Shown: in pieces, positions 1-64,000 of the stretch
Position numbering within the stretch: the stretch's first letter is position 1
How the letters are laid out: every line of letters starts with the position of its first letter
Source of the DNA: Physcia stellaris
Taxonomy: Eukaryota > Ascomycota > Lecanoromycetes > Caliciales > Physciaceae
NCBI GenBank assembly: GCA_018902385.1
Contig: JABSSW010000063.1
Location: 169,466-233,465, forward strand
Length of the DNA: 64,000 bases
Direction: 5' to 3'
Position numbers and translations under genes: made by a program
The notes under the pieces: generated by a model
The model's database searches: none
Told to the model about the DNA's origin: nothing
What the model saw: the letters and a program-made list of their open reading frames with translations, nothing else

Positions 1-461
1 AAACAACACGATTACATTTTTTCAAAAAAATCATGACGTTTTGTTAGTCACGATTCGCGATCGTACACGAAATTTTGATAACGACGATGAAAACAACAAC
101 GACGAAATCAACGTAATTAGTTTTTTCAATAAAAACAAACGACGTTCAAAAGTTCATTCAAATTCTTTTAAATTCATCGACGAAATGAAATTTATTTGAC
201 GTGTTTGAAAAACAAAAATGCATGATAAAATGACGATCAACGTCGATCATTACGACACGAACATAATCGCAATCACTATTGTGATTGATTGAATTGAAAA
301 TAATATCGATAATCACATACAATCGATACGTGATATCGACATGAATCATTTCAAAAATTGACATATGATGTTGAAATTTTTGAATTTCATTTTCGAAAAT
401 TTTGATTTCAAACGCAATATGCGTATTCAATTTCGAACATTGATCATAAATATTCAGAATT
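1..461 (+). pseudogene. G1 gag, upstream fragment
   Basis: Remnant of the G1 capsid (Gag) coding region, ending where B1 inserted. The assignment rests on position: after removing B1 and one copy of the duplication, this stretch runs into the gag-like sequence at 6937, which lines up with the gag of G2. The short reverse-strand frame at 158-478 is a shadow. In the forward direction the stops are TGA. No catalytic or zinc-knuckle motif is visible, so the call is contextual. Confidence 0.55.
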
Positions 462-656
462 TGTGAAATGTCATGCATTGATATGATACTAATACATAAT
501 TACACGAAAATATCGAAGTGAAAAGCAAATACATGAAAATTTGACAAAACATATGTAAAAGATTTGATCATAAACGAAATTCGATTTTGTCACTCGATGT
601 GATAAAATAAAAATGTTAATTTTGTCAAATGTTGAATTCGATGCACGCTCGTCACA
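462..656 (-). repeat. B1 3' LTR
   Basis: 195-bp LTR, reverse orientation. It matches 6724-6931 over its length apart from substitutions and a short indel near 630, and it matches the forward LTRs at 14533, 16579 and 19058. Confidence 0.85.
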
Positions 657-690
657 TTATTTTTCGTTTTTTTCAATTTCGTTTCGAAAC
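657..690 (-). other. B1 polypurine tract
   Basis: Read on the minus strand this is a run of G and A directly upstream of the 3' LTR. The equivalent tract occurs at 14509-14532 (B2) and 19034-19057 (B3). This is the expected place for the plus-strand primer of reverse transcription. Confidence 0.6.
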
Positions 691-870
691 GATTAATCAT
701 TTTTTTCATTTCTTTCATCGATCGACGATTCGAGAAATATCGTTGATTAAAACGTGAATAATTGAACGAATCATTGCGAAAACTGAAATGATCGAAACAG
801 ATGCAACAAACGTGATCTGAAATCAGAAATCGAAAAACGACGAAAACGTAAACGAAAACGTAAATCGAAA

Positions 871-1648
871 TCATGCGAATGAGAATCTTGACTGCAAAAA
901 TGAAAATTTTGATGAAAATCTTGATTGCAACGAAATATAAAAAATGTTTAATTTTTTGTATGATGAAATGATCGATTTTTTTGACAAAACAAAACGACAA
1001 AACGATATCGATTTCGCGAACGTATGTTGTTGAAAATTTTTCGAATTCGAACTTTTCAAATTTTGACTAATCGATGTTTTCTGATTGATTGCAAACATGA
1101 AATAAAAAATTATTCGTGATTGATACATAAAAAAAACGTGATTGACGAGATGAACGAATGTCGAAACGTTGCGAAAAAACACGACGTTTTTGATGCGAAT
1201 GTAAATCAAATGATTTAAGTTTTTCACGAAACATGCGAATCAAATCATCGATAATAAAATAAAATTTCTGATGTTTTGATACAGATTTTCGAGAAAAGAA
1301 ATCCGAAAATGTAAATGAATTGACTGATAATTTCTTAAATCGATTTTGATGTGATTCTATGTGTCGCAATCGGAAAATTTGAACATTTCGATGATATTGA
1401 TTCAAATATCGATGTAAATGTTGAAAAAAAAAAATCGATAAAACAAGCGAAACAAACGAGCAAATGATTGTTGACTTTTTTTTGATTTTGTACGTGAATT
1501 CTGATGTAAAGAATCGAAAATTCGACTTGATATGTTGTTCGCGTATGTGAGTTTTCGTGAAATTGATTCTTGAAATTGAAATTCTGTTAATTTTGCAAAT
1601 CACTTTCGAAAAATTGATTTGTTTGATATGTTTCAGAAATCGAATCAT
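871..1648 (-). pseudogene. B1 C2H2 zinc-finger protein remnant, distal module
   Basis: Minus-strand remnant of the B-family finger protein, spread over more than one frame because of small indels. A degraded finger lies near 1590-1530: the histidine end (THIREQH) and the following segment FFTSEFTYK are clear, while the cysteine end has slipped frame. Further downstream come FDLHSHQKR and, in a second frame, the FAINQKTSI segment, in the same order as in the B3 protein at 18027-18848. It is the C-terminal module of the B1 product. Function is unknown beyond probable nucleic-acid binding. Confidence 0.6.
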
Positions 1649-2646
1649 CGACGAGAAATAAGCGAAACATTCGCGAAGAATGTGATGTAATGAAAAGAAA
1701 TTTTATTTAAAACTCGCGTATCTCGACGAAAATGTAAAATAATGAGTAGATAGAGTCGAAAATAGATGTACGAAATGAAATATTGAAATTCGTTGATGAT
1801 TCAAATATTGAAATTTGATCGACGAATTTCAATGTTCAATTCGATGTCTTATTTGCGACTATGATGAAAATGTACGAAAACATATCTCGATTGAATTTAA
1901 AAATCTAAAATAATGTAAAAATCGAAAATTCGAATTTTTGAATGTAATGAAAACATTAATGTAAATGTTTCGCATTAATGTAAACGTCGAATTTTTGCAA
2001 CATCAAACGAATTATACGATGAGACGAGCAGTTTCGTCATGTTGATAAAATTTTCGCAACAACGCTTAATGCATTGATATTTACGCATATGCGAAAATTG
2101 ATGAGTACATTGCATTCAACAAAACATGAATGTAATAAATTTTCTGAAAGATGATCAATTCATACAATTTTTTACGAATAGTTTCGACGACAGTTAGTAA
2201 ACAAACAATGAAAATCTTCGAAAATTTCAAATCAATTATATCGTGAAACAAACAATTTTATCACATTAATAAAATCAACGTAACAACGATTAACGCATCG
2301 ATATTTGAAAATGCGATAATCGATGTGTACGATTCATTTAATAAAACGTGTATGAAATAAATTTTCTGAAAAATAAATAGTTCTTGCAAAATGAAGAATC
2401 TTATAGATATTTTCGATGAGATAATAAGACATTAATGTAAAAAAACATTAATGTAAACGTTTTATTTCTCGTTTCTTTTCAGTTTCGTTTCGAAACGACA
2501 AATTCATTACTTTTATCGAATGACACGATCAATGATCGAAACGACTTGTTCGTAAACGTTAATGCAATTCGTTTTTGTAATTGAAACGATCGAAACGAAT
2601 GCGAAAACAAAAAAAAAAATCGAAAAAAGACGAAAAAATACGAAAA
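1649..2646 (-). other. B1 interior, repeated non-finger module
   Basis: No clean frame. Two related stretches of about 200 bp (near 1975-2190 and 2240-2410) resemble each other, and both resemble the reverse complement of 13490-13640 in B2. They are therefore a B-family module rather than unique DNA. A purine-type tract near 2470-2500 resembles the one beside the LTR, suggesting internal duplication of the element's 3' part. Confidence 0.5.
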
Positions 2647-3477
2647 TTAAAAAGAAATTTTTACAAAAATACGAAATTTCGAAAATTTCGATTTGTAAAA
2701 ATTTAAAATTTGCAAAAATCTGTTTTTAACGCAAAAAACATTTGTCGATTTGTACGATAAATTGATCAATTTTTCAAACAAATTTTTGTTGAAAACAATG
2801 CGAATTGATTTCGCAAACATGTGTTGATTCAAACTTTTCGATTTTGAATTTTTCGAATTTTGATTAATTGACGACTTCTGATTGATTGTAAATTTAAAAT
2901 AAAAAATAATTTTCATTTGACTTGAGAATGTTTGAAAAAATACGTTGTTTTGATTTTGAAATAAATTTTTTTTTTTTCTGAATTTCTCATCGAACATCTC
3001 GAACAGATTTTCGATAATGAAATAAAATTTTTTCGAAAAAATTAAATATGATCGATCGAATTGACGAAAATCAAAATTTTGCGAAAAACGACAACGATTT
3101 TGATGTTGTTGCAAATCAAATGATTTATATTTTTCGACAAACGTGCGTTTCAAATCATTCACAATCAAATAAAATTTTTGAATGTAAAATTCTTGATGTT
3201 TTCGAACAAATGTTGAAAAAATAAATGAAAAAATGAACGAACAAACGACGATTGCGCTTTTCATCGACTTTGAATTAATTTTGTATGTCGCAATCGAAAA
3301 ATTCGAACATTTCGATAATAAAAATTGCGTAATTGTTTGCGTCGAAAATATTTGATTTCGTGATGTTGCAAAAAAAATAAATGATTTTTGCGAAACAAAC
3401 GAAACAAATGAACAAATAAATACTGATTTTTTCTTGATTTTACATGTAAATTCTGATGTGAAAATTCGAAAATTCAA
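2647..3477 (-). pseudogene. B1 zinc-finger protein remnant, middle module
   Basis: An open minus-strand frame of 276 codons that lacks its finger. The finger is just upstream, degraded and out of frame, near 3560-3500. Residues 1-60 match the post-finger segment (TSEFTCKIKKKS, then a VCSFV-type stretch). Residues 85-110 match the FVRKHQEFYIQK segment, and residues 190-230 the FTINQKSSINQN segment of the B3 protein. This conservation of order shows it is a real coding remnant. Glycine, proline and tryptophan are nearly absent, as expected after C-to-T change at CpC and CpT. Confidence 0.6.
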
Positions 3478-3751
3478 ATTTTTGACAAATTTTCGAACAT
3501 GATGTTCGCGTATATGTTCGTGAAACTTGTTATTGAAATTGAATATCTTGTTACAACGTCGACATGTTGTTGAATTTTTTTGAATTTCGCATATTGATTC
3601 GATTATATCGTTCGAAAAAAAAAACTGACAATTGAAAATTTCTGAATTTGATTTTCTGAAAATTCAAATATTTGTTTTGATAATGTTACAAACGCAACAA
3701 AAAATGATGATTTCGACGAAACAAATGAACATTGAATTGATATGTTTTCTA

Positions 3752-4384
3752 TCAATTCTGACACAATTTTGATGTATTAAACATGAAATGCGAATTTTTC
3801 GATGAATTGATTGTTTCGAAAATCATGACAAATTCGAATTTGTGTTTTGATGTTGCAACAAAAATATCGAATTTTTGTTTAACAAATTCAGCAAATACAT
3901 TAATGATTGTTGATTTTTTCATCGTTTTGCATGTTAAATTGATTGCATTGATCGAGAAATAAAAATTTTTGACGAATTTCAAAATTTCATGATTGCGAAT
4001 ATGTTCGTATAATTTTTTGTTGAAATTGAAATTTTGTTTGCAAAATTTGCAAATTGTTCGAATATTTGTGATTTTTTGATTTGATGCGTTCTTCATGAAT
4101 TTTGATATTATTTTGAATTTTTCAATCAAAAAATTCGAATTTTTCGACGAAACGATTTCGAAAATTATTTGATTTCGTAAAGTTGTATGTAAAAAATGCG
4201 AAATTTGTAAAACGAACGCGTACGTTTCAATGACAATTGAATTTTTTTCGATTTCGCATACGAATTTGATTGTATCGTTCGAAAAAAACGAATTGTTGAC
4301 AAATTTTTTTGCATGTTGTTCGCGCACGTGTTTTCGAAATTTTTTTTTAAAATTGAAATTCGAATCGCAACGCATGCAAATCAT
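3752..4384 (-). pseudogene. B1 tandem C2H2 zinc-finger remnant
   Basis: A 210-codon minus-strand frame with two fingers. The first (residues 3-24, ICMRCDSNFNFKKKF then H..V..EQH) fits C-x2-C-x12-H-x4-H. The second (from about residue 104, ICKFCKQNFNFNKKL then EHIRNH) fits C-x2-C-x12-H-x3-H. The conserved phenylalanine and large hydrophobic positions of TFIIIA-type fingers are present. Each finger is followed by a similar spacer of about 75 residues, so finger plus spacer is a duplicated unit. DNA binding is expected from the family; target and role are unknown. Confidence 0.65.
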
Positions 4385-6723
4385 TGCTGAAATTGATTTC
4401 GCAAATATAACGAATTCGATTCGTAAAGTTTCTATTCATTCGTTTAACGATGTTGACGTCATGACGTTTTGTTTATTGTATCAAATATCGAACGCAACGT
4501 CATCGAGACAAATAAATAACAACATGAACAAATCTGATTTTCGATATAAACGTTGACAATGCTAAAAATGTTGCAGAAATTTCGTGAAATCGCTAAATCG
4601 TCGATTTTCACATGTGAAAATTGAATCGAAAATATCGACATTTTGAACAATGAATGTTGATTTTGTTGTTTTTTTTGTTTTTGATGTTTTTGATTTGATT
4701 CGTTTGACATTTTTGATCGCGTTGAATTTAATTTTCTTCGCGATCTTTAAAAATTCGATTTTTGTTGTTTTTGCTGTTTTTGTGAAACAAACGAAATAAT
4801 CAAAACAAAATCGATTGAACTTTCGAAAATTTCGCACGTTTTTTTTTCAAAAAATTGCAAAACGAATTCGTATGTTTGTTGAATTCGAACAGCAATACTT
4901 GAAAAATATTGAAAACGATGTATGATATAAGTTTCGTAATTCAATTGACATCATTGACAACGATTTGAAATTGAAATTTTCAATTTTTGTTGTTTTCTTG
5001 ACAGAACAGAAAAATCGACTGAATTTCAAAGATTTCGCGCGTTGATTCTGATGCAAAAATTAAAAAAAAACGAATTATTGTTTTGTTTGAAAAAAAATGC
5101 ATTTGTGAAAATTATATCGAATTTATGCAAAAAAATAAATTTCGACTGATTTTTAAATCATTCGAAAACAAAATTTCAAAGACAATCGATCAACAAATCA
5201 ATTTAATAAAGCAAATTTGACTTTCGATATTGATGTTGAAATTGTTGAAATCGTTGTAAAATGTTTGTGATTTCGCAAAACATTTCAAATTCTGAATCAT
5301 TCTGTGAAAGTCTTGAATCGAAAAAATCGAAAAATGCAAAAAGTGCAAATTTCGCAATTTTCAACTTTGTTTGTTTTTTGAACTTTTCGTTTTTGTTGTT
5401 TTGAATTCATCGTTGATATGAGAAAAAAAAAAAACGATTTGTTAAAAAATTAAATATGTTTTCGAATTGATTTTCTTCGACGTGATTCAAAAAATGACTC
5501 GAATACTGAATTAAAAAGAAAAATTTTGAAAAAAAATGATATTGATTTTATCGCAAAATCGAAAATCAAAACTAATTGCTAAGTAAACAAATGTAATTTT
5601 GTAATGTTTTCAAACAATTCGAATGATGTTGATTAACGAATGTTGAAAAAACGTTTTAAAAATTTTTGATGTTTTTGATGCAATGATCTTTGACGCAAAA
5701 TTTCGAAAATTTGATATTGAAATCAACATCGAGACAGAAAACAAATGTTGATTTTCTAAATAAATAAATAGAATATCGAAAAACTCTCGAAAAAAAAATG
5801 ATTGCAATATCAAATGTTGATGATGATTCGAACGATTTTGAAATCGATATTGAAACTATCGTTAAAAAAAAAATATGATCGATTGATAAAAAAAACAAAT
5901 ATGTTTTGACAATGTTCTCGAAAAAATAAATAGTTTCGATATTGAAACAGCGTGAATATGTGAATTTTTTTGATTTGATATCAACAATCATCTCGAAATT
6001 TTCTAATCGAATATTGAAGTTATCGAACAAATAAAAAAAAATGATCGAATTGCTAATAAAATGAAGCAATTTTAAAAAGTTCTCGAAAAAAAAAAAATGA
6101 TTCGTGTTCGATCGTGAAAATGAAAATTCGAAAGAAAATTTTTGATCGAATAACGAAATTTCTGATACGATTTTTGATTTGATATTGAATTTATCGAAAA
6201 TATTGAAAAATGAAATGAATTGATGAAAATCAATAAATATGTTTTCGAATTGATTTTCGAACGAAAAAATGTTTCGAATATTGATGTTTTCGTGATGTAA
6301 AAAAATTCGTTGACTTGATGATTCAAATTTGATTTATTGTTTAATGATTATGTTAATTTGCTTGACGATTGTTTTTGCAATTCGTTTTTCGATTTTACAT
6401 CGATTACTAAATGTTTATCGATAAAATTTCGTGTCTGATTGATACTGATAATTCTGTTTGAAACTATCTTTGCAATTCGTTCTTCGAAATTTGAATAATC
6501 GATTTTCGCGATAAATATTTTCTTGAAAGTTCTTCTTACAGCGACTAGAACGAGCGATTGTTTTTTGTTTTTTCTTTGTTGATTTGCTGAATAAAGTCGA
6601 GTCTTCTTGTTCAATTCGACTTTGAGAATGACGTTTTAAATTTTCGAAATTGATTTTAATTTTGTTTATTGAATAGATTGTCGTATCTCGAACAGTTTGA
6701 AAAGATGAATGATTTCGATATAA
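4385..6723 (-). other. B1 upstream interior, coding remnants without recognised domain
   Basis: Minus-strand frames at 4562-4837, 4747-4944, 4847-5056, 5656-6069 and 6348-6614 overlap or follow each other and look like pieces of one broken product rich in Lys, Ser, Thr and Phe. I recognise no retroviral motif. Between about 5600 and 6330 a short motif recurs several times, centred on a phrase of the type FRYSIYLF. Forward frames in this stretch (for example 4230-4556) are shadows. Confidence 0.4.
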
Positions 6724-6931
6724 TGTGAAATGTCATGCATTGATATGATATTAATACATAATTACACGAAAATATCGAAATGAAAAGCAAATACATGAAA
6801 GTTGACAGAACATATGTAAAAAATTAAATCATAAACGAGATTCGATTCTGTCATTCGATGTGATAAGATAAAAATGTTAATTCTGTCAGATGTTGATTTT
6901 CAAAACATTGATTCGATGCACGCTCGTCACA
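6724..6931 (-). repeat. B1 5' LTR
   Basis: 208-bp LTR in reverse orientation, the partner of 462-656. It is followed at 6932-6936 by the right copy of the duplicated target, gaatt. Confidence 0.85.
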
Positions 6932-6936
6932 GAATT

Positions 6937-7480
6937 TTTAATTTTTTTATTTCATTTTTTCGTTTTAGCAATTCAATCGATTATAACGAAATCATCAAAA
7001 TCGAAAAATTAATAAAAAAAGATTTTCTGAAATTTGAAAAAAAAAACGATAAATGTATATTTTCGCGAATTCATTACATTCGACGAAATTCGAATCATTT
7101 TGCAATAAATATACAATCGACAATCGAGTTTTCGAAAAAAAAAAATCGCGACACGTTAACAACGTTTTGAATTGTTTCAATTTAAATCAATTTTTGTCGT
7201 TTCGATTTCGATGTCGTTTACGAAATTTGTTATTTCGATTTTTTCGTGAAATTTGTCGTTCATTTTCATTTCAACGTTGAAATCAAAATTCATGATTCGA
7301 TAACAAACAAATTGATCGTTACGAACAAATGTTTACATGCGATGAAATTGATCACGTATAAAAAATATATTCGAACGTTCACAAAATATTAAAAACGTCA
7401 TTGACACAAAATGCAAATGTTTTACATGAACATAATAACGAATCGAGCGAATTTGATTCGAAAAATTGATAATTCACATC
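6937..7480 (+). pseudogene. G1 gag, downstream fragment
   Basis: Continuation of the G1 Gag after the B1 insertion. It aligns by eye with G2 around 29410-29960, including near-identical nucleotide runs before the protease start. Several indels shift the frame, so no single frame spans it. Frames at 6874-7170 and 7053-7280 are pieces in different frames. No zinc knuckle is readable, although a C...C-rich patch lies near 7200-7260 on the forward strand. Confidence 0.55.
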
Positions 7481-7497
7481 AAAAACGCGATTGATGA

Positions 7498-7860
7498 ATG
7501 TTTAAAAAAATTTTTATTCATCATGACGAATTGTTTGATTTTTTTGTCAAACGATTTTTAATTATCAATTGTACGTTGTCATTCAACGATAATAAATATA
7601 AATTAGAAATTTTAATAAACATTGATGCAATTGATTATGATTTTTTTAAATTTGATAAAGAAATTGCGCAATTTGTATGCAACATGTTGAATATGAATTT
7701 CGTATTTTTATTAAAATCGAAATTCATTATCGAATTCGACGATCGTCAAATTTTTTCAATAATTCATGTTATTTATTTCAAGTTGACAATTGATTTGCAT
7801 TTCGAATTGACAATTTTTTGTTCATCATCGATTTGAACAATCATTCGATAATTTTAAAAA
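7498..7860 (+). pseudogene. G1 retropepsin-like aspartic protease
   Basis: This part of pol would cleave the Gag-Pol polyprotein. The frame from 7498 reads through the active-site loop at 7618-7629, which now encodes N-I-D-A where the family has Asp-Thr/Ser-Gly-Ala. All three changes are C-to-T or G-to-A, so the enzyme is dead. Downstream phrases such as IAQFVCNMLNM and KSKFIIEFDDR recur at the same place in G2 (30101-30250). The frame is followed by reverse transcriptase. Confidence 0.75.
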
Positions 7861-8354
7861 ATCGTGAATGAACAAACATGAAATTATTTTGAATATGATT
7901 TACGATAAATTGATTTTCAAATCGTTCAAATGTAATCATCATGACAATATATTTATCAAAACAATGTAAATTCGACGTTTGAAAACTTCTGATTCAAATC
8001 GTCGATAAAACGTATTTAATTGACGTCGCGATGTTTTTTTATCGAAAACAAATAACGCGAAATATATTGTTGCAATAAAATTTCGATATACGATTTTATT
8101 TCGTTCGCAATTTAATTTTTTAACGTTTTATGTACAAAACGAATCAAACGTATTCGATTCAAAATGTTTCGATTGTTTTATTTATTCGAAAATCGATCAA
8201 AATGACGAATTGTTCGTCGTTGAATCAAATTATTCAAAAATTGATATCACAACGATTACGAAAACGACATTCGTCAAAAAAAAAATTGAAAAAACAACGC
8301 AACAAACGTTGAAAAATCAAAAAATAACAATTCGAAATTTTTTCATTTTCGAAA
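7861..8354 (+). other. G1 protease to reverse transcriptase linker
   Basis: Low-similarity connector with short forward frames (8130-8312, 8210-8392), rich in Lys, Gln and Ser. It lines up with 30330-30860 of G2, so it is part of the polyprotein and not a separate gene. No domain recognised. Confidence 0.5.
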
Positions 8355-9290
8355 TTGAATTCAAACGATTCGATGAATATCGCGATAATTAATGCGATTT
8401 TTTTTTTGTTTATTCGTCGATTTCAAAAATCGAAAACAAAAATGCAATGTTTTTTCATTACGATCAATCAAATCGATTTCGCATTCAAAACATTGCGAAC
8501 AAATTTTGAATCGTTGAAAATTGTCGTTGATCAAAAAAATTTTGAAACACGAACAAATCAAATCGATTTTGAACGTATAATGAAAAAAATATCGAAATAT
8601 TTCAAACATTTGTCAAAAATATTCGATTTTCAAAAAATCATTGAATTGTTGTCGTATCGAATTTACGATCACAAAATCGAATTTTTAAACGATAACAATA
8701 CATTGTTTCGAAATCGAATATATTTTTTGTTCGAATTCAAATTTCAAAAATTCAAAAAATATTTGAAAAATAATTTTCAAAAAAATTTTATCGTATTCAA
8801 TCAAACAATATATGTTTCGTTCGTTTTATTTGCAATCAAATCAAATAATCAATTACGTTTGTGTGTGAATTATTGACGATTTAATCACATCACGAAACGC
8901 AATCGATATTTTATTTTTTTGATCGAAAAAATTTTAATTAAAATGCAAAATTGCAAATATTTGATCAAATTGAATATTATATCGATTTTCAACAAATTTC
9001 GAATGAATGAAAAAAATGAAAAATTTATTACATTCGTTATTTTCATAAAATCGTACAAATATCGAATATTATTTTTCGAATTGATCAACGAATTCGCGAA
9101 TTGACAACATTACATGAACGATTTGTTGTTCAATTTTTTGAACGATTTTTGTCAAATTTATTTAAATGATATTTTCATTTACAACAAATTCAAAAAAAAA
9201 CACATCGTTCACGTTCGTAAAATGTTAAAAAAATTCAAAAAATCGATTACAAATGAATAAAAAAATGCGAATTTTTCAAAAAAAAATGAC
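8355..9290 (+). pseudogene. G1 reverse transcriptase
   Basis: Ty3/gypsy-type reverse transcriptase. The frames at 8355-8876 and 8919-9104 are the same phase, joined across TGA stops. The family landmarks are QLRLCVNY (fingers), KLNIISIFNKFRM (palm motif A, first Asp changed to Asn) and, at 9159-9170, YLND where YLDD is expected. Both D-to-N changes are G-to-A after a purine. A further TGA follows FELINEFAN, where the family has a tryptophan. The frame then slips in a small deletion relative to G2 near 9240. The enzyme cannot be functional. Confidence 0.85.
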
Positions 9291-9959
9291 ATTTTTGAAC
9301 GTCATATTATCGATAAATGATTTTCGCATGAATTCGAAAAAATAAAAATCATTGTCAATTAAAAACGTTTTACAAATTTGAAAAAATGCAAATTTTCGTG
9401 AATTTCGTCAATTTTTACAAACGATTCATTCGTGATTTTTCGAAAAAATTCGAATTTTTATTCGAATGATCAAGAAATTCGTGAATTTCGAATGAATTGT
9501 TGAAATCGAAAAAATTTTCAATTTTTTCAAAAAAAACGATGATCGAAAATTTTCATATTACGACATTACGATCGAATCAAACAAATCATTTTGAAAATCG
9601 ATTTTTTTGATTACGTCAATGCGAAAATATTATTTCAATACGACGACGAAAAATTTTGCATTTCGTTGTTTTTTATAATCGCAACATGATTTCAATCGAA
9701 TACAATTACGAAATTTATAACAAAAAATTGTTGATCATTATTCGTTGTTTAAAACATTGACGTTTTGAATTTGAAGCGTTATTGAAAAATCGATCAAAAT
9801 TTTTATCGATTACAAAAATTTGAAAATTTTTATGACGTCAAAAAAATTAATTTTTCGTCAAATTCGTTGAACAAAATTTTTTCGAAATTTAATATTGTCA
9901 TTCAATTTCAATTCGAAATTCAAAACGTTAAAACAAATTTTGATTCGTATATCGAAAAA
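9291..9959 (+). pseudogene. G1 connection and RNase H
   Basis: Connection domain and RNase H, broken by frameshifts and TGA stops. The phrase NYEIYNKKLLIIIRCLKH at about 9702-9755, followed by TGA at a family tryptophan, is a clear gypsy RNase H landmark and recurs in G2 (near 32190) and in modified form in D (near 60880). The expected metal-binding acidic residues cannot all be placed. The reverse-strand frame at 9920-10138 is a shadow of the junction with integrase. Confidence 0.75.
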
Positions 9960-11249
9960 ATTCGACGATTCAAAAAACGATATTGACGAACGACATCAAT
10001 ATCGAAAAACAAATATTGTTTATTTCGAAACGATTCGAAATTCACGCGATAAAAATTGACGAATTTATTTATGAACGAATTTTGTTGATCAACAAAATTG
10101 ACGATAATTGCACGATTTATCGTGAAATCATCGAACAAAATTTATTTCAATGAATAAAATGATTTACGAAATTGCATTGAAAAAAACGACGTTTTATATC
10201 GAAAAATCGATTTTGAATGTTCGTCGATGTTTTTTTATTCGTTGATTTTTTTCAAAAAAATTCATGAATTTTTGTTTCGAAACATTCAAATTTTAATCGC
10301 ATGAAAAATTTTATACGTCGCGATTATTATTGATTCAACATGCGCAAAACGATTCGTCGATACGTACGTAATTGTTATAAATATCAACGCACGAAAATTT
10401 TCAAAAATCAAAAACGATTTATTTATTTTTTTGATCATATTTTTGCAACGTTAAATCGACATATCAATGAATTTTATCATCGAATTGTTCGACGTTCACG
10501 ATCATAATGTCATATGCACGATAATTGACAAATTTAACAAAAAACGTCATTACGTGTTTTGTATCGTCGACGACGAAAATATCAATATTGAAATCACGAT
10601 CAAAATATTTCATCAATTACGTATTTCGTACACATGAATTATTTTTTCGATAACGTTTGATCGAAATTTTCAATTCATATCGTTCGTTTGACAAACATTT
10701 TGCAAAATTTTCGACATCAAATGTAAATTTTTCATCGTTTTTCATTCAAAAATCGATGAACAAATCGAAAAAATCAATCAAAATATCGAAAAACAATTGC
10801 GACAATATTGCAATTACATGCAAAACGATTGAAACGTTTGATTATTTATGATCGAATTTGCAAACAACAACGCGATATTTGCAACAACAAAATTATTATC
10901 ATTTTTCATCAATAAAAATTTTCATTTTCGTATAAATTTTTCATCAAATTTTATTTCGTATGTTACAACGAAAAAACGATTTTTGATCGTCAAAACAAAA
11001 AATATCATCGACACGATGCAAAATATTTTCAATTACGTACGAAATCATGCAAAAATGATTCAAAAACGTATAACAATTCAAATCAACAAACATCGAAAAA
11101 TCGTAAAATACGTCGAAAAAAATTTCGTTTTTTTCGATCGACGAAATATCAAAACGATCAAATCGTTTGACAAATTCGATGACAAAAAATTAAATTTTTA
11201 CAAAATATTACAACGTATGAAACAATTCATATCGATTCAAATTGTTTGA
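9960..11249 (+). pseudogene. G1 integrase
   Basis: Integrase inserts the cDNA into the genome. Evidence: collinearity with the better-preserved G2 integrase, ICTIIDKFNK-type core sequence near 10510-10545, SIKISKNNCDNIAITC phase-shifted around 10780, and a clean 133-codon frame at 10848-11249 starting MIEFANNNAIFATTK and ending with the GPY/F-like region (DDKKLNFYKILQRM). The catalytic D,D,E cannot all be read because of frameshifts. Several TGA codons fall at family Trp sites, for example after ETFDYL. Confidence 0.75.
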
Positions 11250-11329
11250 AATCATGCATATTTACGATGTGTTTCATTGTTGATTTTTTGCGCAAAAATT
11301 TTCGTGATTTATTCGAAAATCAAATCAAT

Positions 11330-11520
11330 GAATTTTTTGATTTTGTTATAATCAACGAAAATTTCGAATGAAAAATGAACGATATTTTGAAATTTCGATA
11401 TCATTACAATCGTTTTCAATATCGTGTCAATTGATCGAATTGATCGCATGATCGAACATGATATTATGTCGACAACGAAAAATTTGATAATGTTCGCGAC
11501 GTGATAAACGATTTTCATCG
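11330..11520 (+). pseudogene. G1 C-terminal chromodomain
   Basis: The frame reads EFFDFVIINENFE, stop, KMNDILKFRYHYNRFQYRVN, stop and so on. The spacing fits a chromodomain: an E-W-x-V-x-x-I-L start, a Y-x-V-x-W strand and a T-W-Y pair. The four in-frame stops are TGA at 11369, 11432, 11441 and 11459, at or beside positions where chromodomains carry tryptophan. Chromodomains bind methylated histone H3 and steer chromovirus integration to heterochromatin. G2 (from about 33840) and G3 (from about 55755) have the same pattern. Confidence 0.8.
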
Positions 11521-12007
11521 AAATTCTTATTTCACGATTGCAAATTCAAAATCGTTCAAAACGTTGATTTCAATATTTCAAAACGTCGTCGACGAATCAA
11601 ATTTTTCAACGAATCGTCGTCGTTTTCGAAAAAATCGTTATGTTTGACATTAATCGAAATTACATTCGATTAAAATTTGAAAATTTCGAATTCAATTCAT
11701 TCATTTCGATTTCATTTTCGCAACGTTTTCAACAATTTTTAGTTTTCGTTATCGTTTCGATGTTATTTACAATCAAAATTTACGTCGCATGAAAAACTGA
11801 ATCGTGTCAAAAACATTTTCAAAAATTGTTGTCAAATTTTATCGAACTTTGAAGCAATAACGAAACATTTGAAAATGAAAAATGATAATCGTGAAATTTT
11901 TGAATTTTGCAAACACTCATATCAATCGACAAAATTTTCAACAAAATTTTTCAATTTCGAAATAACAACGAATCGTCGAGACAACGCTCGCGAAAAAAAA
12001 AAAATAA
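11521..12007 (+). other. G1 3' tail before the LTR
   Basis: Collinear with 34020-34490 in G2 and 55950-56427 in G3. It ends in an A-rich purine run (11993-12006) directly upstream of the LTR, in the place of the polypurine tract. No separate gene seen. Confidence 0.6.
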
Positions 12008-12231
12008 TGTTACGAACATGTTTGACAAATAGATTTGACAAATAAATAATTAATATGATATGTGATCGAGCAACGAATTATGTTTTAATTTTACGTTGAA
12101 ATTAACGTGATTTGAAATTTGACGTCGCACATTGTTTGCAATTTCAACATTTTGTATTTATTTGTTTTTGCAAACTTATTGTTTTCGTTTAATTAATCAA
12201 TAATACGTTTATTCAAGCACGATTCATGATA
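12008..12231 (+). repeat. G1 3' LTR
   Basis: 224 bp starting TGTTACGAACATG and ending CGATTCATGATA. It matches both G2 LTRs (222 and 227 bp), the G3 LTR and the solo LTR at 38057. The right end is TA rather than the usual CA in all copies checked. Confidence 0.85.
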
Positions 12232-12278
12232 AAATCGATGAAAAAATTTCGATTAAACAAATCGTTTGCGTTCGAATT

Positions 12279-13200
12279 TGCAAACGTTGCAAACAAAATT
12301 TTAATTTCAATAACAAATTTCACGAACATATACGTCAACATCATGTTCGAAAGTCGATCAAAAGTTTTGATTTTCGAGTTTTAACATCAGAATCTACATA
12401 TAAAATGAAAAAAAAAAAATCAACAATTGAATTTTTTTTTTCATTAAAAATTTTTCGTTTATTTTTTTTGCAACATAACGAAATCAAATATTTTCGACGA
12501 AAATAGTTTCGCAATTTCTATCATCGAAATGCTCGAATTTTTCGATTGCGACATACAAAAGATTTTTTTCTTGTTTTCGCATTCGTTTCGATCGTTTTCG
12601 CTGCACGAATGAATTGTATTAGCGTTTATCAAAATTGTCATTTCGATCGTTTTGATGTCAATATTGAATTTATCGTTTCGAGACGAAATTGAGAAAAAAC
12701 GAAAAATAAATTTTGAATATTCAGTCACGAAACATCAAAAGTTCGAGTTTTCAATTCTTTACATTCAAAATCACGTACAAAATAAAAAAGATATCAACAA
12801 TCGTTTGTTCGTTTGTTTCGTCAATTTTTTCGATTTTTGCAACATTTACATCGATATTTGAATTAATATCAATTGAATTGTTCGCATTTCTTTATTGCGA
12901 CACTCAATATCACATCAAAATCAATGAAAAAAAATTATCAGTTTCGTTTTTTCGAACATTCGTATCAAAACATCAAAAATTTTATTTCAAAATTGATGAT
13001 TTGATTCGCATGTTTCGTGAAAAGTCTAAATCATTTGATTTACGTCAACATCAAAAAGATTTTGTTTTTCGCAAAACTTTGACGTTCGAAAATTTGTCAT
13101 ATATCAATTTCGCATCATCGTTTATTTTTTGTTTGCAATCAATCAAAAAACATCGATTAATCAAAATTTGAAAAACTCGAATTCGAAAAGTTTTCAACAA
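12279..13200 (+). pseudogene. B2 C2H2 zinc-finger protein remnant, duplicated module
   Basis: A classical finger is readable at 12279-12344 (CKRCKQNFNFNNKFHEHIR then QHH; C-x2-C-x12-H-x3-H). The post-finger segment follows at once, then begins again near 12740 (frame at 12713-13171, with FFTFKITYKIKKIST and FVSKHQKFYFKIDDLIRMF). The product therefore carried one finger and about two copies of the spacer, which differs from B3 with one of each. Stops and frameshifts break it. DNA binding is inferred from the finger family only. Confidence 0.6.
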
Positions 13201-14532
13201 CACATGTTTTCGAAATATTGCTTACTAATGATTGACGAAGTTATTTGTAAAATTCGTGTAAATTATTTGATTTCTAGAAAATTTATTACATGCACGTTTT
13301 GCTAAATTCAATGTACGAATCAATTTTTATATATGCGCGAAGTATCAATGCGTTAAACATCGAAACAATGATTTTATCGACACGACGAAATCGCTTTTCT
13401 CGTGATGAAATCGATTTGATGTTTCAAACGATCATTTTCAAATGATCGTCGAAATTGCGAATTTTTTGAAAAATTGTTTAAATCAATTATCTTTCAAAAA
13501 ATTCATTACATTCAAATTGCGTTGAAAAAATGTACTAATTATTGCGTATGCATAAATGTCAACGCGTTAAACGTTGTTGCGTTGATTTTATTAACATGAT
13601 CAAATTGTTGATTTCATCGTATAATTCGTTTGATGTTGCAAAAATTCAATATTCACATTAATGTTTTCATTACATTCAAAAATTCGAGTTTTCGATTCTT
13701 TACATTTTAAATTACGTACTAAATTTTGAAAAAGCAAATTTTCGTTTAAATCATTTACGTCATCGTTTGCATTTTTCGCGAATTGATTGCGAATCAATCT
13801 TTTTATCAATTGCAATGATTTCGATTTCAAATATTTCACATAAATTTCATTCGTCATCAAAACACAGATATTTCTATTCACATCGAAAGTTTGATAGAAA
13901 CGAATCGCTATTTTGATCAAAAATTCAACACGTTGAACAATTTTTTCATTTCGATCAATCGATTTCAAAATTTTCGAACTTCAGATATTTTCAAATGATC
14001 TATTATATCATTTATTCGCAAATATCATGATTCATGTCTCGCAATCAAATTTCGAACAGAAATTCGAAAACGTTTTTTCATGTTCTTTCGTGTATTTGTA
14101 TTAATTATTAATGAATTTCGCATGCATGCTCAAAAATCTGTCGAAAAAACATCTTTTCATCATACGAAATGACGCGATATTTTTCACATTTCAATTGTTT
14201 TAATAATTTTTCACATCTCGATTCAAACACAAACAATTTCGAAAATTTTCATGCGCGAAAAAAACGATCGTTTAAAATCATATTAAACGTCAAATATCTT
14301 TGACATTCAACAGTTTTCGCAAATACAAAATCAAATAATTTGCAAAAATTTTCTTCGTCGTTTTCGTCGTTTTCGTCGTTTTCATTCAAATTTTTGAACG
14401 TTTTTACGATTGTTAAAAATTATGAACTCAACGCGTCTACGAACAAATTATCGAGATCACGTATTCGATCGATCGACAAAAAAAAAATCAATTGATCGTT
14501 TCGAAACGAAACTGAAAAAAAACGAAAAATAA
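13201..14532 (+). other. B2 3' interior
   Basis: Contains the B-family non-finger module (13490-13640, matching B1 1975-2410 in reverse). The longest frame here is on the opposite strand (13600-13968, 122 codons, fairly normal composition, starting MKSIDRNEKIVQRVEF). It could be a shadow and I do not call it a gene. A short run of the repeated hexamer cgtttt lies near 14355-14385. The segment ends in the polypurine tract. Confidence 0.4.
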
Positions 14533-14736
14533 TGTAACGAGCGTCATCGATTTCAACATTTGAAATCAACATTTGATCAATCATTAAAATTAACATTTTT
14601 ATTTTATCACATCGAATGACAAAGTCGAATTTCGTTTATAATTAAATTTTCTACATATGTTTTGTCAGATTTTTGTATTTGTCTTTTCATTTCGATATTC
14701 TCGTGTAGTTATGTAGTAATATTATATTTCTGCATA
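14533..14736 (+). repeat. B2 3' LTR, right end truncated
   Basis: Begins TGTAACGAGCGT and follows the B1 LTR closely up to the phrase ctgcata, then departs before the expected end. No matching 5' LTR is inside the window. Confidence 0.7.
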
Positions 14737-15747
14737 GCGAAATTCGTCTCAAATGATTTTCGATCGATTGAATCGAAATGTTCGAAAAAACGTCGAAATA
14801 TGAAATATGTAAACGAGAAAAAATGTTGAAATTGTCGATTCGTTGATCGATCGAAATTCAACGTACAATAAAACGTTAATGAATGCGATTTGTAAACGAA
14901 AAAAAAATGTTGAAATTGTTGATTCGTCAAACGATCGCAACGAAACGTTCGATAAAACGTAAAAAAATTTCGAAAAAACGTAAAAAATATTGAGCAATGT
15001 TTTTGCACGATTTGTAATGAAAAAATCGTTAAATTTATATTTTAATTCGCGATTTGTTCGTATCAAATTCAATTGTAACAAAAAATTTGTCGTAAAAAAT
15101 GTTGCATTGTCGTATTTTTTTTTAAAATTTGAATTAAATTTTTGATTGAAACATTTGAATTTTTTCGTTTTTTTGAATTTTCAAAAATATTTAATTTGTT
15201 CATTATTGCGTTTTTTATCATTGAACGTATTCGTTCGACATTCGAATATTGTTTTGCGACATTGTTAAAAATATTCAAAATTTTTGCAAATGCGTGCGAT
15301 GACATCATTTGTTTCACGTTGTCGAAATTTCAAAATTGTTTTAATTTTTTTTGTTCGAAATTTTCGTTTTTTTTCAAAACGAAAAATCATTTTTTTTATT
15401 AACGTTCAACGATCGTTTTGCAATTTCGAACGATTTATTAATAATTTTTTTATCAATTGATAAAAATTCGTCATAAAACGTTTTATTTCATGACACATAA
15501 TCATGACAAAATTTCGAATATTTCGTATCAAATTTTCAACATTTATGTCGCGTATTTTGTGTTTCAAAAATATTTCAATTCGTCGATATGATTGAAAACA
15601 TTGAATTGAATCATCAAGCGTTGATTCGTTCATTTCAAAAAAATATTGATACGACGTTCGATTGTCATTACGAATGTTGATTTTACGAATGTTTTTACGA
15701 ATGTCATTGTTAATTTGAAATTCATTAATGAAACATAAACAAATCAA
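14709..15747 (-). pseudogene. Possible broken minus-strand coding region, function unknown
   Basis: Minus-strand frames at 15406-15747 (113 codons, starting MICLCFINEFQINND), 15069-15317 (82 codons) and 14709-15081 follow each other in the same direction with ordinary composition. The first two end in TGA, but TAA also occurs when the phases are extended, so this fits the Trp-to-TGA pattern less well than the transposon genes. No domain recognised. It may be an old host gene or another transposon; the right end overlaps the B2 LTR and is uncertain. Confidence 0.3.
14808..14975. repeat. 85-bp tandem duplication
   Basis: Two adjacent copies with the phrase tgttgaaattg at 14824 and 14909 (period 85). 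On the minus strand both copies encode a similar short peptide containing STISTFFF. Confidence 0.6.
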
Positions 15748-15955
15748 AATTTTGTAAATTTACGCAATTTTTGAAAATTGAATTATGAAATATCAAATGA
15801 AAATTAAAATTTTGCAAATTTAAACAATTTTTTTTTGCAAATTCAAACAAAATTCAAAAATTAATTTGTGAAATATGAAATGAAAAAATCAAAATTTTGC
15901 AAATTTGAACGATTTTTGAAAATTAATTTGTGAAATATCAAATGAAATGAAAAAT
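15745..15955. repeat. Three degenerate tandem copies of about 65-75 bp
   Basis: A unit built from aaaattttgcaaattt and gtgaaatatcaaatgaaa recurs three times with small indels. It is AT-rich, with no frame or function seen. Confidence 0.5.
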
Positions 15956-16573
15956 GTATTCACAATTCAAAAAATCAAATTCGAAAAAACGAAACAAACA
16001 TTGAAATCATTAAAAAAAAATGAATTTGTATGTCGATTATTAATTCAAATCAAATAAATTTTCACGATCGTTGTTTTTCATTTTTTGACACGCAATTGTT
16101 AATGTTTATTATTTTTATTTCATTTGATATTTTACACACATTTTATTGAAAAAAATATTTGTTTTGATTTTAAACAAAAACAAATTTTCAAAAATTACGA
16201 ATTGAAATATTTTATTTTGTTTTCAAACAATTCAATTTAAATGCAATTTTTTTTGTAAATTACACATTTATTTGTTGAATTTTGATCGTATTTTGAAAAA
16301 TTCAATCGACGTAATGATATTTTCAAATTATAACGATTTTTAAAATCGAATTTGTGTATTAACGCGATATTTTTTTTTTGCAATAAATTTTTTTAATTGA
16401 TATGTATTACGAAACAGATTTTTATTATTATTTTTGACGTTTCAAACGTGACGAAATCATTGCGCAAAATTCATAATTTCAATTAAAATGCAATTTTTTT
16501 TTCGTGATTCGAACGATAACATTTATATCGTTTGTAAATTTCGACAAATTCTTTTCTTGCGTAACGAAACGAT
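15956..16573. other. AT-rich DNA, nothing recognised
   Basis: Long T and A runs, no open frame of note and no similarity to other parts of the window that I can see. It is the left flank of B3. Confidence 0.5.
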
Positions 16574-16578
16574 GTTAT

Positions 16579-16757
16579 TGTGACGAACGTATTATGTGTT
16601 GATTTCTGATAAATGTTTGAATTTTTATTTTATCACATCGAGATTCGAATTCGAATTTCGTTATGATTTAATCATCTACATATGTTTTGTTAGATTTTCA
16701 TAATTAGTTTTGCAATCTAGACTTCTGTTGTTATTTATATCATTGTGACATTTTACA
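16579..16757 (+). repeat. B3 5' LTR
   Basis: 179 bp, TGTGACGAACGT to CATTTTACA. Partner of 19058-19240, with several single-base differences and a short indel block in the middle. Confidence 0.85.
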
Positions 16758-17426
16758 TTATTCTAGATTTTTACAAACTCACTCGAGATATGTCTTCGTA
16801 CATGTCTCAATCATAATTTGTAGCAAACAATTGAATCGAGCATTGCATTTCGCAACAGAATTTCGTCGATCAAATTTTAGTTTTTAAATCATCAAATTAA
16901 CGAATCTCGATTTTTTTTTTCTACACGTTTACTCAAATCAATACATCTATTTATTTTCTTTCAGAAAGTCGATTTCGAAATCTCAAATTAGATTTCAAAA
17001 TCGTCACGATAATTCAAAAAGCACTCGAATCATCTATCTGTTTCGAGAATTTTTCAAAATCATATCTATTTATCTAGCAAATCAGCACATGTTCTCTGTC
17101 TAAAAATGATAGTTTCAATAACATTTCGAGTCACAATCTACGAGTCAAAACACTCAATCAGTATTCAATATTTATTTCATCATTTCTGTTTGAAGAATTT
17201 TTCGAAATTCTTAGTTATTTTTTAGCAAATCGTTCGTTTTCTTTCGCAATGAATAATTATGATTCATCGATCAAACGCGAAAGTCGATTACGTTTTTTCG
17301 ACAACGTCAAAGATTGATTTTCGAAAACTTTTTCATTCGAAAAGCTAATCGTTGCTGAATTTTTTTCAGAATGAGTATGAATTGATTGAATGCTATGAAT
17401 GTCATATCACTTGACATAAGATTATC

Positions 17427-17615
17427 TTGATAGAAAAGAAATCTGTTCAACATTTTTTGCGAATTGCTCAAGAAATCGAACAAAATTTGAACGAGTCAAA
17501 CGTAAAGCTGAACAGATCAAGAAAACTCAAAAAAAAAAAAGCTCAATCGATTGAGCAGAAAATTCAGAAACAGATACAACGTGAAATCAAATTGACTGAA
17601 TGTCAAATCGAATGA
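17427..17615 (+). CDS. B3 short charged frame, function unknown
   Basis: 62 codons, strongly helical composition (SVQHFLRIAQEIEQNLNES then a Lys/Gln/Glu-rich stretch) that could form a coiled coil. It ends in TGA, and the same phase continues beyond with further charged sequence, so it may be the start of a longer broken product, possibly upstream of the finger protein. The start codon is not certain (first codon is a near-cognate). No family recognised. Confidence 0.35.
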   Translation: MIEKKSVQHFLRIAQEIEQNLNESNVKLNRSRKLKKKKAQSIEQKIQKQIQREIKLTECQIE

Positions 17616-18026
17616 AAAACGAAAAACGCGCTGAAATGATCGAACAAGAAATTCAAAAAAAAAATTGTCAAATCAACATCAACATCTCGTGATATCGATA
17701 TCTTCGATTCAACGTTTGTAAACGATATTTTGAAGTTCGATTTATATAGCAAAATAATAAAATTTTTGCAAAATTTTCAACAAATTCAATATCAATATTT
17801 GAAATCAAACGTGCTCGATTTATTGTTCAAATATTTTCGAAATTTTGCATTCGCATGATTCAAAAATTAATCAAATTTCATCATCATACAGAATTTTGAT
17901 CGAGATTTAACATGTGCATTTTCTATTATCTCATTCGAATTTACAGCGAAAACATTTGTTTCGTTCGTTTCACAATTTTCGATTCAATATCACTCGTGCG
18001 TTGAATGTTTCGTTCAATTTTCGTCA

Positions 18027-18968
18027 ATGAATCGACTTTTAAAACATATCAAACAAGAAATTGCTTGTTGCAACATCAAAGTCATTTGCAAACATTGCGA
18101 AAAAGATTTCAATTTCAAGAATAAATTTCACGAACACATACGCGAACATCATGTTCAGAAGTTTGTCGTTTCGCTCGTCACATCAAAGAATTCGAATTTT
18201 CGACTTTTTACATCAGAATTTACGTACAAAATCGAGAAAAAGTCAGCAGTCATTTGCTCGTTTGTTTCGTTTTTTTCGTTTGTTTCGTTTATTTTTTTTG
18301 CAACATCTACATCGATATCTGAATCAATATCATCAAAATGTTCGAATTTTTCTATTGCGACACTCAATATCACATCGAAATCGATGAAAAAACTATCAAT
18401 CAATTCATTTACATTTACGATTTCATTTTTTCGAACATCTGTACGAAAACATCAAGAATTTCACATTCAAAAATTTTATTTCATCATCGATGATTTGATT
18501 CGCATGTTTCATGAAAAGTTTAAATTATTTGATTTACATTCGCATCGAAAATGTTTTGTTTTTTCGCAACGTTTCGACATTCGTTCATTTAATCAATCAC
18601 GTTTTTTTTATCAATCACGAATCATCGTTTATTTCATGTTTGCAATCAATCAAAAAACATCGATTAATCAAATTTCGAAAAATTCGAATTCGAAAAGTTT
18701 TCAACAACATACGTTTGCGAAATCGATTCGTTCTGTTTTTGTTTTGTCAAAGAAATCGATTTTTTCGTCATACAAAAAATCAAACATTTTTTACATTTCG
18801 TTGCAATCAAGATTTTCATTTTTGCAATCAAGATTTTCATTCGCATGATTTACGTTTTCGTTTACGTTTTCGTCGTTTTTTCGATTTTCGATTTCAAATC
18901 ATGTTTGTTGCATTTGTTTCGATCATTTCAGTTTTCGCAAATTTATTCAATTATTCAAGTTTTAATCA
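18027..18968 (+). pseudogene. B3 C2H2 zinc-finger protein, best-preserved copy
   Basis: Open from ATG 18027 for 273 codons, then TGA at 18849 where the frame clearly continues (FTFSFTFSSFF...) for about 38 more codons to TAA. A classical finger lies at residues 21-42 (18087-18152; C-x2-C-x12-H-x3-H, CKHCEKDFNFKNKFHEH). The rest is a low-complexity Ser/Phe/Thr-rich tail with conserved blocks VRKHQEFHIQKFY, IDDLIRMFHEK and FAINQKTSIN, and a short internal duplication, LQSRFSF, near the end. B1 and B2 carry the same blocks. Finger proteins of this class bind nucleic acid; the role in the element's life cycle is unknown. The TGA suggests one lost tryptophan. Confidence 0.6.
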
Positions 18969-19033
18969 ATCATACTTTTCGAATCGTCGATCGATGAGAA
19001 AAGTGAAAAAAAATGATTAGTCGTTTCGAGACG

Positions 19034-19057
19034 AAACTGAAAAAAAACGAAAAATAA
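19034..19057 (+). other. B3 polypurine tract
   Basis: A/G-rich run immediately before the 3' LTR, the same as at 14509-14532 and the reverse of 657-690. Confidence 0.6.
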
Positions 19058-19240
19058 TATGACGAGCGTATTTTGTTGATTTTTGATAAATGTTTGAATT
19101 TTTATCTTATCATATCGAGATTCGAATTCGAATCTCAAAATTTATGATTTAATCATCTACATATGTTTTGTCAGATTTTCATAATTAGTTTTGCAATCTA
19201 GAATTCTGTTGTTATTTATATCATTGCATGACATTTTACA
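19058..19240 (+). repeat. B3 3' LTR
   Basis: 183 bp, TATGACGAGCGT to CATTTTACA, followed by the right copy of gttat. The first G of the usual TGTGACG start has become A. Confidence 0.85.
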
Positions 19241-19276
19241 GTTATCATTATTTATTTGCGACATTTCGACAAAGTG

Positions 19277-19444
19277 ATTGTATTGAACGATCAAAATTCG
19301 CGATATTTACTCGTCGATTTTTGAATAAAAAAATTGTATTGAACGATCAAAATTCGCGATATTTATTCGTTAATCGTTGAATAAATTAATTGAATTGAAC
19401 AATCAAAATTATCAATATTTATTTTGAATTTGATTCGATACGAA
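19277..19444. repeat. Three tandem copies of a 56-bp unit
   Basis: The phrase attgtattgaacgatcaa starts at 19277 and 19333, and a third, more diverged copy starts at 19389, giving an exact 56-bp period. Each unit contains ttcgcgatatttattcgt. It lies in the short gap between B3 and C. Confidence 0.7.
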
Positions 19445-19618
19445 TAAAAACATATTTTTTTTAAAATTTTCGCGAATTCGCGATTTTTTTCGTCGTATTG
19501 TTTTTTGTTTTTTATTCATTTCGTCAATCGTTTTCATAATGTGATAAATGTTGTTTTTGATTGTTTTCATTTATTTATTGTATCGTTTTATTTTATTTTC
19601 GAATATCGACATCGACGA

Positions 19619-19917
19619 TGTAAGACTCAAAAAATGTGACATCAAAAATGTATAACAGAAAACGATATTAGAATTAGATTAATAACTGCTGAACTAATTG
19701 CTTTGCAAATCTTCATATATATAAACAATTAATTTGTTGAATTGTACGAATTCGCAAATTTTCGCGCATAAATATTCATGCGATATTCGAAATGTGAATT
19801 TTGTTAATTGCAAATCGAAATTGTTCGTTTCGCGATGTAATCGATTTGATGTTTCGAATTTGTTTGACGAAATTCGATTCGCACTTTTTGCAAATTTTGA
19901 ATTTTGAATTTCTTACA
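19619..19917. repeat. Element C left LTR
   Basis: 299 bp, no indels against the right LTR. I count 13 differences: 12 transitions and 1 transversion. Ten of the 12 transitions are in CpT/ApG context. Short open frames inside it are shadows. Confidence 0.85.
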
Positions 19918-20160
19918 CGCGTTTTCTTCTTAACATCGAAATTTCTTGAAATGATCAAAATTTTTTCGTATGTTTTGCAACAGAAATTTCTAAACTTATG
20001 TGTGTATGTTTTTTTTTTAAAATTTGAAAAATCGCTGTAATCGCGATTTTCGCATCGATATTTTGAAATTTTGAAATTTGAAAAAGCATTGTGATCGTGA
20101 TTTTCGCATTCGAAATCATTCATTTCGATTTTAATCAATTTGCGTTAAAAATTTGAAAAT

Positions 20161-21180
20161 CATCTTCGTGAATGACTCAAAAAAACATAATTTGATGATT
20201 TCACTGTTTGTTGTTTTCAATATCGAAAATTTGATTTCGTACAATTCACAATTTTCGATTTGATGATTGACAACTGATTGAATGACAAAAAAATCGAATT
20301 CGAATTTTTCTTTATTTTTTCATCTTTTTATTTTCGAGTTCTCATACAGAAATCGAACGTTGCAATGATGTTAAACGAAATAAAATCGAACAATCGCAAT
20401 TTTCGCAAATGATATATCGAGTTTTCGAAATTTTTTCGATTTTTTACTTTTATTTCATCATGATATTCAACGTTTCGTTAAATCGAACAACAATTTCTGA
20501 AAATGTTTTTGACACGATTTAATTTTTCATGCGTCGTAAATTCTGAACAGTAAACAGCACAAAATTAATGACATAAAATCGTGATGTTGACATAATTGTC
20601 ATACGATTTGATCGTGATTTGATCATTTTTTCGTGACGTAAAACATTGATCGCGTCATTATGATTGTTTTTTAGTCAATTGTTTCGTCAAAAAAAAATAT
20701 TTACAAAACGTTGAACGCGCTATGATATTGAATATTTCTTTGTCAATTGTATCATCAAAAATTGTATTCGTTGCTTTATTGATTGATTTTCAAATACGTT
20801 TTCGCTGTACGACTTGTTCGTTTTTTTTGATTATTTTTTTGTGATTATTTTTTTGTCAATGTCGATATTTTATAAACTGATATGTGAATTTAGCGAATTT
20901 TTTTTTCTTTTTTTAGTTTAAACTTTTAGAAAGCAAAACGACTTTTGAATACAATTATTGATGAATTCATTTTTGAATATTTTGAATCGATGAAAAATTT
21001 GTTCTCGATATTTTGTTTGCATTCGTTTCGCAATTCGAATTTTATGTTATCAACAATATTGCGAACTTTCAAATTTAACTTATTTTGAAATTTAAAAAGT
21101 TTCGACAAAATTTCGAACGATGATATTTTCAATGAATCATGCATGTTTTGCAAACAAATTATGACGAAAAAAATTATAAA
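20161..21180. other. Element C interior, unassigned
   Basis: AT-rich, with one modest minus-strand frame (20926-21153, 75 codons, MQNMHDSLKISSFEILSKLF) of normal composition. No domain recognised. Confidence 0.3.
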
Positions 21181-21289
21181 TTTTTTTTATGTGCGAAATC
21201 TTTTGCGATTATTGTTTTTGAATGCACAATTCATGTTTTATTTTCTGATTGTTTGTTATGATATTCATATAACGTTAATTCATGTCAAT

Positions 21290-22015
21290 GTTCGTTGAAT
21301 TGAAACGATAATTTATCGTGTGATTTATGACGAAATGTTTGTTCGCAAATTTTTGATTCATGTTCGCATGTTTGAATTTTGTCGAAATGTTTTGCAACGA
21401 CATTATATTTTGCAATTTATAATTTTGTTTAAATGTTAAAATATGACGAAATGTTTTGTAATTTTTTTCGATTTATATGTTCAGTTTTGACGAAATGTTT
21501 GCGACGATTATATATTTCGCAATTTTTGATCGTGTTTGCATGTTCGTAATTTGATTTTTTGTATATTTCAATTCGAACGAAATGTTTTGACAATTGATTT
21601 ATATTTCGTTTTCGCTTTATTATCGTGCATAAGAAATTATATTTTAAATTTTGACGAAATGCTTTGACAACGATCAATATTTCGCAATTCGCAATATTTT
21701 TTTTGATCACATGTTTTGAAATGTTTTTCATCAAAATGTTCGATCAAATGCGTTTCACAACGAAAATTCGATCAAAAATTGTTTTACACGAATGACGTTT
21801 TCTTTATGATTTTTGTTCGATTTACAATATTTTCGTATTGATTTCAAAATGTTTTCATCGAAATGTTCGATCAAAAATTGTTTATATTGTCGACGTTTTT
21901 TTATAATTTTATTCGATTTACAATACGTTCGTATTGATTTTGAAATGTTTTTCATCAAAATGTTCGATCAAAAATTGTTTGTATTGTCGACGTTTTTTAT
22001 ATTAAAACTTGATGA
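21290..22015 (-). repeat. Element C repeat cluster
   Basis: Left part (21290-21720): several degenerate copies of a unit of about 80 bp containing gacgaaatgttttg and atatttcgcaatt. Right part (21720-22015): about 2.5 copies of a cleaner 96-bp unit (cgatttacaata at 21818 and 21914; tattgtcgacgttttt in each). On the minus strand the repeats encode related peptides (NCEI...KxFR/V), so they may be repeats inside a coding region. Confidence 0.6.
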
Positions 22016-22889
22016 CACGTAAAGCAATTGCATGTTAAATTTTCAATTTCGTTTACTTTTGTCAATGCGAACGTGATCATATCAAAAATAACTAATTTTT
22101 GTTTCACAATTGCACACGAAACTTGCAGCAATGAACGAATCAAATCATTTATGTATGAATTTGAAAATCGTCGTCAATGTTTTCTTTTAATTCAAATTCG
22201 TGAATATGTTTTTGCTCAATCATTCATTGATCAAATTCGAAAATTCGCGCATTATCAAATCATATTTATCGACGATCACGTTTGATGCACAATCGAAAAC
22301 AGCAAAAAAATCATTCGAAAAACTAATTTTTTTTTTCGTTTTTTTTAACGAAATTATTCGAAGAACTAGTTTTCGTTGTCAGAAATTTCTCGAAGAATTT
22401 ATAATTTCTTTATGAGTTGATTTTGCATTGTTGTGAGTTTATCGAAAAATTTGAAAAACATTGTAATCGTGATTTTTTCATTTAACAAACTCGAATTGAT
22501 CGATTTGTTTGCAAAAATCGTCGCAAAACGTCATGTTGACGATTGCTTTTGAATTTTTTTTCTCAATGATTTCATTTTTATTGAATCGTGTTTATTGAAA
22601 TTTCGATGATATTATGATCAAAATTTTTGTAAATTCGACATATTGTTGACATATTGTTGTTTTGTTTTGAACGTCGATTTTCACGCGAACGATTTAATCG
22701 AATCGAATTATTGCAAAATAAATGTTTTCAAAAACATTTCAAAAATGCGTTTCGTCGACGCAATTGACGATTTTTTGTTTTAATTTTTATTGAAATTTTC
22801 TTGATTTGCGACGAACGTTGTTTGTATAACGATTCATTTTGTTGCATTTGCACGTTCGTCAAAAAAACGACGAAATTTTTTTTGCTTTT

Positions 22890-24900
22890 GCGTTTGTACA
22901 TTTTGAAAAAAAACGAACATGAACGACAATTCGTGAAACGTATGATTTTTGTTCGAATACATTATAACGTATAAATTTAAACGTTTCGTCAAAAATTTAT
23001 TTTATAAACGAATTAACGTGACAAAAAATAAATGTATTCAACAATTTGTTTTATCGACGTCAACGACGTTTGACGTTTGTATTTTGTTTTATGCGAAATT
23101 TGTCGCATGTCGCATGTCTCAATCATATGAAAATTCGTGACGACAAAATTCGTTGCTCGTGCGCAATCATAAAATTTATACAAATAATGAATTTTCGTCG
23201 AACGATATGTTTTGACGTTCGTTGATGTTTCGAACAATCAAATGATAAAATTGACGTTTTCGTCGAGCGATTTTGATCAAATGATAATTTCATGCTTTGT
23301 AAAATCGTTTTTTGAAACTTGTACAAATAAATTTTTTTATTTGACTTCATGATCGCTAAAAATGAAAAAATTGAAAAATTTGATAAAATCGTTTTCTAAA
23401 TACTTAATCAAGTATATTTCAAATATTGTTAATCATTTTTCGATAAAAAAGAAAATAAAACGATGAAATAATTTCTTTTTCAATTGACAATTTTGTTGCA
23501 TGTTCGTGATTCATTGCGAATTCGTCAAATATATCGCATGTTCGTCAAATCTATTGCATGTGCATTGAATCGATTGTATGTTCGTCAAATTCAAAATTCG
23601 TCAAATTCATGATTCGCAATTTTTTTGTTGATGTTTTTGTTTTTCAATTTTCGATAAAAATTAATTGTTTGATTTCGTTGTTCGATATGCGTCTCGTTCG
23701 AAATCGCGTTTTCGTCATGAAATACTCGTACGAATACAACGAAAATTTTGTTTTGATTGTAAATAATAAAATCAATTGATTTTTTCGACTCGATGTGTTT
23801 GAAACGAATTATGATGAAAAGATTTTGCACAAGAAATGTCAAAATCGAATTTGATCGATATATTCATTTTGATTTTCGATAATTGTGTGTATTCAAAACA
23901 ATTTCACGAAATCGACTGATTCAAATCAATTTTCAAATTTTTTTTCAAAAAACGTTTGCAATCGTTTTTGTTCGAAAATGTTATTCGTACGAAATAAACG
24001 TCAAAAATCTGAATTAATTGTTGTTTAAAATTACAACATCGTGACTAGAAATTTGAAACGAAATTGTTCGAATTCAATATAAACATTATTTTCGAATTGA
24101 TTTTTGTTTTTATTGCAATTAGTCATGCAAAATTTTTGCGACAACGTTTGATGATAATGTCAACAAAATTCGTCGCGAAAAATTCGTTGTTGTTAATGTT
24201 TATTGTTTGATTATTGAAATTTTCATTATGCGATGTGAATTTGCTTTGAAACGATCAATTGATTCAATTGTTGAATTGATTCAATTGTTGTTTTTTTCAT
24301 GATCAATTTTTGCAAAATCAACATTTTTCGTGTGAAACAATATGATCGTTTCGAATTCAAATACGATATTATTGCATGTCGCATTGACGTTGTCGAAACG
24401 TCAACGATACAATTGTATTTTGATTGATTTCTTATTAATTTTATCGAACGTGAATTTTTTATCATCGTTTTCGTTTTGAAAATCATTGTATTCATTGAAA
24501 ACGTCATGTGATTTTCTTTTCAAAATGTTTTGTTTCGAATTTTTGTTGCAATCACGATCTGATTTAATTTTGAAAATGTATTGATATTTTAGTTCTTTAT
24601 GTTTTGCAATGAAAATAAAATGATTTGAATCGTTGTTTTCGAATGATTTTTCGATGACTTGAATGAAAATTCATTTCGCAAAAAAGTTTTGACAAATTGC
24701 GCAAATTTTTTCAATTGTTTCGATATTTTGAGTTTGTCGTTATTGTTATGAGTCATCGAAAATTTGAAACAATTGACGTTTGTCGTTGAAAATGTCAACG
24801 AAATCGAATGATCGAAATCAATTGTGTAAATTCGTTGTATTGAAATGATTTGCATTCGCAATTTTGTTTTGAAATTTTCAATTTTTTTCAAATTCGAATT
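22890..24900 (-). pseudogene. Element C minus-strand coding remnants
   Basis: Minus-strand frames at 24589-24891, 24226-24507, 23591-23842, 23123-23350 and 23013-23237 have near-normal amino-acid composition. The stretch FIIYNQNKIFVVFVRVFHDE (residues about 26-45 of the 23591-23842 frame) weakly resembles the integrase C-terminal region of Ty1/copia elements, and NERQNISFDENS, in another phase downstream, weakly resembles the start of a copia reverse transcriptase. These are short matches recalled from family knowledge. I treat copia affiliation as a hypothesis. Confidence 0.3.
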
Positions 24901-25146
24901 CGCTTTCTAGATTGAACAATGTAATCGTAACAAAATTATACAATCAGTCATGATTGCGATATTTAGTTGTATAATATACAATCTTTTTTTCGATTTGTTT
25001 TTCGTTCAGACTTTTCGTAAAATCGATTTCACGTTCAAATCGAACATCGAAAACGTAACAACACGTTGAGTCGTTGAATTGCTTGATTGCTAAATTGTTA
25101 ATTATACACGAATGATGCTAATTGATGATTATGATAGTTATTAAAA

Positions 25147-25445
25147 TGTAAAATTCAAAAAATGTGACATCAAAAATGTATAGCAAAAAACGATATTAAA
25201 ATTAAATTAATAATTGCAAAACTAATTGTTTTGCAAATTTTCATATATATAAACAATTAATTTGTTGAATTGTACGAATTCGCAAATTTTCGCGCATGAA
25301 TATTCATGCGATATTCGAAATGTGAATTTTGTTAATTGCAAATCGAAATTGTTTGTTTCGCGATGTAATCGATTTGATGTTTCGAATTTGTTTGACGAAA
25401 TTCGATTCGCACTTTTTGCAAATTTTGAATTTTGAATTTCTTACA
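25147..25445. repeat. Element C right LTR
   Basis: 299 bp partner of 19619-19917. It carries most of the derived T and A states, so it has mutated more than the left copy. Confidence 0.85.
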
Positions 25446-25450
25446 AACGA

Positions 25451-25749
25451 CTAAAATCACGTTTTTTTGTTTCGTATTCATTTATCAATCGATTTTTTAA
25501 CGTGAAAAACGTCGTTTTTCAAAAATTTCATTCATTTGTTGTATCGTTTCATTTCATTTTCAAAAAACAACATTGACGACAATAATTATTTTTTTCGTTT
25601 TCGATAAATAACGATTTTCAAAATCGAATATTCAACAATAAATGTACACATCAATGAAAACGCGAATTTCGAACATTTTCACGCACGCGAATCATTTTAC
25701 ATTTTTTTTTTTTTTTCGAATGTTTGTTTATTTTCGCGCAATTCAATTA
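25451..25749. other. AT-rich DNA between C and the next fragment
   Basis: Nothing recognised. It continues the pre-insertion flank that also lies at 19246-19618. Confidence 0.4.
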
Positions 25750-26760
25750 TGTAGAAGTCAAAGCGCTGACGAGATAGTGTCTAAACGCAAACTACGTGAC
25801 TAAATTTTATATACACAAATCATGCTTTTACACAATAAAAGACTAATTCATCGTTTTTCAAATCACAAAGTTTCAACAGAATTTTTACGTCGAATTAGAC
25901 TTTGATTGAATCACACATCGCAATGACTCGATTTTCGACGAATATTCATGATTCATATATAACGATTTTTTTGCGTTTTTTTTTTTTTCTATCACAATTT
26001 CAAATTTTACTCGAGATCTCGACTATCGCTTGACAAGACATTTTCAAAATCACAACGTGAATTGTAATATGAATTTTTGTGACATCGTTAACATTTTTTG
26101 ATCAGAAATTGATTCGCAACGATGAACATGACGTTTCAACAAACGATCGATACGTTGTCGTTTTCAATTCAAGCGTTGAATTTCAAAACGATGTATCGTC
26201 AAAATCACGAAATTTACAAACAAATCATTGCTCATTGCGAAATGAAACAGTTCGCTCAATTAAATTTCAAACAACAATGCAAAATACTGATTATGATAAT
26301 CATTATTTTGTTTGAATGTTCGAAGTCGAAACAATCAAAATTGCAACGAAATCAAATCAAACGTCATGAATTGAACAAAGCACGAACAATTTTCAAAATC
26401 TTCGAAAAAGCGAACTCGTTGAAAAGTGAAAATAAAGAAATTTTGAATTATGTTTTGAGATTGCGCGCGACGCAAATAAAAACAACGTTTCGAGTTGCTT
26501 TGTAATCATGTTGCGAAGAAAAGAGAATCTTAATGAGATTTGACGAAAAAGATGAATTGAAAATACATTTGAAATTGACGTTATCGAAATACGAATTTGA
26601 TGAATTGAAACGCTGATATAGAATAAAGACAAACTGTAATGAAAGAAAAAAAATAACAAATATAGAAATTGATCGTCGTTGAGTTCGAGAATTGTCTTGC
26701 TATGAGATGTATTCGCAATAATTGTTATACACAATATGATTGTCATTTCTTTTCAAATTC
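25750..26760 (+). mobile_element. Lightly mutated retroelement-like fragment
   Basis: About 1 kb in which CT and AG are frequent, in contrast to both sides. It begins with an LTR-like stretch (25750-25878) running from TGTAGAAGTC to TTTCAACA, with a TATA-like sequence near 25808 and caataaaag (possible polyadenylation signal) near 25839. A coding remnant follows at 26122. No second LTR was found, so this may be a truncated copy or a solo LTR plus leader. The superfamily is unknown. Confidence 0.4.
26122..26505 (+). CDS. Helical Gln/Lys-rich protein fragment, possibly Gag N-terminus
   Basis: 127 codons from ATG, MNMTFQQTIDTLSFSIQALN onward, ending in TAA. The sequence is amphipathic-helical, without the Phe/Ile excess seen elsewhere, which suits its low mutation load. 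Following an LTR-like segment, it could be the start of a Gag, but I recognise no family. The overlapping frame at 26079-26315 and the minus frame at 26393-26746 are shadows. Confidence 0.35.
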   Translation: MNMTFQQTIDTLSFSIQALNFKTMYRQNHEIYKQIIAHCEMKQFAQLNFKQQCKILIMIIIILFECSKSKQSKLQRNQIKRHELNKARTIFKIFEKANSLKSENKEILNYVLRLRATQIKTTFRVAL

Positions 26761-26857
26761 GAGTCTCGCGCAATTCAAATCGACAAAATAACGACAAATT
26801 TGATTAAATTTTGTGTTGTTCGATTCGATTCGAAAAACACGCGCGAAAAAAAATTTT

Positions 26858-27153
26858 AACATCAAAATTTAATTTTTTTTATTGTTCAAATATTTTAATT
26901 TTTTTATTGATCGAAACAATTTTTGCATCAACGTTTATTTGATGCAAAAATTTTTCATTGATAAAACAATCGCGATTTTTGACACAAATCGAATTTTTAA
27001 TGAAATTTTCAATTTTTATGTTGATTTTTTCAACATCAAAATTTAATTTTTAATTTTTTATTGATCAAACAATTTTTGCATCAACGTTTATTTGATGCAA
27101 AAATTTTTCATTGATGAAACAATCGCGATTTTTGACACAATTCGATTTTTTGA
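26858..27153. repeat. Direct duplication carrying a 12-bp-stem hairpin
   Basis: Two copies (about 26858-26999 and 27032-27153; the hairpins are 153 bp apart). Each contains a perfect inverted repeat, tttttgcatcaa / ttgatgcaaaaa around a 6-base loop, at 26920-26950 and 27073-27103. It is followed in both by cgcgatttttgacacaa. No coding role seen. Confidence 0.65.
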
Positions 27154-28028
27154 TAAAAAAAACAACATTGATTGCGAATTCACGAATTTTTAACAAAATT
27201 TCGACAACGTGACAATTTCGAAAATAACAAAATGACGTTTTTTTTTGAAACGAAAAAACAAATTTGCAAATTTTTTTTATTCGATTGAATTTGTAAAAAA
27301 TTGAAAAATTCGACGAAAAAAAAACAAAACGAATGAATTTTTGACAACAATTCGTGAATTATCGAAATTGTCAATCACGACGAATAATTGACGTTTGCAA
27401 TTTGACAATGACGATATAAATTTGTTCGCAACGACGACAACAAACAAATAATGTAAAAATGAAATGAAAAATATGAAACGATTTGTTTATTAATTAAATT
27501 AATGCGAAATTTAATCATATCAAATTCAACACATGTTAAAATTACGAATTATTTTTGATTACATGCGCAATTTGCATACATTGCGACATTACATCGAAAC
27601 AACAATCGATAAATTTTTTGATACGTGAATACATTTCAAAATTTTTGTTTGACAAAATGAACACAAACGCATTTGAAAACGAATACGAAATTGATTTTCA
27701 TCAATTTGAAACAAAATACGAATGTTTGCATCGAAATTTGAATTTTCAATTATCGTTTATCATCGAACAATTGATTTCAATTAAATGTCAAATTTTCGTT
27801 TTTCAAATTTTTTATTTTTTTCGTTTTCGTTTTTATTGAAATTTTCACAATCAAAAATATTATAAATTTTCGAATTCGTTTTTTCAATCATCGCATTTTT
27901 AAAATTAACAAATGAAAATGTAATATTATCGAAATTGTTTTTATATCGATAAAAACAATCGCTTTTTCAATTTATTTGCGCAAATGTTCAACATTATCAA
28001 TTTTAATCGCAAATGATGAAAAAACGAT
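27154..28028. other. Left flank of G2, weak coding remnant at 27555-27839
   Basis: Heavily mutated. A forward frame of 94 codons (27555-27839) contains FENEYEIDFHQFETKYECLH. Before G2 inserted, this DNA adjoined 34722 onward and hence the Plavaka-like gene, so it could be that gene's N-terminal part. That is inference from position only. Confidence 0.3.
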
Positions 28029-28250
28029 TGTTACGAACATGTTTGACAAATAAATTTGACAGATAAATAATTGATATAATATGATCGAACAGCGAATTAT
28101 GCTTTAATTTTACGTCGAGACTAGCGTGATTTGAAATTTAACGTCGCACATTGTTTGCAATTTCAACATTTTGTATTTATTTGTTTTTGCAAATTTATTG
28201 TTTTCGTTTAACTAGTCAATAATACGTTTATTCAAACACGATTCATGATA
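28029..28250 (+). repeat. G2 5' LTR
   Basis: 222 bp, TGTTACGAACATG to CGATTCATGATA. Compared with the 3' LTR it keeps G or C in cagat, gcttt, gagactagcg and actagtc, where the partner has A or T. Confidence 0.9.
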
Positions 28251-28540
28251 TTACAATAAATTTTCAATTTTTATCGCTCGTCGTGATACGCGAGCGTTCA
28301 AAAATAAAATTTCAAATCGATCAAATTTTTTGAAAGACAAACGACGAAAAAATTTTTGAAAAGACAAACGACGAAAATCGTGTAATTACAAATCGAATTT
28401 ACACACAAACGACGAAATTTTCGACGATAAAAAACGACGAAACGACGACGATTTTCTATTTTTTTTATTTTTTCGAGACGAATTTTTTCGAGATGATCGC
28501 ATCATCATGAAACAATTTCATTCAATTTTTCGTCAGAATT
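28251..28540 (+). other. G2 leader
   Basis: Non-coding stretch between the LTR and gag. Phrases of the type acaaacgacgaaa recur several times around 28330-28440. The primer-binding site should lie at its left edge, but I cannot match it to a tRNA end after mutation. Confidence 0.5.
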
Positions 28541-29960
28541 TGAATATCGACGAAATAAAAAAACGTTGAGCAAATGTTTGAACGAAATTCACGAAATCGA
28601 TAAAAAATTCACGATATTGATTTAAGTTTCGTCAATTTTTTTTTTATTTCAAACGTTGTGTCGAATCAAAATGACGATGTCACGCATTTTTGAACATAGA
28701 AATCGTTCGTCAATTGAAATATTGAATTCAACATCATTTCGATGACTTTTTGAACGTGTTCAATGATTTACGCATCGATCGAAACAAATATTTAATCGCT
28801 TTAAAAAAATTTCACGAATTCGTCAAGTTGTTCAAGACTCAAAAAAAAATCTATTCGATATCGATAATATTTTTTGAACAAATACGCGACAAATTTAAAA
28901 CGTTCGAAAAAAAAAAACGAATGATTGAATCAATTCGTTGACAAACGTTTGAATATAACGATTTGATTAAATTGAAAAAATTCGTCGTTTTGAACGTGTT
29001 TTCAATTTCGATTCAAATGAAAATTCAAACAATATCGATGATTTGACGAAAAAATTTGTTGTTAACGATTCGATCGTTACAAATTTTGTCAAATTTTCGA
29101 AAAAAAACGCACGAGCAAACATTCGAATTTCGATAAATTCACGAACGATATGAATTTTGATTGATTCACGTAAAAAATCAACGTTCACGATAAATTCACG
29201 ATCAACAACGATTAATACGAAATTTTCGATTCATGATCACGACAATAATTGATTGAAAAAACATTAAAAAAAAAACAATCAAACATATTCAATTTCGTCG
29301 ATATAACAATTTGAATTATTTCGAAAATGAAATAATGATTGATCAATTTTTCGAAAACATTTATGAAAATTTAAATCATCAACGCAACGTACGTCGAAAA
29401 TATCGAAATTTGATTATATTCGATATTCAAAATTTTCAATTTTTTTATTCGAATTTTCATCGTTTGAATATTCAAATCAATTTCGATCAATTCATTTTGA
29501 TGAAAAATTTAATTATCAAATTCATCATGTCGTTGAAACAAAATTTGAACAATTCGTTTTGTCATCATTTCATTTTGTTCGCGTAAAAAATGACATTCAA
29601 CAAATATATAACGATTTGATTAACATTCGAAAAAAAAAAAATCGAATTCGAATTCAAAAATCAATTTTTTCGTGATTTTCAAATCGATTTTTGTTGTTTC
29701 GATTGCAATTTCGTTTGTCAAATCAATTACGTCGACGTTTTTCGTCAAATTCAAAAAGAATCACAAACATGATTCGATCATCGATCAATTGATTGTCACG
29801 AACAAATGTTTCAATTTGTGAAAAATTCGATCACATTTGAAAATTTTGTTTCAACGTCAATAAATTTCAAAAACGTCAATGATATAAATTACAAATGCAT
29901 CAATTGAATTTCGATATTGATTCGAACGAATTTGATTCGAAAAATTGACGATTCACGTCA
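28541..29960 (+). pseudogene. G2 gag
   Basis: Forward frames at 28750-28941 and 29311-29586 and the phase between them read as a gypsy-type Gag: FFENIYENLNHQRNVRRKYR, then IQNFQFFYSNFHRLNIQINF, a capsid C-terminal landmark of fungal gypsy elements, then a patch with C..C near 29690-29730 where a zinc knuckle would be. TGA stops and indels split it. The reverse frame at 28967-29188 is a shadow. It lines up with the two gag pieces of G1. Confidence 0.7.
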
Positions 29961-30345
29961 AAAACGCGATTGATAAATGTTTAAAATTTTTTTTATTCAC
30001 GATAATAATATGTTTGATTTTTTTCATCAAACGATTTTTAATTATCATTTGTACGTTATCATTCAACGATAATAAACATAAATTAAAAATTTTAATAAAC
30101 ATTGATGCAATCGAATTATACGTTCATTGATAAAAAAATCGCGCAATTTGTATGCAACATGTTGAACATGAAATTCGTATTTTTATTGAAATCGAAATTA
30201 TTGATTGAATTCGACGATCGTCATGTTTTTTTAATAATTCACGCGATATATTTCAAATTGACGATAAAATTACATTTCGAATTGATCGTTTTTTTGTTAA
30301 TCATTGATTTCGATAATCATTCGATAATTTTAAAAAATCGTGAAT
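29961..30345 (+). pseudogene. G2 aspartic protease
   Basis: Matches G1 7498-7860. The active-site codons at 30098-30109 read N-I-D-A in place of Asp-Thr/Ser-Gly-Ala, the same changes as in G1. This shows how fully the mutable sites were hit in both copies. Downstream IAQFVCNMLNM is shared. The frame shifts once near 30110. Confidence 0.75.
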
Positions 30346-30865
30346 GAACAAACATGAAATTATATTGAACATGATTTACGATAAATTGATTTTTAAAATC
30401 GTTCAAATGCAATCATCACGACAACATATTCAATCAAACGATGCAAATTCGTTCGTTTAAAAATTTTCAAATCAAATCGTCGATAAAATATATTTAATCG
30501 ACATCGCGATACAAAATTATCGCAAAAAAATAATACAAAACATATAACGACGATAAAATTTCGATATATCATTTTGTTTCGTTTCAAAATCAAATTTTTT
30601 ATTTTTTATTGTTGAAAACGAATCAAATATAATCGATTCGAAATGTTTCGAATGTTCAATTCATTCAGAAATCGATATCGACGACGAATCGTCAACAATC
30701 GAATTAAATAATTCAAAAATTGATATTACGATTGTTACGAAAACGACATTCGTCAAAAAAAAAACTGAAAAATCAACGTAATAAACGATGAAAAACGAAA
30801 AATAACAATCAAAATTTTTTTATTTTCAAAATTGAATTTTGACGATTCGATGAATATCGCAATGA
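30346..30865 (+). other. G2 protease to reverse transcriptase linker
   Basis: Same connector as 7861-8354 in G1. No domain recognised. The minus frame at 30393-30593 is a shadow. Confidence 0.5.
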
Positions 30866-31760
30866 TTGATACAATTTTTTTTTTGTTTGTTGATCGATGT
30901 CAAAAATCGAAAACAAAACGTTCAATGTTTTTTCATTACGATAAATCAAATCGATTTTGCGTTCAAAACATTACAAACGAATTTTGAATCGTTAAAAATC
31001 GTCGTCATAATCAAAAAAATTTTAAAACACGAACAAATCAAATCGATATTCGAACGCATAATCAAAAAAAATATCGAAATATTTTTTCATTTATTTTCAA
31101 AAATATTCGATTTTCAAAAAATTATCAAATTGTTTTCGCATAAATCATACGATTATAAAATCGAATTTTTGAACGATAACAATTTTTTATTTCGCAATCG
31201 AATGTATTTTTTATTCGAATTCAAATTTAAAAATTCGAAAAATATTTGAAAAAAAATTTGCAAAAAAAATTTATCGTATTTAATAATCAAACGATATACG
31301 TTTCATTTGTTTTATTTGCGATCAAATTTAACGATCAATTACGTTTTGTGTGAATTATCGTCGATTCAATCACATCACGAAACGCAATCGATATTTTATT
31401 TTTTGATCGAAAAAAATTTTGATCAAAATTCAAAATTGCAAATATTTGATCAAACTGAATATTATATCGATTTTCAATAAATTTCGAATGAAAAAAAAAA
31501 ATGAAAAATTTATCACGTTTGTATTTTTATGAAATCGTATAAATATCGAATATTATTTTTGAATTAATCAACGATTTTACAAATTGACAACATTACATGA
31601 ATGATTTTTTGTTCAATTTTTTGAACGAATTTTGTCAAATTTATTTGAATGACATATTTATTTACAACAAATAAAAAAAAAACATATCGTGCACGTTCGA
31701 ACAATATTGAAAAAATTCAAAAAAATCGATTTACAAATGAATATTGAAAAATGCGAATTT
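30866..31760 (+). pseudogene. G2 reverse transcriptase
   Basis: The frame at 30866-31249 and the phases after it match G1 reverse transcriptase: INQIDFAFKTLQTNFESLK, then a palm region, then YLND at 31642-31653 where YLDD is expected, again with the first Asp changed to Asn by G-to-A after a purine. Indels in A and T runs break the frame more often than in G1. The enzyme is dead. Confidence 0.8.
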
Positions 31761-32425
31761 TTCAAAAAAAAATAATTTTTTTAAACGTTATATTTTCGAT
31801 GAATGATTTTCGCATAAATTCAAAAAAAAAATACAAATTATAATTGATTGAACACGTTTTATCAATTTCAAAAAAATACAAATTTTCGTGAATTTCGTCA
31901 ATTTTTATCGACGTTTCATTCGTGATTTTTCGAAAAAAAATCAAAATTTTCATTCGAATGATCAAAAAATTCGTAAAATTCGAATAAATTACAAAAAAAA
32001 AATTCAATTTATTTAAAAAACGATGATCGAAAATTTTATATTTCGTTATTACGATAAAATCAAACAAATCATTTTAAAAATCAATTTTTCAAATTACGTT
32101 AATGCGAAAATCTTATCGCAATACAATGACGAAAAAATTTAATATTTCGTTATTTTTTACAATCGAAACATGATTTCAATCGAATGCAATTACGAAATTT
32201 ATAACAAAAAATTATTGATTATTATTCGTTGTTTGAAACATTGACGTTTTCAAAATTCGAAAATATTGAAATCGATCAAAATTTTCATCGATCACAAAAA
32301 TTTGAAAATTTTCATGATTTCAAAAAAATTAATTTTTCGTCAAATTCGTTGAACAAAAATTTTATCGAAATTTAATATCGTCATTCAATTTCAATTCAAG
32401 AATTCAAAACGTTAAAACGAACGTT
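31761..32425 (+). pseudogene. G2 connection and RNase H
   Basis: Collinear with G1 9300-9959. CNYEIYNKKLLIIIRCLKH is readable near 32190-32240. The reverse-strand frame at 31762-32067 is a shadow. No intact frame. Confidence 0.7.
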
Positions 32426-33780
32426 TTGATTCGCATGTCGAATTCACGATTTAAAAACGATAACGACGAACGACATCAATATAAAAAGCAAATATTGTTC
32501 ATTTCAAAACGATTCGAAATTCATGTCGTCGAATTTGACGAATCAATTTACGAACGAATTTTCGTCGCAAACAAAACAAACGACGATTGTCGAACATATC
32601 GTGAAACATTCAATCAAAATTTTATTTTCGTGAATGAAATCAATTTACGCGATTGTCAAAAAAAAAAACGATGTTTTATATTACAAAAATCGATTATGAA
32701 TGTTCGTCGATGTTTTTTATTCGTTGATTTTTTCAAAAAATTCATGAATTTTTCGATTTCGAATCATTTTGAATTTAATCGCATGAAAAAAATTTTTTAC
32801 GTCGTGATTATTATTGATTTAACATGCGCAAAACAATTCGTCGATACGTACGTAATTGTCACGAATGTCAACGAATTAAAATTTTCAAAAATCGTAAAAA
32901 CGAATTTATTCATTTTTTGATTATATTTTTGCAACGTTGAATCGAATATATTCATTGATTTCATTATCGAAATTGTTTGACGTTCACGATCATAATGTCA
33001 TTTGCACGATAATCGACAAATTTAATAAAAAAACGTCATTACATTTTGTACAACGAAAAACGAAAGCACGAATGTTGAAATCACGAACAAAAATATTCAT
33101 TCAATACGTGTTTCGTATTCATGATTTTTTTTTTTATAACAAAAAATCGAAATTTTCAATTTATTTTTCGTTTAACAAATTTTTTGCAAAATTTTCGACA
33201 TCAAATGTAAATTTTTCATCGATTTTTTTATTCAAAAATTGATAAACAAATCGAAAAAATCAATCAAAACATCGAAAAACAATTGCGACAATATTGCAAT
33301 TACATGCAAAACGATTGAAACGTTTGATTATTTATGATCGAATTTGCAAACAATAACGCGATTTTGCATCAACAAAATTATTATCATTTTTTCGTCAACA
33401 AAAATTTTCATTTTCGTATAAATTTTTTCATCAAATTTTATTTCGTATGTTACGACAAAAAAACGATTTTTGATCGTCAAAACGAAAAACATCACGAACA
33501 CAATACAAAATATTTTCAATTATGTACGAAATCACGTCGAAATAATTCAAAAACGTATGACAACATAAATCAACAAACATCGAAAAATCGTAAAATACGT
33601 CGAAAAAATTACGTTTTTTGAATCGACGAAACATCAAAATCGTTAAATCGTTTGACAAATTTGATGACAAAAAATTAAATTCATACAAAATATTAAAACG
33701 TATAAAACAATTTTTATCGATTTGAATTGTTTGAAACAATGCGAATTTATGATGTGTTTCATTGTTGATTTTTTCGCAAA
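32426..33780 (+). pseudogene. G2 integrase
   Basis: The best-preserved integrase of family G. A 164-codon frame (32426-32920) covers the N-terminal zinc-binding and linker region (YERIFVANKTNDDCRTYRE; later SNHFEFNRMKKIFY). The core follows at 32937-33242 (DVHDHNVICTIIDKFNKK) and the NNNAILHQQNY / GPY-type C-terminal region at 33334-33700. Several phases are needed because of indels; stops within each phase are mainly TGA. Reverse frames at 33328-33519 and 33431-33739 are shadows. Confidence 0.8.
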
Positions 33781-34030
33781 ATTTTTTTCGTGATTTTTTT
33801 CGAAAATCAAATCAACGAATTTTTTGATTTTGTTATAATCAACGAGAATTTCGAATGAAAAATGAACGATATTTTGAAATTTCGATATTATTACGATCGT
33901 TTTCAATATCGCGTCAATTGATCGAATTGATTTCATAATCGAATTTGATATTACGTCGATAACGAAAAATTCGATAATGTTCGCGACGTGATAAACGATT
34001 TTATCGAAATTATTTTCGATCGTTTCAAAT
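33781..34030 (+). pseudogene. G2 C-terminal chromodomain
   Basis: Reads NENFE, TGA, KMNDILKFRYYYDRFQYRVN, TGA, SN, TGA and then a further TGA before YYVDNEKFDNVRDV. The stop positions are identical to those in G1. The reverse frame at 33643-34077 is a shadow of this region. Confidence 0.8.
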
Positions 34031-34490
34031 TCAAAATCGTTCAAAATTGATTTTTCGTTTTTCAAATCGTCGATCAACGAATCAAATTTTTCAACGAATC
34101 GTCGTCGTTTTCGAAAAAAAATCGTCGTTTTGACATTAATTGAAATTATTTTCGATTAAAATTTGAAAATTTCGAATTCGAAATTTTCATTTGATTTCAT
34201 TTATTTTTCGAATTTTTTTTTTTTTTCAATTTCAATTTTTATTATTTTTTCGCGTTGTTTACAATCAAAATTTACATCGCATAAAAATTGAATCGTGTCA
34301 AAAATATTTTCAAAAATTGTTGTTCAAATTTTATCGAATTTGAAATGATGCAAAATATTGAAAAAATGAAAAATGATGATCGTGAAAAAATTTTGAATTT
34401 TGCAAATTCGTTCAACAAAGTTTTCAACGTTTTCAAATTTCGAACAACAACGAATCGTCGAAACGACGTTCGCGAAAAAAAAAAAAATAA
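34031..34490 (+). other. G2 3' tail and polypurine run
   Basis: Corresponds to 11521-12007 of G1. It ends in an A-rich run (34473-34490) before the LTR. The small frames at 34272-34554 on either strand are shadows. Confidence 0.6.
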
Positions 34491-34717
34491 TGTTACGAAC
34501 ATGTTTGACAAATAAATTTGACAAATAAATAATAAATATGATATGATTAATCAAAACAACGAATTATGTTTTAATTTTACGTCGAAATTAACGTGATTTG
34601 AAATTTGACGTCGCATATTGTTTGCAATTTCAACATTTTGTATTTATTTGTTTTTGCAAATTTATTGTTTTCGTTTAGTTAATCAATAATACGTTTATTC
34701 AAACACGATTCATGATA
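34491..34717 (+). repeat. G2 3' LTR
   Basis: 227 bp, partner of 28029-28250. It is more fully mutated than the 5' LTR. Confidence 0.9.
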
Positions 34718-34721
34718 ACGA

Positions 34722-35862
34722 ATTTCGATCAAAAAAAAACATACATTTGCAAAATCATTAAATATTTTTGCGACATTTTTATTCGATTGAGAAAATAAAA
34801 AAAATTGTTTTCAAAATTTTGAACAAACGTTGAAAATAAACAAAAAAAAAATTTTCGATTTCGTTTTTTCGATTTGATTTTATTTGAAAAACTTTCGTTT
34901 TTCAAATCGTTTTTTTTTAAATCTTTACGAAAATTTTTTCGAAATTTTTTTTTTTTTTAATCATTTCGTTCGAGCTCGAATGTGAATTGTCGAAATTGTT
35001 TTTACGAATTTTCAAAAATTTTGAAATTTTAATCGCAAAAAAAAAAATCAAAACGTTTGATTTAAAATTCACGTTTTCGTAAAAAAAATTTCAAACAAAC
35101 AAACAAAAAAACAAAAAAAATCAAAATTGATCGTTAAATTATTTCGACAATATCGATTTTCAATAAAACGATACAAATTTTGACAATTTTTAACAAAAAA
35201 ATCAAAAAATTTGTCGAAAATTCGATTATCAAAAATAATTTATGAAAAACGTAATCGATATCAAAATTGAAAAATCGTTGAAAATTGATTAAATTTTTTT
35301 TTCAACAAAAAAAATTACATTATTTTTTCGAATTATCGTGCGCATATACGTTTGTTAAATAATTCAACGACAACAAATGCATTAAAAAAACGATAAATCA
35401 ATTTTGTATCGACGAAAAATTGAAATTTATGTGAAAACACGCACATATAAAAATGATATCAATTGATGAAATATGTTAAACATATTGAACAAAAATATTC
35501 ACAACAACGATGAATGAATGAAAAAAAATTTGTCGTGAAATCGAAATTGAAAATGTTTTCGTCAATCGTTATTCGTTGTATTATCGTATTATCGAAATTG
35601 TATCAAAATATTGAAATTTTTCATGAAACACAAATTTTTTGCGAACAATTTAATATATGCGTTTATTCGTAAATACGAAATTACGACGTCGAACGAAACA
35701 CACGCGACAAACGACGATGTTCGAATATAAACAAAAATGCACACAACAAATTGATAATGACGCGTGCAAAAAAAATTGTTTGTCGAAACGACAATAATAT
35801 CGATTAAATTGATAAATGATCAATTTAAATTGAACGTTATAAATGACGTGTCACAATTATAA
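34722..35862. other. Right flank of G2, heavily mutated, no clear gene
   Basis: Long A and T runs; CT and AG nearly absent. It should include the upstream part of the Plavaka-like gene that follows, but I cannot read a frame through it. Confidence 0.4.
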
Positions 35863-38028
35863 TCGATATATATAATTATAACGAATTTGAACGATGCGAT
35901 TATAAAACAACGTTTTCGATTAAACGTTATTTTATTGAATTTAATTTCGATATCGATTGACGAAAACAATATGAAAACGAAATTTTATTATAAATTTATA
36001 AAAATCATGTTATGTCGTAAATTAACAATTTTTTGCGAAAAAATTGATAAATTAATTTTTGTTATCGTATTAACATTGAAACAATATGCGATTTTTGAAA
36101 TTTCGATACGATACGCAAACGACAAATTTAAAAAATGTTATTCGATTTTAATGAATATATCGATCGATTATTCGAAACAAACATTGATCACGAATGTTAA
36201 AAACAAATTTCATTGTTCGATTTGTATGACGTCAAATAAAAAATTTGAAAATTTACATTCACACGAACATTGATTTATGCGTAATCATCAAATTAACAAA
36301 AATCAAATCAAAAAACAACGACAAAAAAAATGAAAAAAAAAAAACGATCAAAATCGACACGAATACATCAAATCGATCAATAATTTTGTTTGAAAATATT
36401 ATTTGTTCAATATGCATCAAAAAATGTTTTCAAATTTTTTACATCAAATGATAAAAAAAATAATCGATTTGTACGTAAAAAATTGAATATTTCAAATTTC
36501 AAACGTCATGACGAAAATTTTCAAAAAAAAAAAACAACGCAAACGAAAAAAAAATTGATTTAAATTCAAATCGAAACAACGAAACAATTGAATTAAACAT
36601 GAACGCGTGTTTTCATTATACAAAAATTTTATTATTTGAAAAACGTATAATGATACAAAAAAATGACAAAAAAAATTTAAAAACAATATGCGTCAAATGA
36701 TATTTGTTATATTTTTTTTTAAAAAAACACAATTCGAAATATTGTTTTGCATTAAAATGATAATCAATATAACGATAATAATTCAATATCATTCGCATAT
36801 CGAAACAATCATGAATTACATACAACATTATTTGAATGTTTTTAATATTGTCAAAAAAACATTGCGTTTTTTCAAAAAAAAAAAACGATTTTTCAATATT
36901 TTCAAAATGCACAATTTGATTCATTATTCACATTTCATTCGAAAATACGATGTTTTGACAAATTTTAACATCGAAATTGAAAAAACGATTTATTCGAATC
37001 ATTTGAAAATTTTGTGAAAATTGATCAACAAACGAAAAAATTATGAAAAACAAATGTTACAAAACAATACGCGTCGAACAAACGTTTTGATTGTCGATAA
37101 TTACGATTTGTGAAAACAAAATCGTGCAAACGATCATGTTGAAATTCAAAATATCGATTTGACGAATAATTCGAAAAATAAACAACAAACAAAAATCACG
37201 AAATGCAAAAACATGAAACAATTAAAATGAATAATTGATAAAAACGAACAACAAATCATTCGACGATTGAAATGTAATTCACGAAATTGATGTTATGCGT
37301 TCACAACAACGATTCAAATTCAAATTTCATATTTATTAAAAAATTTAATTTTGTTTATTAAAAAAAAAAAAAACAAAATTGTTTCGAATCGTGTCAAAAA
37401 ATCAATTACAAAAAAAAAAAATGTTTCGTGAATAAAACATTATTCAATTCAAATGCATGAAAATTTGACAACATGATTTAAATTAAATATTATCGATCAT
37501 GACATGAATCGTTTAACAATTCATACATGTCGAACGATTTTCAATTGACAAAAACACGAAAAACGTCGATGTGATTACGTGTGAATTCAAAAATGAAAAT
37601 TCGAAACAATCGACAAAAAAACAATCGACGTTTTTGAAAAAAAAAATTGATCAATTACAATTCATATTAATCGTGAAAAATTTGATCGATATAATGCGAA
37701 ACGATTCGTCAAAAAATACATTGAAATGTTGATTGATTTATTACGTATACGAAACAAAAATGTCATTGATAATATACACGATATAATGAAAATAAAAAAA
37801 CGTTTCGTGTTCGACACATTCAAAAAATCGAATTTAAATTTTCATCGTTTTTACAATATTTCGAACATTGTGCGTATTATTCATATTGTATCAAACATTG
37901 AAAAAATGTCAAACGTGAAATATATTAATTTTTTTTTTTTTGAATGAAAAAATTATCAAAAATTTCACGATTCAAATTTTTTTCAAAACGATGTTCGAAC
38001 AATCAAACGAATACGATCGAAAATCGTC
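35863..38028 (+). pseudogene. Plavaka-like (CMC/CACTA superfamily) transposase relic
   Basis: One forward phase runs from 35863 to TAA near 38028. I read through 36230-37540 codon by codon and found more than ten stops, all TGA. Segments at 35887-36273, 36688-37017 and 37726-37947 share that phase. Landmarks: KFHCSICMTSNKKFENLHSH (Cys pair before a His), a Plavaka feature, and around residues 345-385 KMHNLIHYSHFIRKYDVLT, then FNIEIEKTIYSNHL and INKRKNYEKQM, which follow the family's K-H-x-L-H-Y...TE-x-x-E-x-x-H...QM pattern. The gene is dead. The N-terminal portion is missing or unreadable, and terminal inverted repeats were not found. The family call is from memory and needs a profile search. 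Confidence 0.6.
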
Positions 38029-38056
38029 AAATAATAATATCGATTATTTTTGTTGT

Positions 38057-38309
38057 TGTTACGAACATGTTTTGAAAAAAATTTCGATAAAATTTTTGTT
38101 GTTGTTACGAACATGTTTTGAAAAAAATTCGATAAAATTTTATTTTATCAACGAAAATCGTCATGAAAATTAACGCGATTTAAAATTTGACGTTCACAAT
38201 TTATTTTTGATATTCGATTTTTATGTACATATTTGTTTTTTAAATCAAATATTTTCGTTATGTTATTTGTAAATCACACGTTTTTTATTCATTTAAAAAA
38301 TTCACGATA
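38057..38309 (+). repeat. Solo LTR of family G with an internal duplication
   Basis: Starts TGTTACGAACATG and carries the family-G middle and end (aattaacg, atttgacgt, ttcacgata), but no element body adjoins it. The first about 46 bp are duplicated in tandem: the start recurs at 38103, and both copies contain acatgttttgaaaaaaat. Confidence 0.7.
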
Positions 38310-38674
38310 ATTTTGTTTTACATTTAAACATTTATAAATTCAAACAACAACGATTTTTGACAAAAAATATTTGCATTTTATTTTCGATAATTTAATTATA
38401 TTTTGACGCAATAACATTTTTTTTGAAAACAAAACGATACAAACAAAATTTTCAAAACACGAAAATGCAAAATGCGATCGATATTTTCAAACATTCGATG
38501 TTTTCAAACAAACGAAAATTTTTATTTACAAAACAAAATACAAAATCGTTAATATGATTATTCAAACAATTACGATCAAATAAATTCATTTTTTACGTTG
38601 AAATGTTTTATTTATAATTAACGAATTTTTGTTTTCAAAATGTCAAAAAATGATTGAAAAATTGCATATATTCG

Positions 38675-38778
38675 TTATTACAACAAATTGTTCGCACGAA
38701 TTTTCTGATATACAAAACGATAATAATTATTACAACAAATTGTTCGTACGAATTTTTTGATATACAAAACGATAATAA
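38675..38778. repeat. Tandem duplication of 52 bp
   Basis: Two adjacent copies, 38675-38726 and 38727-38778, differing at only two bases (cgcacg/cgtacg and tctga/tttga), both C/T. Confidence 0.8.
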
Positions 38779-39630
38779 CATTACGTTTGAATCGTAATTA
38801 TCGTTTAATATCGTATTCATTAAATATACGTTTCGCACAATTCAATAATGCAATTAAATTTCGAAATTTGAATCGAAATTCGTTATTGTTGTTCGATAAA
38901 ATCATTTTGAATTGTTGTTCGATAACGATAATTTTCACGAAAAAAAAACGAAAACAATATTTTTTTTATTGACAAAAATTTATCAAAATTTCATTGATTG
39001 ATGCAATCGATTGAAAATTCAAAAAATGTTAAAAAAAAATCGTATTAATTTTTTTAATTTTCAACATTTCATTAACGAAAATATAAAAAAATACGAAACA
39101 ACGTGAATTTTTTGTTTTGCAAAAACAAATTTTATTCGATTTTTTTGTTCATTATCGCATGTAAAACAAAAAATTTTACGAATATCGAATTAATAACAAT
39201 TTATTCGATATTGATGATCGTAAATGACAAAAACGAATTCGAAATTTCGAATTGTGTCAATATTACAAAAATCGATATTTCATTCGTTATTTTTGATTTT
39301 TTGACATTATTTTTCGCAACAATGATCATGTCGTTCGACATTTATTGTTTTTTTACAAAAACGATATGAATGTTATCATTGCATATATTTCAATTTTTGA
39401 CATGATAATTAATATCATTTAATAAAATGCACGTTTTTTTAACGTCGAAACAAAAATTATTGTCGACATTAACGTTGTTATCGTTCAATTCAATGACGAA
39501 AAATGACAAAAAATGATGAAATTGATGAAAAAAAACGACACGATTCAAAAATATTTCACGATTTTTTTGCAAAAAAAATTCGAAAAAATTCGTTGTTAAC
39601 GATATAATTGTCGATATAATTGTTTTCATT

Positions 39631-39830
39631 TTCGCATTTAATTTTGTCGACGATTTTATTATCGACGTTACATTTTCATTTTCGTATTTGATTTTGTCGA
39701 CGATTTTATTATCGACGTCACATTTTTATTTTCGCATTTAATTTTGTCGACGATTTTATTATCGACATTATATTTTTATTTTCGCATTTGATTTTGTCGA
39801 CGATTTTATTATTGATATTACATTCAAATT
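39631..39830. repeat. Four tandem copies of a 50-bp unit
   Basis: The unit starts at 39631, 39681, 39731 and 39781 with no indels. Each contains attttgtcgacgatttt and an imperfect inverted repeat around gtcgacgat / attatcgac. Copies differ by C/T and G/A changes only, as far as I can read. Confidence 0.85.
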
Positions 39831-41526
39831 AATAAACAACGAATAAAATTTATTGTTTCACATATCATTGTCGATATAATATCATCATTGTTCAATCATT
39901 GATTTCAAAATGTTGAACAAAAAAATTTGTTTTAATACGTGATTTACATTCGCGACGACGTTTCGATCGCGCAATATGTAAATATATTCGTTTTCGAAAT
40001 TGTTTTTTTCAAAAATTTGTTTCATCAATTTTCGAAACATAATTTTAATTACAAAATAAACGTTCAAAATTTTATCATCGAAACAAATTTGATTTGATAC
40101 AAATGAATTTCATTGTGATTATCGTTGAAAAACGTTATCACAATGAATTTTTTTCGCATAATCGCATCGAATAAAAATGTCGCAATTGTTTATTTATTTC
40201 AAATTTTTTGTTTTTTGTCGTTGATATTGACATTATTAAATTGCGTTCACAAAAAAATGTTGTAATTATTATTTTATTCAAATCAAATTCGCGATTCAAT
40301 GATTTACAATTGTGTGTAATTGATTCAAATATTTAATATTTAACAACAAAAAAATTTTTTTTTTTTTTTTTATCACATTTATTTTTTCATAACAATTGTA
40401 TTTATGACAATAACATTCGAATCGATCGAAATGTTATTACGAATTTGTGATTTCGAAAAAAATATAATTCGAATTTGTTTGAACAACGATCGTTCGTTAA
40501 CGTCATTTTCGAATTTGTTCACGTTTTTTTTTTCAATTTATTGATACGAATTTTAATCGTTCACAAATTGTCGCGACATTTGATTTTCATTTTTTTCATA
40601 ATATTGACGATTTGAATTCGATAAAAAATATCGAAATACAAATTTTTTTCGTCGTTATTGACATTTGATTCATGAATAATATTGAAAAAAATAAAATCGT
40701 TTGATATTTGTATCGATCAATCAAAATTTGCATTCGAATTCGCAATTCGATCGATTTCGACGAAACGTTTACACAAAAATTAAAAAAAAATGATTGAAAC
40801 AAAAATTATTGACGACGAATCAATCATTTCGAATTGACATTGAATATCGTTCAATAATCGACAAATTCGAAATGTTGATATAAACGTTAATAATTGATAT
40901 GTTTATAAATTTCATGTCAAATTTCGAATAAATTTTGTTGAATGACATCAAAAAATTTCATTGTCAAAAATTTAAAAAAAAACATTGTGATAAATCAAAA
41001 AAATTTCACAATTCGAAAATTGAAAATAAAAAATATTAATGAATATGTGAATTGAATTTGTGAATGAAATTTGTGATTTGATTGATATTTTTTAAAAATC
41101 AAAACATTTAAAACATGTGATCGTTTTTATAACAAAATAACGAATTTGCGAATTATCACGATGCGTTAAAACACGTTAATGATACAAATGTTTCAAAAAA
41201 ACAACAAATCGTTTTTAACGTTAAACGATACGAACATTAAACGAAAAAAATTTAATCGCATAAAACATGTTAACGATCAAAATATTTTTTTTTCATTTTA
41301 ACACGATTTAACGATCGAATTAAAAATTGAAACAATTTGATTGAAATTAATTCAATCGAACGCGATTGATCGCGTTTAATCGATTTCATTTAATTTTTTT
41401 GACGATTGCATGAATATCGTTACATTTCATTTTTATATTCGTCGATTTTCATTTAATCGTTATACGAATATATCAATATTTCGAATTCGAAAAAAAATTT
41501 ATTGCATTGTTACACAACGTGCAATT

Positions 41527-43245
41527 CGACGATCAAATTCGACATTATTCGCAAATTTATACATCAATTATTTATTTAATTGTGTGTTTAACGCGTTCGT
41601 ACGAATACGAATTACATGTTGAAAATATCGATCACAATAATTATTTTCAATGTTTTTCGTGAAAAAATTTGAAAAAATTTGAACGTAAATTATTGAACAA
41701 ATAATCGCATTCGCATTGATTTAAAAATAAACGAAAAAACGTACAAAATAATATACGTTTTTTTGAAAAAAAAATTGATTAAAAATGAAATGTTAAATGA
41801 CAAATTTAATCATGTCAATATCAAAAAAAATTGCAATCGATTTTTATTACAATAAAAAAAAATGTTTTACAATATTCGAAAACGTTAATTTCGCATGAAA
41901 AAAAAACATGTTTGTTTCATTGAATTCAAAAAATCAACAACAATTACAAAAAAAAAACATACAAATTTAATATTATTAAACAAATCATGTAATAATAATT
42001 TTATTATAAAATTTCATTCATTTAATGTCGTTTTCGATACAATCACATTTTTTTTTCGAAAAAAAAATTGTCATAACGAAATGTGTCGATCAAAAAACAT
42101 GATTTTTTCAAATATTTTTTTGAAAAAAATCACGATGAAATATTTGAAATTTAATAAATTTGTTCAAATATTGAAAAAAAATGAATTTTGAATTGAAATT
42201 CATACATTACGAATTATATGAATTGAAAAATGTCAAAAATCAACAATACGATTTTTTTCGTTTTTGAAAAATCGCGATTTTCGAAATATATTTTTATAAA
42301 TTTTATTATTTGCAATTTTTTATTAAATCAAATCAAAATAAATTATCAATGCATAAATCAAAAAAACATTTTGATTTAACGATTTGTATTAAAAATTAAC
42401 GTAATTAATTATAAAAACGATCGACGCACAATTTTTCAAAAAATCGACATTTTGTGATTAATTCGATTCAAAATATCAATTGCATTAACGTCAATATCGT
42501 TATACGAATCGTCGCAATAACGACAATTTTTTATTTGTTCAATTTTTTTCGTTTTCAATTCATTTTTCGTTTTTTTTTATTTTTTATTTTTTATTTCGTT
42601 TTCATTTTTTTATTATTCGTTTTCAATTCATTTTTCGTCAACAATTTATTTTTCATTTTCAATTCATTTTTCGTATTCAAATCATTTTTTAATATTTTTT
42701 TGATTTTTTTTTTCATTGTTCATTTTTTTTTCACGATTTGTTTCGTTTTTTTTCGATTTATAAAAATCGAAAACGAAAATTGCAACAAAAAATATATTCA
42801 AATAAAATAAAAAAAATTGACAAAAATTGAAAATATGATTGAAAACAAATTGAATTTAATGCAAATTTGATTCGATGTCAAACAATATATAATTTTTTGC
42901 AATTATATCAATTGTAAAAATTTCGAAAATTGTATTCGAATGTTGAAAATTTTCGCGATTGCACAATTTATAAATCATATTCAAACATTGTTGATATTCA
43001 TTTTTGACATTATTTAATTGTTGTTGAAATCATTGAACACGATCGAAAATAATTTACAAATGTTTAAATCGATTCAAATGCGATCGAAATACAACGTTAA
43101 TTGATTTAATTTTATTTCGAATATTTTGTCATATTTCGAATTTCAATTTAACATTAAGAAAAATGATATTGCGAAAATTTTGAATTGTCGCAATTAAATG
43201 TTTATGACGATTTTTCAATTTTCGTAATTGTAATTTTAATTTTTA
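41527..43245 (+). repeat. Left arm of a long inverted repeat
   Basis: About 1.7 kb that reappears in reverse complement at about 53228-54905. Matching landmarks include the outer phrase aaattcgaca, taacgcgttcgt near 41590, the cgaaaacgtta block near 41878, the tcgtcgcaataacg block near 42508 and gcgatcgaaatac near 43080. A forward frame at 41895-42191 (98 codons) and a T-rich stretch (42530-42740) lie inside. Differences between arms are mostly C/T and G/A plus small indels. Confidence 0.75.
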
Positions 43246-43558
43246 ACAAACAAATTCGAAATTTTTTAAAAAAAAATTTTTTCAAACGTTTTCAAAATTA
43301 AAATTGCATTTGATAAAATTGCGAAACACGACATTTCGTCATTGTTTTGCAATTTCGCAAATTTCGCATTTTAATAACATTTGCATTCAATTAATAAAAC
43401 ATATAATCGAAAATTCATTTTGAAACACGAAATGAACATTATTCGAATAATCAATAATAACTAAAATCGAACGAATGCGCATTAAATGATGAGAAAAATT
43501 GCATTATGACAATACAAAAATTGCGAAAAATTGAATTATTCAAAACGAACACAAATTT

Positions 43559-43720
43559 GACAACGACGTAATTTTCGAAATTTCAAAACTATTGCGATAA
43601 TGAATCAATTTTAATATTTTTTGAAAATTTGAAATACATTCATTTTATTTTACAATTTTGACTAATTAAATAAAAATCATATATGATTGTTGATGAGAAT
43701 GCAAAATGCGAAACAATTGT
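43559..43720 (+). repeat. Dispersed module, copy 1
   Basis: Begins gacaacgacgtaattttcg and ends gcgaaacaattgt. Also at 43774, 50344 and, less complete, 51313. Confidence 0.7.
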
Positions 43721-43773
43721 ACAAACAACGAAACGTTGAATGAAATATTTTCGCAAACATTTGACACAAATTT

Positions 43774-43936
43774 GACAACGACGAAATTTTCGAAATTTCA
43801 AAATTATTGCGATAATGAATCGATTTTGATTATTTTGACAACGTTAAAATGCGTTGATTTTGTTTTACAATTTTAATTAAATAAATAAAAATTATATGTG
43901 ATTGTTGATTGATGTACAAAATGTATAATAATTGCA
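43774..43936 (+). repeat. Dispersed module, copy 2
   Basis: Begins gacaacgacgaaattttcg, about 215 bp after copy 1, and ends in a diverged version of the aaacaattgta tail. Confidence 0.7.
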
Positions 43937-45562
43937 CGTTGTTGAAACGTTTTGAAATGATTTTGACATATGTTTTGATTAAAAATTTAAACTAAATATT
44001 GATTGAATTTATCGATTTTAAAAAATACGAACGCAAAATTGATTACAATTTTTTTCGATCGATCATTCGCGTTAAACGATTTTAATGAATATTTTTTTAT
44101 AAAAAATGTTTTATATTTCGAAAAATATCGCAAAAAACAAATTATAAAAAACAATGATTGCGACGTCGAAAAAAATATTCGATTAATTTTGACGTTTGAA
44201 ATTCGTTTCGAATCGTATAATCAAATAATCAAAATCATTGTTTTTCATTGTTTCAAATCAACAACGTTTCGTTAAAAACAAATTTCAAAAAATTAAAATC
44301 TGTTTCAAATCGTTCATTGTTGATTCAAAATTTACATTTGAAATATTGAATTGTTTCAAAAAATGTTTCAAAACGTATTAAATAAATTCATTTTTTTTCG
44401 TATATTTTTTGATTGATGTTTTTTTTGTTTTGTTGATTGTTGTTTTGAACATAAAAATCATGTATTCAAAAAATCATTAAATTTTTTAATAATTTTTTCA
44501 TTTATTTTGTTTTTTTGTTTTGAATATTTAAATCGTTTTTTACATATCAAAATCATTGATAATTTGTATTGTTTTTGTCGTATTAAATATTTTTTAATTT
44601 TTTATTTCGCGTATGTTTTGAAATTTTTGTTTTAAAATGATCATTAACATCATTTTTATCATTGAATTTATCGATTTGTGTTAAATTATCAATTAAATTT
44701 TGATTGATTATTTTTATCAAACACGAAATACAAAATTTGTATTCAATATATATTAAATCGTTTTCGTAATTACATTTTTTTGTATCGTTATTGATTTTTT
44801 AAAACGTTTTTTATAATTCATTTACAATTTTTTTTTCATTGAATTGTAATTTTCATTCGTTTTGATAAATTAAAATTTTCGATGCAAAATATATTTAAAT
44901 ATTTTTTCGTTTTGTACATTCATTGTTTTACATCATGTTTGTCAATTCAAATCGTACGTGAACGTTTATTTTTGATCGTTTTGTTGTTCAATAAAATAAT
45001 AAATTTCATTTTTTTCGACGATTCGATTTCAAAATTTGCGTTTTTTATATTTTGTTTTTTATGATTGAACAATAAGCACATTGACATCGCATATGTAAAT
45101 TCGATTTATCAATTTTTCGATACGTTTTTCAATTGTTTCGTTTTCGTATTGAATTCGTTTTTTTATTTTTCGTTGTTTTTTTGTTTTCAATGAATCGATA
45201 TTCGAATTTTCGACAATTGATGTCACGCGATCATTGTTTGTAAAAAATTTGAAAACAAAACGAAAATTCGAAATTATATTAATTTCTTTTCAAAAAACAT
45301 AATATAATATTGTTATAATTGACATTAATTTTTCGATTAACGAATTCATTAATCATATTCGAATTATTAATATCAATTTAAAAATTGTTTGATGTAAAAA
45401 CGCGTAAAACAATTTTTTTGTTATTTCGCAAAATTTCGATCGTTTCGATAAAATAATAACATTTCAATGAAATGATTTTTGAAATTTCATTGTTTTTTGC
45501 GTTAATTGTGATTCGATTTTTGATTTTGTTTTGAAAATATTTTCAAATATCGTTTTGAACAT

Positions 45563-45722
45563 TGTTACGATAAATTTTCACATAGAGTTGAAGTTAGAAT
45601 ATCTTGATCAGAAAAGATTAGCGTTTTCGCAAAATCTCGACACGAATCAAATATTTCGTTTTCTGTTTTCTAGATAGTAACAATTCTAATCACATTATTA
45701 TTCAATACGTTTTATCGTAACA
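45563..45722 (+). repeat. E 5' LTR
   Basis: 160 bp. It differs from 49320-49479 at 14 positions without indels. All 14 are transitions and 13 are CpT/ApG. Confidence 0.9.
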
Positions 45723-46160
45723 AATGATAACATCATTCAAACAATCGATTTTTTAATTTTTATCGTTAAGACGTACAACGAATTCTTGCTTTGCAACAAA
45801 AGAAACGCGAAGCGCAATTTCGCCTGCGAAATCGATATCGCATAATAAATATCGCGAATTCTATCGCACAACAACAACAACAACAATAGCGACGCGTTGT
45901 CGTCTATTAAATCAATATTCAACGTCTAAATAATACAAATCGATAATCAATGTGCAACAAAATCGAATATTTTCGCATTTCGAAACTTCAAGTCAATAAC
46001 ATTTCGAGCTTCGTTTCTTTCAGAAATCAATTTATTTATTTTCAAATTTTTTAGAAAACGACGTTTCAAATCAACATACGAGTCGAAATGATAATCGAAT
46101 CGAAATGCACGTGTTAAAAGCATGAATGACGACGTTTTCGAATTGAATATTCAACTCTGA
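45723..46160 (+). other. E leader
   Basis: Starts aatgataacatc, compatible with a primer-binding site beginning TGG whose second G has become A. No tRNA was matched. The minus frame at 45737-45922 is a shadow. Confidence 0.4.
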
Positions 46161-47137
46161 ATGATCGACGACTTCGTATTTGAATTTGATAAATTTTCAC
46201 TCAATCAACGTCGAAACATGATTTTTGTCGCTGCTAATATGCGAACGTTTTCACGTATTCGTTATTTTTCTTTGTCGCGAATCGACGAGAATGATCAAAA
46301 ATTTCATCATTTTTCACGTTTTGAACGTTTCGAACGTTTTTTTATATCAATGTTGTTCTCGAGTCTGTTCAAACTCAATTTTTTCGTAAAATTTTCATTT
46401 TAGAACAACTCGAACGTCTACGTTTTTTCAAAATTATATCGATTATTCAGCAAATTTTAGACGAACACATCGATCGATTGTACGATAATCAACACGATTT
46501 GCAACATTGTTTCGAATTTTTCGAAAACATCGTCAAATATCAAATGATTACGAAAAATGACATCATTGAATTGCGCGATAATTTCAATGTGCTTCAAAAT
46601 ATCGTGCAAAATTGCTTTAGCGAAATAATGATCAAAATGAATAAAATCAATATCGAATTCGAAAAATCTGCTTCACTCTTGATGATTTTCGAGAAACAAA
46701 AAAAAATTTTAACAAAAGCAAAAAATCTGCATCAAAATAAATTTTTTTTTTTATTTTTTTCGAAAAGACTGATCAACAACGAAAGCTTTGAAATGATCAA
46801 AATTTTACTTTTTTGAAAATGACGAAAACAACGCATCAAAAAATGACGAATTCACAACAAAATTGTTTTTTTATTTTGAATGATTTCAAATTTGTTTCTG
46901 CTTTTGATCGTCTGCTCGAGAATAACGAAATTTACAATCGAAAACATCGTGATCGTTTCATCGCTCGCAATCAAACATGACGTCGAAATCACGAATTTCG
47001 TATGCTTTCGCAAATTTTTTTATTTATTCAATTCGAAAATCGTGTCGTTATCGTCAAGTCGAATCAATTCAAATTTTCAAATTTCGATTTTTTTTATTTT
47101 TGATATTTTAAAAATCAAAACGCAATCGATTATGTGA
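46161..47137 (+). pseudogene. E Gag-like region
   Basis: Forward frames at 46161-46403, 46478-46816 and 46880-47137 (the last two in one phase) form a helical product. The middle part (DNFNVLQNIVQNCFSEIMIK, then NKINIEFEKSASLLMIFEKQ) has coiled-coil character. The position after the leader and before finger and protease is where Gag belongs. No CCHC knuckle is seen. Near-normal composition in parts reflects the low mutation load. Confidence 0.45.
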
Positions 47138-47268
47138 TTGACGACAAAAAAATTATCTATATCAACGTTCATATATTTGTTGAAATCGTACGTCGATTTG
47201 CAAACAAAAATGTTCTTGAACATTTACATTTTTGTTTGAAAAATGCAATTCAAATTTGATACATTGCA

Positions 47269-49179
47269 TTGATTTTTGTCAAACGCGAAAACATTATGCG
47301 TTCGATTGAAAGCTTTTGCTTCGTTCTGATTATTCGTTACGAAAATCATTCAACAAATTCGTATGTCAAGTTACAAATCGAACAATATATCGTTCGTGAC
47401 GTTCAGAAACGACGTCAACTTGACGAGTATGTGAATCTTTTAATGCGTCATGTCGTTTTTCTCAATATGTTCGAATTGATCGTTTTCACAAAAATCTGAA
47501 ACTCGTTGAATAAAAAATTTCGCAAACACGTTCGAAAATTTGACAAGAAAACAATCGCTAAAAAATTCATTAAAAACTTGAAAAATGCAACGAGCTATTA
47601 CGTTAACGACAATAAGAAAAATACAATCGAAATCGCATATTAACGTGAAATAAAATCGACTCAGAAACAAATTCAAAATTCTGAACGTTTTAATCGATAT
47701 TCAAAATCATATTTTGAAAATTATTCAACGATTTATTTTTTCAAATTTCAAAATGATCAATCGTCACGTAATTGACAAACATTTTTTCAAAATTTTTACA
47801 TTTTTTTATCGTCGCAGCATCGATCGCAATATTCACAACAAAATCAAATTTTTGCAATTCAGAATGCATTTTCTCAACGTAATTTTCAGTATTTTACGCG
47901 TTTAATTCAATATTTTTCGTTTTCGTCAAATCAAAAATTTCTCATCAACAATGTCAATTATAACGCGTTTGTATCGTTTTTTTACGAATACGATAACAAC
48001 GCAGACAACGAATATGAAAAAAAACAATCAATCAATGAAAATACGAAATATGAAATTTTTGAACATGCAAATTTCGATGATATCATCATTTTCTTTCATG
48101 CGAAAATTTCACGACTCGAACAATTCAATGACGAAAAATACACTCGTCATAATATGACATCGTTGTTTTGCAATATTTGTAAAAAAAATTACGTCAACAA
48201 CGATGATCGTGCTCGTTTGAATAATCACATGTTTAATATTCATAATGTTGAAATCAAGTCAAATCAAACAATGAATAAAAAACGATACATCAATTGAATG
48301 AAACATGCAATTTTGCATGTAATCATTATTCGAAAATCGTCATCAGAACGTGAATATGTCATCATTCAAACGCGATTGTATGATGAAAACAATGAAAAAA
48401 TATTCGTTTGCATCGACACTGATTTCAGCGTCAATTTCATTGACGAATCGTTATTGTCAAAAAGTAATTTTTGAAATCGATTACATAATTGTCACTCAAT
48501 TATCGTACGAAATATCGCAGATGAACGCATTGTTGACAAACAAATGAATATATTTTTGTATATCACAACGATCGACGAATCATTGAAACGACTAGAAATC
48601 AAAACATACGTTAATAAAAACATTCAAACAGACGTCATACTCGACATGAATGAACTAAAAAAAATCGAAAACGATATCGTCATATGACTAAACAAAAAGA
48701 AAATGCAATTAAATAATTGTCACGTCACGATCAATTTCACATTTCGAAACAGTCAATCTGTGATCTTTTTCGCAAATGCAATATCAAGAAACGACTATAC
48801 AAATTTTCGATCATGTTTTAAATCGTTCGATAACAAATGTCCGAAAAAATCTGTACGTTTCGCAAAAATAACGATCAAAATTTCATACAAATCAATTCGT
48901 TTCTCAAACGATCTGTTTCAAATCGAAACGATCAAAATCGAAAAATTTCAAACAACATATGATTCGAATATTGCGAAATTAAAATCTTTTGCAATTGCAC
49001 GAAGTTTCGCATTCAATTTCGCATCGAGTTTCGTAAATGTTTTCACTTTTTCTTTTCAACAACGAGTTAAGTCAACGAATTTCAATCGACGTGTTCGATT
49101 TAATATTTCGAATCGCTTCAAGCGTTTCACGATGAATTTTGCTTTGAAAAATCGTCGTCGCAATCTCAACGATTTTTGA
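47269..49179 (+). pseudogene. E C2H2 finger plus retropepsin polyprotein
   Basis: A single phase runs from 47269 to 49179, broken by five stops: TGA at 47497, 48295, 48472 and 48685 plus one TAA near 47642; a further TGA may lie near 47780. The finger at 48169-48245 (CNICKKNYVNNDDRARLNNH then MFNIH) is C-x2-C-x15-H-x4-H. About 55 residues later comes a retropepsin: CIDTDFSV at 48409-48432, where the family has D-T-G/S, and ILDMNEL at 48637-48657, where the family has I-L-G. Both G-to-D changes are G-to-A after G. The C-terminal tail (48703-49179) is Arg/Phe/Ser-rich and basic. No reverse transcriptase follows. Confidence 0.7.
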
Positions 49180-49319
49180 AAAAATTGAACAATTGATGAA
49201 AAAACAGACTGTTTTCTTATTTCTTTATCTGTATTATTAATAGATTTCTCGAAAAACGAATCGTCGTTTTTCAATAAAACACAACGAAAACGTTGTGATT
49301 TTTTTCGTTCGATGACATC

Positions 49320-49479
49320 TGTTACGATAAATTTTTACATAGAACTGAAATTAAAATATCTTGATCAGAAGAAATTAGCGCTTTCGCAAAATCTCGACAC
49401 GAATCAAATATCTCGCTCTTTGCTTTCTAGATAGTAACAATTTTAATCACATTATTATTCAATACGTTTTATCGTAACA
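49320..49479 (+). repeat. E 3' LTR
   Basis: 160 bp, followed by aacac and then g. Confidence 0.9.
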
Positions 49480-49484
49480 AACAC

Positions 49485-50343
49485 GAAAATTCAAATTTTT
49501 TCATATTGACATGTAAAATTCGTAATTGTTTGTTACATGTTGTTAATAATGTAAAAAATCGAAATAACACGTAACATATTTTTTATCGTTAAATTTTCGA
49601 ATGTTATGTTTGTTTGATTATTATTCGCGAAATATTTGTTTATCGTATAATATATAATTGTGATCACAAAAAATATCATAACAAAACGAAATTTATTGAA
49701 TATGTTTTTGATGTACATTTGAAAATCGAAATCATTTTTGAAATTTTTAAAAAATATATCGTAAATCGCGATAATTATAATATCGAAATTAAATGAAATA
49801 AATTATATAACATTTGTTAATTTTTATTGTGATAATTAACACGCATTTATTTATTTTCGATTCAAAATTTTCGTAATCAAAACGAATAAAAACATGATTG
49901 TGTAACAATTTCGCAATCAATTAATGAAAATTGACAATAATTTGAAATTTATAATACGAAATTATTATGTTTTTGATTTTGTAAATTGCATTAAATCGAA
50001 AAATGTCGATTGAATCGTACATTTGTGTTAACGTTAATGTATTTGTATATTTTTTATGTAAATAATTTTACAATTCGCGTTTCGAATATTTGCGATATAT
50101 TCGAAAATGATTTTCGAATGTCGTTTTATGTTGTGTTCAAACATTCGTTTGCATTTTTTTACATTTTCAAAATAAAACGTTGATCGTTTCGAAATTATAT
50201 TTTGTTCAAACGTTTAATTTAATTTTGATACATTCATTGAACAAATAAATTCGAAAGTTTTTTTAAAAAAAAACTTTGTCGAAAACTTTTAAAATTAAAA
50301 TCAAATTTGATAATATTGCAAAATTCGAAACGAATTCAAAATT
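49485..50343. other. Interior of the inverted-repeat region, right of E
   Basis: Saturated AT-rich DNA. Before E inserted it was continuous with 45557. Small frames at 49533-49796 overlap on both strands and are not supported. Nothing else recognised. Confidence 0.4.
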
Positions 50344-50506
50344 GACAACGACGTAATTTTCGAAATTTCAAAAATATTGCGATAATGAATCGATTTTTGT
50401 TATTTTTGCGACGTTGAAATACGTTTATTCTAATGTACAATTTTGATTAAATAAATAAAAATCATACATGATTGTTAATTGCAATGTAAAATGCGAAACA
50501 ATTGTA
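50344..50506 (+). repeat. Dispersed module, copy 3
   Basis: Same module as 43559-43720, same orientation, beginning gacaacgacgtaattttcg and ending aaacaattgta. Confidence 0.7.
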
Positions 50507-50623
50507 CGACGCAATAAGTTCGTTAATTGAATCGTCGAGAAAATATTTCATTGTTTATCGACATAAAGTTTACAAACGAGTTATGCAAACTGTATAAACG
50601 TTATAAGTCGATCTTTTAATCAT

Positions 50624-51037
50624 TAAACAGTGAATAGCAATATTTAAATCGATTTCGAGTCATTTAGTCAACATTAACAAGTATTTAAATCAACATAAAA
50701 CGTCAAAAACCGAAAATCAATTGTAGAAATTCGACGTTGATTGAAAAAATCTCAATTAAATTTAGCGTTTTCGCGTTTTTTGATGTTCGTTGTCAAGAAA
50801 AGTCAAAAATAACTAACGAAAAACGCGTAACGACGTCGTTATCAACGCTATGAAAAAAATAATTTTATTTTTGAAAAATTCACATATTTTTCACATAGAA
50901 AGATGTAATTCATGATATAATACGTGTATCATACATTACATAACAATTAAATAAAAAATTTTTGTTTTTGATCATTAAATGACTTAAATACGTGAGTAAT
51001 TTGTTTAATTGATTATAATTTTGCTATTCATTGTTTA
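50624..51037. mobile_element. MITE-like insertion with 17-bp inverted ends
   Basis: 414 bp bounded by taaacagtgaatagcaa (50624-50640) and its reverse complement with one change (51021-51037, reading taaacaatgaatagcaa). The changed base is a G after A. Next to the inner side, gtatttaaatc and its counterpart gtatttaagtc also mirror each other. The segment keeps CT/AG steps and even one CC (50710), unlike its surroundings. The c-a-g-t start would suit a Tc1/mariner or pogo-type derivative, but no transposase is encoded and the duplication (possibly TA or TTAA) is unclear. Confidence 0.5.
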
Positions 51038-51312
51038 AAATTGACTTAATTGATTCAAATAACTCAAAATCGATTTAAATATTGTCATTTTTGATTCAAT
51101 GTTACGAATAAACAATGTTTTTGATTAATTGACTAATCGATTCGAAATCGAATTTTAACGCAAAAATCAATAAAAACATTTTTTCGACGACGTCAAATAA
51201 ATTTTGAATTAATCAAATCGAAAAAGAATGTCGCAAATCAACATGTTGAAAATTTCGATGTCAAACAAATCATTTCGCAAACTTTTCAACAAATCAATTA
51301 ATTTACATAAAT

Positions 51313-51450
51313 CGTAACTATTACGATAATGAATCGATTTTCTTTATTTTTGATGCGTTGAAATGCGTTTATTTTGTTTTATAATTTAATTTCAACAAAT
51401 TAATATCAAATGTAATTGTTGTTTGATGTACAAAATGCAAAACAATTGTA
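51313..51450 (+). repeat. Dispersed module, copy 4 (partial)
   Basis: Matches the right two-thirds of the module (ttacgataatgaatcg, then gatgtacaaaatgc, then aaacaattgta). A shorter piece with gttgatgcgttgaaatgcgtt recurs near 51650. Confidence 0.6.
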
Positions 51451-51565
51451 TGATCACAAAAATTTCGTTGTTCGTGTTAAATTCAATAAACAATGATATA
51501 TTTTCCGATTGAGAATTTGAATTAAATATTGATAAAAACATCGAATTTAACAAAAAGATTTTGAT

Positions 51566-52156
51566 TTGCGAAACAGATTCGACGAATTCGAAAATCATTT
51601 TATTTTCAAATTTTATAACAAATTTATTATTATTCGAATTAATATAATTGTTGATGCGTTGAAATGCGTTCAATTAATTTTACAATTTGATAATTTCGTG
51701 AATTTGTGTACACACGAAATGATTGTGAATGAAAATGCGATAAAATTTGATGTTTTTGTTTTGAAAAAATTGATTTTCTGATTCGACAAAAAAATTAAAT
51801 AAAAATAATCAAATATTTTTTTTTATAAATTGTGTATTATATTAATATTTGAAAATAGAAAAAAAATTCGTTTCATCAAATATGCATGTTCATTATTAAA
51901 AAAAAAATTGTTTTTTCGTCGTTTAATGATTTTTCAATATTATCTTGTAATTGATGTTTTTTTCGAACGTTCATGTAACAAAAAATTTTGTCGAAAAAAA
52001 TGTCGATTTATATTATGTCAATATTTTCGATTGTTCGTTTTTGATAAAAAAATGAAATCGTTTGATTTGTTTCGATTTGATGTCGATTTTTTTTTCACAA
52101 TTGATGTAAAAATATTGAAAATATCGATTGATATCGAAATTTTAAATTGTAAATAA
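51566..52156 (+). other. Two forward open frames, function unknown
   Basis: Frames at 51566-51781 (71 codons, containing DALKCVQLILQFDNFVNLCT) and 51830-52156 (108 codons, Cys-rich: a C-x4-C and later CRFILCQYF). The first overlaps a piece of the dispersed module, so the module may be part of a coding sequence. Neither matches a family I know. Confidence 0.3.
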
Positions 52157-53227
52157 TTTAATACGTTGTTAAATCATTCACGAATAATTTGATTTACAAC
52201 AATTGTCAAACGTCGTTTTGATGTAATATTTATGTTTTTTTTTTTCGAATTTTTATTATTGTTGTCATTTTTTGTATCGATTTCGTCGTTCGATATATTT
52301 TTGAAATTATTCGAAATAATTTTACGTTTTTTAAATGATTTTTGTACGTTTTTTTGTTGTTGTATTTAAATGTATTTTGTTATATACGTGCAAATAATGA
52401 ATTTGTTTTTAAATTAACAATATCATTTGATTGAAAAATTTCATTCGTGAACAATTAATTGCAACATTGATTATCGCAAAAAAAACAATTTCGAATAACG
52501 ATTGTGAATGTTGTACGTGAAATTTCGTATTGTCGATTTTCGCGTTTTTGATTCGATTTAATTTATTTGAAATTATTGAATTAATCAATCGAATCAATCG
52601 TGAATCGAAAACATTATATTGAATTTTAACATAAAAACACAAAAATTGAAAAATAAATGTGTTACAATCAACGCGACATCAAATATATATTAAAAATAAA
52701 AAAAATTAAAAAAAATGCAATTTAACGCGAAACGTTTTTAATTGTGATTGACGAAATTGATTGAACAAAATTTTTATCGTCGATTAAAATAACGATTGTT
52801 TGTTTGAATCGTCAAATTATTTTGTTGTTTAACGTGTTTTGCGAAAATTTAAATTTATTTAATTTTTAACGTGTTTTATGAAATATACAAACGTGTCGTT
52901 TATTTTTCGTTTGATTGTTTATATTTTGCAAAATTGTACGATTAAAATCAAATAAATTGTTAAAAAAATTTTAAATGTATTAAATTATTATTTATATTAA
53001 ATATGAATTTTTTTGCGATCGAAATGTTCGATTATAACGATTAACATCGACAAAAAAAATAAAATATCGTTTTTCGTTATATTTATATTCATTTTTTTAA
53101 CATATTTTTTTTTTTCAAATTTCGAATTCAAAAATTTCAATAAACGATAAATGAAACGACGTCAATAATATTTATCGTAATCGTTGTTTTTTATAATTTG
53201 TATTTTGCGATATTTTTCGAAATATTC
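52157..53227. other. Saturated AT-rich DNA
   Basis: No convincing frame. The minus-strand reading around 52100-52640 contains several TAA stops and is rejected. Confidence 0.4.
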
Positions 53228-54905
53228 AAAATTAAAAACACAATTGCGAAAATTGACAAATCGTCACAAACATTTAATCGCGACAATTCAAAATTTTCGC
53301 AACACGATTGTTTTTGATATTAAATTGAAATTCGAAATATAACAAAATATTCGAAATAAAATTAAATTAATTAACGTCGTATTTCGATCGCATTTGAATC
53401 GATTTAAATATTTGTAAATTGTTTTCGATCGTGTTCAATAATTTCAACAATAATTGAATAATATCAAAAATGAATATCGATAATATTTGAATACAATTTA
53501 TAAATCGTGCGATCGCGAAATTTTTTAACATTTCGATACGATTTTCGAAATTTTTACAATTAACGTAATTGCAAAAAATTTGATATATTTGATATCGAAT
53601 TAAATTTACATTAAATTTAATTTGTTTTCAATTTTATTTTTAATTTTCGTTAATTTTTTAAATTTTATTTGAATATATTTCGTGTTGCAATTTTCGTTTT
53701 CGATTTTTATGAATCGAAAAAAACGAAATAAATCGTGAAAAAAATTAAACAATGAAAAAAAAAAAAAAATTGAAATAAAAAATGATTTGAATACGAAAAA
53801 TAAATAAAAAATAAAAAATAAATTGTTAACAAAAAATAAATTGAAAACGAATAATGAAAAAAAAAATCGAATTAAAAAAATGAAAAATAAATTGAAAACG
53901 AAAAAAATAAAAAAAATAAAAAATTATCGTTGTTGCGACGATGCGTACAACGATATTGACGTTAATACAATTGATATTTTGAATCGAATTGATCGCAAAA
54001 TATCGATTTTTGAAAAAAATTATATATCGATTATTTTTATAATTCGTTATATTAATTTTAATACAAATCGTTAAATTAAAATGATTTTTTTTTTATTTGT
54101 ATTAATGATTTATTTTCATTTAATTTAATAAAAAATTGCAAATGATAAAATTTATAAAAATACATTTCGAAAATCGCGATTTTTAAAAACGAAAAAAATC
54201 GTATTATTGATTTTGACATTTTTTAATTTATATAATTTGCAATGTATGAATTTCGATTCGAAATTCAATTTTTTTTTATATTTGTATAAATTTATCAAAT
54301 TTCAAATATATTATCGTATTTTTTTTTCAAAAAAAATATTAAAAAAAATCATGTTTTTTGATCGACATATTTCGTTATAAAAAATTTTTATTTCGAAAAA
54401 AAAAATGTGATTGCATCGAAAACGATATTAAATAAATAAAATTTTATAATAAAATTATTATTACATGCTTTTTTTAATAATATTAAATTTGTACGTTTTT
54501 TTTGCAATTGTTATTGATTTTTTTAATTCAATGAAATAAACATGTTTTTTTATACGAAATCGACGTTTTCGAATATTGTAAAATATTTTTTTTGATTATA
54601 ATAAAAATCGATTGCAATTTTTTTTGATATTGACATAATTAAATTTGTTATTCAACATTTTATTTTTAATCGATTTTTTTTCAAAAAAACGTATATTATT
54701 TTGTACGTTTTTTCGTTTATTTTTAAATCAATGCGAATGCGATTATTTGTTCAATAATTCATGTTCAAATTTTTTTCAAATTTTTTCACAAAAACATTGA
54801 AAACAATTATTGTAATCGATATTTTTAACAAATGTAATTCGCATTAACGAACGCGTTAAACAAACAATTAATTGTATGAATTTACGAATGATGTCGAATT
54901 TAATT
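53228..54905 (-). repeat. Right arm of the long inverted repeat
   Basis: Reverse complement of 41527-43245. The outer end lies near 54905, where family-G integrase sequence begins. The inner end is near 53228, where similarity stops after the phrase caattgcgaaaattgac. Confidence 0.75.
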
Positions 54906-55740
54906 ATCGAATTGTTCGATGTTCACGATTATAACGTTATTTGCACGATAATTGACAAATTCAATAAAAAACGTCATTACGTTTTTTTGCATTGTCGACG
55001 ACGAAAATATCAATGCGAAAATCACAATCAAAATAATTATCAATTACGTGTTTCGTACGTATGAATTATTTTTTTTTATAACGTCAAATCGAAAATTTCA
55101 ATTTATATCGTTTGTTTAATAAACGTTTTGCAAATTTTTCGACATCAAATGTAAATTTTTCATCGTTTTTCATTCAAAAATCGATAAACAAATCGAAAAA
55201 ATCAATCAAAATATCGAGAAACAATTGCGACAATATTGCGATTACATACAAAACGATTAAAACGTTTAATTATTCATGATTGAATTTACAAACAACAACG
55301 CAATATTTGCAACAACAAAATTGTCATCGTTTTTTATTAATAAAAAATTTCATTTTCGCATAAATTTTTTATCAAATTTTATTTCGTATGTTACAACGAA
55401 AAAACGATTTTTAATCGTTAAAACAAAAAATATTATCGACACGATACAAAATATTTTCAATTACGTACGAAATTATGCAAAAATGATTCAAAAACGTATA
55501 ACAATTTAAATCAACAAATATAAAAAAATCGTGAAATACGTCGAAAGAAAATTCGTTTTTTTGAATCGACGAAACATCAAAACGATCAAATCATTTGACA
55601 AATTTGATGACAAAAAAATCAATTCGTACAAAATGTTACAACGTATAAACAATTTTTATCGATTAAAATTGTCAAAAATTATGCAAATTTACGATGTGTT
55701 TCATTGTTGATTTTTTCGTAAAAATTTTCGTGATTTTTTC
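54905..55740 (+). pseudogene. G3 integrase, C-terminal half
   Basis: Reads VHDYNVICTIIDKFNKKRHY at the start, then QYCDYIQND, TGA, NV, TGA, LFMIEFTNNNAIFATTK (frame at 55276-55509), matching G1 and G2 in order. Extra stops relative to G1 include a TAA after ITI where G1 has a Gln codon CAA, so a rare CpA-to-TpA change also occurred. Confidence 0.8.
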
Positions 55741-55960
55741 GAAAATCAAATTAATGAATTTTTCGATTTTGTTATAATCAACGAGAATTTCGAATAAAAA
55801 ATCAACGATATTTTGAAATTTCGATATTATTACAATCGTTTTTAATATCGTGTCAATTAATTAAATTGATTTCATGATCGAACGTAATATTATGTCGACA
55901 ACAAAAAAATTAATAATGTTCGCAATATAATGAACGATTTTCATCGTAATTATTTCACGA
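55741..55960 (+). pseudogene. G3 chromodomain
   Basis: Same pattern as G1: NENFE, stop, KINDILKFRYYYNRF and then stops at the family Trp sites. Here one CAA has also become TAA (reading RF, stop, YRVN). Confidence 0.75.
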
Positions 55961-56427
55961 CAACAAATTCAAAATTGTTCAAAACGTTAATTTTAATATT
56001 TCAAATCGTCGTTAACGAATCAAATTTTTCAACAAATTGTCGTCGTTTTCGAAAAAATCGAATCGAAAATTGATATTAATCGAAATTATTTTCGATTAAC
56101 ATTTGACGTTACGAATTCAATTTTCATTCATTTATTTTTAATTTTACGATTTTTAAAACAATTCAATTTTTATTGTCATTTCGACGTTATTTACAATCAA
56201 AATTTATATCGTTTTATTGAATCGTTCAAAAAATTTTCAAAAATTGTTAAATTTTATCGAACTTTTTTCGACAATAAAATATTAAAAAAATGAAAAATAA
56301 TGATCGTCGAAATTTTTTGAATTTTGCAATCAAACAATTTTTTTAACAAAATTTTCAACAAATTTTTTTCGAACAAATTTCGAAACAACAACGAATCGTC
56401 GAAACGACGTTCGCAAAAAAAAAAAAT

Positions 56428-56668
56428 CGTTACGAATATGTTGACAAATAAATTCGACAAATAAATAATTGATATAATAAATGATTGAACAAATGCGTTT
56501 AAATCGAATTACATTTTAATTTTTTAACGAAATTAACGTGATTTGAAATTTGACAAAATAAACATTGTTTCTGAAAATTTCATTAATTTTATATTTAATG
56601 ATTTTTTGCAAATTTATTGTTTTCGTTTCAAAAAAAATAATACGTTTATTCAAATAGAATAAATGATA
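56428..56668 (+). repeat. G3 3' LTR
   Basis: 241 bp, a diverged family-G LTR beginning cgttacgaatatg and ending aaatgata. Confidence 0.75.
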
Positions 56669-57517
56669 TTTTTCGAAAATCAATAATTCAATCAATTGAT
56701 AACATTATATAAATAATTTATTGTTTGAATATAAAAAATCATTTTTGTTAAAAAAAATTTTGAATAACATTTTTATTTATAATAAAATTCGAAAACAATA
56801 TAAACGACATTTCATTCAAATTTTTCATATATTAAAAAAAACTGATTTTCAGATCGATATCAAAAAATGTAAATTTTTTTAAACAAAAATTTCATTTTTA
56901 AAAATCATATTATCGACAAAAAATTTACGCATAAATTTCAAAAAAAAATACAAAATATCGTCAATTGAATTCGTTCAATATGCATCAAAAAATACAAACA
57001 TTTATAAATTTTTGCAATTTTTATCGATGTTTCATTAAAATGTTTTCGAAATTCGTCAAATTTTTGATTCGAATAATTAAAAAAAATTGATTTCGAATGA
57101 ATCGATTTCGTTAACGAAATATTTGAAATTTTGAAAAAACAAATTATCGAAATTTTAATTTTTCGATATTACAATCGCAATCATAAAATTATTTTGAAAA
57201 TCGATTTTTCAAATTGATATTTAAAAAAAAAATTATTTCAATACGACAACGACGAAATTTTTATATTTTTTATGATTTTTTCAACAAAAAAATAATTTTT
57301 GTCAAATGCAATTACGAAATATATAACAAAATTTTTTGATTATTATTCGATGTTTAAAATATTAAAAATTCGAATTCGAAAATATCGACGAATTAATCGA
57401 AATTTATATCGATTACAAAAATTTGAAAATTTTTATAACAAACAAAAAATTGATTTTTCGTTAAATACGTTGAATCGAAATTTTAACGAATTACAATATC
57501 AAAATTCAAAATTAATT
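56669..57517 (+). pseudogene. G-like reverse transcriptase tail and RNase H fragment
   Basis: Forward reading gives FQIDIKKCKFF-like sequence near 56845-56880, a connection region, and CNYEIYNKIF near 57307-57340, followed by ISITKI and further RNase H-type phrases. The order matches G1 9200-9900. Element D cuts it at 57518. The match to G1 is closer than to D (for example KFISITKI), so it is a separate, older G-related copy. Stops and indels are frequent. Confidence 0.6.
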
Positions 57518-57708
57518 TGTAAGAAATAAAAATTCAAAATTTTCGAAAATGCGATTCGCATTTCGTCAAACAATTCGATTATCGAAATTCGAATAATTTC
57601 GAAAAAAATCAATTTCAATTATTTTACAATTCGATCAACGATAAATTCAACAAATTCATATTGTCAATCGAAATCGATCGAATTCGTACGATTGAATAAA
57701 TAAAATGT
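57518..57708 (+). repeat. D 5' LTR, part alignable to the 3' LTR
   Basis: 191 bp that match 63810-64000 with five differences (one ApG, four CpA). The true LTR is longer; an end at one of the ...ttaca phrases near 57770 or 57836 is possible. Confidence 0.8.
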
Positions 57709-57849
57709 AAATAAAAAACAATTGCAAAACGTAATTTGTTTTGTAACGATTAATAAATCAATATATTACATTTCAAATTATACATTTTTGATGTCAATAA
57801 TTCATTAAATTATACTATTTTTAATACGAATTTTACATTTTAATCGTTA

Positions 57850-59870
57850 TTATATTTCAAAATGATGTCATTCGTGTATATTTAACAAAACACAATTTTG
57901 TTGTTTCGCATACATCATGTCGAATTTTGATAATGATTTGTTTTTTGAATTTGTCGAAAATGTTGATTTATTTTTTTGATTGATTTATTACAAACAACAA
58001 ATCGAAAAAATCACAAAAAAAAATCAAATTCAAAATTCGAATTGTCGAACGTTCGAAATTTGCAATTTTTATTTCATTTATTTTTGTTTTTATTTTTTTT
58101 TTGATTTTGTTTGAAAATTTTTCGTCATGAAAATTATCGAAACAACATCGAATCAATATGAAAAAAAAAATTACAAAAAATGAAAAAAATATTGCAAACA
58201 AATGAAAAATCAATTCACGCAAAACAACGTGAATCACATAATTCAATTTTCGAATTTAATCAAAATCGCATATGTTGATATTTATTTTAAATCAAACAAC
58301 AATGCGAACAAATTTTGAAACGCAAAAATCGATTTTCATTCAAACAAACAATACATTTGAATCGAATTCAAAATTTTTTTTAAAAACGACATCGAACGAA
58401 CAATCACGTTGTAACAAAATTTTTTGAAAAAATATCGCAAACACAAACAAAGTTACAATCAATCGATTAAAAATTACAATGTCGAACGAATAAATATGTT
58501 TGTTGAATTGAAATTCGAATTCAAATTCACGAAAACAATGAAATTCAACGATTTTCGTGACGAATTACGTTTGAAATTTCGTTGCATACTTTTTAAAAAA
58601 AAGAAAATTTTCACAAAGACGAAATTGTTTGAACGACTCAAACGTATAAAAAACGTTCAAATTTTAAAAAAAAAAATTCAAAAATTTCAAAAAGCGTAAA
58701 ATCTCGTTCGATATTGACAATTTTGAAAACGAAAACGAAAAAATTCAAAATTGCGAAATTAAAAAAAAAAATCAAAAATATTAACAAAATCAATTCGAAT
58801 CACGAATCAATCAAATCGAAAAATATTCGAATGTATCGTTGATTCGTTAACGAATTCAAAAAATTCAAAACAAAAATAATTGTATAAATTGTGACAAATC
58901 AAATCATCAAATCGAAATTTGCACAAACAAAAAAAACAAAATCATTTTTGTTGATCAAATTTTTGAACAATCAAAAAATTAATCGATTTGATAATTTTCG
59001 TTCAAATCATTAAAAAAAAAATTCGAATTTCGATTTCGATACGTCGTTTTTTTCAAACATAAACAAAAATTATGTCAAAAAAAAAACGACGCAAAAAATT
59101 TAAAAATTTATAATTCGTAAATGCGTCAAAATCAAAATTAATATACAAAACGAAAATCGAATTTGAAACGAATCGAAAACAATATTCGATACAAAAACGA
59201 AAATTAATTTGATAAATCATGTTTATGCGAAAAAATTTAATTTTCGTCGTTTCGAAATTTTAAATTGTGATGCAATAACAATTGACAATTATCGTTTGAA
59301 AACATATGACGTTTATTTCGTACAATTCGAAATGTCAAACGTCAAAAAAATCAATCGTTTTTTCGAAAATCGTTTTTGATCGTGAATTTGAATTGAAATT
59401 TAACGTTAAACATGTTTTGAATACAATTTTCGAAAATCAAAATGAATTGAAACGACGACAATATCAAAATTTGACGTTGCAAAAAAAAACATTTCATTTT
59501 TATCACGAATCGTATCGAAAACATCGAATCAAAACAATTGACAAAAAACGTCATCGATAACGAAATCGAAACGTATTTCATGTTCGTACGAATGTATATT
59601 GACAAACAATTCGACATGCATGAAATGCACATTTCAAAACGAATTCAAATAAAATTTGTTTTGACGAAAATAAAAAAAAATTCGATATCAAAATCACGTT
59701 TTTCGAAATTTTGAAAACGTATGAAAAATTCGATAACGAAAATAAAATTTACGAATTATCGAATCATGATTCAAACGATCATGTTATTGATTTAAAAAAA
59801 AAACAAAAAATCGTCGTATAAATCAATTTATTTTTTATTTGAAAATGAATTTCGAATATTACGTGTTTAC
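57850..59870 (+). pseudogene. D Gag and protease region, poorly readable
   Basis: Forward frames at 58424-58699 (91 codons, KFNDFRDELRLKFRCILFKK, basic) and 59306-59560 (84 codons) lie where Gag and protease should be. I could not find the protease active site with confidence. The minus frames at 57968-58246 and 59351-59632 are shadows. Confidence 0.4.
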
Positions 59871-59879
59871 ATCGAAAAA

Positions 59880-60600
59880 CATTTAATTAACGATTTCATT
59901 CGATTTTCACAATTTTTTGCAAAAACGTTTATTTTGTTCGTCAAAAAAAACGATAATTTACGATTATGCGTGAATTACAAAAATTTTAATGTTTTCACGA
60001 TAAAAAATAGATATTTTTTATCGTTAATCGATGAAAATTTAAATAAATTCAACAAAATCGTCAAATATATCAACATCGATTTGATTGTTGTTTATATCGA
60101 TTGCGTATCAAACATGAAAACGAATGAAAAACAATTTTTCGTATTCGATATGATCATTTCGAATATAACGTATTTTTTTTCGATTTCATTAACGTTTCGA
60201 CGACGTTTCAAAATTTTATCAATCGAATTTTGACGATTCGTTTCGATATTAACGTCATAATATATTTGAACGATATAATAATTTATTCGATAAACGTCGA
60301 AATTCATGTCGACGATGTCAAATGAATTTTTGATCGTTTTAAAAAAAATAAATTATATATTGTTTTTGAAAAATGCAAATGATTCGTTGACAAAATAAAT
60401 TTTCTTGAATTCGTTGTTTCATTCAAAAAAATACGAATGCAAAAAAAAAAATCAAAATTATTCAACAATGATTTGTATTTCGCAACGTTTTCGACATCAT
60501 GCAATTTTTCGATATCGTTAATTTTTATCGACGATTCATTAAACATTTCAATAAAATTGTTGAATTTTTGATCGTTATGTTAAAAAAATCACAAAAATTA
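59880..60600 (+). pseudogene. D reverse transcriptase
   Basis: RLCVNYKNFNVFTIKNRYF (from about 59955) is the fingers landmark. IYLNDIIIYS at 60256-60285 is the catalytic motif with the first Asp changed to Asn. FEKCK, TGA, FVDKINFLEFVV follows, where the family has F-x-V/G after the motif. Stops in phase are TGA. Length and order are normal for Ty3/gypsy. Confidence 0.8.
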
Positions 60601-60639
60601 CGAAAAATATTCGTAAACGCAAACGAAATCAAAATCGAA

Positions 60640-61110
60640 ATCGCAACAAATTATCGAATATTCACATTTTTTGATTAACGAAACGTTGAAAATTTTCAAA
60701 CGATTTCGCAAAACATTTATCGAAACATCAATTTTACGTCATTTCGATTTCGAACGTGTTATTCGAATCGAAATCGACGCATTCGACAAAATCATCGAAA
60801 TCATTTTATGTCAACAAAACGACGAAAATCATTGACATTTTGTTGCGTATTTTTCGCGCAAAATGATTTCGATCGAATGCAATTACGAAATTCATAACAA
60901 AAAATTGTTGATTATTGTGATTTCGTTCAAACAATGAAAACATTATTTCGAAAACGCAAAAAAACAAATTTTTGTTTTTATTGATCATCGCAATTTGAAA
61001 CAATTTATAATCACAATTAAATTGTCGTCACGTCAAATTCGATAAATTCAAAAATTGAATCGATATAATTTTTTAATCGATTATCGTTTCGATAACAAAA
61101 ATTTTGTTGA
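60640..61110 (+). pseudogene. D RNase H
   Basis: Reads LKIFKRFRKTFIETSILRHF, then RVIRIEIDAFD, where the family has the first catalytic Asp in D-A-S, then CNYEIHNKKLLIIVISFKQ, TGA, and FVFIDHRNLKQF. The acidic positions Asp in EIDAF and in IDHRN survive. The minus frame at 60806-61003 is a shadow. Confidence 0.8.
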
Positions 61111-62440
61111 CGAATTTTCAAAACGATTTGATTACATGATGATTATTAAAAAAAAAACGTCGAAAACAATCGTCAAATTTTGAAACAATTGCAAAAATCA
61201 TTGATCGCAAATTCGAAACGTTTCGAAAAAATGCAAATAAATGCGTAATCAAAATCATTAATACGATTTATGTCATGAAACGATTCATGAATGCGATATA
61301 TAACATAAAACGTCGATCGCATTTAAATGATTTAACAATCGAATCAATCAACGTTGTTTCAAAAACATTTGATTCAAAAAATTCAAAACGAAATCGAATT
61401 TCAATCAACGTTGTTTCGAAAACATTCGATTCAAAAAATTCAAAAATTCGAAACATTCGATTGAACAAAAATCAAACGTGACATTCATAAAATGAAAAAT
61501 TTTTGTGTTAAAATCAACGATTGTATTTGAATACGCAATGATAAAATTCGAATACAAATTGTTTTACGAAAAAAAACAATATATAACGACGAATCAACAT
61601 TTTTATTGTTGAATTTCGTTCGTGATTTGATCGTTAAAAATCAATTCGTTTTTGAAATATGTCGAAAATTAATTATTTCGAAAACAAAAACAAATAATTG
61701 ACAACACAAAAATGAATTTTTGTATTACGACGACGTCGTTTACATTTCAGAAAATTTGCGTGAAAACGTTATTCGTGTCAATCACGATAATTCGTTCGTT
61801 GATCATTTCGACATCGAACGAACGTTAAAATTGATACGTCGAAAATATTATTAATCGAATCAAAATTTTATCGAAATTTTTGAAATGCGACAACAAATCA
61901 AAAAACATTGTGAAACATACGTCGTTTGCAAACGAAACAAAATTGCACGACACAAATTATACGACGAATTTTTTTTTTCGATTTTTGAATTTAAATGAAT
62001 TGATTTTTATGAATTTCGTAACAAAATTTTTTTTCAAATAAAACGTGAAATGAAACGATTTACGATTCGATTTTAATAATTGTAAATCGTTTAACGAAAA
62101 TAATTATTATATATCAATGATTAAAACGATTTTCGCAAAAATTTGATCGAAATTTTATTTCGCGAAATATTCGATTTCACGATTTTTTTCGTCAATCGTT
62201 ATCGACAAAAATTTCATTTTACATTCAAATACAACGATGCGTTGTGTTACGTTTTGAAAATTAAACGTAAATTGTCAATCGTTTTTTATTTTCAAATCGA
62301 TAAACAAATCGAACGAATGAACAACGTCATGAAACAATTTTTTCGCGTTTTCGTCAATTTCGAACAAAATGATTGAATAAAATTGTTATTCATAATCGAA
62401 TTCGTTTACAACAACAACAAATACGCATTCAAAAACATTT
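61111..62440 (+). pseudogene. D integrase
   Basis: The linker contains a 66-bp direct duplication (61343-61408 and 61409 onward, both with aatcaacgttgtttc). The core C-terminus reads DKQIERMNNVMKQFFRVFVN (about 62301-62360) and then QND, TGA, IKLLFIIEFVYNNNKYAFK, a strong gypsy integrase landmark with Trp to TGA. The catalytic Asp residues are not all placed because of frameshifts. Confidence 0.75.
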
Positions 62441-62860
62441 TTTCGTTCGAAATCATGTTTGAATATTCGTTTCGCATGTTTTTCGAAAAAACGTGAAACA
62501 AAAAAAATTAAATTCAAATTCGCAAAAAAACACGTTGAACATTTAATTGAATTATTTCGAATATTGAAAAACAATTTATTCGTAACACAACAACAACAAA
62601 CAATATACAAAAACGAACGCACAAAATTAATGTCATACAACGTCGAAAATTACGTGAATTTGAACGATAAAAACATCAAAATTAAACGAAACAAAAAATT
62701 GAAATGAAAATTTTTTGAATTATTTCAAATTTTAAAAATTATAAAAAATCAAATTTATCGTTTAAATTTATTCAAACGTTGACGCATTCACGACGTTTTT
62801 CACGTTTTTTATTTGAAAAAATTTAATTTAAAAAAAAAAACGCGCATACGTCACATTTTT
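62441..62860 (+). pseudogene. D integrase GPY/F-type region
   Basis: The frame at 62459-62707 and the phase after it end in KKLK, TGA, KFFELFQILKIIKNQIYRLN, TGA-broken RIHDVFHV. This follows the F-G-P-Y/F...Y-x-L...I-H-x-V-F-H-V pattern of chromovirus integrase C-termini. Confidence 0.7.
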
Positions 62861-63130
62861 TTGAATTTTCGTATCAAATTGAAAATATTGAATTCGACGA
62901 AAACATGAAAATGAAAATCACGAAAAATTTTTATGAAATCGAAATCATTAAAAACAACAAAATTTTCAAAACAAATGAAATTTCAAACAAATTTTACAAC
63001 GAATTCGATTTTTATTATTTGATAAAATGAAAAAAAATTATGAAAACGCGATTTGAAAAATTTGCATCGTTAATTAAACATTTTCGAAAAATTTTGCGAC
63101 AATTTCACAACGAAAATTCAAAAAAATTTG
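62861..63130 (+). pseudogene. D chromodomain
   Basis: Reads YEIEIIKNNKIFKTNEISNK, then FDFYYLIK, TGA at 63028, then a charged segment with FEKFASLIKHFRKILRQFH. The Y-Y-L-I-K-W form is the second chromodomain strand, again with Trp lost. The family is different from the G chromodomain in sequence but the same in place. Confidence 0.65.
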
Positions 63131-63809
63131 ATGTCAATAAAAAAACAAATTATCGAAAATCACGAAAAAATAAATTGAAATATTTATTGCATGTTAACAA
63201 TTTTCGTTTTCAAAAATTTTGTGTGTTATTTATTGTTTAAAATTTACGACGTATAAAAAATTGAATTATATCAAAACATTTTCAAAAATTGTTGTTCGAT
63301 TTGATCGAACGATAAATCGTTAAATAAAAAATGTAAAATGAAATAAAAAAAAATTCGAAAAATTTGAATATCAATGCGATCGCGATTAATGAACGTTTAT
63401 CGCGTTACATTTTTTTCATGATATCGATGTTGATATTCGAAATAAAAAAATGAAAAAATGAAAAAATGTTCGAATTCAAAAATTTTTGTTAACAAATCAA
63501 TTGTCAATCATCATATCGAAAATTGTGAATGATACGAAATCAAACATTCGATCATAAAAACAACAAACAATTGATTTATCAAATTATGTTTTTTTTTGAA
63601 TCATTCAAAAAGATGTTTTTTCAAATTTTTAACGCAAATTGATTATTGAATTCGAACAAAAATATTTCGAAATGCGAAAATCACGATTATAATGATTTTT
63701 CAAATCAATGCAAAATCAAAACAAACAAAACACGTCAAAACAAACAAAATACGTCAAAATTTTGTTAACATGTTGATTTCAAAAAATTTCGATATTTAAA
63801 AAAAACGTA
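63131..63809 (+). other. D 3' tail
   Basis: A short continuing frame to 63240, then AT-rich DNA. Near 63720-63760 the phrase aaacaaacaaaa(c/t)acgtcaaaa is repeated. No further gene seen. Confidence 0.4.
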
Positions 63810-64000
63810 TGTAAAAAATAAAAATTCAAAATTTTCGAAAATGCGATTCGCATTTCGTTAAACAATTCGATTATCGAAATTCGAATAATTTCGAAAAAAA
63901 TCAATTTCAATTATTTTACAATTCGATCAACGATAAATTTAACAAATTTATATTGTTAATCGAAATCGATCGAATTCGTACGATTGAATAAATAAAATGT
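63810..64000 (+). repeat. D 3' LTR, cut by window end
   Basis: 191 bp visible, partner of 57518-57708. Confidence 0.85.

Follow-up and report, generated by a model that had tools for sequence, protein, structure and literature searches.

CC- and GG-free transposon copies in the lichen fungus Physcia stellaris: a probable product of repeat-directed mutation at CpC and CpT

Dinucleotide loss in the window

Which process can remove nearly every CC and GG from a long stretch of fungal DNA and leave CG in place? The question is raised by 64,000 nt (the window) from the genome of the lichen fungus Physcia stellaris (Caliciales), where a dinucleotide count gives five CC and one GG (positions 1303, 1372, 45823, 48841, 50710 and 51505) against a base-count expectation of ~1015 and ~938 (together ~1950). 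CT (502) and AG (438) are reduced to 0.17 and 0.15 of expectation (jointly 0.16); the corresponding ratios are 1.26 for CA, 1.27 for TG, 3.76 for CG and 0.44 for TA. An earlier note on this DNA had reported the near-absence of GG and CC, the abundance of CA, TG and CG, and three blocks poor in CT and AG. All of this stands: the blocks hold 2.9 (26.8-45.5 kb), 4.0 (49.5-50.5 kb) and 2.6 (51.1-64 kb) CT+AG per kb, and the remainder of the window holds 27.0 against ~130-135 in unaffected DNA. Two further blocks of this kind, overlooked at that time, lie at ~8.0-11.5 kb and 15.0-16.4 kb. The features are collected in Table 1.

Table 1. Features of the window
Position	Strand	Feature
1..64000		C-to-T change at CpC saturated on both strands; end of contig C63
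155..463	+	Gag-part fragment, same Ty3 element family as w7 and w29
6939..10610	+	w7, mutated copy of the Ty3 element with near-intact copies at C12 and C5
7989..11526		Stretch almost without CT/AG, absent from the earlier list
8355..8876	+	Open frame remnant from the reverse transcriptase region, lacking Pro, Gly and Trp; used as query for relatives
16416..26765		CC/GG gone, CT/AG partly retained
29283..33032	+	w29, older mutated copy of the same Ty3 element as w7
34975..43157		Longest stretch almost free of CT/AG: 3730 + 4452 bp without any, single site 38705 between
45500..49433		CC/GG nearly gone (2 sites), CT/AG partly retained; sharp drop to none at 49.4 kb
51944..64000		CT/AG almost gone; TA elevated as far as ~58 kb

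Saturating unmutated sequence for change at CpC and CpT predicts a GC content of 0.243-0.257, and we observe 0.247 for the whole window and 0.227 at 29-45 kb. When 13 target sets (including one without any change) were compared by KL, CpC+CpT gave the best fit both at 29-45 kb (KL 0.024-0.028; runner-up CpT alone, 0.157-0.184) and over the whole window (0.176; runner-up CpC alone, 0.281-0.285). Neither the CpA preference and raised TpA/ApT of canonical RIP (TpA/ApT is 0.46) nor the CpG depletion of CpG-type repeat mutation is found, as CG is well above expectation. When the window is cut into 127 overlapping 1-kb pieces, none is flagged by either of two usual sets of RIP indices. TpA/ApT and (CpA+TpG)/(ApC+GpT) report affected blocks as free of RIP, so that index-based calls of presence or absence can be wrong.

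Mutated copies, intact copies and unique DNA

The near-intact Ty3 copy at C12 served as reference: mutated copies were aligned to it, C-to-T changes were scored by the +1 base, and changed A/T sites in the same copy gave the background rate (Table 2). In the two young copies L029 and L028 the change affects 94-96% of CpC and 75-81% of CpT, against 4% of CpA, 2% of CpG and a background of ~1%. The proposal that C before a pyrimidine is targeted on both strands is therefore borne out by mutated against near-intact copies. That CpA and CpG are left alone is nearly exact for young copies (CpA loss is 3-4% in the three youngest), but older copies lose CpA slowly (13-30% against a background of 2-10%), and their CpG change amounts to one to two times the background rate. 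An influence of a +2 pyrimidine on CpA change, seen in w7 and absent from w29, is not claimed.

Table 2. C-to-T changes by +1 base in Ty3 copies relative to C12
Copy	Part compared	CpC	CpT	CpA	CpG	A/T changed
L029	pol part	309/323	246/304	11/298	5/312	8/1105
L028	pol part	302/323	228/304	12/298	7/312	15/1105
L034 (half-mutated)	pol part	241/318	131/298	8/294	6/310	16/1093
w7	most of 4-kb piece	508/520	438/454	81/472	17/486	~3%
C120	most of 4-kb piece	426/440	353/394	45/426	13/403	
w29	pol part	92%	90%	30%	13%	10%
L005 (intermediate)		200/233	149/214	44/213	34/224	0.09
L020		70/71	55/56	12/79	1/61	

Of 17 tblastx clusters compared, 12 were left out of the spectrum (11 at 43-51% identity, L008 at 37%); with 20-41% of their A/T sites changed they belong to other families of elements or are copies of great age. 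CpC and CpT are again the most changed contexts here (0.47-0.83 against 0.25-0.48 for CpA and CpG), at a background that is too high for inclusion.

Raw counts per kb in the intact C12 copy are 138 for CC+GG, 130 for CT+AG, 127 for CA+TG and 133 for CG (CG counted twice). Seven of eight mutated loci, which are the best-scoring of 61 rows and hence skewed to young copies, have 0-0.4, 13-39, 118-126 and 121-132, respectively, and the eighth, L034, has 24, 81, 127 and 130. CpC is thereby shown to be exhausted while CpT persists in part. The earlier note had merged these two contexts, of which CpC is converted faster. The two strands are mutated to a similar degree in the nine mutated copies other than L034 (0.81-0.98 each). 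L034, at C95, carries one-strand patches (for instance, one bin has 20/24 sites changed on the top strand and 0/17 on the bottom), an asymmetry reached by 0 of 2000 shuffles in this one copy tested.

A general base bias would deplete unique DNA equally, and this was looked for in 18 ten-kb stretches of the same assembly, scored per 2.5 kb. Ten (L006, L007, L009-L014, L016 and L017) are unaffected throughout, with a GC content of 0.46-0.54 and, in 2.5-kb pieces, CC/GG at 0.77-1.19 and CT/AG at 0.98-1.23 of expectation; CC and GG are thus lost in the window and normal in these ten. Within the other eight, pieces below 33% GC have CC/GG at 0.00-0.08 of expectation, and the remaining pieces are normal or span a border (0.73-1.02). 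At all four borders examined the transition takes place within about one 200-bp bin. The affected DNA is also repeated: 25.1 kb of the window recurs inside the window itself and 25.8 kb has counterparts at 15 other loci that carry affected DNA (113 kb), whereas the unique loci (100 kb) have 0.8 kb of self-match and no match to the window or to the 15 affected loci. In the ten sampled stretches and at the four borders, unique sequence is spared and the C-to-T change is found in repeats.

Mutation does not reach all repeat pairs in the nucleus. The near-intact copies at C12 and C5 are 95.7% identical over 4 kb and remain unmutated despite being repeats. Their differences (CpC 24/565, CpT 21/488, CpA 17/526 and CpG 13/522 in one direction; 16/550, 17/492, 14/531 and 8/509 in the reverse) amount at most to a slight excess at CpC and CpT. 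The sequenced culture derived from ascospores, as given in the portion of PMC7513301 available to us. With a culture of this origin, the escape of the pair may mean that the process is leaky, that it is recent to these copies, or that it has lapsed. RIP in other fungi misses copies too, and escape is therefore not treated as defining.

The same changes are visible at the codon level. Proline and glycine codons disappear, and tryptophan TGG becomes TGA, the one stop that a single step can create, enumeration giving TGG as the only codon that lies one CpY step from a stop. When 90 Trp codons were traced in 10 mutated copies, 81 had become TGA and 5 TAA, and 4 were unchanged. Stops in 150 reverse transcriptase matches are TGA (250), TAA (33) and TAG (3), and those in 61 non-intact rows (some of which are pieces of one copy) are 475, 106 and 5. 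Since Gln and Arg codons give no one-step stop, dead elements retain extended open frames that lack Pro and Gly. Such frames are present in protein databases: all 25 related open reading frames in ENA records hold no Pro and no Gly (4996 residues), and their His+Gln content, 1.6-9.0% with a median of 6.1%, compares with 6.2% in intact pol. A search of genome_contigs and viral_contigs with a profile built from 15 of these 25 mutated frames and the window frame retrieved no DNA of relatives, and the case for a spread to other lichens is consequently one of protein composition only.

Explanations and candidate enzymes

We consider it highly probable that the window is a transposon graveyard produced by repeat-directed C-to-T mutation (RIP in the wide sense) with the order CpC > CpT >> CpA, CpG. 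Repeats would be recognised in the sexual phase, and a RID-A, RID-B or DIM-2-like protein would deaminate cytosine, or methylate and then deaminate it. The copies themselves show C-to-T change on both strands, confined to repeats with sharp borders, at a speed far exceeding background change and with one-strand patches in a half-mutated copy.

A slower route to identical C-to-T products is conceivable, in which a RID/Masc1- or DIM-2-type enzyme methylates repeats at CpC and CpT and 5-methylcytosine decays to T over many generations. The genome does contain DNA methyltransferase genes, and CT is partly retained in some segments, but L029 has lost all CC/GG and 81% of its CpT while its A/T sites have hardly changed, and the patches in L034 suggest bursts; we regard this MIP-like course as improbable. 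MIP of the Ascobolus type, i.e. methylation without sequence change, does not describe DNA in which the sequence is altered. The strand-wise patches, together with the fact that the compared elements are Ty3 retroelements, might point to an APOBEC/AID-like deaminase that edits the cDNA of retroelements and prefers a pyrimidine at +1. Editing of cDNA would favour one strand, however, and the near-equal strands of the nine other copies count against it. The genome scan also gave zero APOBEC_N matches, which weighs little since the profile matched no control genome. Such editing appears most unlikely.

Lower still is the probability that non-coding or late-replicating DNA has a general bias in mutation or composition. 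The sampled affected blocks are indeed AT-rich, but CA, TG and CG depart from the intact copy by no more than ~10%, and narrow borders and ten normal stretches largely refute such a bias on the present data. Equally slight is the chance of a sequencing or assembly artefact, such as nanopore miscalls at modified C. Nanopore reads were used for the assembly, according to the accessible part of PMC7513301, but CC/GG is normal elsewhere in that assembly, the TGG-to-TGA changes are coherent, and the related ENA frames all share the protein signature.

Turning to the enzymes behind the favoured repeat-directed mutation, the genome search for RID/DIM-2-type methyltransferases that the earlier note had proposed yields four PF00145 matches in three genes, one DIM-2-like and two RID-like. 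The DIM-2-like frame carries DUF7893; RID-A (P0001, 932 aa, at C5) and RID-B (at C6) carry PF00145 alone. These class names are presumptive and depend partly on customary marks; NCBIfam places the proteins no further than the general DNA methyltransferase superfamily. A DNA cytosine methyltransferase of Aspergillus candidus shares 49% identity with RID-A. RID-B, whose motif IV mostly reads PPCQSFSPAQ, was found in Physcia, Heterodermia and ~25 further database sequences. Motif VI reads EET in 24/24 PPCQ proteins (among 27); of the 298 RID-A matches the best 120 include 114 with EQT. EET as a private mark of RID-B was rejected, given its presence in distant matches as well, among them Aspergillus candidus and Talaromyces, and this makes the RID-B proposal below slightly less probable. 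RID-A and RID-B fall into separate groups in a tree of 168 columns (DIM-2-like row omitted; long-branch warning). The dCMP_cyt_deam_1 profile has 8 genome matches; three loci were inspected, of which two have frames that resemble the riboflavin-pathway type and the third gave no clear frame. A UDG scan gave two matches, and the UDG and deaminase scans did not separate the mechanisms.

Judged from these sequences, a link between CpC/CpT mutation and an enzyme of the RID/DIM-2 type is plausible. More tentatively, and with a chance well below even, RID-B might be a neofunctionalised RIP enzyme that reads a +1 pyrimidine (CpC, then CpT) in a lineage that has lost effective CpA RIP. This would constitute a second, separately evolved target code, invisible to CpA-based surveys and possibly common in Lecanoromycetes.

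Relation to known systems

Physcia shares with the RID- and DIM-2-dependent RIP of Neurospora crassa the confinement of C-to-T change to repeats, as well as RID-like and DIM-2-like genes. CpC is the least used context in Neurospora RIP, whereas in Physcia it is the first target and CpA and CpG are hardly touched. The part of PMC12543289 consulted gives CpA/TpG as the target in Neurospora. Magnaporthe oryzae, Botrytis cinerea and Sclerotinia sclerotiorum, with one or two copies of a RID/Masc1 homologue, show RIP at CpT beside CpA, and CpC is absent from the available text of that source (PMC4352252); the CpT target is shared, but in Physcia CpC is the dominant context, and young copies change at CpA hardly more often than background. 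Masc2-linked repeat mutation of basidiomycetes is CpG-directed according to the same text; CpG is almost untouched in Physcia, although C-to-T change in transposon copies is common to both. For RIP-capable ascomycetes, an alignment-based analysis names CpT to TpT as the dominant form (PMC7882544); the sections seen detect RIP by TpA and CpA indices and state no CpC rule, and such indices call the Physcia window unaffected.

Among lichen fungi, Cladonia rangiformis has AT-rich segments derived from transposons, RID and DIM-2 homologues, and a mutated-DNA peak at ~16% GC (PMC12542154, in part), which is below the 0.243-0.257 expected from CpY alone. Endocarpon pusillum repeats have a TA/AT of 1.47 and a CpA pattern (PMC3897900, likewise in part). 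The excerpts on these two species describe no CpC/CpT rule, and in the repeat-mutation literature, as far as its texts were accessible, we found no report of a preference CpC > CpT >> CpA, CpG.

A 2025 survey that took in 1,239 fungi concluded that a preference for CpA is common to RIP-like defences (PMC12543289). The Physcia stellaris genome is a strong counter-example to this common preference. It points to a RIP-like system in which the target code has changed naturally, and the protein and the residues that read the +1 base thereby become testable.

Mutation spectrum of the Ty3 copies

The two near-intact Ty3 copies, one on contig C12 and one on C5, are about 53% GC and contain long open frames; two mutated copies in the window, w7 and w29, are collinear with them. 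A further eight loci, those scoring best among 61 non-intact rows, were compared in their pol part. The spectra (see table) are cleanest in the youngest copies, L029 and L028. In older copies C-to-T change at CpG is one to two times background, while within pol CpA reaches 46/297 in w7 (background 2%) and 86/286 in w29 (background 10%); since CpA loss is higher in these older copies, CpA is a slow third target. Bases around CpC and CpT other than the +1 base have little influence. The targeting of C before a pyrimidine, as proposed in the earlier note, is thus upheld by saturation of CpC and CpT against the C12 copy, whereas the sparing of CpA and CpG holds for young copies and gives way to slow CpA loss in older ones.

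Features analysed, with C-to-T changes relative to the C12 copy
Feature	Coordinates (strand)	CpC	CpT	CpA	CpG	Background
Near-intact Ty3, L023 (reference)	C12:59001-63000
Near-intact Ty3, L024	C5:1165201-1169200
Mutated Ty3, w7	window 6939-10610 (+)	508/520	438/454	81/472	17/486	A/T sites changed ~3%
Mutated Ty3, w29	window 29283-33032 (+)
L029, pol		309/323	246/304	11/298	5/312	8/1105
L028, pol		302/323	228/304	12/298	7/312	15/1105
L018, 200-800	C100:20200-20800
TA-rich segment	window 51001-58000
Zinc-finger-like frame	window 3752-4384 (-)
Zinc-finger-like frame	window 18027-18848 (+)
Frame related to P0207, P0217, P0218	window 8355-8876
Window (terminal part of C63)	169466-233465 of 233465

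Compared with each other, the near-intact copies show a slight CpC/CpT excess at most. They are 95.7% identical repeats in an ascospore-derived culture, yet carry no clear mutation trace: either they are recent or protected, or the process has lapsed.

In seven loci CC plus GG drops from 138 to 0.0-0.4 per kb, with CT plus AG still at 13-39 against 130 per kb; the half-mutated copy L034 retains 24 and 81 per kb, respectively. The L018 stretch has 3-4 CC plus GG per 200 bp and an undiminished 23-36 CT plus AG, with a fully affected block nearby. This may be an early CpC-only stage, but is only suggestive because there is no intact reference for comparison. The hits in L034 form separate patches for the top and the bottom strand (20/24 top against 0/17 bottom in one bin; 49/62 against 1/41 in the last 400 bases of pol), an asymmetry not matched in any of 2000 shuffles, which fits an enzyme acting along one strand at a time. 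L029 has no CC or GG left with less than 1% of A/T sites changed, so mutation by this process far outpaces ordinary change.

If all CpC and CpT sites of unmutated host or element DNA were converted, the expected GC fraction would be 0.243-0.257; of 13 target sets tried, this one gives the best dinucleotide fit (KL 0.024-0.028 at 29-45 kb, 0.176 for the whole window). Observed TA exceeds the prediction (0.062 against 0.045), consistent in direction with slow CpA loss.

Extent in the window and the genome

Counting all 16 dinucleotides bears out the loss described earlier: the window holds 5 CC and 1 GG, CT and AG are strongly reduced (observed/expected 0.17 and 0.15), and CA, TG and CG exceed expectation (1.26, 1.27 and 3.76), with TA at 0.44. 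The window is a mosaic in which 21 stretches, each 600 bp or longer and 28.4 kb in total, lack any CT or AG and lie beside segments that keep some. Changes are steep: at 49.4 kb, for example, the CT plus AG count per 500 bp drops from 33 to 0. Outside the blocks singled out in the earlier note CT plus AG amounts to 27 per kb. CC and GG are missing from both kinds of segment alike, six sites excepted. TA is 76-106 per kb in the TA-rich segment against 34-89 in the remaining window, which we read as an older or more CpA-mutated segment. Two remnant frames resemble, by eye, C2H2 zinc-finger repeats (C-x2-C ... H-x4-H) and sit in CT-retaining segments.

The loss is not genome-wide. The 18 sampled 10-kb stretches show two states: in one, GC is 46-54% and dinucleotide frequencies are ordinary; in the other, GC is 21-33% and CC/GG is nearly absent. 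Some stretches span a border, and at four borders the transition occurs within about 200 bp. A border adjoining a Ty3 copy in the first 1500 bases of locus L031 (left flank CC plus GG 51 per kb) may help to date that insertion.

Coding consequences

Enumeration leaves TGG as the sole sense codon that a single step turns into a stop, namely TGA. Across 150 RT matches the in-frame stops comprise 250 TGA, 33 TAA and 3 TAG. Ten mutated copies together account for 90 Trp codons, of which 81 now read TGA and 5 TAA, with 4 intact. The window has 20 ATG frames of 100 codons or more; together they encode 2876 residues, among them a single Pro and no Gly or Trp. A mutated RT frame as query retrieved 25 proteins, every one from ENA. 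All 25 lack Pro and Gly (4996 residues); the query itself lacks both, which biases towards such matches, but the parts outside the match lack them too. His plus Gln makes up 1.6-9.0% of their residues, with a median of 6.1%, against 6.2% in intact pol. The Pro/Gly-free signature thus occurs in other database records, its spread among species being a separate matter. Three relatives (P0207, P0217, P0218) have 7-17 Trp, perhaps from a gene caller's code reading TGA as Trp; TGA-rich stops from this process may misdirect gene callers.

Candidate enzymes and relation to known RIP

Searching the genome for RID/DIM-2-type methyltransferases, as the earlier note envisaged, yielded four PF00145 matches in three genes, one DIM-2-like and two RID-like by putative class marks, and each a candidate for the mutator. 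The DIM-2-like protein is a 1001-aa open frame with DUF7893, which we take to be a DIM-2 mark. RID-A (P0001, 932 aa) and RID-B (a 401-aa first exon, with the later motifs read separately) have PF00145 as sole domain and keep PPCQ; their motif VI type presumably marks the RID/Masc1 class. They form separate groups in a quick tree of a short piece (SH-aLRT 99), and Heterodermia carries both types (P0008, P0128). The lone PF00145 domain agrees with the description of class I proteins as lacking the replication-foci domain (PMC4352252). Neurospora RID apparently does not methylate by itself, although it induces RIP during the sexual phase (PMC11969663).

CpC-dominant or CpC/CpT-exclusive RIP was not found reported in the full-text literature searched, where coverage of subscription papers and preprints is thin. 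The closest precedents are the joint targeting of CpT and CpA seen in Magnaporthe, Botrytis and Sclerotinia (PMC4352252), the large part that CpT plays in certain repeats of Stagonospora and in Tad1 of Neurospora (PMC2621366), CpT as the dominant transition in RIP-capable fungi (PMC7882544), and CpC-to-TpT double changes alongside CpA in Monilinia (PMC8959702). A kingdom-wide study describes the CpA preference as common to RIP-like defences and cites Clutterbuck 2011 for other preferences (PMC12543289).

P. stellaris is a lichen-forming fungus (Lecanoromycetes, Caliciales). Its genome paper reports an ascospore-derived culture, nanopore and Illumina data, 46.57 Mb and 43.32% GC, with no RIP analysis in the passages available (PMC7513301). 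The assembly analysed here has 43.97 Mb in 147 contigs against that published size, and a C5-encoded protein is G7Y79_00005g016670 of P. stellaris (NCBI).

Copy comparison and border sampling together support the RIP-like process first suggested from the window: it is real, has run to saturation, is confined to repeats and converts C to T by the rule that the +1 base is a pyrimidine. We judge it a RIP variant that is new in its working, with putative membership of RIP by timing and enzyme. From the published 43.3% GC and two states of 0.496 and about 0.25, we infer that about one quarter of the P. stellaris genome is affected.
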